Source: Sipunculus nudus (Eukaryota > Annelida > Sipuncula > Golfingiida > Sipunculidae). From it: a stretch of DNA of 64,000 nucleotides. Under the pieces are notes generated by a model, which was not told where the DNA came from, ran no database searches, and saw nothing but the letters and a program-made list of their open reading frames with translations. Location of the stretch: NCBI GenBank assembly GCA_026874595.1, contig CM049315.1, forward strand, positions 12,028,664 through 12,092,663. Direction: 5' to 3'. Of this stretch, positions 1 through 64,000 are shown piece by piece. Within the stretch, counting starts at the first letter, position 1; every line of letters starts with the position of its first letter. Made by a program: the position numbers and the translations under genes.

Positions 1-624
1 TAGTTTTCAATCTGTGGGGTCCCCTGGCCAAAAGTCAGGTACCATATTCATATTGTTACCTTTTGTGATGCTCCCACTCTTTTTTTTGTGTCAATGGTAT
101 AATATTGTCTGAAACTAGTTAGATCCCCTGTCTGTGCAGTGCTGCCACCATGGCTTTTTACACTTTTATTCTGGGCAATAGCCCAAGAACTTCTGCATGA
201 ATTATTTCACAGTTAATTTATGTGTGATCTCTGATGTATTGCTGTGGCGCAGACTGCACAATCTGTCTATTCACCTGCTTTTCCATGTTTCATGAGAACA
301 CATTGATAACTGAATGAGAAATATGTACCTTATGTAACCAGTCACATGATATGACAGTGTCATGCCCAGCAAAGAGGTATATGTTCTTCATTGCATTTAG
401 ATTAGAAACTACGAGATCTGTAGTACCCATTTCTTTTCATTTAATATATACCTTGAAACTCGTACAAATTTTATATTGCCAGCAGCTTATTATTTGCTTC
501 TTCACGTTTTAGCCTGATAGCCACTCAAATCTGGCATAAGAATTCACTACTCATGATACTAAATGTCCAGATACAACACATATTAAAAAGACAAGATCAA
601 TGCGTACTTTTATTTGATTTACAG
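1..624. other. Intron sequence 5' of the TIMM10B-like exon; no other feature
   Basis: This stretch ends with a pyrimidine-rich tract and an AG acceptor at 623-624, so its right end is intron of the small-Tim gene. No exon carrying the first CX3C motif of that gene is visible, so the rest of the gene should lie left of the window. Confidence 0.5.
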
Positions 625-798
625 GAAGAATGTGTTAATACCTGCTCGGGGAAGATGATCAGCACAAACCAGCGCATGATGAGCATTTTTATGGAACTTC
701 AAGCCAAAAAACAGCAAGCTGTCATGGAGGAAATGCAGGCTCAAGCCAATGCCCAGGCTCAGCCACCAGGGGGCTCACAGGGCCAGGCACCTTCATAA
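625..798 (+). CDS. TIMM10B: Last coding exon of a TIMM10B-like small Tim chaperone (partial gene)
   Basis: The exon encodes 57 residues. It opens with EECVNTCSGKM, which carries the second half of the twin CX3C signature (Cys-Val-Asn-Thr-Cys), followed by a helical, Gln- and Met-rich segment and a Gln/Ala/Pro tail ending QGQAPS. Small Tim proteins work in the mitochondrial intermembrane space and escort hydrophobic precursors to the TIM22 complex. The SGKxIxxNxR pattern after the motif and the extended C-terminal tail fit Tim10b (TIMM10B) better than Tim9, Tim10 or Tim8. The acceptor AG lies at 623-624, the exon starts in phase 0, and TAA is at 796-798. An ATG at 553 is in frame but lies before the acceptor, so I treat it as intron. 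The exon with the first CX3C pair is outside the window. Another small-Tim paralogue remains possible. Confidence 0.8.
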   Translation, partial: EECVNTCSGKMISTNQRMMSIFMELQAKKQQAVMEEMQAQANAQAQPPGGSQGQAPS

Positions 799-1345
799 GA
801 CAATCAGGGACCACTGACTTGTTAATACCTCAGTAGGACCAGGCTCTGGGTCTCTTCACATGCTCACTCCCCTTTTGTGTGGGGAAGGAGTATTCAAATA
901 TTGATATTCATGAATATTCATGAACCAACTGAACAAGTTATGGGGTTCTTTTACTGAAAGAATTTTCTCATTGTTCCCATGAAGACAGTGTGTATATTAT
1001 GAATTTTGTGTAGATATCGGATGAGATAAAAAAGGAATGTGAATGAATATCTTGGTGTTCCACTGTGACAGTGTCTGCAATATTTAATTTATTGATTGTT
1101 ATTAAAATGAAATAATTTTCAGAAGATCAAGTCCAGAGTTATTACAAATGGAATCAAACTGCTGTCATCACACTAAAGTTGGAGAACAGGCGGGGATAAA
1201 GGAACATGAGCTCAACAGTTCTGAGCCATGATGGATTTATTTTGAACTTGATTGAATTTCTGAGGATTTCCACAGTATTGTATGATTTTGATTACCTCTT
1301 GGCTTTTGAGCAGCAGACATTTATAATAAATACACTTACAATGAG
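799..1345 (+). other. TIMM10B: Probable 3' UTR of the TIMM10B-like gene
   Basis: This is non-coding sequence directly after the stop codon. The last AATAAA hexamer before the sequence changes character is at 1325-1330. An ATTAAA-like hexamer near 1100 could be a proximal site. The 3' end is inferred. Confidence 0.45.
1325..1330 (+). promoter_or_regulatory. TIMM10B: Candidate polyadenylation signal AATAAA
   Basis: This is a canonical AATAAA on the same strand as the exon, 527 bases after its stop codon. It is the only strong hexamer in the first 600 bases of downstream sequence. Confidence 0.4.
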
Positions 1346-1977
1346 CTGATATAGACTGATCTTGTATTTTACTGGCACTGATTGGTCAACAGCAAAACTG
1401 GTGCTGCACTGCAATCTGTCAGGTGGTGGTCTGCTGTAGTGACTGTCATTTGCTGCCATCTAGTGGTAATAGAGTAAACTAGTTCATGAATGTTTGAAAA
1501 AATGGGGTTGTGGTAGGGTTCATGTTCCGGATAAATTTCAAAGAAATCCCACAATTGTGTTTTGGGAATTCTTTCTAGTGTTTTATTTATAGTGAATTTT
1601 AACTCTTTAAAATAACAGATTTTTTTGTCAGAGTTTTACTCAAAATGGTCCATGAAAAGTGTGACGTGTGTCATTAACCCAAATTAAATTGGCTCAGACC
1701 AGTATCTGTGTACATGGCTTTCCATATTTTGGGCGTATTCATGAAGCCATACTTGTTAAATCAAATGAAATGGTGACTCAAAAATGGCCAAACCAATTTA
1801 AATTTAAGTTCCCTTTTTCCTCTTTTGCCCTTATCCTTTCTAAAAATTCAAAAGAATTTCAGTAAATAAAGGTTTTGTCAGGTAATTATGGTGCAGCTGT
1901 CATGAAACTGTTATCCTATGCATTCAGGTCGATGGAGCATTGTATCATCGAAAGGGTACTGAAAGCTAAGTGAGAAG
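1346..1977. other. No feature recognised
   Basis: The stretch between the TIMM10B-like 3' end and the first minisatellite is AT-rich. Its short open frames show no family motif on either strand. Confidence 0.4.
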
Positions 1978-2159
1978 ATGTTTTTCCCCCATATAGACTT
2001 GCCACTCCCTTTTCTCGGTTTCCCATGCAGACCTGCCACTCTCTTTTCTTGGATTCCCATACAGAGTTGCCATTTACCTTTCTTGTTTTTTCTCTGGTAC
2101 AGACTTGCCATTCCCTCTTCTTGGTTTTCCCATTCAGACTTGCCATTCCCTTTTCTGGC
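1978..2159 (+). repeat. Minisatellite M1, left fragment (~34-bp unit)
   Basis: About five degenerate units are built around CCCATACAGACTTGCCATTC followed by a CTTTTCTTGGTTTT tract. The same unit resumes at 12270-12565, on the far side of the 10-kb family C element, so these are two halves of one array split by that insertion. The peptides it can encode are repeat artefacts. Confidence 0.85.
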
Positions 2160-2600
2160 TTTTTAGCGAATCTGTGAGCTTATGCGATGGCGCAGCTTGT
2201 CCGTCCGGTATCTGGGGTCCATGGTTGTGAGTAGGTTATTCCACGCTATCTCAGAAACCATCAGAGCTAGCAGCTCCTAATTGCATGTAAGCATCAGTCA
2301 CATGTCAAAATTTATCTGATTAAGCTTATATTTTGGGTATCTGCATTAACTTAGATTTTATAGGGAAAAAGCTTAAAAATCATTAAAAATCTTCTTCAAC
2401 ACTGTCCAGCCAAATTGTCCAGTGTTTCATATAACTATAACTATAACTATATTTATTTCGTATAGCGCCATTTTTACATGTATGTTTCAAATGCGCTTTA
2501 CAACTAAAACATCATACTTAAAAATAGAACCACATATTTACTAAATTATCAATGACACTAAAAAGTTAAAATAGTTATATCGGTAAAAATATAAAAATAT

Positions 2601-4664
2601 TTAGGTATAGTATTTTCTAAAAAGGTAGGTTTTAAAGTCCTTCTTAAATTGTTCAATACGTGATACTGCTTTCAGTTCTTCTGGAATGCTATTCCATAGC
2701 TCTGGACCACAAACACTGAAAGATCGCGAAGCAAAAGTTTTCCGTTTTGTAGGGGGTACTATGAGCCTTCTTACACCCCTGTCAGATCTAAGCCCTAATC
2801 TGCCTGGTTTCTGTACCTCTATCAATTTCTTAAGGTAATCTGGTGCAGTTCCTTCTAAGCATTTGAAGACAACAGTCAAGCCTTTATGTTCGATGCGAGC
2901 ACGAATAGGTAACCAGTGTAATGCCTTACGAGCTTCCGTTGCACTTTCGTATTTTTCCTTGTTTAATACTAATTTTGCTGCAATGTTTTGCACACGTTGT
3001 AGCTTTTTAATTGATCTTTCTGGTAGACCAAATAAAATTCCATTGCAATAGTCAAGGTGAGACATGACTAGTCCACGAACTAATGTGTGGGTTGCTTCCA
3101 TCGTGAGTATGGATCTGATCTGCTTAATTCTATGAATATTATGCATTGCAGTTCTACATTTCAATGAAATGTGATGTTTGAAATTTAGCTGCTTGTCCAG
3201 CAAAACTCCCAAGTATCCCATCACTGAGATGATGTGCATTTTGATAACTGTCCATTGTTACCAAACATAATGAATTCTATCTTGGAATTATTCATTTTCA
3301 GTCTGTTTGAGTCCAGCCACGTTTTAATGTCTTTCGCACAAGTTTCCAGTTTTCGGATGGTGGTGTTCTCTGCTTGACGATTGTTAGCACTGAATGAACA
3401 CTTAATTGCATGGTCATCTGCATATCCATGAAGCTGGATGTCTCCTGGAATAACTTCCTGTATTGTACTGGCATACGCCAGATAAAGGATTGGCCCTGCA
3501 CAGCTTCCTTGAGGAACCGAAAAAGTTAGGTCCATATTCCTTGAAAACTTCTCACCTATATTCACTTTACATGATCTGGGTCTTAGGTAACTGTCAAACC
3601 ATTCCAGAACTTTTCCATTTATACCGAATTTATTGTATAGCACTTCTAATAAAATTGAGTGATCAACCGTGTCAAAAGCGGCTGACAAATCTATTGCCAT
3701 CATTGCTGTAATTTCCTGTCGTTCCATCGCCCATAATATGTCGTTAGTCAGTTTGATTAGTGCAGTTTCACACGAGTAATTAGCTCTGTATACTGACTGA
3801 TAATCTGGCATTAATTCTTGACTCTTAGTATGTTGATTAAATTCAGACAAGGCTGCTTTCTCGAGTACTTTTGATAAAAATGGTAAATTACTCACAGGTC
3901 TGTAATTTGAAGATATTAATTCAAGACCAGTTTTTTTTCAGAAGGGGACGTACTATAGCCTCCTTCCAACTTCTGGGAAATCTCCCTTCAACCAGTGAAA
4001 TGTTAATAATGTCTGTTATTTTTCTGATCACTGCTGGAAGCATTTTCTTCAAAAGAATAGTAGGCAGTGCATCTGTTTCACAGCTCTTACTATTGATAAT
4101 GGCTGTAACTTCTGTCTGAGACAGTGGCCTGAAATTATTTAAAGATTTTACATCTTTTCTTGTAGGCTGATAATGTGGAAATTTTTCCAGACTTGATCTT
4201 ATTTTGTTTATTTTACTCAGGAAAAAGTCGGCAAATTGGTTGGCTAGGTCCTCATCACATAGCCCCTTTGGCAGTGGATTGTCTTTATTAACACCTGTAA
4301 TCTCAGTGACAAGCTTGTATAGTTTCTTTGTGTTATCTCCGCATTCTTGTATCTTTTCACTTAGTGTATTTATTTTTGATAATTTAAGCATGTTGTTATA
4401 TTTCGCCCGTTCTAATTTTAGAGCTTTCAATGTAAAATCTGTCCTGTATTTTTTCCACAACCTCTCCCTGCGTCTTAGTTTTCTTTTTTGTTCTTTAATG
4501 TCCTCATTATACCATGGATACTTCTTTCTGTTGGTTAATTTCTTAGCTTTAAGTGGGGCATGTTTGTCCAGAATGACACGGAAATCACTTTCTAACTTGT
4601 TTACTAATATGTCAATGTCACTGTTTTTATCAGACAATGTGATTTCATTTAGATTCTTTTCCAT
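2601..4664 (-). pseudogene. LINE reverse transcriptase region, frameshifted
   Basis: Three overlapping minus-strand frames, 4664-3921, 3895-3221 and 3239-2601, follow one another as one broken coding region. The first ends with the RT fingers motif (FPRSWKEAIVRPLLKK). The second carries DLSAAFDTVDH, VPQGS and the catalytic YADD. The third has HWLPIRARIEHKGL and LWNSIPEELK, which mark the C-terminal region of CR1/L2-like RTs. Frameshifts lie near 3895-3921, in a T-rich run, and near 3221-3239. There is no RNase H. The protein once copied LINE RNA at a nicked target. Confidence 0.88.
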
Positions 4665-4697
4665 CTCTGTTGTGTTTATTTCATTTAACTTTCTATA

Positions 4698-4934
4698 TTA
4701 ACACACCTGTGATGTGATGTCATCTTTTGGAGTTGTAAGTTCACAGACTACAGCACGATGATCGGAAATAAAAGGTCCAGGTACACATTTGGTCACTCTG
4801 ATATTACTGCCTGCCTCAGTGATTACCACATCTAATATGTTGCCAGCTGTATGAGTATAGAAATCCACGTGCTGTGTGAGGCCTAGGGCACACAGTGTAT
4901 CCCTTAGAATTTCAACATCATGATCATATTCATC
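4698..4934 (-). pseudogene. LINE endonuclease, C-terminal part
   Basis: This frame contains LTQHVDFYTHTAGNILDVVIT and FISDHRAVVCEL. The SDHRAV motif is the C-terminal catalytic signature of APE-type LINE endonucleases. It is separated from the N-terminal part (6658-7047) by the family A insertion. Removing that insertion rejoins the two parts in the same reading frame. Confidence 0.85.
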
Positions 4935-6657
4935 ATTGTATCTGCCTAAATGAAGTTTTGCGGATACTATGTTTTTGACTGGGTTCCGCTGCCGCCGCCG
5001 CCGCCGCGTTCGTTTCCAGAGAACTCCTCTGAGACTACTGGATGGATTTTTCCGAAACTTACACAAATCATCGGGTCACATGTGAACTGGTGCCTAACCA
5101 AGTGACCTTGACCTCTGACCTTTCCTCTCTGCCCAGCGTCCTTTTGTGCGTCTGTTTCCACACATAAACCCACATATCTCAGGAACCGTTTGACCGATGA
5201 GGAAACATATTTTACACAAATGTAGCCCTGGGATAGCTTTATAACATCCACAAAAAAGGTGGCGCCACCTGCAACCATGTTTGCACAGTGTCCATCTGTT
5301 CATCTGCCTTGGGTTAAAATCACTCATATCTCTGCAGTGATTTGACTTATTCACCTAAAATTTGGCATGCGTATACATCCTAGATAGCTTTCTTGATTTT
5401 ATGACAGGTGGCGCCACCTACATTCACGTTAACGCTGCAGACATCCAAGCTCATATCTCGGGAACCGTTTGACCGGTCAGGAAAAAAATTTCACACAAAT
5501 GTAGCCCTTGGATAGCTTTATAACATACACAAAAATGGTGGCGCCACCTGCAGCCATTTCTGCACAGCGTCCATCTGTTTGTCTGCCTTAGGTTAAAATC
5601 ACTCGTATCTCTGCAGTGGTTTGACTAATTCACCTGAAATTCGGCATGCGTATACATCCTAGATAGCTTTCTTGATTTTATGACAGGTGGCGCCACCTAC
5701 CTTCACGTTAATGCTGCAGACATCTAAGCTCATATCTCAGGAACCGTTTGACCAATCAGGAAAAAAAATTTACACAAATGTAGCCCTTGGATAGCTTTAT
5801 AACATACACAAAAATGGTGGTGCCACCTGCAACCATGTTTGCACAGTGTCCATCTGTTCATCTGCCTTGGGTTAAAATCACTCATATCTCTGCAGTGATT
5901 TGACTTATTCACCTAAAATTTGGCATGCGTATACATCCTAGATAGCTTTCTTGATTTTATGACAGGTGGCGCCACCTACTTTCACGTTCACTCTGCAGAC
6001 AATAATGCTTATATCTCCGGACTCGTTTGACCAATCAGGAAAAAAAAAAATTACACAAATGTAGCCCTTGGGTATCTTTATAACATACACAAAAATGGTG
6101 GTACCACCGGCAGCCATTTTTGCACAGCGTCCATCTGTTTGTCTGCCTTAGGTTAAAATCACTCGTATCTCTGCAGTGGTTTGACTAATTCACCTGAAAT
6201 TCTGCATGCGTATACATCCTAGATAGCTTTCTTGATTTTATGACAGGTGGCACCACCTACTTTCACGTTCATGCTGCAGACATTAATGCTTATATCTCCG
6301 GACTCGTTTAACCAATAAGGAAAAAAAAAAATTACACAAATGTAGCCCTTGGGTATCTTTATAACATACACAAAAATGGTGGTACCACCGGGCAGCCATT
6401 TTTGCACAGCGTCCATCTGTTTGTCTGCTGTGTGATAAAATCACTCATATCTCTGCAGTGGTTTGACTTTTCCACATGAAATTTTGCATATGTATACATC
6501 TTGGATAGTTTCTTGTTCAAATAACTGGTGGTGCCACCTACAATCATGTTTATGTGATGTGTGTTTCCCCTTGCCACTCAATCCATGCCTCACTTCACCC
6601 GTCCTTCTCTGATTTTGGCGGATACACGTAGTCGCTTGTCGACTACCCGTATTCTAG
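4935..6657 (-). mobile_element. Family A element, copy A1
   Basis: Read on the minus strand, it starts CTAGAATACGGGTAGTCGAC with hairpin GTAGTCG/CGACTAC and the motif GTATCCGCCAAAA. A tandem core of ten half-units follows, then a (CGG)n microsatellite near 4988-5008, then the end hairpin with the terminus GGATACAAT (here slightly mutated). Each half-unit carries GGTGGCGCCACC or a close variant, at about 5258, 5407, 5537, 5686, 5816, 5965, 6097, 6246, 6378 and 6526. The spacing alternates at about 149 and 130 bp. It lies inside the LINE endonuclease. There is no protein of its own. Confidence 0.85.
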
Positions 6658-7047
6658 TTTAAATGTGCTTAAATCTCCCATGAAAATGTTGTTCGAGTCT
6701 GTTGTGATAGAGTCTGTGAGTATATCTGTGAATTCATCTAAGAAAACTGCGTTTGTTATTGGATTTCTAGCAGAATAAGGTGGATGATACACTGCATTTA
6801 TCATAAATGATACCTTGCTTGATGTTGTTACTTTCCATTTAACAAGATGCATGGATTGTAGCTGACGGTTTGTTTGTCTCTGAACAGCCAGGGCGGAATC
6901 GTAAATAATAGCAAGTCCCCCACCCCTGCGTTCACGGTTTACGAAGTCAACACGATAGCCGTTTTTTGTAAGTTCACTTGTTCCTAGCCATGCGTCGTCA
7001 TCTTCATTTCCAAGCCATGTTTCAGTCACTACACATATATCCGCATT
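6658..7047 (-). pseudogene. LINE endonuclease, N-terminal part (5' truncated)
   Basis: The frame reads ICVVTETWLGNEDDD, then GGLAIIYD, VYHPPYS and IFMGDL, matching the TETWL, YHPP and GDF/N motifs of APE-type LINE endonucleases. The frame is open to 7047, where the LINE ends abruptly against family C sequence, so the copy was 5'-truncated on insertion. The GDL motif sits at the edge of the family A insertion. Confidence 0.85.
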
Positions 7048-8361
7048 GAAATAATCCCAGAAACAATCTTTCTCAAGTTTGTTCGAATGGTTCTGGTTTG
7101 GTGATTTTTGGCAGAGTTATAGTTGGTTAAACTTAGTCATCTGTCCAAAATAGCATACTAAAATCAAAATCTCAGAAACGAATGGAGCTATCACCACCAA
7201 ATTTTATGCCCATGTTGGTCACATGAATCATATCTGAAATTGAGGTGTTGGTGGGGCCACCTGCATCGGCCTTTTTTGTATAGGGGTCATCAGTGCCCGT
7301 ATCATACTGAGGCTACAAAAACTTCTTCTCTGAAACCATAAGGCCATATTGTTTAATATCGCACAGAAATGATCCTAGGGTAGTGCTTTCTCAAGTTTGT
7401 TCAAATGGTCTCAGTTCAGTGACTTTTGGCCAAGTTATGGGAAGCTGAATTTAGTCAAATGCCATAACAGCCCATTTTGGCCCAGTTGCTACAAAGATCT
7501 TCTCAACAAAAACCACTGGGCCAAATTCTTAAATCTCACACATTAATTATCCTTAGATGTTGATAATTTAAGTTTGTTCAAATGGTTTTGGTTTAATTAT
7601 TTATGGCTGAGTTACGGGAAGCTGAACTTAGCCATTTTGCTGCATTTCCCTATATGAGTTATAAACCTGCAAAACGTTTTTCATATGACGCCACTGAGGC
7701 CAATTTGTGTAAAATTTTACAAGATAATCCCTACAATAGTTCGTATAACAATTGTCTTTAATAGTTCCACATGAATGATTTTTGGCTGAATTGTGGAGAT
7801 TGAATTGAGTCATTTTACCATACATATTAGCTGTGTGAAGCAGTTACATCTAGCCTGGCAGCAGTTTATCAACATCTATTACATCATGCCACTAGACATT
7901 TAGATTTCAGGTTAAATAGCTTGGCAGACTGACAACTATTTCAGATTTGGCAACAGGCAAAAGGTCAGCCTGGATCTATTTACAGCTTTGGCAGACTGGC
8001 AACTGTATCAGATTAGGCAACAGGTCAAGAGTTCACTCAGTGTAGCCAGGTATAGGTCAAAGGTTCACTCAGTCTAGCCAGGTGCAGGTCAAGAGTTCAC
8101 GCAGTGCAGTAGCTTGAGCCAGCAATTTGTCACAGTTCACTCGGGGCAACTGCCTTTCTCACCTGAGCCTGGTCAGCCCAGTTCATCGAACTCAAGGGAA
8201 GTTTGGTGTATTGGCCTGATATTTTGACCTGTCTATGCGTCATTGATGGCTTTCTCATTCACAAGACAGGTGTCACCACCTACAATGACTTTTGCACAGT
8301 GTATGTTCCTGCTTATTTCTGTGGAGGAATTTGATATATCAGCCTGAAATTGGGCATATCG

Positions 8362-11300
8362 ATATGTCAAGGCCCAGATCCCGATCTGGACCAATCAGTG
8401 ATTGGTCCAGAACAAATCCAGATCAGGGTTTAGGCTGAGCCAATTGGCGATTGGTCCAGACCAGATGCCGATCAGGATTTGGTCCGACCTGAACCTTGAT
8501 CATTAACTTTCAGGAAAGAGAATGAGTTCCTGTCTGAAATTATCAAGGTTCAGGTCAGCCAAGACCTAGATTCAGAGCATGCCTATATCCCTGACAGGAA
8601 ATTTCAACTTAATAAGTAATGACAAATCTTAATTTACTTTGTTGTCAGTGTTAATTATTCTACCTTTATAACTTAACTAATATTTAAGTTTGAATTAATT
8701 GAGTGATTATATTTATTTGAATTATTTGCAAGTCCTTGTATTATTTTTCAAGTTTAATTATTATTTCTAGTATTTTCATCATATTGTTTATTCAGTTTTT
8801 AGCTCAGCTGACTGTAAGTCATCTGAGCTATAGTCGTGGTCCTTTGTCAGTTGGCTGTCTGTCCATTAAACTGGCACATTTTGAAACCAGTGGACCTACG
8901 AATCATAAATTTGGCATACCTTTAGATGTCCCCAAAATCTCCTACCATAACGAAAATTGGTTAACTACGAATTCGTTCCTTCGAATTGTTAAGGAAAAAC
9001 CTCTGTTTTCCATTAAAAACCCATTGTTACACTTCAAGACTGCCTCATATCAAAACCACTGACCTGATATTGACCATTTTTAATATATTAATTCCTCTAT
9101 ATACTTCCTATCTACATACAAGAAATTAGCTCGACATTTTTTAAAATTCTTGAAGTAATGGGCCAAAACATAATGCACTTGTAAAAATTCAGGAAATATA
9201 TTTACTTCCTTAACTTGAGAATTGCTGGAGCTAGAGACTTTCTTTCAGGTATGTAACTATATTTAGTCAAGATTCAATTGTATACCCAAAATTAGATCTG
9301 AATTTTTTAAAGTTTATCAGTTATTAGCATAAATATAAAATCAGTACCTTAAATTTTGCCCAGATTTGACCATGGCTCATTTTTTTCCTGTAACTGCTGT
9401 GGATTTAATTTTCACAGCATCTTAATATAAGCATTTCATCTCTAAACATCTGAAATTTAAAACCAGTTGATCAAAAACTGTATATTCCAGTTTTCAAGCA
9501 CCATATAAAGTATTGTTTAGATCAAGCAAGTGTTAAACAGTTTGCTAGAGCTCAGCTCCCCAGCTTCCCAGGCCAGTTCTCAGCTCCCAAAATTTGGCAT
9601 ACAGTTAGATGTCCCCCAAAGCCCCCTACAATACCAAAAGTTTGGTCACTAGAATTTCATTCCTTCGAGATGTTAAGAAAAAACTTTAATTTTCAATTAA
9701 AAACCCATTGTTACACTTCAAGAATGCCTAATATCAAAACCACTGATCTGACTTTGATCATATAAAATATACATATATGTTCTTCTATTTATACTCTATG
9801 CACATGCCAGAAATGATGCGAGTATTGCGAAATTGTTTTAAGTTATGGGCCTGAACATAATGCGCCCTGTAAACACAAAATATATTTACTCCCTTAAAAT
9901 GAAAATTGCTGAAGCTAGAGATTTTTTCGGTCAGGGATATAACATAATTTAATCAAGATTCAATTTTATACCCAAAATTAGTTCTGAATTTTTCAAATTT
10001 TATAAGTTTTTAGCAAAAATATAAAATCACTACCTTAAATTTTGCCTAATTTTTATCATGGCATGTTTTTGTCCTGTAAGCACTGTTGAAATAATTTTCA
10101 TATCATGCAGATTAGGATTTCAGCTTGTTAGTTTTGAAAGTTGAAAGAAATTGGCCAAAAACTGTAGCTTTTATTAAAGTTTTTATGAGACCATGTCAGA
10201 CCCAGGCTCTACCCAGCCCCTCTTCAGTCACCTGTATGTCCTCAAGTTGACCTTTCAGGCCAATTATGTATGCTTGACACGGGGCATATACTTGCAGCTG
10301 GTGGGCAGCTTATTGCTGGCTACAGCTTATCCAGGTGTCCAACCCAGCTCACCTATTAGTTGTTTAGACCAAAAGCATAACAATAAACAATGAATAAATA
10401 AATTTTTATTGGTCTATAATAACAACTTTAAAAATAATTAATAGAAAAAGAATTTGACAGTTGATGAGTAACACTAACAGAGAATTACCTTGCAGTTACT
10501 GATGTTTTATGGATTTTGTATGGATGGATGAAAATGTATTCCAAGTAACACCATTGAGTCACCTATGGTATTTTTCTTTTCAAATTTAATAATGAAAAAA
10601 AAAATTAAATTATATTGTTCTATACTATTAGGGATTATATGAAGGAAATTAATGATTGACAAAGATGCAGTTGATAATATAAATCTAAATCCCCAGGTCT
10701 TTTCCAAGTGTTACAGCTTGTTAATTTATATTTATTTCAAATTTATAAAAAAAGTTAAAATATGTCAAAATATTTAAATTTTACTTGGACAAATACTTAT
10801 TAAAGATGTCAATATGTTTCACATATGACATTCAGACATGTGGCTGTAACAGCTGTCACAAGACCGTATGTGAATAATCAAAATTTATATTACGGGTTCT
10901 TATATTTCAGTTAATAAAAACTTGCCCATCTCTAGTTTTCTCCTTGTATAATTTATAGGGTATTCTTATCCTTGGGTTATTTTTTTACACATATAATGGT
11001 TTCAAAGCTGAGATACTTCAAATTTTTTTCTGATTATTTTTTTGTTCAAATAAAAAAATTTGAATATGATAAAAAAATCAGATCTTAGACAAGTTCTCAT
11101 TATGATTTCTGTAATGTTGATAATTGTCATAAGACTCTTGCTATGTCTAGTTTGTAGATTAATGTGAAGGTTGTCCAAAGTGAATATTATAGTTTTCTTT
11201 TTGATTATAAATAAAATTCATAAAACCAGGTACTTATGATCATTATTTAAATTTGTGATATTTGTTTATTCTGGATTCTCAAGAACTTTGTTTGGGTGAA

Positions 11301-12024
11301 ACTGAATAAATACCAGACATGGTGCAGTACTTTGCAAGTGTTTTTGAATGCGAATATGAATATGTACTCCATAATTTCATGTATAAGGATAGGGATACAG
11401 GTAAAAATGAAAATATTTGAATACAAATGCATTCATGAATATATTCTATAATATTATTTTAATAATCATTTATTTCGATAATACTATTAAAAAATTCTTT
11501 AATGAAAAAAAACATGATACTGTTATTATTTTTAAGTTATATTTGACACAATATTTGTTATAAATTTTTAATGAATAGTTTAACCTTTCAAATAATTTTG
11601 CTGCAATGTAGGTAAAGTTTTATGGCCAAGTCAAAACCTATGTGATAATAGCACACCATTTCCAACTGTAAATAATATTAATGACAACAATCCTCTTCTC
11701 TGTCTCCAAGGATATTATCAAAATCTTACATAACTTGAGTTAAACACCATCAACTCATAATAGAGCTTATATTACCTCACAAAACCAGCCTTTGCCTATC
11801 TCCTCTTCCAAATCATATCTTTTGATCATTTATAACAGCTGAGCACCGTGACCCATGGGTCCCTTGTTTATATAACAATTGAGCCCAGATCCTGATCGAG
11901 ATTTGGTCTGGATAAGGGCTGGACCAGATCCTGGTCGGGGTTTAGGCTGGACCAAATCCTGACGGGGATCTGGTCTGGACCAACTGCCAATTAGTCCAGA
12001 TGGGGATCTGGGCCTTGACATATA
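8362..12024. mobile_element. Element E with long terminal inverted repeats, hosting D1
   Basis: The left end reads ATATGTCAAGGCCCAGATCC and the right end (about 12003-12022) is its inverse. Similarity continues for about 140 bp inward as degenerate repeats of CTGGACCAAAT/ATCTGGTC (8362-8500 against 11885-12024). Family C sequence is continuous on both sides, as shown by comparison with 31730-31800, so E inserted into C1. Without D1 (8796-11866) E is only about 590 bp, which fits a non-autonomous TIR element. An internal inverted pair GACCTGAACCTTGAT / ATCAAGGTTCAGGTC lies near 8489-8560. The superfamily is unknown. Confidence 0.65.
8796..11866 (-). mobile_element. Family D element, copy D1
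   Basis: The left end, around 11840-11866, contains the palindrome TGACCCATGGGTC followed by GCTCAGCTG. The right end at 8796 reads GCTCAGCTGA inverted next to TTTTTAGC. The core has two related units of about 680 bp, marked by TTAGATGTCC at about 8922 and 9605. An unrelated 200-bp segment lies near 10190-10390. There is no coding capacity. It lies within element E. Confidence 0.8.
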
Positions 12025-12269
12025 TATCTCTGATAGCTTTGTTGTATACAAGACTGGTGGTGCCAGCTACAATCATTTTTGTGATGCATGCACCTATGCC
12101 AGAATTCCAGCAGTGATGTTTGTGTAATTGTTTCTTGTTATAAATTTTTAGTACTTGCATTGTTCATATACATGTTACACATGTACTTTAAAAGGAATGG
12201 TCCAGCATTGAAGCATTATACCTGGTGTATATCCGATTGCACAGGTTCGCATTGGGCCTGTAGGCCTTG

Positions 12270-12565
12270 TTTGGTTTCCCCATACAGACTTCCCATTCCC
12301 TTTTCTTGTTTCTTCTCCCAAACAGACTTGCCATTCCTGATTCACATACAGACTTGCCATTCCTTTTTCTTGATTTTTCCATACAGACTTCCCATTCCCT
12401 TTTCTACTTTTCCCATTCAGACCTGCCACTCTTTTTTTGGTTTTCCCCATACAGACTTGCCATTCCCTTTTCTTGGTTTTCCCATACAGGCGTCCCATTC
12501 CCTTTTCTTGGTTTCCCATTCTGACCTGCCACTCTTTTTTTTGGTCCCTATTCAGACTTGCCATT
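12270..12565 (+). repeat. Minisatellite M1, right fragment (~34-bp unit)
   Basis: About eight to nine units have the same CCCATACAGACTTGCCATTC-CTTTTCTTGGTTT pattern as 1978-2159. The array begins immediately after the family C left terminus. Opposed short open frames on both strands are products of the repeat. Confidence 0.85.
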
Positions 12566-15500
12566 CTGAAATTGTGTATTTAATTAGTAAACCTTACAAA
12601 CAGGAACATACCTCAAATATTCTTTAGGAAAATGACTTGCAATATGGCATAGAAATAACAAGACTAGTGATAATTTCATCTCTGTATTCTGAGACATTAT
12701 GCATTGGGAATACAAAGACCAGCAACATATTGTGCATAAAATAGTAATAAATCACAGATTCATGTCTGTGATGGCCTGCTAGTTACCATGTCCTCACTTA
12801 CAAGTGCTGCGATACACAACAGTTGTCACATCATACTCCCAAGGTCCTGGCAAATTGAAGGTGGCTGGCAGTTTTAAAGGCAGAGCAAAACACTGACTGA
12901 CAGACTGACACTAGTCTGGTACATACACAAATATGGACGTCCTTCACAAGCATGAACCAATTTGTTGACAGTTTAAGAGCAGGTGACTGAAAATCTATCC
13001 TCTCAATCCAGTATAATATTATAATATGCAAAAATCAGAGTATTTAATTCAAGACTTCCCTAAAAAACAATTATTTCCAAGCATTTGTATATTCTCTAAA
13101 TGATTAAGGAATTACGATGGACATACACTTGCATACATCTGTGCGGTAGAGGTAAAGAAATGTACATTAAATAAAATGTAAAATGAGAGTTTATTGTGGA
13201 GAAAAAAGATGCAGTGTTATCATCATCAATTCCATTGTCATCATATCTGATTTATATCATGACTAGAATATCTTTGCCCCTTGTCATTACCAGATATCAT
13301 GAAATTACATAGCTTTGTACATATTCTGTACCAAAAAAATTTTAAACTATCCTTAAACGGAGCCAAGATAAAATAACCCTTAAGTAGTATGTTATTTCCA
13401 ATAAAATCCCATAAAAAACAGTATTTAGTGAATGCAGTTGTAGACAATTACTATGAATAACCATTCTGCCTGTAATGACATACTTAATTATTGTTTGAAG
13501 GCTATTTAATATCCGCCACTCACCATTTTCTGCAGGTAATTTTTTTTGCCTGCAGGTTAATTAGGGGCCTGCTGGTGTCTTAAAATTGAACGCCTATTTA
13601 AGTTTACGGTTTTGATCATTTGTGATATATAATTTAATGAAAGACATGAACCAGAGAAATGAACTTGTTTTTACCATACCACTGTATGAAACTTCTTTGT
13701 TAAATATAAGGGAATCTTCATAAATAAGTAAATTTGAAATATATGATAAGAAAATTAATGTCCATTTTTTTGTATCTTGAAAATTATTATATAGCGAATG
13801 TAGTGTCATGGTTTTATGTACAAGTAAATGATAATGCACTACAGAAAAATAAGGATAACAGTTTCAATATTGCCCCTTTTAAGAGTAATTAGTTCATTAT
13901 AAGCTTGCCTATGCAATACAAAAGTAGAAAAGAAGAAAGAACAAAATTTAAATGTAAAATATTGATGATCCATGACATTACATTTTCTACTAATTTTTTA
14001 ACTATGTATTCATGAAATCTGAGTATCTGAGAGAAATTTGACAAAAAGATCTGCCTCTTGACATAAGTCAGCCTACAAATCTTCCTTGTAGAAGTGACGG
14101 TTGTTTCCGGGTACCTGTATCTGTACCTAGGTACCTAGTTCAGAGGACATGTACCTGTATGTTACTAGTATGTAGTACCCGTACCTAGGACTGAGGTATC
14201 TGTATCTGGTATTATGAATTCCAGGTACATGAACTTGCACTACCAGTCATGTTTGAGAGTGTATCAGGTATGCTGGTATATTGTATGTTCTAATCAAAAC
14301 ATATGTAGCACATATCAAAGAAATATATGAAATAGCTATCAGTTCATATTAAATTAAATTGTACCTGAACCTCTACATCTCGCAAGTACTTGTACCAATA
14401 CCTAGCTACTGCTGCTTGTACATGGCCAAAACGCTGGTTCATGGTTTTATTGTTGCTGAAAAGAAAAAAAAATACTCCAGATAATCAACAGAAAACAGAG
14501 TTATGTTATAACAGCAGGGTTTCATTTGTCCGGCCACTGGTCCTACCAGTAATGCAGTTCTTAAACAGAGTTGTGCCAGCAAATACAACATTCCACGCAA
14601 TGATTTGTCAGTCAGTGCCCAGGACTAGATCATGTCACTGTAAACATGCAGACAGAGATACAAAGAGATGTGACATAGAAACTTGGCCTCATCTGGTTTG
14701 CATAATAATACACTGGCTTGCAGTCAACAGTCAGTAATAAATCCTTAGTATAATTTCTGTACAATTTCTACTGTTTGGCCTTTTTTGTAGCTAATAACAT
14801 TTCATTTATTTGACATGCACTCCTAAAATCAAGGTTAAATCAGTAATGACCACTTTTATAAAATATATAAACTAAATTGATTCAGTTCTGTAATCACATG
14901 TTTTATCTGTTGCATTCAAATTTCATGCATATGCACAGATGTTTTTATTCTTGTTTTGCTGTAAACAGAAAATTTCAGCTCAAGAAAGAAAATAAATCCT
15001 AAATATTTAAATGGTTAATTTTATGTGAAGTAAAGGCAGGTAAGGAACAATCAGAATTATACAGAGTTGTGAAATAAATGAAACCATGGACTGCTGTCAT
15101 CAGTTTGGCAGTAGATGAGCATTTACCCTCCTAATTTGGTATGTTTGTACTTTACCCTCCTAAAATGGTATGTTCTTACAGCCTCTAATAAAGTGCTGGG
15201 AACAAGTCTAACTCTGGCACTGAACTTGAGCATGCCACTGTCATTAACAGAACTTTGGTGAAATTGTATGATCCTGGATAACATTGTAAAACAGTTTTAT
15301 ATAATTAGCCAGCAACCATAAACATTCATTTCCTCCATCACACACACATTCTCTCTCTCACACAAGGATTTACACTCATGTTCTCACCCTTTTCCATGCA
15401 CAATTTTAACATAAATATACTAACTGGAGGTTGAACATTAAAAGGGACACACTACAAATCTCACCATTGATGGGAGACATTTCATTTCCTACATTCCATT

Positions 15501-15692
15501 CATTGTTTCATTGTATTTAAATCACCAGATATTTGGTGATCGATCAATCCATTACTACCCATTTCATATTAATAGCTTTGTACAAATTGCCAAAACATGA
15601 TTTTGTTGAATCATTAAACATATCTCTTTAACAAAAACTACAGAGTGACCTCATAAATTTAAAATTTTAATATATATTAACTAGCTACACTG
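12566..15692. other. Non-coding, includes the presumed 3' UTR of POSH
   Basis: No coding motif is visible on either strand. The part next to 15693 should be POSH 3' UTR (minus strand). Several minus-strand AATAAA hexamers exist, for example the complement of TTTATT at 14943-14948, and I cannot choose among them. A 29-bp direct duplication around TACCCTCCTAAxxTGGTATG lies near 15127-15178. Confidence 0.4.
14100..14400. repeat. Degenerate GTACCT-rich low-complexity tract
   Basis: The hexamer GTACCT or its variants (GTACCTGTATCTGTACCTAG and similar) recurs many times in about 300 bp. GGTACC is self-complementary, so the tract can fold on itself. It looks like a decayed short-period satellite. 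Confidence 0.5.
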
Positions 15693-15861
15693 TCAGCAGC
15701 TCTCCACGAAACTGCCGGGGAAGAGTCCTGTCTTTCCTGTTCTGTGAAGTGTCCCTTTGAACCAGCCATCTTCTCTTTTGCGGTGAACGTAAACAATGTC
15801 TCCCACTTTCAGTTCCAGTTCGATCTCACTCTGTGGAGGGTAAGGAACCACACAGCGGAAT
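15693..15861 (-). CDS. SH3RF1: POSH exon with SH3-4 and stop codon
   Basis: Residues 709-763 start [18 protein letters not shown] and contain [20 protein letters not shown], ending FVESC. This is the very conserved C-terminal SH3 of POSH, with ELEL/GD, the W of the ligand groove and the FPG-F box. The acceptor AG is at 15863-15862 after TTTTCTTC. One base (A) completes a codon split with the previous exon. The stop is at 15695-15693. Confidence 0.96.
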
Positions 15862-18800
15862 CTGAAGAAAATCGGAAAAAAGGATAAGGCCATTAAATGG
15901 ATGACATAAAGTGTGTATTAACTGTAAAGCATACCCTAACCTTGGTCACAGACAATACAAACTAGTATTCAGATTTTTAAATTAATATATATATCCTTCA
16001 ATGACATGATGTTACTGGATTGTTCATATACCCTTGTAAAAAAGAATAACTATACAGTATGCTTTAAAAAGACTACTAACTTTTCTCTGACTACAAGTTT
16101 GGGTTTGGTGGGCCTGAGGGGTATGACTACTAACTTTTCTCTGACTACAAGTTTGGGTTTGGTGGGCCTGAGGGGTATGACTACTAACTTTTCTCTGACT
16201 ACAAGTTTGGGTTTGATGGGCCTGAGGGGTATGACTACTAACATTTCTCTGACTACAAGTTTGGGTTTGATAGGCCTGAGGGGTATGACTACTATAGTCC
16301 GTTTCACCACCTGCTGTCCACCTGTTTTTTGTAGATGGTTTTCTTAAAAGTTTATATTTTTAAATAATTTCCAAGAAAACAACATGTGGAAGTGACAACC
16401 TAATATGGCAATTAAGAATTTTCAATAAATCCCCCATTTATGTTTCACAACATTTTAGTCTGTGCACAATGATCTGGCAGATATGAAGTGTCCCTCCATA
16501 AGTAGCCATCTTTGTTTTAACTGGTTAAATGTTTTAGAGTGTTTACATAAGATCATCCAATCAGAAGCTGTCAGCTGATGTGACCAATGACCTTGACTGC
16601 CATAAGTGGGTCTGATATGTTGTAAAATATAGACTGATTTCTCATATTTTCAAATAATTCTGTTTCTTAAATAAAGTGTCAGGTGGGTATTTATTTACCT
16701 TGCTGAAAATTAGGTTCTTTTATCCTATACTCTTCACTATTTCCTTGAAATGTAACTAATAAAATTTTTCATAGCAAAAAACAGGTGGACATGAGGGGAT
16801 GAAACGGACTATAACTTTTCTCTGACTGCAAGTTTGGGTTTGGTGGGCCTGTGGGGTATGACTACTCATTTTTCTCTGACTAGAGGTTTGGGTTTGGTGG
16901 GCCTGAGGGGTATGACTACTCACTTTTCTCTGACTACAAGTTTGGGTTTGGTGGGCCTGTGGGGTATGACTACTCACTTTTCTCTGACTAGAGGTTTGGG
17001 TTTGGTAGGCCTGTGAGGTATGACTACTCACTTTTCTCTGACTAGAGGTTTGGGTTTGGTAGGCCTGTGAGGTACAGCCCCTTGATCTGTAGAGTTGATT
17101 TTGCGGTGGTGCACTAGTTCTATTGACCCTTGACCATCCTCCAGGGGTAAGGAAATAGACCTGTAAATAAAAAGGAGTAATCAAATAATATAAGTAACAC
17201 AGTGTCCAAACATGCTGAACATCATAATAGCAACTGAGACTATTTATAGCAGATAATGGATACATATTTTACAACTGAAAATATTCTCAAACTCTACATA
17301 ACTTAAGATAACTGTATTTAACTTAGATATATTGTTTAAAGATTTAAAATAAAAATGAGAGTTTCACTCCCAATACTTTTTTAAATATGAATCAAATATA
17401 CTCCAGGGTCATTTTCATTTGTATGATATCTTGGGTATATAACACTCAAACCAATTTGATTAGGGCCTTTGACTGAAGGTTACTATTAACACTCTATATC
17501 AGTTTTTCATCAGATATGAGATAATGGAAAACAACATTCACAAAATGCTCAGACCAGGGAGCTTTAAGGTTGTCAGCTACTGACCTCTGGTGGTCGACTT
17601 TGACATCAGCTGTGGACTGGGTAGCCTCTGTGGGTTCCTGAGCAGGGGTTTTTGACTTTTTACCAGATTTAGTGAATCGCCTGAGGGCAGCACTCAATCT
17701 CTCCTTTTCTTTCTTCTCTTTCTGTGTGACACATGCAATAACAGATTAAGTACCAAAAATACATACAACATCAGATAATCAACGTCTTATCATGTACCGT
17801 TATGTGGAGTATTGATTTCTCATCTTTCACATGAATCTTCCTTACTCATTATACGTGTTGAGTGAATCATTACTGACAGATTTGAGGATGTTGACGACTT
17901 TTAATGTTTTTGGTGTATGTGTGTGTTTGTCTGTTTATAATCTTCTACTCTAGGGCATGGGTGTTTGATATATGGTCAGAATATCAATTTGTCTACTGAC
18001 CTTGGTAGGAACAGGTGTTGGCAGCTGATCAGGAACAGCGGCGCCACCTTCTGCCCCTACCACTACATTAGGGGGCGGGGTAATATTTGTGCTTGGTGCA
18101 CTGGAATGCTGCACTTCACCAGGAAGTGGTGGTGTGGGGGGAGGTGGCTGACGAGGTTTTGCATGGTGGCTGCTGCTACGGCAGCGGGGTTGACGCTTAG
18201 GAACTGGCGGTGACGGTCCCTCTGCCCTCTCTTGGCTGCCTGTGTTTGAACTATCACCATGTACCTGAGAACTTGCTTGTTTATTTGCAGAGCTGCTGCG
18301 TGAGTGAGATTTTCTCTGAGGGACCATCACTGTGAGACCAGCAGCTGCCTTGTCTCTTGTTGGGGCTGAGATAGCGCTGTGAGCGCTGGCAGACATACTG
18401 ACGGGAACATCCGGCGACTTTTGTACTCCCTCCATTGAGTGTGACTTAGTGCTTATCTTTGGGTGAGATTCACTCTTTGGAACTGTCCTATATGTCGGGA
18501 GCTCTGTCCCATTTGTAGCACCTTGTCCGATGAGCGTCACATTATGAGAATCATCGTCAGGTGCATCTGACTTAGTAGAACTTTTTTGTGCGTCACCCTT
18601 AGCAGGCAAGGGATCTCCTGAGGACAGATTCCCTTGAGTAAAGTTACCGTTATCGTCCACGTTTGCTGGAGGACTGCTCTCGGCTGAAGTACTCTCAGAG
18701 TTCGACGATGGGTTATCCTGTGTGGGATTACTACCTCCTTGTCCATTTGGCGACCTTGAACTCTGAGATCCACTGCTTCCATGTCTTTGTGAGTTGCTTT

Positions 18801-21800
18801 TGCTCCGTGACCGTGCATGATCATCAGTTTTGGAGGAAGTTTTTGGTATATGCCTGTTGTGTGCTTTGGTGTGTTCAGGATGGCCTACTGAGGAGTTCAA
18901 ATACCCCATCTTCAGACCAGTAATGCCTGCATGCTTTGTGGCAGAAGATCTGCAAACAATTATCAAAATTGGATAATTAAGACATTAGTTTTGGGTTAAA
19001 AACATGACAAATTCTATTAGTCATCAAATTTGAAGGGAATCATTATATACTGATTTACAGTTTACTTATTAAAGGTAAGGAAAGATTAAAGTAATGATAA
19101 CAAACAACTGAGTGATGTGTTACATTTAGGGTAGAGTCTGGATCCAGGCATGAAGACAGGGATCTGGGTCCAGACAAGAGCATACAACAAGGGACCTGGA
19201 TCTGTACTTAGTGTATTATACTATTAGGGCCCCAGCTTGTTAATGTAACTACCCTTAAATCTTTGTTTGGTAACCACAGGGTCTTCACAGCAGATAATAA
19301 ATGACATTACTCAGGAGAGAGGATATTTCAACTTCCTACCAGCAAGGATATGGCCACTATACACTGCCAAGATACCTTGTTTTGCCAAGCAACTCTTGCA
19401 TCTGTTTCATGAACAATGAGCAAGCCAGTTGAAATAAACTAATGACTCACTTTTGCTTTATGTGGCACACATAGCACATATGTTGCTCATTTCAAATCAA
19501 ACATTTGCATAACGTCAAAAGGCATTGAGAATCCAGTCAAATAAAGCCTTGTAGTTGTAAGCCCATCTTGTTTCTCATACATGTGGTCTTGTGCACATGG
19601 GGTGTCAACAGTGTGTGTACTTGGTTCATTATATTTGACTGGCAGTACTTAGTGATTAAGGCCCAAATGTGTGCGGACTTTTAATTATTCATTAAAGAGA
19701 TGCCAGAATGGCTCAATGAAGCAAGGTATCTTCGCAGCATGTAGTGGCCAGATCCTTGCAAAATCCGATTTTTGATCTATCAAATTTTGATTTGGATTGA
19801 GATTGGATAAAAAATCCATAAAGTCATTGGATTTAGATTTGATAAAAAATTCATAAAGTCTTGACAGACAAGTGATTTATTGTTGCGTTCTCAGCAGATG
19901 CAAAATCTATGAATTATAAAACTATAAAATGTAACCGTAACCTAAAGAGCACCATGATTTTTAACCATAGTGACCTGTACTAAAATAGTAGAGCCACTAG
20001 TATGTCCAGATGTTGTAATTCTGCAGGTCTCTGAAGCTTACTTGACAAGACGGACATAGTTTCCAGGGAAAACACCATTTTTGCCTGTGCGGAGCTGGGT
20101 GCCCTTGAACCATCCATCCTGGCACTTCTCAGTGACAGTGTAACATTCACCCTTCACAAGCTCGACCTCATCATCCTTTTGTGGCTTGTAGTTGTACAAC
20201 GCCACATAGCTGCAAGCACCAAACACATGATAATACACAACTTGTATCAACAAAGGGCCAACCGAATAAAGCTATATGGTTGCCAAAATTTCAATAATAC
20301 AGAAAAGTTTAGTTGTGCTATAGGTCTCCAGTTGCTGTTTGTTTCTATATAAATGGGTAACATCTAATTTATCTATCAATATATATTTTTCAACTACAAT
20401 GTCTTGTCTTATTTCAACCTGCATATACCAGTTTAATGTCGAGGTAAAATTTTCACTGTATCTTAATGGTTGATCATGGTTGATCACACAAATAATGTAC
20501 ACTTTTTGGCATTAACAAGGGACCCATGGGTCACGGCGCTCAGCTGATCGTGATTGGACTATAAATGTTTCTCCACTGTGATACTATATCGAGTCGATAA
20601 GGCTTATGAAAATCATGGACATGTTGGGCTATTATAAAGGAATGTAATGTAATATGTGAGTAAATGATAAATGAAATTACCTGACTGGTGGATTAATAGA
20701 GTAAAATATAGTGGTTTATTTTTTATTTATTTAGGAGGGGTTGAAAATTGTGATATATTTGAGCAAATATGAATGCAATGACAGCAGTAATAAGCAGTAG
20801 TAGAATGATGATAAGGCTATTTGTTGAAGGATCTAAAGTGTATGGTAGTCTGCAAGCTTTCAATTTGACAGATATGATGTAATGATTATCTATGCTGATG
20901 AAGTGATTTATGAATTTGTGACTGAATGACACAATATCTCTTTAGTCTTGACAAGGTACATTATTGTGAAGCCCACTATGTCTACATATTATACAATATT
21001 GACATAATTTCTGGCATGTACATAGGTACCTATGGACGAATAGTTATACAAAATAGTAAAGTATGAATGTATCTGATTCATCTTGTTCTTGCTTACTGAG
21101 GCTGACTTTGGGATGGGGTTCGGAGAAGGGAAAAGTGAGGGCAGCACGAAGGTGGATGTAGAAATATTCTATTGTAATGTTTTTCATTTATATAAGAATA
21201 TGAACAGCTAAGAGGAAAGGGGCCCTCCTACTTGGTTATAGTAAAGTTCTAAATATATGATTGCAAACTAATACTCTGACAAGACTGTCATGAAGAAAAA
21301 CAGTAAAAGTTTTGATATACTGTGATGCATATGAAAATTTACAGATGGACAGGCAAGTGGACAGAATGGACTAATACCTTTATTTCACTTTCAATGGAAT
21401 AATGCATTTAAGTTTATATATAAGCCTATTTTTTTTAAGCATATCCACTTTTTCCATTAAGAAGTTTTTATCTGAATCATTTTTTTATTTACAGGTTTTA
21501 TAAATTTTTAATAAAAAAAAACTGGAAATATAAGTTAAAATATTAGAACTGTTGCAAAAGTTGCAATCATTATATATACAGAGTAAACAAGGCCTACAGG
21601 CCTAATGCGAACCTGTGCAAAGTTTGGGAGTATGAATGGAGGTTTATTTTTAAAATTTAATATTGATCCTCTTTAAGTCCTGCATATCTGCCTTAGTCAT
21701 TATTATTATAGCAAAATGGACATTTCTGACCTGCAAGTTTCAGACTAGGACATTTTAAAACTAGAATATGGGTAGTCGACAAGCAAATATGTGTATCCGC

Positions 21801-24800
21801 AGAAATCAGAGTGGGACGGGTGAAGTGAGGCATGGATTAAGTGGCAAGGGGAATAGAGTGAGGTGTGTTGCATATTAGCATGGATGTCTGCAGTGTAAAC
21901 TTAAATTTAGGTGGTGCCACCTGTAATAAAATCGAGGAAATTGTCCAGGATATATAAACCTGCAAAATTTCAGGTGGATAAGTCAAACCACTGCTGAGAT
22001 ATGAGTGATTTTATCCCAAGGCAGATGAAAAGATGGACGCTGTGCATAAGTGGTTGCAGGTGGCACCACCAGTTTTGCCTATGATGAAGAGCTATGTGAG
22101 ATCTATACACATGCAAAATTTTGGCCCAATTGGTCTAACGATTCCCGAGATATAAGCTTGGATGTCTGCAGAGTAAACGTGAATGTCGCTGGCGCCACCT
22201 GTCATAAAATCTAAAAGCTGTCCAGGATGTATAAACCTGCAAAATTTCAGGTAGATAATTCAAACCACTTCTGAGATATGAGTGATTTATCCGAAGGCAG
22301 ATGAACAGATGGACACTGTGCATAAATGGTTGCAGGTGGCACCACCAGTATTGCCTATGATGAAGAGCTATGTGAGATCTATACACATGCAAAATTTTGG
22401 CCCAATCGGTCAAACAGTTCCCAAGATATGAGCTTGGAAGTCTGCAGAGTAAACGTGAATGTAGGTGGCGCCACCTGTCATAAAATCGAGAAAGCTGTCC
22501 AGGATGTATAAACCTGCAAAATTTCTGGTGGATAAGTCAAACCACTGCTGAGATATGAGTGATTTTATCCCAAGGCAGATGAACAGATGGATGCTGTGCA
22601 TAAATGGTTGCAGGTGGCGCCACCAGTTTTGCCTATGAAGAAGAAATATGTGAGATCTATCATATGCAAAATTTTGGCCCAATCGGTCAAACAGTTCCCG
22701 AGATATGAGCTTAGATGTCTGTTGAGTAAACGTGAATGTAGGTGGCGCTACCTGTCATAAAATCGAGAAAGCTGTCCAGGATGTATAAACCTGCAAAATT
22801 TCAGGTGGATAAGTCAAACCACTGCTGAGATATGAGTGATTTTATCCCAAGGCAGATGAACAGAAGGATGCTGTGCATAAATGGTTGCAGGTGGCACCAC
22901 CAGTTTTGCCTATGATGAAGAGCTATGTGAGATCTATACACATGCAAAATTTTGGCCCAATTGGTCAAACAGTTCCTGAGGTATGAGCTTGGATGTCTGC
23001 AGAGTACACCTGAAAATTCTGCCAAGTGGTTATGAAGGAGTTCTCCGTAAACCTATGCGGCGATGGCAGCAGCTTTGGCGTCTGACCAAAAACATAGTAT
23101 CTGCAAAACTCTGTTTTGGCGGATACAATGATTGTAGCTGGCACCACCAGTCTTATATACAAGGAAGAGTTAAATAAATATGCCCAATGTCAGACTGATA
23201 TGTCAAAACCCTCCTGTGAAATAAGCAGGGACATACACTGTGCAATAGTTATTGTAGGTGGCGCCACCAGTCTTGTACACTATAAAGCTACCTGATATGT
23301 ATAAACATGCCCAATTTTAGGCTGATGTATCAAATTCCTCTGTAGAAATAAGCAGGTGCATACACTGCAAAAGTCAATGTAGGTGGCACCACCTGTCTTG
23401 TAAATAAGAATACCATCAAAGATGCATAGACAGGTCAAACTTCCCCAGAGTTTGATGCACTGGGCTGACAAGGCTTAGGTGAGTAAGGCAGTTGCCCCCG
23501 AGTGAACTGTGACCAATTGCTGCCTCAAGCTACTGCACTGAATGAACTCTTGACCTGCACCTACCTAGACTGAGTGAACTTTTGACCTGTACCTGGCTGC
23601 ACTGAGTGAACTCTTGACCTGTTGCATAATCTGACACAGTTGGCAGTCTGCCAAAGCTATAAATAGATTCAGGCTGAACTTGGGTGCCAAATATGATGCA
23701 GTGAGCAGTCTGCCAAAGCTATAAATAGAATGCAGCTACTGCACTGAGTGAACTCTTGACCTATACCTGGCTGCACTTCTTCCAATCCTGGCACTGTGCC
23801 AAAACTATTTATAGAGCTGACATCATCTTGGCTAATAGCCAATATCAAGGCACTGAAAATATGCCAATGGTATACCAAGTGCTGCCATCTGTACACAAAA
23901 GTGGTCCCTACTTGAAATAACTTTGAAATTTATTTTTCCAAATACAAAATGCTTTTCAGCTGACTTTTTATAAACAAGGCCTACAGGCCTAATGCGAACC
24001 TGTGCATATGGATATACACCAGGTATAACGCTTCAATGCTGAACCACTACTTTTCATATATATGAACAATGCAAGTACTAAACATCTGAACAAGAAACAA
24101 TACACAAACATCACTGCTGAAATTCTCGCATGGGTGCACACAACACAAAAATTATTGTAGGTGGCACAGTCTTGTATACAACAAAGCTATTTGACATGTA
24201 TAAATATGCCCAATTTCTGGCTGATATATCAAATTCCTCTGTAGAATTAAGCAGGCACATACACTTTGCAAAAGTCATTGCAGATGGCAACACCTGTCTT
24301 GTGAACGAGAAAGCCATTAAAGACCGTAGACAGGTCAGAATAACAGGCCAATACATCAAACTTACCTTGAGTCTGATGCATGGGGCTGACCAGGCTTAGG
24401 TGAGAAAGGCTGTTGCCCCGAGTGTACTGTGACAAATTACTGGCTCAGGCTACTGCACTGAGTGAACTCTTGACCTGCACCTGGCAAGACTGAGTGAACT
24501 TTTGACCTGTACCTGGCTGCACTGAGTGAATTCTTGACCTGTTGCAGTCTGCCAAAGCTATAAATCCAGACTGACCTTTTGCCTGTTGCCAAATCTGAAA
24601 TAGTAGCCACACAATTGCATAAGCTCACAGACTGGCTCCATATGCAGCCCTGAGGGGCATGACACCCATGTGGTGATCACATGATACTCATGATGTGATC
24701 ACATGCTACCCATGAGATGATCACATGCTGCCCATGAGGTGCTCACATGACACCCATGAGGTGATCACATGCCTTGTGCTTGGCTGCACTGATTGAACTG

Positions 24801-27800
24801 TTGACCTATATTTGGCTGCACTGAATGATCTCTTGATCTGTTGCCAAATCTGAAACAGTTGGCAGTTTCTCAACCTATTCAAGAAACATACACAATCTTG
24901 GCCTGTTATGTAACTCTGCTAAAATTTATCAAACACAAACCATTTGAACAAACTTGAGAGGGCTCACCTCTGGGATCATTTCTGTAAATTTCTGACCATT
25001 TACAAGAAGAAGACTTTTAAAGTTTTTTTCAGCTTTTTCCCTGTAAAATCTAAGTAAATGCAGATAGCAAAAATAAGCTGAATCCATCAACATTTATTTT
25101 GTGACAGATAATTGCATAAAATTTGGGGACGGTAGCTCCTGCTATTCCTGAGAAATTATGAGTTAGTGTACAGATGATATCTAATATCATTAATCTACAT
25201 TTTTAAAAGCTTTTAAAAAACATTCTTGTCAATATTTTCCATAGATAACCTGAAACCTAAATGTCTAGAGGCATGATGTAATGGATGCTGATAAACTGGT
25301 GCTAGGCTAGATGTATCTGCTTCACACAGCTAACATGTATGGTAAAATGACTCAATTCAATCTTTATAAATCAGTCAAAATTCATTCTTTGGAACCATAA
25401 AAGACAATTATTATAAGAATTATTCAGGGAATTATTCTTGCAAAATATTAAACAAACTGGCCTCAGTATCATCAGTCAAAAAACGTTTTGTAGGTTTACA
25501 ACTCATATGGGAAAATACAGCAAAATGGCAAAATTCAGCCAAAAATCATTGAACCAAAACCATTTGAACAAACTTGAATTATCAACACCTAAGGATAATT
25601 AACCCTTTACTGTTTACAAGCCACTTAAGAGCACTCAAAATGGGCAACTAGAATGCCATGATATGTATAGATTCTTTCAGGACAAAAATATTGCATATTA
25701 TTTCTAAGTTTCAACGATTTTCAATAATCTTCAGCAAACCCTCTTAGTGGGAACTGTTGAAAATTTGATAAAGATACAAAAAAAGCTTGAAAAGATATGG
25801 CTGTTAGTGTAAATATAAATAGTGTCAGAATTTGTCGGAAATCTAAAATAAATGTAAACAGTAAAGGGTTAATGTGTGAGATTTAAGAATTTGGCCCAGT
25901 GGTTTTTGACAAGAAGATTTTGTAGCCACTTAGCTAAAATGGGCTGTTATGGCATATGACTAAATTCAGCTTCCCATAACTCAGCCAAAAGTCACTGAAC
26001 TGAGACCATTTGAACAAACTTGAATTATCAACATCTAAGAATAATTAATGTGTGTGATTAAAAAATTTGGCCCAGTGGTTTTTGAGAAGAAGATTTTTGT
26101 AGCCACTTAGCTAAAATGGGCTGTTACGGCATATGACTAAATTCAGCTTCCCATACCTTAGCCAAAAGTCAATGAACTGAGACCATTTGAACAAACTTGA
26201 ATTATCAACATCTAAGGATAATTAATGTGTGAGATTTAAGAATTTGGCCCAGTGGTTTTTGAGAAGAAGATTTTTTTTAGCCACTTCACTACAATGAGCT
26301 GCACTGTCATATGACTAAATTTAGCTTCCCATAACTTAGCCAAAAGTCACTGAACTGAGACCATTTGAACAAACTTCAGAAAGCACTACCCTAGGATCAT
26401 TTCTGTGCGATATTAAACAATTTGGCCATATTGTTTCAGAGAAGAAGTTATTTGTAGACTTCAGTATGGGGGCACTGATGACCCCCGTACAAAAAAGGCC
26501 GATGCAGGTGGCGCCACCATTACCTCAATTTCAGATATGACCTATGTGACCAACATTGGCATAAAATTTGGTGAAGATAGCTCAAGCCATTTCTGAGATT
26601 GTAATTTTAGTATGCTTTTTTGGACATATGACCAAGTTCAACTTCCTGTAACTTGGCCAAAAATCACCGAACTTAAACCATTGAACCAACTTGAGAGAGA
26701 TTGTTCCTGAAATCATTTCAGTAAAATATTGGACAATTTGGCTGAACAGATTCGGAGAAGAAGATTTTTTAAGCTTTTTTAGCTTTTTTCCTATAAAATC
26801 TAAGAAAATGCAGTTAGCCAAAAAATAAGCAAAATCTGATAGAGTTTTTTAGATGACTAATTTTATGCATAAAATTTGATGATGCTAATTCTTGCCGTTT
26901 CAAGATAGTATGGGTTAACGTACAGACGACGGACGACGCCACACCATCAAATAAGCTCACAGGTTTGCTAAAAAGAAATCAGGAATACATGTAAAATTAT
27001 AACGGACGCATACTGAATGCAAAATTAAAATACAGATATATCTCATTGATGGCAAATTCTTGAATTAAGTTGAGTAGGGATACCAATAATTAATAATCCA
27101 TGTACAGTTGTCTTTATATAGCCACAGAGAACTGAATATCCATGATTGTAACATTGCTTGGTATGATGAATAACTTAAATCATAAATCTAAATTTTTTAA
27201 AAGCTTTTAAAAAAACTTTCTTGTCAATATTAACCAAAGATAACCTGAAATCTAAATGTCTAGTGGCATGATGTAATAGATGCTGATAAACTGGTGCCAG
27301 GCTAGATGTAACAGCATAACACAGCTAACATATATGGTAAAATGACTCAATTCAATCTCCATAATGCAGCCAAAATCATTCATGTGGAACCATTAATGAC
27401 AATTATTATAAGAATTATTGTAGGGATTATTCTTGTAAAATATTTAACAAACTGGCTTCAGTGGCATCAGTTGGAAAACGTTTCGCAGGTTTATAACTCA
27501 TATATGGGAAAATTCGGCAAAATGGCTAAGTTAAGCTTCCCATAACTCAGCCAAAAATCACTGAACCAAAACCATTTGAAAAAAATTGAATTATCAACAT
27601 CTGAGGATAATTAGTGTGTGAGATTTAAGAATTTGGCCCAGTGGTTTTTGAGAAGATCTTTGTAGCCACTGAGCTAAAATGGGCTGTTATGGCATATGAC
27701 TAAATTCAGCTTCCCATAACTTAGCCAAAAGTCACTGAAATGAGACCATTTGAACAAATTTGAGAAAGCACTACCCTAGGATCCTTTCTGTGTGATATTA

Positions 27801-30800
27801 AACATTTTGGCCATATGGTTTCAGAGAAGAAGTTTTTTGTAGCCCTCAGTGTGATACAGGCACTGATGACCCTGTACAAAAAAGGCCGATGCAGGTGGCG
27901 CCACCATTACCTCAATTTCAGATATGACCTATGTGACCAACATTGGCATATAATTTGGTGGTGATAGCTCCAGCCATTTCTGAGATTTAAATTTATATAT
28001 GCTTTTTTGCACAGTTAACAAAGTTCAACCTCCTAAAACTCGGCTAAAAATCTCCGAACTGGAACCATTCGAACAAACTTGAGAAAGATTGTTCCAGGGA
28101 TCATTTCTGTGAAATATTTGACAATTTGGCTGGACAGTTTCGGAAAAGAAGATTTTTAAAGCTTTTTAAGCTTTTCCCCTATAAAATCAAAGAAAATGCA
28201 GTAAGAAAAAAAATAAACAAAATCCTATATAGTTTTTTGGATGACTAATTATTTGCAATAAATTTGGTGATGCTAGCTCCTGCCGTTTTTGAGATAGCTA
28301 TTGTTAACGTACAGACAACGCACGACGGACGCTGCCGCACCATCGCATAAGCTCACAGATTCGCTAAAAACTGAAACTATAAGTTAAAATATTAGAATTG
28401 TTGCAAAAGTTGCAATCATCATATATCCAGAGTGTAGCTCATATTGGGTCATATTATGCATACACATATATTTTATTATTTTTAAATCATAAATGTTTAA
28501 ACTGAATTTAAAAGAAAATAATGCCACAACATGGCATCTACAAGAATATTCCTTGAATCACTATTAAAAAGTTTTGCACATTGGAGTTTTCAGTACATGC
28601 TTAATTTTATTCACCAAAATAAAATAAAAGATTCAGTAAATTTGATAAAATAAAACATCTTTTCAAATGAAGTATACACACTGTTGGTTGAATGAGGGAC
28701 AAACAATATCATTGTGCTAATTACTATCCCAGTTTGAATTTATTACTGGAATTAATAGTCAATTTCACACCTGGTGAAGTTTTACTCTTCTGAAGTAAGG
28801 AATTACTTATCTGATGAACATCCACACTTTCATAGCAATCCCCCACTTTGTGGATACAATTAAATGTACACTTTAATCATTATAACCCTGGTGGTACAAT
28901 ACAAAATCTAAAATGTAGCATAGCCTAGAATAAGAATGAATCAAATACAGAAAATAATAACATTCATCTAGTTTATGCACCATTGGGGGGGGGGGGGGGG
29001 AGTGCAGGGCAGAGAGTAAGCCTGCTGGTAGTTGCCAAGCTGAGCCAAGGCAAGCTGCCTGGGGTGGGTTACATTATGCAAGTGAAGGCTGTACTACTAG
29101 GTGGGCTAGATGTAAACAACACTTGACAAGGTGTATGAAAACGTGAATAAAAGCTATTCTTTCCAATCAATTTCTTTGAAATTTCAGATTTTAAAAGATT
29201 AAATCCTTATGTATATATGCTGTGAAAATTAAATCAACAGTGACAAAGTTGGACAAAATTTAAGGTATTGAATTTTTATTTATGCTAATAACTTGAAAAA
29301 TTTGCAAAATTCAGATCTAATTTTGGGTAAACAATTGAATCTTATTAAATAAAGTTATATTCCTGAAAAAAAGTCTCTATAGGTTCAGCAATTCTCATGT
29401 TAGGTGAGTAAATATATTTCCTGATTTAAAAAAAAATTGCATTATATTTTGGCCCATAACTTCAAAAATAATACCCAATACTGACCTAATTTTTGGTATG
29501 TTCATAGAAAATGTATGAAAGAAAGTGAATACTAAATATGATCAAAAACGGATCAGTGGTTTTGATATTAGGCAGCCTTGAAGTGTAACAATGGCTTTTT
29601 TTATGGAAAACGGAGGTTTTTCCTTAATATCTCGAAGGAACGAAGTCCTAATGACCCAATTTTCGGTATGGTAGGAGTTTTTGGGGACATCTAAAAGTAA
29701 GCCAACAGCCTGAGGAGCATAGAGATGTGCACTGAATGACCTACAGTCATCAAAGTGGACTGCTTGACAATGTAAGGGAATACAACAAGAGCCTCCAAAA
29801 AAATTCAATAACTAGCCTAATTTTGCAGCTTTTATTTTTAAATTTCAGATTTTTACAGATTAAATCCTTATGTATACATGCTGTGAAAATTAAATCCACA
29901 GTACTTACAGGAAAAAAACGTGCGGTGGCCAAAGTTGAGCAAAATTTAAGGTACCAATTTTATATTTTTGCCAATATTTAAAAAATTAACAGATTTTGAT
30001 CTAATTTTTTGTATACAATTATATTTTGATTAATTAAAGTTGTATTACTGAAAAAAGTCCCTACTTTTAACACTTTTGGTCTTAAGTGACCAAATATCTT
30101 CCTGATTTTTTTACAAAGTCCATTATGTTTGGGCCCATAACTTTTTAAAATTAAATAAAACTGACTTAATATCTGGCATGTACATAGGCACTATACAGAG
30201 GAATATTTATGGTAAATATGAAGAAAACCAGATAAGTGGTTTTGATATTAGGCAGTCCTGAAGTGTAAAAATAGATTTCTAATAAAAAATTGAGGTTTTT
30301 CCTTAATATCTCGAAGGAACAAAGTCCAATTGACCCAATTTTCGGCATGGTAGGAGATTTTGGGGACATCTAACTGTATGCCGAATTTCAGATTCGTAGG
30401 TCCAACGTTGTCGAAACGTGCCAGTCTTATGGAAGGACATCCAGACGGACGGACGACGGACAATGGACCACGACTATATCTCAGATAACTTATAGTCAGC
30501 TGAGCTAAAAATGATGATAAATAATAATTTGTCACTGTTTAAGATATTGCATCCTATACACAGATGGTTGACATATAATGCTGGAAAGAATTTGCAAGTC
30601 CATATTCATTAAGACTAGACAGGGTCAGGAGATATAGGGCTCTATAGCATATCTTAATTAATGATGAATTTGATTTTGAACTCTGGTCTCACACTTACAT
30701 CATGGCTGGAGCAGTGCTGAGCCAGGCCTGTCCCATCTTGGAAGGTTCTGTCACTGCCTGTAATGAAACCTACATTACTGTATGTCCTCTATTTATGGTC

Positions 30801-33800
30801 GAATATCAAATAATAACTGTGTTCAAACTCAAGAACCATCAAGGATCTAAAGCAAAGTTTAAACACTCAAATGCACTTTGCACATTCTGCCTGGAGTCAA
30901 AATTTCAGATTTCAATAGGTGATTTCAATACTTTAAGTTTCACTGTACTTAGTTTTTGGAAAAAGCTTCATAAAACCAACAATGTAGCTGAAATCAGATT
31001 CACTACAATACACAGAAAAATGTGGTAACTTTAGATGTGGACCTGTATGCAAAACATTTGCATAAACTTATTTCCAAAAGGACAATTCTTGAGATTTTTA
31101 TGGTATGGTATTTGATATTTCTCACTGAAACTATAGAATAACATGAAATACGTACTCTAGATGGTGTTGGGAAATTCATGTGCATGATGTTAAGAGGTAA
31201 TCTGCCTTACCAAAATATATGTATTTTTAAGTCAAAGGCTTATGTATCTTTGAGACTCAGGGTCCGTTCTTTTGTCTTCCTGGAGACCATACCATTTGTT
31301 TTACTTAAGCATGACACTGTGCACAACACAGGAAAGATTGATCCTGGCACAGGTATCCAAAATTTAATGGATTCTTCCAGGGGGGTTACCCTAACCCTCC
31401 ACAAACTTTCACCAAAATCTGTCCATAAATTTGTTTGCAAATTGACAAACCAACCAAGAAGAAAATATAATACCTTGCCACCTGACAGATTTATAATAAT
31501 AAGGTCTTTTAATTAAACAAGGCCTACAGGCCTAATGCGAACCTGTGCATTGGGAAATACACCAGGTATAATGCTTAAATGCTGGACCATTACTTTTCAT
31601 GTATATGAACAATGCAAGTACTAAACATTTTGAATAAGAAATAATTACACAAACATCACTGCTGAAATTCTGGCATGGGTGCACACAAGACAAAAATGAT
31701 TCTAGCTGGCACCACCAGTCTTGTATACAACAAAGCTATCAGAGATATACACATATGCCAATTTTCAGACTGATATATCAAATCCCTCCTGAGAAATAAG
31801 CAGGGACACACATTGTGCAAAAATTACTGTAGGTAGCACCACCAGTCTTGTATACGATAAAGCTATCCGATATGTATAAATATGCCCAATTTCAGGCTGA
31901 TATATCAAATTCCTCTATAGAAATAAGCAGGCACATACACTGTGCAAAAGTCAATGTACGTGGCACCACCTGTCTTGTAAATGAAAATACCATCAAAGAC
32001 GCAAAGACAGGTAAAAATATCAGTCCAATACATCAAACTTCCCCACAGTTTGATGCACTGGGCTGACAAATTAAGGCTTAGGTGAGTAAAGCAGTTGCCC
32101 CTGAGTGACCTGTGACAAATTGTTGCCTAAAGCTACTGCACTGAGTGAACTCTTGACCTGCACCTGGCTAGACTGAGTGAACATTTGACCTGTACCTGGC
32201 TGCACTGAGTGAACTCTTGACCTGTTGCATAATCTGACACAGCTAGCAGTCTGCCAAAGCTATAAATAGATTCAGGCTGAACTTTGATGCCAAATATGAT
32301 GCAGTGAGCAGTCTGCAAAGCTATAAATAGAATGCAGCTACTGCACTGAGTTAACTCTTGACCTATACCTGGCTGCACTTCTTCCAATCCTGGCACTGTG
32401 CCAAAACTATTTATAGAGCTGACATCATCATGGCTAATGGCCAACATCAAGGCACTGGCAATCTGCCAATGGAAACCAAGTGCTGCCATATGCACACAAA
32501 AGTGGTCCCTACTGGAAATAACTTTGAAATTTATTTTCCCAATACAAAATGCTTTTTTTTTCAGACTTTTTATAAAAAAAGAAATCAGGAATATATGTAA
32601 AATAATACAGATGCATACTGAATGCAAAATTAAAAATACTGATATATCTCATTGATGGCAAATTCTTGAATTAAGTTGAGTAGGGATACCAATAATTTAT
32701 AATCCACGTACAGTTGTCTTTATATAGCCACAAAGAGCTGAATATCCATAATTGTAACAATGCCTGGTATGATGAATAACTTAAATCATAAATCTAAATT
32801 TTTTAAAAGCTTTTAAAAAAACTTTCTTGTCAATATTAACCAAAGATAACCTGAAATCTAAATGTCAAGTGGCATGATGTAATAGATGCTGATAAACTGG
32901 TGCCAGGCTAGATGTAACAGCATCACACAGCTAACATATATGATAAAATGACTCAATTCAATCTCCATAATTCAGCCAAAAATCATTCATGTTGAACCAT
33001 TAATGACAAATATTATAAGAATTATTGTAGGAATTATTCTTGTAAAATATTTAACAAACTTGCTTCAGTGGCATCAGTTGAAAAACGTTTCGCAGGTTTA
33101 TAACTCATATATGGGAAAATTCGGCAAAATGGCTAAGTTAAGCTTCCCATAACTCAGCCAAAAATCACTGAACCAAAACCATTTGAACAAACTTGAATTA
33201 TCAACATCTGAGGATAATTAGTGTGTGAGATTTAAGAATTTGGCCCAGTGGTTTTTGAGAAGATCTTTGTAGCCACTGAGCTAAAATGGGCTGTTATGGC
33301 ATATGACTAAATTCAGCTTCCCATAACTTAGCCAAAAGTCAATGAAATGAGACCATTTGAACAAACTTGAGAAAGCACTACCCTAGGATCATTTCTGTGC
33401 GATATTAAACATTTTGGCCATATGGTTTCAGAGAAGAAGTTTTTTGTAGCCCTCAGTGTGATACAGGCACTGATGACCCTGTACAAACAAGTGACCCATG
33501 GGTCATGACGCTCAGCTGACTGGGAAGAGATTTGCAAAAGGAAATTTTATCATCTGAATGGTAGTATATAATCATTCAACTGAAGCATCAAACAGATTAA
33601 CCAACAGGCTGAGATTATGTCTGTATTAATATATCTCATAAATAGAGAAAAAATGAGTAAACTCATAACTGGCTCCACCAGTCTGCAGAAACTAATAAAA
33701 ACACTTAATGGTCAATATCCATGCAAAGAAGCATGGTGGTCTCTGGATTAGTTGTTCAGATACTTCAGCTTTTGTATCAAATTTTCCATTATTCTGAGGG

Positions 33801-36800
33801 ATACTTTGGAGTCCTATAGCTTGAAGGATATGGGTAACAGAGACCTAATTTCAGGTTTCCATAGATACTTTTCATGGGCCTCCTTGCATGACAAGAATGA
33901 AGATTTTAGGTCCAGTTGTTACAATTTGTACCCTGTTGACAGATAACCACATCTGTAAAGGTCTCAAAAAATAGAGAAAATAATTCGTAAAAATTTGAAA
34001 AAAATAGAGGTGGCACACCCAGTCTGCTAAAACTGATGGAACATGTCATGATCAATATGTATGCCAAAAATCATGAGCATCAGTGTTCCAGTTATTGAGA
34101 TACTGGAGTTTTTGTATCAAATTTTTCATTATTCTGGGGGGGGGGGGGGGTAATTTGGAGCAATACAGCTTAATGGATATGGGTAACAGAGACCTAATTT
34201 CAGGTTTCCATGGGGATTTTTCATGGGTCTCCCTGTGTGTAAAGAATGAAGATTCTAGGTCCAGTTGTTATGATTTGTGCCATGTTAACAGATGTTTATA
34301 TCTTAAAAGGTCTCAAAAATAGAAAAAAAATGGAAAAAAGCCCAAACAAATATATGTGGTGCCACCAGGCTGCAGAAACTGATGAAACATCTCATGATCA
34401 ATATGTATGCCAAAAATCATGACCATCAGTGATGTAGTTCATGAGATATTGTTTTTTTTATGTAATTTTACAATTCTTGGGGGTACTTTGGGTCCCCATA
34501 GCTCAAAGAATATGGGTAACAGAGACCTAATTTCTGGTTTCCATGGAGACTTTTCATAGGTCTCTCTGAATGTCAAGAATGAAGATTCTAGGTCCAGTCT
34601 TTACGATTTGTGCCCTGTTAACAGATGTCCACATTTTTGAAGGTCTCAAAAATAGAGAAAAAAATTCGTAAAAAAATAAAAAAATACAGGTGGCGCCACC
34701 AGTCTGCAGAAACTAATGAAACATCTCATGATCAATATGTATGCCAAAAATCATGACCATCAGTGATGTAGTTCATGAGATATTGTTTTTTTTTATGTAA
34801 TTTTACAATTCTGGGGGGTACTTTGGGTCCCCATAGCTCAAAGGATATGGGTAACAGAGACCTAATTTCTGGTTTCCATAGAGACTTTTCATAGGTCTCT
34901 CTGAATGTCAAGAATGAAGATTCTAGGTCCAGTCTTTACAATTTGTGCCCTGTTAACAGATGTCCACATTTTTGAAGGTCTCACAAATAGAGAACAAAAT
35001 TCGTGGAGACTTTTCATAGGTCTCTCAGAATGTCAAGAATGAGGAAAAAATTCATAAAAAATAAAAAAATACAGGTGGCGCCACCAGTCTGCAGGAACTG
35101 ATGGAACATCTCATGATCAATATGTATGCCAAAAATCATGACCATCAGTGATGTAGTTAATGAGATATTGAAGTATTTGTATCAAATTTTTCACTATTCT
35201 GGGGGGTACTTTGGGGCCCCATAGCTCGAAGGATATGTGTAACAGAGACCTAATTCCAGGTTTCCAAGGAGATTTATCATGGACCTCTCTGAATGTAGAG
35301 TAAGAAGATTCCAGGTCCAGTGGTTATGATTTGTGCTTTGTTAACGGACAGACAGCCGGACGACGGACAAAGAGTGATCGCCATAGCTCAGATGACTTAC
35401 AGTCAGCTGAGCTAAAAAGGCTGATGCAGGTGGCACCACCAATACCTCAATTTCAGATATGACCTATATGACCAACATTGGCATAAAATTTGGTGATAGC
35501 TACAGCCATTTCTGAGATTTAATTTTTATTATGCTTTTTTGCACAGTTAACAAAGTTTAACCTCCTGTATCTCGGCCGAAAATCTCGGAACTTAAACCAT
35601 TCGAACAAACTTGAGAAAGATTGTTCAAGGGATCATTTCTGTGAAATACTGGACAATTTGGCTGGACAGTTTTGGAGAAGAAGATTTTTAAAGCTTTTTT
35701 AGCTTTTTCCCTATAAAATCTAAGAAAATGCTGTCAGGAGAAAAATAAACAAAATCCGATATAGTTTTTGGATGACTGATTATTTGCAAAAAATTTGGTG
35801 ATGCTAGCTCCTGCCATTTTTGAGATAGCTATGGTTAACGTACAGACGCCTCACGACGCCGCACCATCGCATAAGCTCACAGGTTCGCTAAAAAATAAAA
35901 TAAAATGGTCATACAAATTCATTAACAGTTCTGGCATACCTGTTGCGAAGCCTGAAAGGAAGCGTTCATGGATGCGACAGTACAGACAGGGAGACTAATA
36001 CTGGTGGTTGCCATGGCGTTGATGTTGATGTTGGAGGGAACCTCCATGGAGTGTCGCTGCTGGGCGTGGTGACGAGGAGGAGAGATCTTGCTGCTTCCCA
36101 TTGTGATGGCGGTCAGTGAGTGACGTTTGTGACTCGTCGGCTTTAGGAGGGCAAGAGATGGATGCTGGAGGATGAGGGCGGCGGTGGTGAAGGGTGTGAT
36201 CCCCTGGTGGGTGCCGAGTGAATCAAGTTCTACAGTTCCTGAGAGTCCGGGGGATGTCGGGTCAGAGCTGAAACAGACATTTGTAAAATAAATTAATTAA
36301 ATATTAAATATGAATATTACAATGAGATGAATTAGAAATGAGGAACCACAACTGACAGACGAAACCCCATGAAGTACCACACAACACAGGCAAGGTCAGT
36401 ACAGGTAACGGGGTAAACTTGATATCACATATTCACCTTATTTTAGTCAGGAATAACAAAGACTTTGAAGTCCTCGTGATGATTTCATGCCTGTCATACC
36501 AAAACAACATCATCCTTCAACTAGATCAAACATATATTAATGACACATTCTCCTTTATTTCTACTTAAGCACATTTTGTGGTAAAAATAAAATGCTGACA
36601 TAAAGTAAAGGGAAGTTTCCCTAAATCAACTGATTTAGTTTACTATTCTTTCACTAGATGGCAACTTCTTTCTATTGAACATCAAGCAGGTTCCTTCATC
36701 TTCATCATGGTAACAAAGTGAAAATATTAACTTGCAAAAGACAACTGTGGTTCACTTAGAAAACATTAACTGAATAAGAACAACAGTCATGGTCACTGAT

Positions 36801-39800
36801 ATGTTTTGGAGCCATAAATCATATTTATAAAAGCAGTTTTTAGTGTCATCTGGTATTTCATTCTATCATTCTTTAGATCTGTCAGGGGGAAATGAACTAA
36901 AGCAAGATTTGTGAACTTAAAAAGAATAAAGAGTAAAGTCAAATCAGTCCAAAATCTGGCTTCATCACTCAAATATTTGAAAACAAAATGAACAGCAATG
37001 TGCTTCATATACTACACAAGTACATTTACAGCTCTGAAAGTTAGAACATGGATAGGCTGTATGCCTCTTATTATAAATATGGGAATTTTGAGCATGTTGC
37101 AGTACATGCATGACACTTTCATCCAGAAAAACAGTGAAGTGTCCTATTCTATGTTCTTACTAGGTGACAACATCAGTATTATTAGATATCAGATGTAGAC
37201 ATCAGTATTATTAGATATCAAATGTAGACATCAGTATTATTAGATATCAAATGTAGACATCAGTTTTATTAGATATCACATGTAGACATCAGTATTATTA
37301 GATATCAGATGTAGACATCAGTATAATTAGATATCAGATGTAGACATCAGTATTATTAGATATCAGATAAAGACATCAGTAGTATTAGATATCAGATGTA
37401 GACATCAGTATTATTAGATATCAAATGTAGACATCAGTATTATTAGATATCAGATGTAGACATCAGTATTATTAGATAGCAGATGTAGACATCAGTATTA
37501 TTAGATAGCAGATGTAGACATCAGTATAATTAGATATCAAATGTAGACATCAGTATTATTAGATATCAGATGTAGACATCAGTATTATTAGATATCAGAT
37601 GTAGACATCAGTATTATTAGATATCAGATGTAGACATCAGTAGTATTAGATATCAGATGTACACATCAGTAGTATTAGATATCAAATGTAGACATCAGTA
37701 GTATTAGATATCAGATGTACACATCAGTAGTATTAGATATCAGATGTACACATCAGTAGTATTAGATATCAGATGTAGACATCAGTATTATTAGATATCA
37801 GATGTAGACATCAGTATTATTAGATATCAGATGTAGACATCAGTATTATTAGATATCAGATGTAGACATCAGTAGTATTAGATATCAGATGTAGACATCA
37901 GTATAATTAGATATCAGATGTAGACATCAGTATAATTAGATATCAGATGTAGACATCAGTATTATTAGATATCAGATGTAGAGATCAGTATTATTAGATA
38001 TCAGATGTAGACATCAGTATTATTAGATATCAGATGTAGACATCAGTAGTATTAGATATCAGATGTAGACATCAGTATTATTAGATATCAGATGTAGACA
38101 TCAGTATTATTAGATATCAGATGTAGACATCAGTAGTATTAGATATCAGATGTAGACATCAGTAGTATTAGATATCAGATGTAGACATCAGTATTATTCG
38201 ATATCAGATGTAGACATCAGTATTATTAGATATCAGATGTAGAGATCAGTATTATTAGATATCAGATGTAGACATCAGTAGTATTAGATATCAGATGTAG
38301 ACATCAGTTTTATTAGATATCAGATGTAGACATCAGTAGTATTAGATATCAGATGTAGACATCAGTAGTATTAGATATCAGATGTAGACATCAGTAGTAT
38401 TAGATATCAGATGTAGACATCAGTAGTATTAGATATCAGATGTAGACATCAGTATTATTAGATATCAGATGTAGACATCAGTATTATTAGATATCAGATG
38501 TAGACATCAGTATTATTAGATATCAGATGTAGACATCAGTATAATTAGATATCAGATGTAGACATCAGTATAATTAGATATCAGATGTAGACATCAGTAT
38601 TATTAGATATCAGATGTAGACATCAGTATTATTAGATAGCAGATGTAGACCTCAGTATAATTAGATATCAGATGTAGACATCAGTATTATTAGATATCAG
38701 ATGTAGACATCAGTATTATTAGATATCATATGTAGACATCAGTATAATTAGATATCAGATGTAGACATCAGTATTATTAGATATCAGATGTAGCCATCAG
38801 TATAATTAGATATCAAATGTAGACATCAGTATTATTAGATATCAGATGTAGACATCAGTATAATTAGATATCAGATGTAGACATCAGTATTATTAGATAT
38901 CAAATGTAGACATCAGTATTATTAGATATCAAATGTAGACATCAGTAGTATTAGATATCAGATGTAGACATCAGTATTATTAGATATCAGATGCCCTTTT
39001 CTGAAAATGAGGGAAATCAGAGTATTGATAACAAAAAGGGTACTTAGTATCATTTCAGTAATCTTAAAAAAAAAGACTTTTAAAGAGAGTGGTTTGGCAG
39101 ACCTGAGCTTAAAATCTGTCAGTCAGCTAGGTATTGTTTCTTGGTTAGCTTCAGAATAAATGATGGCTCCTCAGTGGGGTTTAAGCCACAATCCATCTTA
39201 CTGTGATAAATTACCCTTACTGCACTTTCCCCCATATTTTAAAAACTAACCAACACCCCCTTCCTTTGGACCTATGGACACTATTTTTTGGGTATGAGTC
39301 CCTCATAATAAATGTTTAATCACCTCCTCCCAAAAATCTTGGATCTGCCCCTACTATTGACATCAATATCTGCCATTTAGCAATTAACTTTAAAATGAAC
39401 TGTCTTCTTTTTTCCTAAATCATTCATGTTAGATCCTTTCTAGCTCAGATATCCATCACAAACCGATTATCTGGATAACTTTACCATGAACAGTATAAAA
39501 ATGGTCCAGGCCTTGAAGAGGATTTTCAGATGTGTCTGTTTTAACATGAAAATGTGAGATGAAAGAGTTTGGAATAAAATTTCATGAACATGAAGTAAAC
39601 AATCAGTCATATCACTGGATCAAAAAGTGAAAGGAGAGATTATCTACGTAGTGTTCTCTGAGAAAGATATTAAAGCCTGGCTGTGCTTTTAAATTCTGCT
39701 TTCCTTTGATGTGTTATGCTTTATCTAAAATTCATTTCTGAGGCATGGATTCTGTTTAGATCTCTTCCAGGGGTATCAAAAATGCATTAAGATCAGTATA

Positions 39801-42800
39801 TCATGGTCTAATGAAGCAAACATTGCACTCACTGACTGTATGACTAATATGCCTCAACTTTGTTTCTCAACAATAACATACAATAACATCACCATTACTA
39901 ACATCAAATATGTTAAGCAACAGTTACGTTTACTGTACACCCATGTGTCTTTTCTGCCATCTGTTTGTTTTTCTGTGTGATTTCACAACATTTCAATATA
40001 AAGCATCTGAGTGATTTTAATAAAATTTTCAGAAGTGCACTTAACTTGTGTATTTGAGTACATGTTGGCTAATGTCAAGTATGAGTAATAATTCAATAGG
40101 CCAGATGTGTGTATAGTAACTTCAGATATGTAGTTATTAGTAAACACAAGCTTACCTAAAAGTTTGTTCAAATAAGTCATATAAAAACACACATTTCCTC
40201 AACACAAACCTAAGATACATGCAAAACTTTGTCATGGATTATGGTAATTCAAGATTTATGATCTGATCGTTTGCACCAACTGACTGATCATCGATTATAA
40301 TTGATCATCAACCCATTACAGATGATAATCCATTGTTGAAAATCCATCCCTGCTCTATTCTGGCTCAGCACATGTAATGTTCAAAACATTTTGGCCTCTG
40401 CTTTATTTCTGATCACATCGAAGCATGAGGTAGAATGTTTATGTTGAAATTAGAGATAAATTCCTCTGAGCTTCATGGAGTATAATCAATGATAAAAATA
40501 GTGCAACAAGAGATATGCTCAACTCATTCATCCATCACATATTATATTACAGAACAGAGTGAGACTATAAATACCTTTTGTTTTGGGTGTTTATGAGCCA
40601 CTTGGCAGCATCATTCATCTGTAAACAGAGTGATTATATAGATATATAAATATAAAAGTATAATAATTAACTAAGGTAACATGGAACTCTAAACTGATAA
40701 ATCTCACTGCATAGCCAAGTCCTGGGGCACATTTCTAAAGCTGGGTTAACACTGAGAAAAAACAACTACAAGCTGGTTATATATCTTCTCTATGTTACAT
40801 GATATATTCATTGAGAACAGGTACTATGGTCGTCATGTCAATGAAATATTTTATTATCCTAAACACCCACAGTTTAGTCACACAGGGTATTCAGTATATG
40901 ACTGGACAACTCTAAAATACAAAGGGTTAACAAGAATTAAAGAATTAACATCTAGATTTGTAGGAGACACCTAAACCTGTGTTGGTTTTAATAAAATGGC
41001 TCTTTTCAATAATGATGCATGATTTTTATATTTTTTATTTCATTAAAAGACTGGGTATGGTAGGAAATTTTATAAACTTACTTCTACAAAGGATATTGGA
41101 AAAATGCCTATTCTGTCGCCTAGCTTCCCTTCGGCCCAGTTATCATCGACTCTCCGAATGACGGTGATCACCTCATCCTGAAGTTAAGAAAACAACATTT
41201 ACTTGTCTGATAATGAACGTAAATCAGGCTATTGTAAACAAGGACACATACACACAAAACACACATACATAATTAATGATCGCAAAGGTTGGCATGCAAT
41301 GCCTTGTCACTTTTTATAGCATACTCCACAAAACAATTGTTTACATTGTTTGGGCTTTCTTGATGACAGTTATAAACCCAACTTTACAGTAAAGTACAGA
41401 TACTTTGGAAATTACTATGACACTGTAACTTATCACAACATTTAATCCCTAACTGAATACCCAAATCTGCTCTAGGGACTCAATATCATGAATTTGTCAT
41501 CTAAAAAGAGGAATCACCCTGTATGGAAGCATGTTTTTTTCAGCACAGTTATAACAGAGTGAATTATTGATGATAGGGTGGAAGGATTATCCAAAAGGTA
41601 TCTTTAAAGTTCTCAATGAACTTCAATGAAATTTGTTGGTGGGCCAAGGAACAATTGCTTAAATTCTTGGCTGGGTCTGCTGAAATTAAGATTTTATCCA
41701 TGTTTCTGAATGCCAAAGAATTTTTATTGAAGGGTGCATGAACCATGAAGCGTAGGAGCAACTGATTAAATTTTGGGGCAGACTTGATAAATTTTGAGGC
41801 AGACTAGATACATTCTGGGGCAGGCCAGATACATTTTGGGGCAGACTGGATATAATTTGAGACAGATTAGATATATTTCTTGACAGACAGGATACATTTT
41901 TGGGCAGACTTGAAATAATTTGGGACAGATTAGATATATTTTTTGACAGACAGGATACATTTTGGGGTTGACTGGATGTGGATCCTGGGCGTAGGTATGC
42001 ACTCTCTGACTGCTTTCTAGTTTCACAATCTGGCATGACCGTGATTTGAACTTAAAGTCCAATGCTTAATTAAGCTTATAAAGAACTCTGTTCTATCTCT
42101 TCAAACAATGTTATCAATGATAACTCAAATACTTGAGGAGGCACTGTCTGGTAAACAAAATATGAAGAAATTCATATGATGATGAACAATGTTATTATAA
42201 GAGCCTCAGTAAGTTAAAGTTTCTATTTATGGAGCTAAGAAAAATTTAAAGGTCACATCCCAATCAGTCTTAATTCTTTATTGTGAATACTGACTATGTT
42301 TGATGGCAGAACCTGAACAAGCCACACCACATCTCTGATCAGATACCACATGTCTGTCTGTTCAACCTGATATCAACTGTTGTTACAGTATTAGTCAGTT
42401 TACACAAGGACATGACCACAACAATGTAAATGGATTATTCATGAGCACAAATGAGAAAACTCCGACCAGAATAATGACCACTGGAAGTTTGATAAGCAGA
42501 GAATCATGAATAGCCAACAAAGAGAACAATTAGAAATCCCAATCAAATTGATTGACATCCTGTGAAACCCTTTGAAACCCTTTTCATTATTATTAAAATG
42601 AAATGCTTTTGTCTTAAAAAGCAACTCATGGGGTTATTTATAAATGTTGATTATTGCCTGCTGTCAGACAACAGATAAACACAATATTCCCTTTAATCTG
42701 ATCCCAGGTAACATTGTGATCACAATAATACAGGTTGGATGCTTAAACATGCATCATCTCGCAGAGAACCTGGTTTACATCTATTTTTGTTAGTAATGAT

Positions 42801-45800
42801 TTAAATATAAATATAATTTATCAATGAAAACAAAGTTTCCAATAAAGTATCATAAAGAAATATTATTTATTACAATACAATTTTTACAGCCGAGTTATTC
42901 TTTGTTAATGAAAGCACATCACTTGTCCTTCAAATGTACAACTGTTCATACATTGCACAAATCAAGAAATTACTATTCTTAAATATATATACAGAATTGA
43001 AAGCTCAACAGATACTTCTGAATAAACAGTATATTGAAGACAGGTTATACTGATCAGCAGAACAAAATCTATTACTTCTTGATGACTTTATAGGAAATAA
43101 CCTTTTTGAATAAAATATGGATATATTCCATTTTCACTTGGGTAAAACTGGACATCTGGTCATCCTCAGTTTAATTTTTGTTAATCAAAGCCGCTGTCTT
43201 CTTCCTGTGATATACTTGTGCTATCCTTCTTTTCTGTATTTAACCAGTTATAAAGCTTTTCAGTGATAAATACAAACACACAGGCTAATTTCCACTGTAT
43301 TTTAAACAGATGATTAAATGCCTTTTAGGAGGCCCTTTACTCACAATCACAATCTTGTCTAGTAAAATTTAAAGTCCCAATGGATTTCAGTGTTGAATAT
43401 GACATACACAAATACCGATTCTTTAAAGGTGTAGCATAGCCCCTCATGTCATATACCTACATGTTGTCAGTAGGGAATACCAGGAAATGATGCTAGGACC
43501 TGTTTACAGATCAGGAAAAAGCCTCGACCTATGTCAACATCTATGTCCACACAGAATCCGTGAAATGCAAAGTTCAGTATCACATTTGGAACAACAGCAG
43601 TATATGACTCAGCATTTGACAATTATGAATCAAGTTATTATATGTAATCTTATTCTTATTAATACGTAATTAAAAATAAAACCAGGATGATTATTGGTCA
43701 TCAGGACAGCAAAGAATGATGGCTGTGAGACAGACCCACAATTAGCGTTATACATGTTTATTAATAGTATTGATGATGTCTTTTCCAGGAAACAACTTTT
43801 TTATTTGTTTTGTAAAAGAGTCAATAAGTGAGAGGATTTTATCAAGGTATTCTGCTTGGTAAAGGTGACTTCATCATGGCTTTTATTTGAAATAATTTAA
43901 TTAACAATTCCTGCATGTTTTAACCAAGTAATTAGCAACAGATCTTTGATGACAGACTTGTTTTAAGTTGATTTACCACATGAATAATTGCAAAGCTTCC
44001 TTTCTCTCAGGGCTGATGACATCCTTCCTGTAAAATCTATTTTCATTTTTCATATTAATATTTGCTTTTATTCTTTATAAACTTGTTCACCCTTATCAAC
44101 TTACCTTATGGAAGGTCAGGCAGTCCTTTTCATTCTGGTCGTTAATCACGAAGTCATAAAGGGCTTTGCATATGGGAATTTCCTGCGGAAGCGGTGTAAT
44201 AACCTGGTGGAGAAAAACAGAACTAATCTTCCTTGATGTCACTTTAATCCCCTGGAGCAATGGTTATTTTTTTAATGAAACACGCAATGATTTCACACCA
44301 CAAACGGACCTGAGAAAAGCGGGCCATGACTAATTCATGAAGATAGTTATCTCAGTGTGAAATTCAAAACAGGATTTACTTCAAACCATGGTTGATTAAT
44401 AAGAGTTATTAATACCATTAATTATTAAAGTTAGCTGCTTAAAGCTTAGAAATTTTTACACTTCCTTTCCTCAAAACCACAGTTGATTAATAAAAGTAAT
44501 TAATATCATTAATTTACAAAGCTGGTTGCAAGATGCTGAGAAATTTAGATACTGCTTTGTAAGTGGTCATAACTAGAAGAGGGTGCTGAATGCCCTAAAA
44601 TAATGTAAAAATGTATGAATCAAACATAATTTATGAATATATTAAAAAAATAAATTTCCATCTTCTCTTTCAGATTATAGTCATATAATAAATTAACCTG
44701 ATATGAAGGCTGGCATGATCCACACAATTTACCTGACCTGATTTTTGGTCACATTTGCATCAAAAGAACATGTTGACATTAGGTTGTAATCTGAATGAGC
44801 CCTAATGAAATATAAATCAAAGGTCAAGGACAAAACAATCTGATGCCTAATTTAGCAGGTGTTCTATCATGTCGCCACTATTTCAAAACTAGAATACGGG
44901 TAGTCGACAAGCGACTACGTGTATCCGCCAAAATCAGAGAAGGACGGGTGAAGTGAGGCATGGATTGAGTGGCAAGGGGATACAGAGTTACATGTGTTAA
45001 ATATTAGAATGGATCTCTGCCACATAAACATGATTGTAGGTGGCGCCACCTGTTATTTGAACGAGAAACTATCCAAGATATATACACATGCAAAATTTCA
45101 TGTGGCAAAGTCAAACCACTGTAGAGATATGAGTGATTTTATCCCACAGCAGACAAACAGATGGACGCTGTGCAAAAATGGCTGCAGGTGGCGCCACCAT
45201 ATTTGTTCATGTTATAAAGCTATCCAAGGGCTACATTTGTGTAAAAAAATTTTCCTGATTGGTTGAATGAGTCTGGAGATATAAGCATGGATGTCTCGTC
45301 GTGAACGTGAATGTAGGTGGCGCCACCTGTCATAAAATCAAGAAAGCTATGCGGGATGTATAAGCATGCTGAATTTCAGGTAATTTGGTCAAACCACTGC
45401 AGAGATATGAGTGATTTTAACCAAAGACAGACAAACAGATGGACGCTGTGCAAAAATGGCTGCAGGTGGTGCCACCATTTTTTGTGTATGTTATAAAGCT
45501 ATCCAAGGGCTACATTTGTGTAAATTCTTTTTCCTGATTGGTCAAACGGTTCCCGAGATATGAGTTTGGATGTCTGCAGTGTTAACATGAATGTATGTGG
45601 CGCCACCTGTCAGAAAATCAAGAAAGCTATCTTGGATGTATAAACATGCCGAATTTTAGGTGAATTAGTCAAACCACTGCAGAGATGTGAGTGATTTTAA
45701 CCCCAGGCAGATGAACAAATGGACACTGTGCAAACATGGTTGCAGGTGGCGCCACCTTTTGTTGTGTATGTTATAAAGCTATCCAAGGGCTACATTTGTG

Positions 45801-46873
45801 TAAAAAATTTTTCCAGATCAGTCAAACGGTTCCCGAGATATATGGGTTTATGTGTGGAGTGTTAACGTGAATGTAGGTGGCGCCACCTGTCATAAAATCA
45901 AGAAAGCTATCTAGGATGTATATGCATGCCGATTTTTAGATGAATTAGTCAAACCACTGCAGAGATATGAGTGATTTTAACCCCAGGCAGATGAACAAAT
46001 GGACACTGTGCAAACATGGTTGCAGGTGGCGCCACCTTTTTTTGTGTATGTTATAAAGCTATCCCAGGGCTACATTTGTGTAAAATTTTTTTCCAGATCG
46101 GTCAAACGGTTCCCGAGATATATGTGTTTATGTGTGGAGCGTTAACGTGAATGTAGGTGGCGCCACCTGTCATAAAATCGAGAAAGCTATCTAGGATGTA
46201 TACGCATGCCAAATTTTAGGTGAATTAGTCAAACCACTGCAGAGATATGAGTGATTTTAACCCCAGGCAGATGAACAGATGGACACTGTGCAAACATGGT
46301 TGCAGGTGGGGCCACCTTTTGTTGTGTATGTTATAAAGCTATCCCAGGGCTACATTTGTGTAAAAATTTTTTCCGGATTGGTCAAACGGTTCCCGAGATA
46401 TATCGGTTTATGTGTGGAAACAGACGCACAAACGGACGCTGGGCAGAGACGAAAGGTCAGAGGTCAAGGTCACTTGGTTAGGCACCAGTTCACATGTGAC
46501 CCGATAATTTGTGTAAGTTTCGGAAAAATCTGTCCAGTAGTCTCAGAGGAGTTCTCCGGAAACGAACGCGGCGGCGGCGGAACCTGGTCAAAAACATAGT
46601 ATCCGCAAAACTTCGTTTTGGCGGATACAATCAACCTTTATCTTGTTGATACACACTGCAAAATATCCTCAAATGCTACATATACCTGCCTGTGCACAGC
46701 ATGAACAGAACAAACTTTTAAAATACCAGAAAAATGTTTAGCAAAGTTGTGCACTTACCTGTATATAACTTGCTGGGAAGAAGCCATGTTGACCATGTAG
46801 TTCACCATGGTACCAGTTCTCATCTACCTGCTTCTTCAACAATATCTGGTCCCCTTTCTTAAACGACAGGTCA
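15693..46873 (-). CDS. SH3RF1: POSH / SH3RF-type E3 ubiquitin ligase and JNK scaffold, 11 exons, 5' part missing
   Basis: Eleven minus-strand exons join without a frame conflict: 46873-46759, 44203-44105, 41177-41082, 40618-40575, 36267-35940, 30757-30699, 20209-20042, 18949-18001, 17721-17585, 17160-17032 and 15861-15693. They give 763 residues. The order is the second half of SH3-1 (1-38), SH3-2 (about 49-103), a Rac-binding-like region with KRHS and RHSME (165-193), SH3-3 (247-302), a Ser/Pro-rich linker (304-708) and SH3-4 (709-763). This is the POSH layout. Vertebrate homologues have about 840-890 residues with an N-terminal RING that ubiquitinates targets and SH3 domains that gather Rac, MLK and JNK-pathway proteins. 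The RING and first half of SH3-1 are not seen here. Introns up to 10.5 kb are filled with nested repeats. Confidence 0.93.
16073..16294 (-). repeat. 54-bp minisatellite, array 1 (POSH intron)
   Basis: Four units of 54 bp, on the minus strand, each derive from the end of the POSH exon at 17032-17160 plus its donor site. Here the donor-like site reads GTTAGT. All units stay open in the POSH frame and would encode an 18-residue repeat beginning [15 protein letters not shown]. The array is continuous with 16812-17080 once the inserted MITE is removed. Confidence 0.85.
16295..16811. mobile_element. 517-bp MITE inserted at TA inside the minisatellite
   Basis: The termini TAGTCCGTTTCA...TGAAACGGACTA are inverted repeats of about 40 bp that continue through TGTCCACCTGTTTTTTG with few mismatches. 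A TA dinucleotide flanks each side (16293-16294 and 16812-16813). Deleting the element plus one TA restores GACTACTAACTTTTCTC, an exact unit of the surrounding array. There is no coding capacity. The TA duplication suggests a Tc1/mariner-like source, which is inference. Confidence 0.85.
16812..17080 (-). repeat. 54-bp minisatellite, array 2, overlapping the POSH exon 3' end
   Basis: Five units share the segment AAACCYNTAGTCAGAGAAAA|GTGAGT (minus strand), the last being the real exon end and donor. GTGAGT-type donors lie at 17031, 16977 and 16923. The site at 16869 is mutated to ATGAGT, and the one at 16815 is altered where the MITE entered. Confidence 0.85.
17032..17160 (-). CDS. SH3RF1: POSH exon, linker before SH3-4
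   Basis: The exon is 129 bases: one base completing Arg665, 42 codons, and two bases of Lys708. It encodes [20 protein letters not shown] and ends KPKPLVREK. The HHRKxxSxDxxAVP stretch aligns with the conserved HRKASSLDSAVP segment of vertebrate POSH. The acceptor is TTTACAG before 17160 and the donor is GTGAGT at 17031-17026. The last 40 or so bases are also the first unit of the 54-bp minisatellite. Confidence 0.88.
17585..17721 (-). CDS. SH3RF1: POSH exon, basic linker
   Basis: The 137-base exon begins [20 protein letters not shown], matching the Lys-rich KKEKKGLLKLLSGASTKRK region of vertebrate homologues, then a Pro/Thr-rich stretch ending VKVDHQR. It enters in phase 0 after ACACAG and leaves two bases (AG) before the donor GTCAGT. 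The longer open frame continuing to 17494 is intron read-through. Confidence 0.88.
18001..18949 (-). CDS. SH3RF1: POSH large Ser/Pro-rich linker exon between SH3-3 and SH3-4
   Basis: This 949-base exon encodes residues 304-619. It begins [18 protein letters not shown], is rich in Ser, Pro, Asn and Asp with no globular domain, has basic-Ser clusters such as RKSHSRSSS and a proline-rich motif [10 protein letters not shown] (about 571-580) that could bind SH3 domains, and ends LPTPVPTK. The region corresponds to the long, poorly conserved linker of POSH. The acceptor is TTTGCAG, the donor is AAG|GTCAGT, and the exon ends in phase 0. Confidence 0.9.
19339..19760. repeat. Long imperfect inverted repeat (possible MITE) in a POSH intron
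   Basis: GCAAGGATATGGCCACTAT at 19341 is inverted at 19740-19760, and the similarity continues for about 80 bp on each side through GCATCTnTTTnATGAAnAAT. About 260 bp separate the arms. The size and structure fit a small TIR element or an RNA hairpin. No target duplication is clear. Confidence 0.55.
20042..20209 (-). CDS. SH3RF1: POSH exon with SH3-3
   Basis: Residues 248-302 read [20 protein letters not shown] and continue to [20 protein letters not shown] and YVRLV. This is a complete SH3 with the ALYxY, ELxxxKG, DGWFKG and FPGNYV landmarks, and matches the third SH3 of POSH, reported in the family to bind Rac and Akt-pathway partners. The acceptor is TGCTTGCAG and the donor GTAAGC. Both boundaries split codons (first base C, last bases AA) in agreement with the neighbouring exons. 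Confidence 0.95.
21761..23129 (+). mobile_element. Family A element, copy A2
   Basis: It starts CTAGAATATGGGTAGTCGAC. The core has eight half-units with GGTGGCGCCACC or variants at about 21911, 22050, 22189, 22336, 22464, 22613, 22741 and 22890. It ends with the conserved segment GAGTTCTCCG, a GGCGATGG remnant of the CGG tract, and the hairpin GTATCTGC...GGCGGATACAAT at 23129. It lies inside C2. Confidence 0.85.
23975..26974 (+). mobile_element. Family C element, copy C3, nested in C2
   Basis: The left end CAAGGCCTACAGGCCTAATG and right end CACAGGTTTGCTAAAAA are both present. The core has two parts. The left part has ~120-125-bp half-units with degraded GGTGGCRCCACC. The right part has four units of ~180-200 bp marked CTTCCCATAACT and TTGGCCCAGTGGTTTTTGA (about 25880-26350), then one exact GGTGGCGCCACC at 26507. 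The homologous sequence at 32560-32590 in C4 is the unoccupied site. Confidence 0.82.
24645..24775 (+). repeat. ~29-bp tandem repeat inside C3
   Basis: Four to five units of CCATGAGGTGATCACATG type, each with the palindrome TGATCA, occur only in this C copy. Confidence 0.7.
28985..29000 (+). repeat. Poly(G) run of 16
   Basis: This homopolymer run lies inside D2. Its length is unreliable in most sequencing data. Confidence 0.9.
30699..30757 (-). CDS. SH3RF1: POSH 59-base microexon before SH3-3
   Basis: This exon is required by phase: the exon at 35940-36267 ends in phase 0 while the SH3-3 exon starts with one leftover base, so an exon of 3n+2 bases must lie between. At 30757 a TTTCATTACAG acceptor opens 59 bases encoding [19 protein letters not shown] plus AT, closed by the strong donor GTAAGTG. 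Joining AT to C gives Ile247 and leads directly into YVALYNY, as in the homologous VYVAIYPY of vertebrates. It lies in about 1 kb of single-copy sequence between D2 and C4. Confidence 0.85.
33488..35418 (+). mobile_element. Family D element, copy D3, with a different core
   Basis: The termini are those of family D: TGACCCATGGGTCATGACG followed by GCTCAGCTGA on the left, and AGCTCAGATGACTTACAGTC plus AGCTGAGCTAAAAA on the right. The core is not the 680-bp unit of D1, D2 and D4. It consists of about four units of 334-385 bp, marked ATCAATATGTATGCC at 34051, 34397, 34731 and 35116. They carry GGTGGCGCCACC at 34689 and 35073. The insertion split an A-run of C4 (GTACAA / GGCTGATGC). Confidence 0.82.
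34136..34150 (+). repeat. Poly(G) run of 15
   Basis: This homopolymer lies inside the D3 core. In sister units the same position carries only 4-6 G. Confidence 0.9.
35940..36267 (-). CDS. SH3RF1: POSH exon, Rac-binding-like linker after SH3-2
   Basis: This exon is 328 bases: one base completing Ser118 and 109 codons (119-227). It begins [18 protein letters not shown], contains [11 protein letters not shown] (164-174) and [10 protein letters not shown] (187-196), and ends SFQASQQ. The two RHS motifs align with KKRHSFTSLTM and NRHSMEI of vertebrate POSH, where the first is a basophilic-kinase (Akt) site in the Rac-binding region. That function here is inference from the family. The acceptor is TGTTTCAG and the donor CAG|GTATGCC. 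Confidence 0.9.
37169..38992 (+). repeat. 29-bp minisatellite, about 63 copies (POSH intron)
   Basis: The unit is ACATCAGTATTATTAGATAT plus CAGATGTAG, repeated head to tail without spacers over 1.82 kb. Variants occur at a few positions only (TATTATT, TAGTATT or TATAATT; CAGATG or CAAATG). Nearly every unit carries GATATC. Two or three runs of identical variants suggest recent block duplications. No spacer sequence exists, so this is not CRISPR-like. Confidence 0.97.
38993..40574. other. POSH intron, no feature recognised
   Basis: The sequence looks single-copy and AT-rich. Short minus-strand frames such as 39983-40192 show no conserved motif and lack exon-like splice pairing. Confidence 0.4.
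40575..40618 (-). CDS. SH3RF1: POSH 44-base exon after SH3-2
   Basis: The exon encodes [14 protein letters not shown] plus two bases of Ser118. It matches FNSAAKQLIEWDK directly after SH3-2 of vertebrate POSH. The acceptor is TGTTTACAG, the donor is AAAAG|GTATTT, and it enters in phase 0. Confidence 0.9.
41082..41177 (-). CDS. SH3RF1: POSH exon, second half of SH3-2
   Basis: The 96-base exon encodes [20 protein letters not shown] followed by [12 protein letters not shown], residues 72-103. It supplies the DDNW and IFPxxFV landmarks of SH3-2. Both boundaries are phase 0: acceptor TAACTTCAG and donor GTAAGT. Confidence 0.95.
41767..41970 (-). repeat. 21-bp minisatellite, ~10 copies (POSH intron)
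   Basis: Units of TTTTGGGGCAGACTTGATAA type repeat every 21 bp, with a 63-bp higher-order pattern in the middle. They read as seven-residue repeats on the minus strand, giving two overlapping frames that are not genes. Confidence 0.85.
41971..44104. other. POSH intron, no feature recognised
   Basis: This is single-copy, AT-rich sequence. No SH3, RING or other coding motif is seen on either strand. Confidence 0.4.
44105..44203 (-). CDS. SH3RF1: POSH exon, linker and first half of SH3-2
   Basis: The 99-base exon encodes [20 protein letters not shown] and continues [13 protein letters not shown], residues 39-71. KPLPQxPPQCKALYDF is the vertebrate equivalent. It brings the ALYDF motif of SH3-2 and joins in phase 0 to DEVITVIRR. 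The acceptor is TCTCCACCAG and the donor AAG|GTAAGT. Confidence 0.95.
44889..46631 (+). mobile_element. Family A element, copy A3 (best-preserved)
   Basis: The left end CTAGAATACGGGTAGTCGAC has stem GTAGTCG/CGACTAC and the motif GTATCCGCCAAAA. The core has ten half-units with the palindrome at about 45039, 45187, 45316, 45466, 45597, 45745, 45876, 46025, 46156 and 46306, seven of them exact. The right part has GAGGTCAAGGTCACTTGG, GAGTTCTCCGGA, (CGG)4 and the hairpin GTATCCGC-AAAACTTCGTTTT-GGCGGATAC followed by AAT. It lies in the POSH intron between the first two visible exons. Confidence 0.88.
46759..46873 (-). CDS. SH3RF1: POSH exon, second half of SH3-1 (first exon seen)
   Basis: Residues 1-38 begin [20 protein letters not shown] and end [10 protein letters not shown] after YHGELHGQ. 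It matches [24 protein letters not shown] of POSH SH3-1. The acceptor is TCTTCTTGCAG, and the first base completes a codon begun in an upstream exon that must also carry the ALYxY half of the domain. The donor is CAG|GTAAGT. Confidence 0.95.
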
Positions 46874-48045
46874 CTGCAAGAAGACCAAGATACATCAGTT
46901 TGAATGCTTGCTTGCATTTATAATGAATATAAGTCATAAAGCGACATATGTATCAGATAATATGCAGTCTTCCATAATCTGTAAAGGAGTCACAATTTTC
47001 AAAGATTAGATCACAGTGACCTTACTGAAATATTTGACAGAGATCTTGCCTAGAATTCCCTAGTTATCAAATCAGAAGTTTCTAGCTTTGCTGGTTTTAA
47101 TTTAAGCTCTGATAACACATGGATGACCAATGAGTGAAATGATCAGACAACATACACATGGTAATTCTTTCAGTCACTTAAACTAAGAATTTTCCTGAAC
47201 AGGTTGTTGATCAAAGGTTCTGTACTGAAGATCACAAGGTAAACCCACCTACCCATCATAAGATCATGTTGATTTCATGAAGTATTTGCTGAGTGATGTG
47301 GACAGATGAGTAAATGACAGATGACAGAGTAAGCAGCAGAAAAATCTAATACTGGAGCCCAATCCTGATTTAGTATCAGGGATATATTTGCTGACAACTT
47401 TTTTAAAATTCTTTTTAAGGGGAAGGCCAAAGGAGTTTAAGAAAACCCGACTTTCCAATTATAAGTAATTATAATTTTCATTCAGTTATGCAATGACATC
47501 TCGGGAGCACGTGTTCTTAGTATATTCTCTTAGAGTTTTGCATGGTTTTCATGTATGGCTTATGATATTAGATTATCAATGTTTTCCAATATTTTAATCA
47601 TTATTTTTCTAATTTGCCTATTTTGATCCTTTTGTGTGTATGATACAATGATATATGGTTACACAATCAAAGTTCAAATTAAGATATGGCTCTAAACATC
47701 AGTGGTTGTGTATTGCAAAAGTCTCATTATGTAGGTATCGCTATGTGGTACACAGCATACACACCATGCAGTCTGAGTTGTGGAGGCTGCACAGGTTTAA
47801 AATTCAGCTGATCCCCTGGCTACATGCTTACTTGCATAGGTTAACAACCTGGCTCACATTGTGACTACCAGTCAATAGGCAGGTTGCTGAAGCCTGTGAC
47901 ATCAATTTTCTGCCATGTTGCTGTATTCACTGGCTTGTGAGGAGGATGAAGCTGAAATAGCTCCTGTATGAGGGGGATGGCTACAGCTATTGTTCCATGT
48001 GCACTGCTCAGCAAACAGCTATTAATCAAAAGACTAGGGAGGCCT
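46874..48045. other. Upstream POSH intron, no feature recognised
   Basis: AT-rich sequence with no exon-like frame. The next POSH exon should end in phase 2 before a donor, and I see none here. Confidence 0.35.
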
Positions 48046-48468
48046 TGTAGTGTCCATAAACATAACCACCGCATCGTAATGCTAGTTGTCAAGATGCATG
48101 TCGTGTCCATAAACGTAACCACCGCATCGTAATGCTAGTTGTCTAGATGCATGTTGTGTCCATAAACATAACCACCGCATCGTAATGCTAGTTGTCTAGA
48201 TGCATGTCGTGTTCATAAACACAACCACTGCATCGTAATGCTAGTTGTCAAGATGCATGTTGTGTCCATAAACATAACCACCGCATCGTAATGCTAGTTG
48301 TCTAGATGCATGTCGTGTTCATAAACACAACCACCGCATCGTAATGCTAGTTGTCAAGATGCATGTCGTGTCCATAAACATAACCACCGCATCGTAATGC
48401 TAGTTGTCAAGATGCATGTCGTGTCCATAAACATAACCACCGCATCGTAATGCTAGTTGTCAAGATGC
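48046..48468 (+). repeat. 53-bp minisatellite, eight copies
   Basis: Units start TGTCCATAAACATAACCACC and continue GCATCGTAATGCTAGTTGTC, repeating exactly every 53 bp from 48051 to 48422. They have few variants (CATA/CGTA, AAGATG/TAGATG), which suggests recent expansion. Confidence 0.95.
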
Positions 48469-51400
48469 AGACTACAAAACACTGTGCTCAGGATGTCATC
48501 AATGTCAACTTCCTATAATTAAACTCTGGCTTTTGATGTTTATGGTAAAGCTTTAATTGACTACTTTGAAATAATCAATTTGATTAAAAGCATGATGCTG
48601 CAAGCATCTACATTCTGTTCCAACACTGTGAACCAAATGAAATTTGTCAATGAGCACAAACCAGATTAACAATATGACTTAATCTTAATGGCCCACAATT
48701 AATTTGACAACAAAAAACAAAACAAATGTTGAACATACAGTTGCTGGTCAAGGACAATTATCAAAGGACAGCAAAAATGAATATTATGTACAGATGTCAG
48801 ATATGCAATAATTCTATAAAAAAATATGTTGTGAAGAAAGGAGACTGTGGGGATGCCTTTCAGTTATCATGCATTTGTGGGGCAAGTTTATCTGATGTTG
48901 TTGAGATGTAAAGAAAATAATTCTAAGTCATCTTTATAGAATATTTAATTTCATGCTTAAGTAATTTACCAAATTTCACTTTGTCAGTTTATTTAATGTT
49001 CATCACCTCTCCTTCAAACTGTCTAACCCTCTGGTACAAGATTGTTTTACTAAATTTCAAAAGTATGTCATTGGGAGTTAGTCTTAAGACAAGTCAGTGT
49101 TGATTCAATTTGATTTAATACTAACAAGCAAATTCAAGGAATTTATGTCCTCCGCTAGCGACACCTGTTGGTGAGAAGTGACACTAAATCTGCTGATTCA
49201 TCATATCAACAATAAAAGATCCAAGCTACTGTATTATTATCTTATCAGATAGAAACACCAAGACCAATCCCAACCAATCACTGACCCAAATTTGTTTGTC
49301 AGAATTATTTCCAAATAAGTTAGTGATTTTCAATGAATTTTAGTGAAGTCTCACCATGGAGAAAAGATGAGTTTTTAACATCAGGTTTATAAACATCAAT
49401 GCTCTTGTGTTAACAATGTGGTAACAAAAACCATTCACTTAGTATGATCTCATCAGAGGGCAAGCATGATGGAATGAATCACATAAACTTTTTATACAAT
49501 CAGATTCACTTTGACTAAACTTTTTATACAATCAGATTCACTTTGACTGAACATAGCAAAACAAGAATATGGTGAAATAACAAAACTAGAGGTCAATGAT
49601 ACTTAAATGTATTTAAGATATCAAAATAGATATATTATATTTAAGAACATTTATAACATTTAAATAGGTGAAGGATGTTCAAATTATATGAAATGTTTCA
49701 AATATGTAAAGGACATTTAAAAATGCATGAAAGGTCAGGTCAAGGTAATTTTAGAATATTTGATATAATTTTATTGGGCACCATGAATCAAGTCTCCATA
49801 AGAAGATAACAAAAAAGAACGAAAATTTTGAGAAAGGCTATGATGACCTAGAGGATGACAAATAGACACAACAGCATGGGATACCAGTTAAACCAGGTCA
49901 AGAGATCTATGATCATTGGTGTGTGAAGATTTATGTCCCTGTAATTGTTCCGGCACACCATCTTATCCAAGAAACATCAAGTCACCCAGAAAGTCTACTG
50001 TAATCTTTATTAAAGAAGGGAAAAATGTCTCATGAATTATGACCCCCTGGATATAACCCTGTGAAAGCATTTATTATTGATTTCACAAGCCAAGCCACAG
50101 CCAAGTCTTTTTGTAGGTTATGATAGCTGCCTGCTCACTTTTCATTTGAAAACTGATCTATCTGGAGAAAAATTGTTCTGGCACTTTTGCAGGAAATGTA
50201 GAAAGTCGCAAATTTAAACTGGCATGTAGTTATGGAGCAACTGGATGATGTCAAAGGCCACAAAATCCAGCAATTTGTCAATGTTATAGAACAAAAGAAT
50301 TGTTTCTTTGTGACTGAATACACAACACCAGAAGGCTTGGGAGAAGTGCCCAGGGTCCAGGAAAGCGACATAAAATAAGAAAGTAAATACCAAGTGCTCA
50401 TCTGTGACTCCTTTATGAAAGAAAAAGTTCAACTGACCCCGAGGCTGACCTTTAACAGATCACCCGGAGCCAGACTCATGGATGTCTTGGAGCAAATATG
50501 GCAATCCATACGTGATGGATGGGTAACACACTTGAAGCCGAGACTAATAAAAGATGATTTTTTGTATGGCCAAAACACAAAATATACAAAATATGGAAGC
50601 TGTAATTAGTTCAAATATGCAAAAATACAGACTATTTCATGTAAGATCAATGTCAAATGCTTTGAATCTATTCCTGTCACTGCTTTTGAAATAAAAATTC
50701 CAGAAAAAGTACACAAATCACCTAGATATAAGATAATGTGAAACTCAATGACATGTCTATTTGCTAAAATTCAACTTTTCAGCTCAGGATGGGGTTTGTT
50801 TGATTTGATTTTTACCATGGTGGAAATATCCAAGCACTGCACAGGAAGACATATTTTAAGCACCCCTACACAACCTGTTATATACAATTATATTCACCTG
50901 AAAATATCAGATAGCTAAAGGGGCCTAATTGCCTATAAAGCATATTAAATTAACATAAAAAAATAGCTTGTCCCCTTTAAAATAAAATTGTATCTACCAA
51001 AATATTGCCCCCAAAAAGTTTGCTTACTCCTGTAAACTAGTGTTAAAAACAGTGGACTGGGCGTGATTGCAGGTGTCAACATAAACACATTGCATGCATA
51101 GTCCAGGCCACAACACATGTCAATAAGGAGATGCCCTGACTGACTTGGCCCAAAAAATGTGATACATGTTCATGCTGGCCGAAACATCGCGTGTTGCAGC
51201 TCACAATTGGACCTTTGGTCATGAGGCTTTGTTCTGGTAAACAAACACACGTGGACTGTTCACCAACACACAGAGCCATAACAAGGAATTTTAAACAGCC
51301 GTATGCGAGGTACTGAGACTGCTTGCTGGAATGATTTTGCTAGGGCACTTTTGTTTACAGCAAAACTGAACTGATAGTGTAAAAGAGTAGGCATAATATT

Positions 51401-52099
51401 GCTTCTTACAATGTCCCTTTACATTTTGAATGAACACAGTGGTTGGAGGACTCACACATAATGTCTGTAATTGTACCTTTTTTTGTTTGACAAAAACATC
51501 TTTCTGATAATATTATGTATTGCAAATAATTTCATTCATTGAGATATGGCACTAATTCAATTATAAGACAGCCAGTCAGAGGAATACTGACTTTAGAACC
51601 ACAGCTGTCAAAAGCCCAATCATATCCAAAATAAATTATGAGAGTCAAAAGAGTCAATGCCACATAAGTGAACAGAAGAATATTTTTATGGACAAAGCTA
51701 AATAATAAAATCTGGATATACAGACTAAATAAGTATGATTCACCGCCAAGATGTAATTAATGCATCAGGTCTCAGGGTCATTTAAATATTCATGGACAGG
51801 TCACAAAGCTGTGAAGTCAACAGACCGCTGTCAATAGTTTAGTTTTCTCTGATTCGCTGTGGCATAAAACACTACTGTTTGAATTATATATGTGTTTATT
51901 AATCTGTGGATACGGTGTGCAACTGCTTGAGTCTACAAAAGGTCACACTGGCTTCACACACATTATTTGTGGCATTATCATGAAAAAGTTAGATACAGTA
52001 GTCTCTATTATATATTTTCCACCGATACCTTGTAATAATAACAACTCTGACAGACTGTTGTTATTTATACAATGTTGGGTGAATAAACACACATGATAG
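48469..52099. other. No gene or repeat family recognised
   Basis: The sequence is mostly single-copy. A 32-bp direct duplication around AAACTTTTTATACAATCAGA lies at 49487-49550. The stretch near 51740-51850 contains several short AT-rich homeodomain-like and CpG-bearing motifs but nothing I can assign. There is no RING-type cysteine pattern on the minus strand. Confidence 0.35.
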
Positions 52100-52440
52100 A
52101 CACACACTGGAACTAGAAATGTTCATCCTAATGGATACATGCCTCCACCATGGGGGCAAAAGGTTTAAAAAACGCTCTGCAAACACACTTGGCATTCCAC
52201 TGTGACCTGAACAGGTGGCTGGGCCACACTGATGAAGTGGGACCTTCTGTGCATTCACTTATATTTACCCATATTATGAGGTTCATGCATGCATAAGTGG
52301 CTGTGCATTGGTGAATATTCCTTGATAATGAGGGATCTGGAGAAGATGCTGGATTAACATCAAAATCTAACTGATTTTTCCTTGGTAAATTCCCAAAATT
52401 CTCTGAAAAATTCATGAGTGTCCATTAATGATTGTGTGAT
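52100..52440 (-). repeat. Dispersed repeat, related to 62060-62240
   Basis: On the minus strand the segment runs from ACTCATGAATTTTTCAG through AAGGAATATTCACCAATG to ATAAGTGAATGCA. The plus-strand segment at 62075-62255 follows the same order of blocks. The conceptual translations share a motif MxFSxxFxNxxxKNxxDFxV and SRNIHxCxxTYA, but there is no start-to-stop gene. It is an interspersed repeat of unknown class. Confidence 0.6.
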
Positions 52441-53900
52441 TTATGTTGTGAACAAACACAAAAACACACACAAATGTGAATGAATGCATACCCTCCAGAT
52501 GAGGCAATAACAAATGTCAGTTTATCAGACATATTTCATCATCAGAACTTACAATTGACAACCGAAAATCTCTGTGAGATGATGCCAACCTGATGAGATG
52601 GTGACCAAACGATCTGTATAGTTAAAACTGAGCTACATGCCTAAAGCCCTCCCTTTGTAATATCTAGTGTTGATAGTTTAAGTCAGATCAGTTGGCATCC
52701 ATATATTACAAGCAGAAGACAAAGAGTACACATTGTTCTTCTAGATGTAAGGTCCATGGCTGCCACTATGGTGGAACTATTGTTACATCTTACAAGATCC
52801 CTCCATTTAAAAGACTCCACAAAACTGACCAAATGTCAGCTGGTATATATATGCTGGGAGGGTCAAATGGCCCATGGGTTTTTAATTTTACAAGGTCTAT
52901 CTGTATTTTAATAATACCAAAGGGAATCATTGACAAAGTAAGACGTGTCATTCAGATAGCCAGGTCTTCATTTATTCTCATTAGAGAGTCTGTTCTTGTA
53001 TGGGTTAAATGGAACGTCAAGTTATGAATGTGGCACATGTCCTCCTAATTGTCAGTGATGTTTATGCCACGCAGGAAAAAAATCCCACTAGAAAAAGAAG
53101 GGAAAGGATGTGGATGACAAAAAATGCAGAAAAAAAAGAAATAACGGAGGAGAAAATAAGATCAGAATCAAGGACTGGAATATAATCCCTGGACTTTGAA
53201 AGAGTTTACTTTGTAACAAGTATGGAGAAAAAGGCACCTCTTTTGATGAGCCCCCGTTAAAAGAAACTGAAGTATATTTCCCCAAAGGGAACCAACTGTC
53301 TTCTCCATACAAAATTAAACAACACTTTTAACAGAAAAACACAACATTGAAAAAGATTAATGTCACTTAAACAGCTTGGATATTTCCACTACTGATCCAT
53401 TTAAAAAACTTTAATGGTATGACAAATTCCTAAGTTCTACTTAATGGCATGTTATTCCTGGATAATGTCAAGTTACCAGTCTATTCAGCTGTGTTACCTG
53501 GCAACATTTAGCACAAAAATGTTGAATTTTTCACTGAAAGCCAGTGGTACTCAGGAACAATTTACACTAAAGCCTCACACTCACATATCTGAGAAGTTTT
53601 TCTTGAGAAACATCCACAGATCAACGTGTCTTAGTGTGATGAAATAATAATACAGGTGTATGCTTTATGTGCCTGAAAGGCTTTCTGGCCTATGTGTTAG
53701 CTTCTGAATACTTTGTTAAAATTTGATCAGGCCATTTGTTTATAGTAACTTTATCTGTTTACCGTTAAATAACAATAACTAAGTATATGTTTATTAATTA
53801 AGTCTAAAAAGGCAATTTATTTCAATTAGTTTATCACATAACCATAAAAAGACAATTATCCTTGAGTTTTGACCTAGTAATTCACTAGGATCATTGAGAA
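52441..53900. other. No feature recognised
   Basis: AT-rich sequence without coding motifs or repeats that match other parts of the window. Confidence 0.35.
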
Positions 53901-56200
53901 CTAGACATTTCTTGGCACCGCAGGTGCCAGAGTATCCCCAGACATAGTAGGCCCCCCCCCCCCCTTTAAGAACAGGCCCCAAATTTTGGCAGCATATATT
54001 GTTTCTTCCATCTAACAATCCACAATCTTGTTGAAGATGTTGGTCCTGTGACCTTGATTGTTTTAAAGATGTGTCCTGTGACCTTGACCTTTGACCTCAT
54101 GACCCCAAAATCAATTTGGGTCTTGCTTTTCCAATGGGACATATGCAAGTCAAGTTTGAAATCTATACATCAATAAAGCAGGAATTATCATCCAGAAACT
54201 AATTTTTGGACAGATGGCTCCTGTGACCTTCACCTTTGACCTTGTGACCTCAAAATTGATAGTGTTCTTCCTCTCTTGGCAGGTGAACTATATGTGCAAG
54301 ATGAAAGATCTGAGATGAATTGTTTGGCTGAAAATGCATCCACAATCTTTATAAAGAGATTTCCTGTGACCTTGACCTTTGACCTCATGACCCCAAAATA
54401 AATTTGGGTCTTGCTTTTCCAATGGGACATATACAAGTCAAGTTTGAAATCCATACATGAATAAAAGCAGGAATTATCATCCAGAAACTAATTTTTGGAT
54501 AGATGGCTCCTGTGACCTTCACCTTTGACCTTGTGACCTCAAATTCCATAGGAGTCTTCCACTCTTGGCAGGTGAACTATATGTGCAAGATGAAAGATCT
54601 CATATGAATTTTTTGGCTGAAATTGCATCCACAACCTTTTTAAAGAGGTTTCCTGTGACCTTGACCTTTGACCTCATGACCCCAAAATCCATTCGGGTCT
54701 TGCTTTTCCAATGGGTCAAATACAAGTCAAGTTTGAAATCCGTACATCAATTAAAGAAGGAATTATCATCAAGAAACTAATTTTTGGACAGATAGCTCCT
54801 GTGGCCTTGACCTTTGACCTTGTGACCCCAAAATTTATATGGATTATCCACTATTGGCAAGTGAGCTATATATTCAAGAGGGAAGACCTGGGATGAAAGT
54901 TTGGCTTAAAATGCATCCACATCTTTTTAAAGATGTGTCCTGTGACCTTGACCTTTGACCTCATGACCCCAAAATCAATTTGGGTCTTGCTTTTCCAATG
55001 GGACATATACAAGTCAAGTTTGAAATCCATACATCAATAAAAGCAGGAATTATCATCCAGAAACTAATTTTTGGACAGATGGCTCCTGTGACCTTCACCT
55101 TTGACCTTGTGACCTCAAAATTGATAGGGGTTTTCCACTCTTGGCAGGTGAACTATATGTGCAAGATGAAAGCTCTGAGATGAAATGTTTGGCTGAAAAT
55201 GCATCCACAATCTTTTTAAAGAGATTTCCTGTGACCTTGACCTTTGACCTCATGACCCCAAAATCAATTCCGGTCTTGCTTTTCCAATGGGTCAAATACA
55301 AGTCAAGTTTGAAATCCATACATCAATAAAAGAAGGAATTATCATCCAGAAACTAATTTTTGGACAGATAGCTCCTCTGGCCTTGACCTTTGACCTTGTG
55401 ACCCCAAAATGTATATGGATCATCCACTATTGGCAAGTGAGCTATATATTCAAGATGAAAGACCTGGGATGAAAGTTTGGCTTAAAATGCATCCACAGTA
55501 TATATTAAAATGCCAGTCCAGTGACCTTGACCTTTGACCTCATGACCCTAGAACCTATAGGGTTCTTACTTTAGTGGTGGGCCATACATAAGTCATGTTT
55601 GAAATCCATATGGCTATCAACACTGGAGATATCATAAGAGGTGTGTGATTTTCACCATATATGGCAATATTCAAGGTCAAGGCCACTATCATAGGAAAGG
55701 TCATGACCCCAATGTAAATAAACATCATCCCATAACCCATACCTATGTATATGCATAATATAAAAGAAATCTGTCCATTAGTTTTTGACTTATAATGCTC
55801 ACAGTACTGTAAGGTGGCAATTTTGGGGGTATTAAATGGCATGAAAACAAGTAAAGAATAATAGGTGGCGCCACCAGTTTCTGGAACATGACAACCCTAT
55901 CCATGATCTTCCATCAACTTGATTTTGGGATAAATCCATGCAAGATTTCTTGAGATATTAAAGAATTTGTGTTATTTTCCCCAAAATTGGACCTATTCAA
56001 GGTCAAGGACACTCTCCTAGTAAAGGTCATGACCTCATTTTAAATAGGCGTCGTCCTCTTACCCATATCTATACATATACTAAGTTTGGTATAGTTCCAT
56101 GAAATATTTTTTGGGTTATTGCGCCAACAAGATTTATATGCGGCGGCGGAGGGACCGGTATGAAAACATAGTATCCCCCGACTTTGTCTGGGGATACAAT
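53901..56200 (+). mobile_element. Family B element
   Basis: It starts CTAGACATTTCTTGGCACCG with hairpin GGCACC/GGTGCC and the motif GTATCCCCAGACA (53932-53944). The core has six units of about 288 bp, each with two half-units, marked TGACCTTGACCTTTGACCTC at intervals of 287-290 bp from 54091 to 55534. One GGTGGCGCCACC is at 55864. The right end carries GCGGCGGCGG, AAAACATAGTATCC and a hairpin with TGTCTGGGGATAC, the exact inverse of the left motif, then AAT. The terminal layout equals family A although the core differs. Confidence 0.85.
53952..53964 (+). repeat. Poly(C) run of 13
   Basis: This homopolymer lies just inside the left end of the family B element. Confidence 0.9.
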
Positions 56201-57553
56201 TAAATTTCTGGAACCATCTGTTGGTTCATTAGAAATACAAAGGTTCTAAAAACTTGTAACATCTAATAATGTTGATGTATTTTTTTCTGATAGGATAAAG
56301 CAGCAGTTTCAATAAATATAATGTAAAGCATGATCAAAGGGTACACAACAGAAACTTTAGTGATTTTCTCAGCGTGTCCTGTTTATTTCCTAACAGGCCC
56401 TAATCATGAAAGTTTTCATTCATTCATTGAAGATTTTAAGCTATGGTAGCAGACCCCTGTTGAATGCAACCATGGAGGCACTTTCTCGGCTTTCACATTT
56501 CCTTTTAGCCACTAAAATGTAATGTACAGTGATCTGTATCTAACAAATCTTATTCCCTGAGGGTATAAGAGCTTTGTGATATTTTTAACTGCACGATGAT
56601 CCCCAATTATTGGATCACCAGCGTTTCTGACTATAATTATGTCTGAAGACCCAAAAGAGAAGTAATATCATGCCAGGCTCGCCAGGGCAGCATGACGGTA
56701 ATGAGAAATAATGGGGAAAACAGGAAAGAACCAAGTCTGATAATGGATAGAAAACATTTGTACGTGAGCCAGTAATCATGCCTATGGTGGAAAATGATGA
56801 TCGGGTCTCTACACCGATCACCTTCAACTGAGCAAAACACGGAGTGCTTAAGTCCCATGGGCATACTGACTGTCATGCTGGGAACGCTTTTATTTCAATT
56901 TGATGCCAATATGGCTCCTGATACAACTAATTGGATGATGACTTGAAAAGGCATTTCATTTGGATTGTTCACCTTAATAGCCCCAAAAAGCCAGGCCACG
57001 CTCTGTATGTAAGATGATCCATTTAAAAAAAAAATCTACTTCTGACCTGGAGCTCATGCTGAGATATCCAATGATTCGCTGCACTTGATTTCAAATGGAC
57101 CATTTAAGACCAGCACAGAAGGCTTTACTGTTAAAAAGAATGACTGCATGTGACTGCAAGACAGCCAGTGAAAGGTGAAATGTGGAAACAGTGGTAATGA
57201 ACAGTCAAAGGGGTTTCACTTTCCAAATTTCCTAATTATCTTGTGCAGAAATTTAAAAAGCTAAAACTGTAATGCTTAATTACCATGACTTTCAGATGGC
57301 ATATGTATGCTTACTATAAAATTTTATACACACATGATTTTACACAACTATACTTATTTTCATATTTTCATTTACATTCTTGAGTTTAACAGAGTTGACA
57401 AATTTAAATTTTGTTACCATACATTTGAAAGTGAATCAGTGACCATAAAAAAAATCTTAAGACGTGGTCTAAACTCTAGATTCCTCTTGCACTGACTTTA
57501 AACAAAATATGCCATGACCTGAAATGTAACACGGGTTTCATCATAATTTAAAA
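56201..57553. other. No gene recognised
   Basis: The sequence between B and D4 looks single-copy. The part 56580-56900 is less AT-rich than its surroundings. Its open frames (56615-56876, minus) have no known motif. Confidence 0.35.
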
Positions 57554-58487
57554 CAAGGGACCCATGGGTCACTGTGCTAAGCTGAAGTTGACCTTGAAGG
57601 TAAAAATCTAAAATATTATCAAATGGTGATAAAGTGTAAGAGGAAGAGGTAATATAGGCCATGGTTGGTTTATATGATCGGTTTGTACTGATGAGCAAGA
57701 AATTGTTGCAAATAATATTTTGTGACCTGACCATGTGTTTCCAAATGTTGAAACTGAAGCATGTGAGCAGTTTGTGAAAAAATGATCTGTACTATTACTA
57801 AGATCATTAGTTGGCTTTTTAATTAACTGTTTTTTTCTATATATTATTAAGTATATATGTATTTTTTTATGAAATGTATACAGTTGAAATATAACTAATA
57901 AACAACATACATACAGGGCAAACAAAGCCTGATCTCCAATTCTGCTGAGGCAGGAAAATAATGAACAAATGTTTGTATTAAATCCTCATTTTTTTATCAC
58001 ATCAATTTTTTTTTATTATAAGTTTATATTTTTATTCATTTCCAATGTAACATATATATCTGAATATAAAAGTTGATTAATAATTCTCAATTGCATCATC
58101 ATAAATCTCAATCCTGTTAAATAATACCACATCATGCATACAAATACTTATTTATTTTTTACCACAAAAATATATCTTTTAAATCTGCATAAAAAAAAAT
58201 AAATATCTTAAAATAATACTTGATTTAGATTTCACAATTTTAAATTGTGTCTTTATTTATCCATAATGTGCTTCATATTTTATGAATTTAAGCATACTTG
58301 TGGGTAATTATATCTGTTAAAATCATTTAATAGAAAATTGATTTCTGTAAAAATGCTACATTAACACAACATGGCATCTTCTGGATTACACCTTGAATTA
58401 CTTTTTCAAGGAAAGTTTTTGTATATTGGAGTGGAAACAGCACAACGATTAAGGAGATACAGTGAAAACAATAACAACTAGAATACG

Positions 58488-59650
58488 GATAGTCAACCAG
58501 CGACTACATGTATCTGCCAAAATCAGAGTGGAATGGTTGAAGTGAGGCATGGATTGAGTGGCAAGAGGAAATAGAGTGTGGTGTGTTGCATAATATCATG
58601 GATGTCTGCAGCCGAAATGTGTATGTAGGTGCACCACCTGTCATAAAATCACGAAAGCTATCCAAGATGTCTAAATATGCAAAATTTTAGGCAGAGAAGT
58701 CAAACCACTGCAAAGATATGAGTGATTTTACCATGGCAGACAAACAGACGGACGCTGTGCAAAAATGGTTGGAGGTGGCAGCACCATTTTTTCCTATGAT
58801 AAAGAGCTATGTGAGATCTATACACATGCAAAATTTTAGCCCAATCGGTCAAACAGTTCCCAAGATACAAGCCTTGATGTCTGCAGCATAAACATAAAAG
58901 TAGGTGGCGCCACCTGCCAAAAAATCGAGAAGGCTATCCAAGATGTATAAACATGCAAAATTTTGGGCAGGTAAGTCAAACCATTGCAAACATATAAGGG
59001 ATTTTATTCCATGGCAGACAAACAGACGGACGCTGTGCAAAAATTGTTGCAGGTGGCGCCACCAGTTTTGCCTATGATAAAGAGCTATGTGAGATCTATA
59101 CACATGCAAAATTTTGGCCCAATCAGTCAAACGGTTCCAGAGTTATGAGCTTGGATGTCTGCAGCGTAAACGTGAATGTAGGTGGCGCCACCTGTCATAA
59201 AATCAAGATAGCTGTCCAGGATGTTAACACATGCAAAACTTCAGGTGGATAAGTCCAACCAATCCAGAGATATGAGTTATTTTATCCCAAGGCAGATGAA
59301 CAGATGGACGCTGTGCAAAAATGGTTGCAGGTGGTGCACCATTTTTATGTATGTTATAAAGCTATCCAAGGGCTACATTTGTGCAAAAATTTTTTCTGAT
59401 CGGTCAAACGGTTCCCGAGATATGTGGGTTAATGTGTCAAAACAGATGCACAGATGGATGCAGAGAGCAGAGGAAAGGTCAGAGGTCAAAACGAAATCGG
59501 GGCGCAGCAGTTCACATGTGGCCCAAATATAATCCTTGGTTTCGTAAAATTCCACATAGCGATTACGGAGGAGTTCTCCGGACACCTACGCGGCAGCAGC
59601 GGTGGCCTGAAAACATAGTATCTGCAAAACTCTGTTTTGGCGGAAACAAT
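58488..59650 (+). mobile_element. Family A element, copy A4
   Basis: It starts CTAGAATACGGATAGTCAAC (hairpin partly decayed). Six half-units follow, with exact GGTGGCGCCACC at 58903, 59052 and 59181. It ends with GAGTTCTCCG, a CGGCAGCAGCGG tract and the hairpin ending GGCGGAAACAAT at 59650. It lies inside D4. Confidence 0.85.
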
Positions 59651-59681
59651 TACTGCATAACACTTGGTGGGTTGGGTTTGC

Positions 59682-59704
59682 GGGGGGGGGGGGGGGGGGG
59701 GGGG
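59682..59704 (+). repeat. Poly(G) run of 23
   Basis: This is the longest homopolymer of the window, just after the right end of A4. Confidence 0.9.
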
Positions 59705-60595
59705 AATTGGGGTGGTGATATGAGAATAACTGTACACCTGTCACAGCAGGGGATCTCCCCCAGTGACTTTAACAAATCAGAAACCCTGGCATAGCTGACT
59801 TCTAGTGAACTAGAGTGGGACCCTGCATCTGTAATCTGTAATCAAAGCAAATGACTACAATAGATCCTCAAGAAAAAAATCAATAACAAGCCTAATTTTC
59901 AAGCTTTTATTTTCAAATTTCAGATTTAAACAAATTAAATACTTATGTTTTCATGCTGTGAAAATTAAATCAATTGTACTTACAGGAAAAAAATGTACCA
60001 TGGTCAAAGTTGGGCAATTTTTATGGTACTGATTTTATTTTTATGCTAATAACTGAAAAAAAGTAACAAATTTCAGATCTAATTTTGGGTTAAAAACATA
60101 ATCTTAATTAAAAATAGATATATACTTGGGAAAATAGACTCTAGTTTCAAATTTTTCATGTTAAGTGAATATGTTAAGTAAATATTTTTCCTGATCTTTT
60201 ACAAAGTCCATTATGTTTGGGCCCATAACTTACACAAATTATACTTAACAGACGTAATTTCTGGCATGTTTATAGGAACTATATTGAGGTATATTAATGG
60301 TAAACATGAGGAAAAACAGATGAATGGTTTTGATATATGGCAGTCCTGAAGTTTAAAAGTAGGTTTTTAATAAAAAATTGAGGTTTTTCTTAATTTCTCA
60401 AAAGGAGCAAAGTCGCAAAGACCCAGTTTTCGGCTTAGTAGGAGATCTTGGGGACATCTAACATTATGCCAAATTTTGGATTCCCGAGTTTTACAGTTTC
60501 AAAACGTACCACATCTACGGACAGACAGATGGACAGACTACGGACAATGGACCACGACTAAAGCTCAGATGATTTATAGTCAGCTGAGCTAAAAA

Positions 60596-62059
60596 TAATT
60601 CTCTTAAACTTAATTCTCTTGAACTTAATTTCTCCATCATTACTTCTGTATCAAAGAAACTGATCTTTGTTAATAATAGAAACTGATATTTTGGTGAGAC
60701 CTGAGGCCCTGGTGTTTTTAATAAATAAATACAAACAGTCTGTTAACAATATTTGTTTCCATTTGAAGGGTTGTTTGGTTAAGCAAGAAGTCAAGAAAAA
60801 ACCTAGCCCTTGCTACAATCTTAGTTTAGGTTCAAATTCCTGTACTACTTGCCAGTGTATTGCGTAATTCTTTTTCTTTCTTGAATGCTTACTTGACCCC
60901 TGAAGCATGGTGACCATTTGCTCCCTACAGAGGCCTTTTATTGCCCCTGCCAGGAGGGTACAGTCGAGCCCACTTTGTGTCATATCGGATAATAGAAAAT
61001 CCCGTTTATTGTCATATAAATCTGAAATCCCAAACCATTTCCTATATAAACAATGGTAAACCTGACTGTTTAATATCATGGAATATTGTCATAATCCCGT
61101 TTATTGTCATGCTTGGAACCCTTGGCATTGATACCAAATAATATCACATCAAACGCCGACACGGCGATCAACGAGGCCAATACCCTTAATCAGACAGGCG
61201 TATCAAACGATCACATCTCCCACCTGTGTGTGGCAGGCAAGTGTAGTGATGCATGCGAGTCACTCCCCGTCACTTAGCTAATTAATGTCTTAAGATACCA
61301 CCGTAATCCAGATCATTGCATTAACAAGGGCGATGTTTGCGATCACATGTCATACATAATGAACTCCTGGCCTTTGCAGTTTACACCTTGGTGATGTTTC
61401 ATCGAGATGATATGAAGCACTAGCTGTTAACGTTGCTCACGACTGGAAATCCCCTTTAAGGGTCCACCAAAAGCTTGAGGTTTTGTGAGGAGATACCCGG
61501 TCCAGAACCTACATTGCCGCGAAACTTACGAATGTTGACAATGGCATGACGATGCCTGTTCCCCGAACAGTCCTATCATAAAGAAGATCATGGAAGTTTG
61601 AGTCATTAATAAGACATTCAGGAATAAGGTGCAATAGTCAGGAAATAATTACCAAGTAAAATAGTTTTCCTAGGCATAAAGTTAAAACTGTGCCGCATAT
61701 TTCCAGACATTTGACCTAATGACGTTTCGTTCTGTTGGCAAGCTGGATTTAGGTCACATATTGCGGGATGCGGCAAAAAACTTACAGAAAATAAGGTGCC
61801 CAAAAACATAAATTGATATGCTGTTGTGCAATAAAAATATTCATAAACGTTTCTGGTTCCTTTTAATTGACAATTTATTTAATATCATTTGAGACATAAC
61901 GCTTCTTCTGTGACTCAAAAGGACATCGATGTTGAAGCCCGCATAATATTACATCCCGGTTATTATCATAATTTAAGCATGCACCACAGACGTGACAGTA
62001 AGCCGGCTTGACTGTTTTCGTTTGTATACATGTGTGTGTGTGTTTGTTCCCAACATAAT
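60596..62059. other. No gene recognised; CpG-richer stretch at 61140-61560
   Basis: Nothing coding is supported. From about 61140 to 61560 CpG dinucleotides are clearly more frequent than in the AT-rich surroundings, so a regulatory or conserved non-coding role is possible. Confidence 0.3.
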
Positions 62060-62260
62060 TCACACTGTCATGAATGGAAACTCATGAAATTTTCAGGGCA
62101 TTTCAGGAATTGGCAAAAGAAGAACCATATAGATTTTGGTGTGGATCAGGAACATGATTTGGATTCAGGAACGTCATCAAGGAATATTCACAAATGTAAA
62201 GTCACTTATGCACAAATAAACCTGGGAATATGGGCTGAATAAGTGAATGCAAACATGGGT
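62060..62260 (+). repeat. Dispersed repeat, related to 52100-52440
   Basis: Blocks ACTCATGAAATTTTCAG, TCAAGGAATATTCACAAATG and TAAGTGAATGCA match the inverted copy near 52.1-52.4 kb in the same order. Confidence 0.6.
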
Positions 62261-62283
62261 TGGGGAGCATCCAAAAATAGGGA

Positions 62284-62315
62284 CCCCCCCCCCCCCCCCA
62301 CACACACACACACAT
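62284..62315 (+). repeat. Poly(C) run followed by (CA)n microsatellite
   Basis: Sixteen C are followed directly by about eight CA repeats. Confidence 0.92.
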
Positions 62316-64000
62316 GGCAAATGTTTGCATTCATTAATTAGAATGCTGATTTCTAGTTTTTATCCATAAAGGTTTACTTGTAAGCACAGTGTTTATACAG
62401 ATTACAGGTTTTTCATATAATCAGCAATGGTCAGTGACTGCTACAAGAGCCAAATCTGATTTCTGTCAAACAGCCACAATTTTAATGAGTCAGGTCAGAT
62501 GCTTGGACCAAGACAGAAAGTCTGAGTGAGATTCTGAGCATCACAGACGCTTATCCTGTGTTCCTGCAAGCATTGATATATATAAAGAAACTCTACTCAT
62601 ATAATTTTTTTGGTATTACTAGGTTATCTTTTTCAATCCATGCCATCCCTTAAATATTACCATCCTTGGACTTATTTCTTTACCTGTTTGTCCCCTGCCA
62701 TCTTTTTTTTTGTATATCAGTTTCCTGGTAAATCCTTCTTACATTACGGTGACAAATAGATCATAAATATCAAGAGAACTAAGCTGGATGGGAACAAAGC
62801 AAAACACAGCCTGGCTAAGACATCCTTGTGGCGGTGCCAGGCATTTAGACTGGCTGGGGAGACCAGGTGATGTATCACTGTACAGCATGAGTCTCACCAG
62901 CGCTGGTAATATCTATGTGACACAAAGTCGCCAGAGCAAATCTTGAGTCACGCAGCTGTCTTAACACTAACATTAGACCTGGCTGGCTGTTGCAAATTTC
63001 CAGTAAAAAAAATTGCTCAGGGCCAGTCTTTACAGTCAAAACAGATCAATGCTCCCCTCACAGGCAGACCACTAGGGACGCCCAACGTGGCTTTTACGGA
63101 CCTTAAAAGAAGCGAAGTAGGGTCCTGAATGATCACCAATACCTCGTTCGTTCAATTTAACAGCGCTAAGGTGCTTGTCTCCTTCCTGCAGTCCTTGTTG
63201 CGTTATTGAAGGTACTGCCCCCATATTTTTTTTATGATGAAGCGGCTCAAGAAGTTTTCATCAATTTCTGAATTTGCCCTACTGCTTTTTTTTTATCCCC
63301 CTGGGGGTAGCCAGCTTTGAAGTGACTCATGTATCAGTGACTGCATCTGCTACAGCTGTTCAAATAGCATCGTAAAAAATTTCACAACACTCCTATCACA
63401 AATACCAGTTTAGCTGCGAGTACTCTATCTCTGTATGGTGAATACTACCACTTTCACTACAATGCAGGTCTATAGCCTTGTAAAAGGCCAGGCAATCTTC
63501 CCTAATGGACATTTTTTCCAATAAACCAGGCCTTCTATTACAGTCTTGTTTGCAGCCATGAGGCGGGTGTAGCAGAATTCTTTGTCTTCTGTACTTTGTT
63601 TACATGGTTTCTCCTAATCGTTTGAAATCTGATCAGTATAACACACACTAAGTGACAGGTTGGCAGAAGCACAACAGATCATTCTTTGTCCAGGATGTGT
63701 TTCTATTACTATCATTTTGAAAAAATCAATGTCAAGGTGTCATTCTGCTGCTACCAATGACATTAACTGTCTCAGGAAGACCAAGAGCAGGCATGTAAAT
63801 CTCCCTATATAACCACGGTTCATGCACATAAAGGCTTACCAAATTCAAGGACTTTCCAGGACATTTTGGGGGATTTTCCAGGTAAAAATAATTAACATGA
63901 CACTGTGGTAAATCCTGCATTTTTAAGCATATCATTGATAATTTAAGAGAGTGACTCTTCTAAAACATTTGTGACAAAAAACATAGGGAATATAAGATGA
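62316..64000. other. No gene or known repeat recognised
   Basis: The sequence is less AT-rich than most of the window and free of the A-D families. I looked on the minus strand for the POSH RING exon (Cys/His spacing, HTFC-like box) and did not find it. Confidence 0.3.

Follow-up and report, generated by a model that had tools for sequence, protein, structure and literature searches.

A 12-base palindrome common to the tandem cores of several Helitron-like element families, a candidate protein-binding site

The tandem cores of several element families in the window, the whole 64-kb stretch of DNA analysed, carry one perfect 12-base palindrome, GGTGGCGCCACC, which is preserved from one core group to the next even though the flanking sequence has decayed. 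The carriers appear to be non-autonomous Helitron/Helentron elements with the architecture of HINEs: subterminal inverted repeats, an end palindrome, a tandem core, and insertion into oligo-A/T. Our tentative first choice of explanation, to which we give somewhat less than an even chance, is that the core in these families has the palindrome as its invariant part, and that this part is most likely a dyad-symmetric site at which a putative protein aiding propagation binds double-stranded DNA. The palindrome is probably a tag that aids the copying of the elements carrying it.

Palindrome copies and their carrier elements

The window contains exactly 23 exact copies of the palindrome, where the sequence-only reading had reported at least 23; most of its positions were correct, and two were off by one (27894, not 27893, and 35074, not 35073). 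Allowing up to two mismatches, there are 49 sites (23, 15, and 11 with zero, one, and two mismatches, respectively). The highest count in 100 dinucleotide shuffles was zero. The genome-wide count which that reading had proposed gave 111,729 exact copies in 1.43 Gb, as opposed to 14 for the same letters reversed. The shuffles and the reversed control rule out a chance origin of the recurrence. The density is about one copy per 12.8 kb genome-wide and one per 2.8 kb in the window. The genome count of GGTGGNNCCACC is 169,977, with 614 for its control.

The exact palindromes, to which no strand is assigned, lie in four elements of type A and in or beside other repeats. Element A1 (4935..6659, plus strand, in the inferred real direction from 5'TT to 3'CTAG) is proto-Helentron-like and was delimited by its ends and homology, as was A2 (21759..23129, minus strand), which is located inside C-type sequence. 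A3 (44887..46631, minus strand, both ends present) and A4 (58476..59650, minus strand) were delimited by their ends. A1 holds five copies within 5258..5976 (5258, 5407, 5537, 5686, and 5965), A2 two within 22464..22624 (22464 and 22613), A3 seven within 45039..46167 (45039, 45187, 45316, 45745, 45876, 46025, and 46156), and A4 three within 58903..59192 (58903, 59052, and 59181). The left array of C-type sequence, built of 127-bp monomers, carries one copy (23257..23268), and its right part, of core type cl4, carries two (26507..26518 and 27894..27905). Two copies are within the D core of approximately 335-bp monomers (34689..35085; 34689 and 35074). The last copy (55864..55875), which had been assigned to array B, is of type cl5 and sits to the right of that array; no copy with two or fewer mismatches was found in B itself (54061–55610), whose 289-bp units lack the box.

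Element A is non-autonomous, with no protein assigned to it, and has a tandem core of two monomers (approximately 280 bp). The 10 left and 8 right ends located show 5'TT and 3'CTAG termini and insertion between A and T; the copy within C lies between ACAAAAA and TGATT. A canonical Helitron was rejected as an assignment, as A begins with TTGTATCC and not with 5'-TC. A C-type element with the subterminal inverted repeat GCGAACCTGTG (31516..35894, minus strand) is interrupted by a D-type element with the repeat GCTCAGCTGAC, inserted in an oligo-A run (33489..35417, minus strand), both delimited by their ends. At 35429, about 10 bp away from the D insertion, stands a palindrome copy with one mismatch. 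Other C-type termini, given here singly and all on the minus strand, are starts at 21586 and 23973 and ends at 26974 and 28370 (21586..28370). In the window copies, the inverted repeats match at 11 of 11 positions in both C and D, within the range of about 11–15 bp typical of HINEs. An end palindrome, also a HINE trait, stands beside the real 3' terminus as AGGCCTGTAGGCCT in C and TGACCCATGGGTCA in D, or variants of these (9 C and 18 D ends listed); the one D end palindrome folded was weak (z −0.83). C and D ends adjoin A-rich flanks, and both types insert into oligo-A (T-runs) without target-site duplication, as HINEs do, according to a single empty-site comparison of D within C (empty site GTAC-AAAAAA-GGC, filled-site flanks AAA/AAA). 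A, C, and D each have element ends of their own.

Relatedness of the cores and conservation of the palindrome

The core monomers of A and C are homologous (blastn 67–70% over 167–223 bp; right flanks of cl1 and cl3, z 10.4). All relatedness z values were computed from unmerged consensi in place of the refined, partly merged ones (clusters 0–5). The D cluster cl2 matches cl10 (z 12.0), which in turn matches cl5 and cl9 (z 5.7 each); cl5 matches cl9 (z 17.6), and cl9 is weakly similar to cl6 (z 6.1) and cl3 (z 4.9). The single match of cl4 is weak, in the left flank, to cl0 (z 4.5), and cl11 has no core-flank match above z 3.0. An earlier core-flank comparison, made with the refined consensi, left out seven lone contexts (clusters 16, 17, and 19–23), and clusters 8, 14, and 15 did not serve as flank-search queries either. 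Ragged-looking left flanks made cl4 a candidate alternative terminus; the idea was dropped, as 9 of the 14 copies listed keep the same left flank. The sequence-only reading had spoken of unrelated families, which fits the ends of A, C, and D, but not the homologous cores of A and C or the weakly linked D and cl5. Its suggestion of a shared ancient monomer suits A and C and, weakly, D and cl5; cl4 and cl11 are without a demonstrated link.

Between five core groups, identity in the flanks is down to about 33%, whereas A-GGTGGCGCCACC is constant. The palindrome columns are 0.80–1.00 identical, compared with a background of 0.33, and the A directly preceding the palindrome is 1.00 identical, although it lies outside the 12-mer used for finding the contexts. 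Shared ancestry alone, in which the palindrome would be the last recognizable piece of one ancestral monomer and have no function, is an unlikely but serious alternative. It is favored by the homology of A and C and the weak links among other cores, by the location of the core groups through the palindrome itself, which biases their ascertainment in its favor, and by the gene-bearing copies read, which lack the box. Against it, a segment constant amid neighbors of 33% identity indicates slower evolution. Furthermore, a flank-only search yielded 173 sites, 17 of them with at least six mismatches (11 gapped at the palindrome and 6 mutually different), and in this sample no amplified subfamily free of the palindrome was seen.

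The changes within families are also at odds with shared ancestry alone, since inherited variants are fewer in the palindrome. In seven families, columns with an inherited variant number 9 of 70 in the palindrome arms and 153 of 604 in the flanks (p=0.018), or 7 of 70 and 137 of 604 if the variant is required in at least two loci (p=0.013). Loci L001–L020 had been chosen for holding the palindrome, and results were also computed without them; the three families then kept gave 4 of 30 and 84 of 262 (p=0.036), and 3 of 30 and 62 of 262 for variants in at least two loci (p=0.11). Private changes are about as frequent in the arms (26 of 1,070 cells, 0.0243) as in the flanks (276 of 9,028, 0.0306; p=0.30; seven families). 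Therefore, the constraint seems to act on propagating lineages and not on settled copies. The constrained site proposed earlier thus holds for the box across decayed core groups and for inherited variants, but not for private, post-insertion ones.

The sequence-only reading had made its case depend on the 12-mer being better conserved than neighboring core positions, and here the outcome is mixed. In gapless rows, filtered on the flank only, identity is 0.955 in the arms and 0.882 in the flanks (128 sites, 27 loci; CI of difference +0.049 to +0.088), and none of 67 outside windows is better conserved. The excess is small at unselected loci (0.921 versus 0.888; 33 sites; CI +0.012 to +0.053), where 13 of 67 windows are better. 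With gapped rows kept, the difference is non-significant (+0.025; CI −0.008 to +0.044), as is the count at unselected loci (0.868 versus 0.857; 43 sites, no interval computed). In the first family-wise comparison, the D palindrome fell below its flank, and that of cl4 equaled it. Rows with a gap in the palindrome were excluded from the gapless comparison and from the private and inherited counts since a shift by one base made nearly intact palindromes appear altered (window position 46031 is one case); some of the excluded rows are true deletions. Families with fewer than six sites were left out of the gapless comparison, and those with fewer than six rows after filtering were left out of the private and inherited counts, which kept seven.

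A nucleosome or chromatin signal had also been suggested, and monomer spacings of 127–149 bp are indeed near nucleosome length. A host site for nucleosomes, a centromere protein, or another chromatin protein in the arrays would be expected to protect settled copies too, and the private changes, as frequent on the palindrome as in the flanks, speak against it. The copies are also dispersed: 8 of 20 unselected places hold at least one with two or fewer mismatches. We consider such a role very improbable.

Neighboring insertions and tests of hairpin structure

C and D elements adjoin the palindrome 12–13 times more often than they lie 31–61 bp away: 214 C-type ends are located 0–30 bp from it and 16 at 31–61 bp, and for D-type ends the numbers are 1,892 and 157. 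A-runs around 93 sampled palindromes predict a ratio of about 433:252, from which the C excess departs with p 5e-26, the distances being defined slightly differently. Ten chosen short-spacer C insertions are mostly distinct events, their longest matches being 70–91% alike and their lengths different. These numbers favor a reading in which the palindrome and adjacent A/T run form an insertion landing site, or an internal mimic of the 3' terminus (palindrome, short spacer, T-run), enabling nesting and core extension. We regard this reading as improbable. The A-run accounts for most of the C and D enrichment beside the palindrome. At AAAAATACA, the palindrome, with a CG, CA, TG, or TA center, accompanies 24 of the first 100 C insertions listed, as opposed to 12.5% of AAAAATACA sites overall, which leaves an effect of about two-fold beyond that of the A-run. 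In addition, many of the listed D cases have one intervening string in common and may be a single amplified composite, and L161 and L165 may go back to the same insertion. There is likewise a small chance that the core monomers are internal copies or mimics of the Helentron 3' terminus, and that recognition by Rep both keeps the palindrome constant and steers new elements beside it. If so, such elements would themselves assemble, exchange, and lengthen their satellite-like cores.

In A, a 7-bp hairpin stops 11 nt short of the real 3' terminus, as in Helitrons, which might suggest a single-strand hairpin or RNA structure, such as a rolling-circle terminator or ribozyme, for the core palindrome as well. 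The core palindrome, however, is loop-free, and its six core-context folds are weak (z −0.55 to +0.95). No complementary double change of the arms occurs among 149 of the 155 gapless sites, the other six having more than four mismatches, and dyad function is thus putative. TA centers number 633, compared with 4,670 expected under independent steps, making symmetric CG-to-TA replacement rare, although CpG decay alone could produce the deficit. The window has no Rfam match at gathering scores, and thus no hammerhead motif at those scores, which speaks against membership in ribozyme-bearing retrozymes. With weak folds and no compensatory change, hairpin and RNA roles are unsupported, and we judge them extremely unlikely.

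Rep/helicase genes, a possible mechanism, and known systems

The genome has 143 Helitron_like_N matches, of which eight places were read (five at 9.9 kb and three at 3.4–3.6 kb). All five partial open reading frames have Helitron_like_N and PIF1 domains above the cut-off, and three have an endonuclease domain above it. At two of the five loci, L048 and L049, correctly oriented D-type 3' ends are found downstream of the Rep/helicase frame, at distances of about 1.0 and 1.4 kb. The chance of such an end within 1.5 kb is roughly 4% per gene, as five D-type ends on either strand were found in 20 unselected 5-kb loci. The pieces upstream of these two genes (L169 and L170), which of the five are the ones covered on the 5' side, lack a D-type 5' end, and no C or A ends border the genes read. 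Neither L048 nor L049 has a palindrome with two or fewer mismatches, and the pieces between gene and D end have none with three or fewer. These box-free gene-bearing copies make an essential Rep site less plausible, and the machinery apparently does not need the palindrome.

A binding site on double-stranded DNA is suggested by the architecture of the carriers, the copy number, the constancy across core groups, the reduction in inherited but not private changes, and the Rep-type and helicase genes in the genome, two of which have D-type 3' ends behind them. We hypothesize that A-GGTGGCGCCACC-W is a candidate dyad-symmetric site, that the protein bound would be the Helentron Rep/helicase or a recruited partner, and that binding would aid rolling-circle transposition or propagation of the element, for which the palindrome need not be essential. 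Iterons are sites presented several times, and by analogy each element may display its site in an iteron-like array. A core box constant across families is a concrete candidate cis signal and bears on the reason for satellite-like central repeats in Helentron relatives. Such a signal would help explain the seeding of satellite DNA by transposons in such genomes.

The carriers share with HINEs (oyster Cg_HINE and Drosophila DINE-1) the 11-bp subterminal repeats, an inverted repeat, a short GTCC/GTCG-rich stretch, tandem central repeats, the end palindrome, the oligo-T preference, and the lack of target duplication; they differ in that several families, each with its own type of ends, have one 12-bp palindrome in common in their cores. 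Divergent oyster HINE monomers are reported to be alike in "two motifs" (PMC7492417). The Phytophthora proto-Helentron is described with the 5'TT, the 3'CTAG, the hairpin near the 3' end typical of Helitrons, and the insertion between A and T (PMC4067079), all resembling element A, which differs in being non-autonomous with its two-monomer core. The Helraiser 3' hairpin, a palindrome that acts as terminator in rolling-circle transposition (PMC4778049), is a single terminal stem-loop, whereas the present palindrome is loop-free, internal, and repeated. BIV160/Cg170, a satellite family with two conserved motifs, the pearl-type bivalve repeats, and the DTC84 and phBglII400 palindromes are described as satellite-like, their monomers having either conserved motifs or a palindrome and being carried in some cases by Helitron-like elements (PMC5139131); their likeness to the present palindrome is one of general form.

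A literature search, confined to running text, yielded no description of the box. None of 109 stretches, 59 viral with the 15-mer and 50 prokaryotic with the 17-letter pattern, aligns to the four core right flanks (best score 30 of 136); relatives in viruses or prokaryotes were rejected, and these stretches, mostly G+C-rich, were read as chance. The 12-mer itself turns up in one paper, which concerns a bacterial chitinase.

Abundance of the palindrome and kinship of the repeat cores

The 12-bp palindrome GGTGGCGCCACC recurs in the tandem cores of several repeat families of the window (C10:12028664-12092663). The sequence-only reading had claimed at least 23 copies in 64 kb, far above chance; the window holds exactly 23 exact copies, versus none across 100 shuffles, and 49 copies with at most two mismatches. 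The excess extends to the whole assembly (1,426,538,692 bases, 153 contigs), which contains 111,729 exact copies versus 14 of the same letters reversed. The arms, which are the palindrome minus its centre, are intact with any centre at 169,977 genomic sites (control 614), 158,045 of them with a pyrimidine-purine centre. The CpG is kept in 65.7% of the genomic copies with intact arms, and 45,683 copies, a number obtained by subtraction, have the single-step decay products TG or CA.

Clustering of 156 palindrome contexts from the window and loci L001-L040, cut from the same genome, produced 24 clusters, 12 of which (cl0-cl11) have at least two members. The families had been described as unrelated, which does not hold for the cores of A and C, with 67-70% identity across 167-223 bp (blastn), nor for the clusters linked by their flanks. 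In a comparison of unmerged consensi excluding the palindrome, the A half-units (cl0, cl1), C (cl3), cl6, and cl7 form one flank group (z of 10.4 for cl1-cl3, 14.2 for cl1-cl7, and 6.5 for cl0-cl1). The D cluster cl2 is linked to cl10 (z 12.0), cl5 from the right of the B array to cl9 (z 17.6), and cl10 to both cl5 and cl9 (z 5.7 each). The sole match of cl4, the C-type right part, is a weak left-flank one to cl0 (z 4.5). No flank match of cl11 exceeds z 3.0. Across five core groups, two of which are families with just 2 and 3 sites, identity is 0.80-1.00 in the palindrome columns and 0.33 in the background; the groups were located via the palindrome, which biases this comparison in its favour. 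The A directly 5' of the palindrome, with an identity of 1.00 across the five groups, and the later conservation tests are not affected by that choice to the same degree or in the same manner.

Ends and architecture of the elements

The A, C, and D repeats of the window have sharp ends. Read opposite to the displayed tandem cores, A is 5'-TTGTATCCGCCAAAAC...TTTTGGCGGATACACGTAGTCGcttgtCGACTACCCGTATTCTAG-3', with ten left and eight right ends located. The element carries a subterminal inverted repeat of 14 bp as well as a hairpin stopping 11 nt before the 3' terminus CTAG, and the A copy interrupting C is placed between A and T. According to the available text of PMC4067079, the Phytophthora proto-Helentron starts 5'TT, ends 3'CTAG, and inserts at A^T, as A does. 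C and D have 11-bp subterminal inverted repeats (GCGAACCTGTG / GCTCAGCTGAC), a short GTCC/GTCG-rich stretch at one end, a palindrome beside the other, and both termini within A-rich flanks. D lies inside C at 33489-35417 without target duplication. This is the architecture of non-autonomous Helentrons (HINEs) reported from oyster in the available part of PMC7492417; the likeness to repeats of bivalves is no more than a lead. Satellite-like central repeats of HINEs with conserved motifs, and palindromes near repeat junctions, are published, as far as the accessible texts go (PMC7492417, PMC8268682, PMC5139131). Our literature search found no report of one palindrome common to the cores of families with different ends.

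Repeats of 32 bp (CTGCACTGAGTGAACTCTTGACCTGTACCTGG or similar) adjoin the C-type left arrays at 23533-23622, 24453-24542, and 32136-32225, and possibly belong to C. The B array at 54061-55610 is built of 289-bp units with TGACCTTGACCTTTGACC and contains no palindrome; a single cl5 palindrome lies on its right. A 29-bp minisatellite (unit ACATCAGTATTATTAGATATCAGATGTAG, 62.9 copies, 95% match) occupies 37170-38993. Three minus-strand reading frames lie at 2601-4664, the middle one (3221-3895) encoding a reverse-transcriptase domain, RVT_1; A1 starts just beyond, at 4935.

Conservation of the palindrome and its inheritance

Palindrome-masked queries against the window and L001-L049 returned 173 sites, 155 of them gapless at the palindrome. 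That the 12-mer is no better conserved than its neighbours agrees with the count keeping gapped rows, in which the interval of the difference spans zero (arms 0.887, flank 0.862; -0.008 to +0.044; 164 sites), and disagrees with the later count of gapless rows, with the filter applied to the flanks alone (0.955 and 0.882; +0.049 to +0.088; 128 sites, 27 loci). Inspection of rows showed that gaps had moved some nearly intact palindromes by one base. In the first count, unselected loci gave 0.868 versus 0.857 (43 sites); in an earlier count, the arms were below the flank in D and equal to it in cl4. None of 67 outside 12-column windows beats the arms in the 128 gapless sites. The gapless values are 0.948 and 0.878 without the loci selected for the palindrome (77 sites, 9 loci), and 0.921 and 0.888 in unselected loci alone (33 sites, 8 loci), where 13 of 67 outside windows are better than the arms.

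The most informative test, a small one, separates private from inherited changes in seven families. Private changes affect 26 of the 1,070 arm cells and 276 of the 9,028 flank cells (p=0.30). Inherited variants occur in 9 of 70 arm columns and 153 of 604 flank columns (p=0.018), and variants present in at least two loci in 7 and 137 of these columns (p=0.013). In a recount without palindrome-selected loci (three families), the values are 4/30 and 84/262 for inherited variants (p=0.036), 3/30 and 62/262 for variants in at least two loci (p=0.11), and 0.0260 and 0.0281 for private rates. The proposed constrained site is thus upheld by the inherited variants and not by the private changes. Because private changes are similar and inherited ones fewer in the arms, the palindrome in settled copies decays about like neighbouring sequence, and lineages still multiplying tend to keep it. 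This pattern is as expected for a propagation signal, not for a host site held at each locus. The literature search found no report of such a split for a box of this kind.

Possible recognition, nested insertion, and candidate partners

Among 149 sites, no arm pair carries a complementary double change, and six core contexts fold only weakly as single strands, which favours putative recognition of the palindrome by a protein as double-stranded DNA. TA centres with intact arms number 633 genome-wide, versus 4,670 expected under independence, a deficit that CpG decay alone could explain. The terminal hairpin of A is clearer (z -1.78; 10 of 200 shuffles equally good); a hairpin is the rolling-circle terminator of Helraiser, according to the available text of PMC4778049.

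In the display direction, the palindrome follows C-type ends at 0-30 bp in 214 cases and at 31-61 bp in 16, and D-type ends in 1,892 and 157 cases, respectively; many D cases among the matches listed show the same string and may represent a single composite. The spacer from A-run to palindrome is 0-4 bp in 69 of 100 C cases among the matches listed. At ten hand-picked short-spacer loci, the longest matches of the C elements are 70-91% alike. Six have a recognisable left end, preceded by D-like sequence, and lengths of 1.4 to 2.8 kb; L161 and L165 may be a single event. Among the first 100 C insertions at AAAAATACA in the matches listed, 24 have the palindrome, versus 12.5% of all AAAAATACA sites (18,741/149,678; p=0.0012, cases taken as independent). 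The A-run therefore accounts for most of the insertion preference, and the palindrome for about two-fold. Since the core box of palindrome, spacer, and T-run appears from its sequence to resemble the 3' ends of C and D, it might, though with low probability, be a 3'-end mimic. AAAAATACA also repeats about every 167-168 bp in a separate satellite array (G000 C1:145904-149923).

The genome has 143 Helitron_like_N matches. Five partial ORFs (L045-L049; 1,558-1,937 aa as cut, with the 5' side cut off) carry Helitron_like_N and PIF1 above cut-off; the endonuclease domain is above cut-off in three and below it in a fourth. Two of the five loci have a D-type 3' end that is correctly oriented and downstream of the gene: at 3181-3212 in L048 (gene end 4203) and 6062-6092 in L049 (gene end 4674), with 0 and 1 mismatches, respectively, in its 11-base subterminal inverted repeat. 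The match is one-sided, because the upstream pieces L169 and L170 contain no D-type 5' end, and either gene could merely neighbour a D element. On the one side read, L045-L047 show no end of the A, C, or D type. The simplest form of protein recognition would make the box an essential Rep site; against this, the gene-bearing copies read are without it, as neither L048 nor L049 holds a palindrome with at most two mismatches, and the palindromes of L169 are part of an A element, which lies upstream of the gene. The box, if recognised by a protein, may serve non-autonomous copies only.

The A element in L169 lies at about 2328-2930, upstream of the L048 gene. The ORFs of L045-L049 also contain DUF6570, and those of L045 and L046 an OTU protease domain. 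The L048 gene contains tandem coding repeats of 63 bp, visible as near-matches at 63-base steps.
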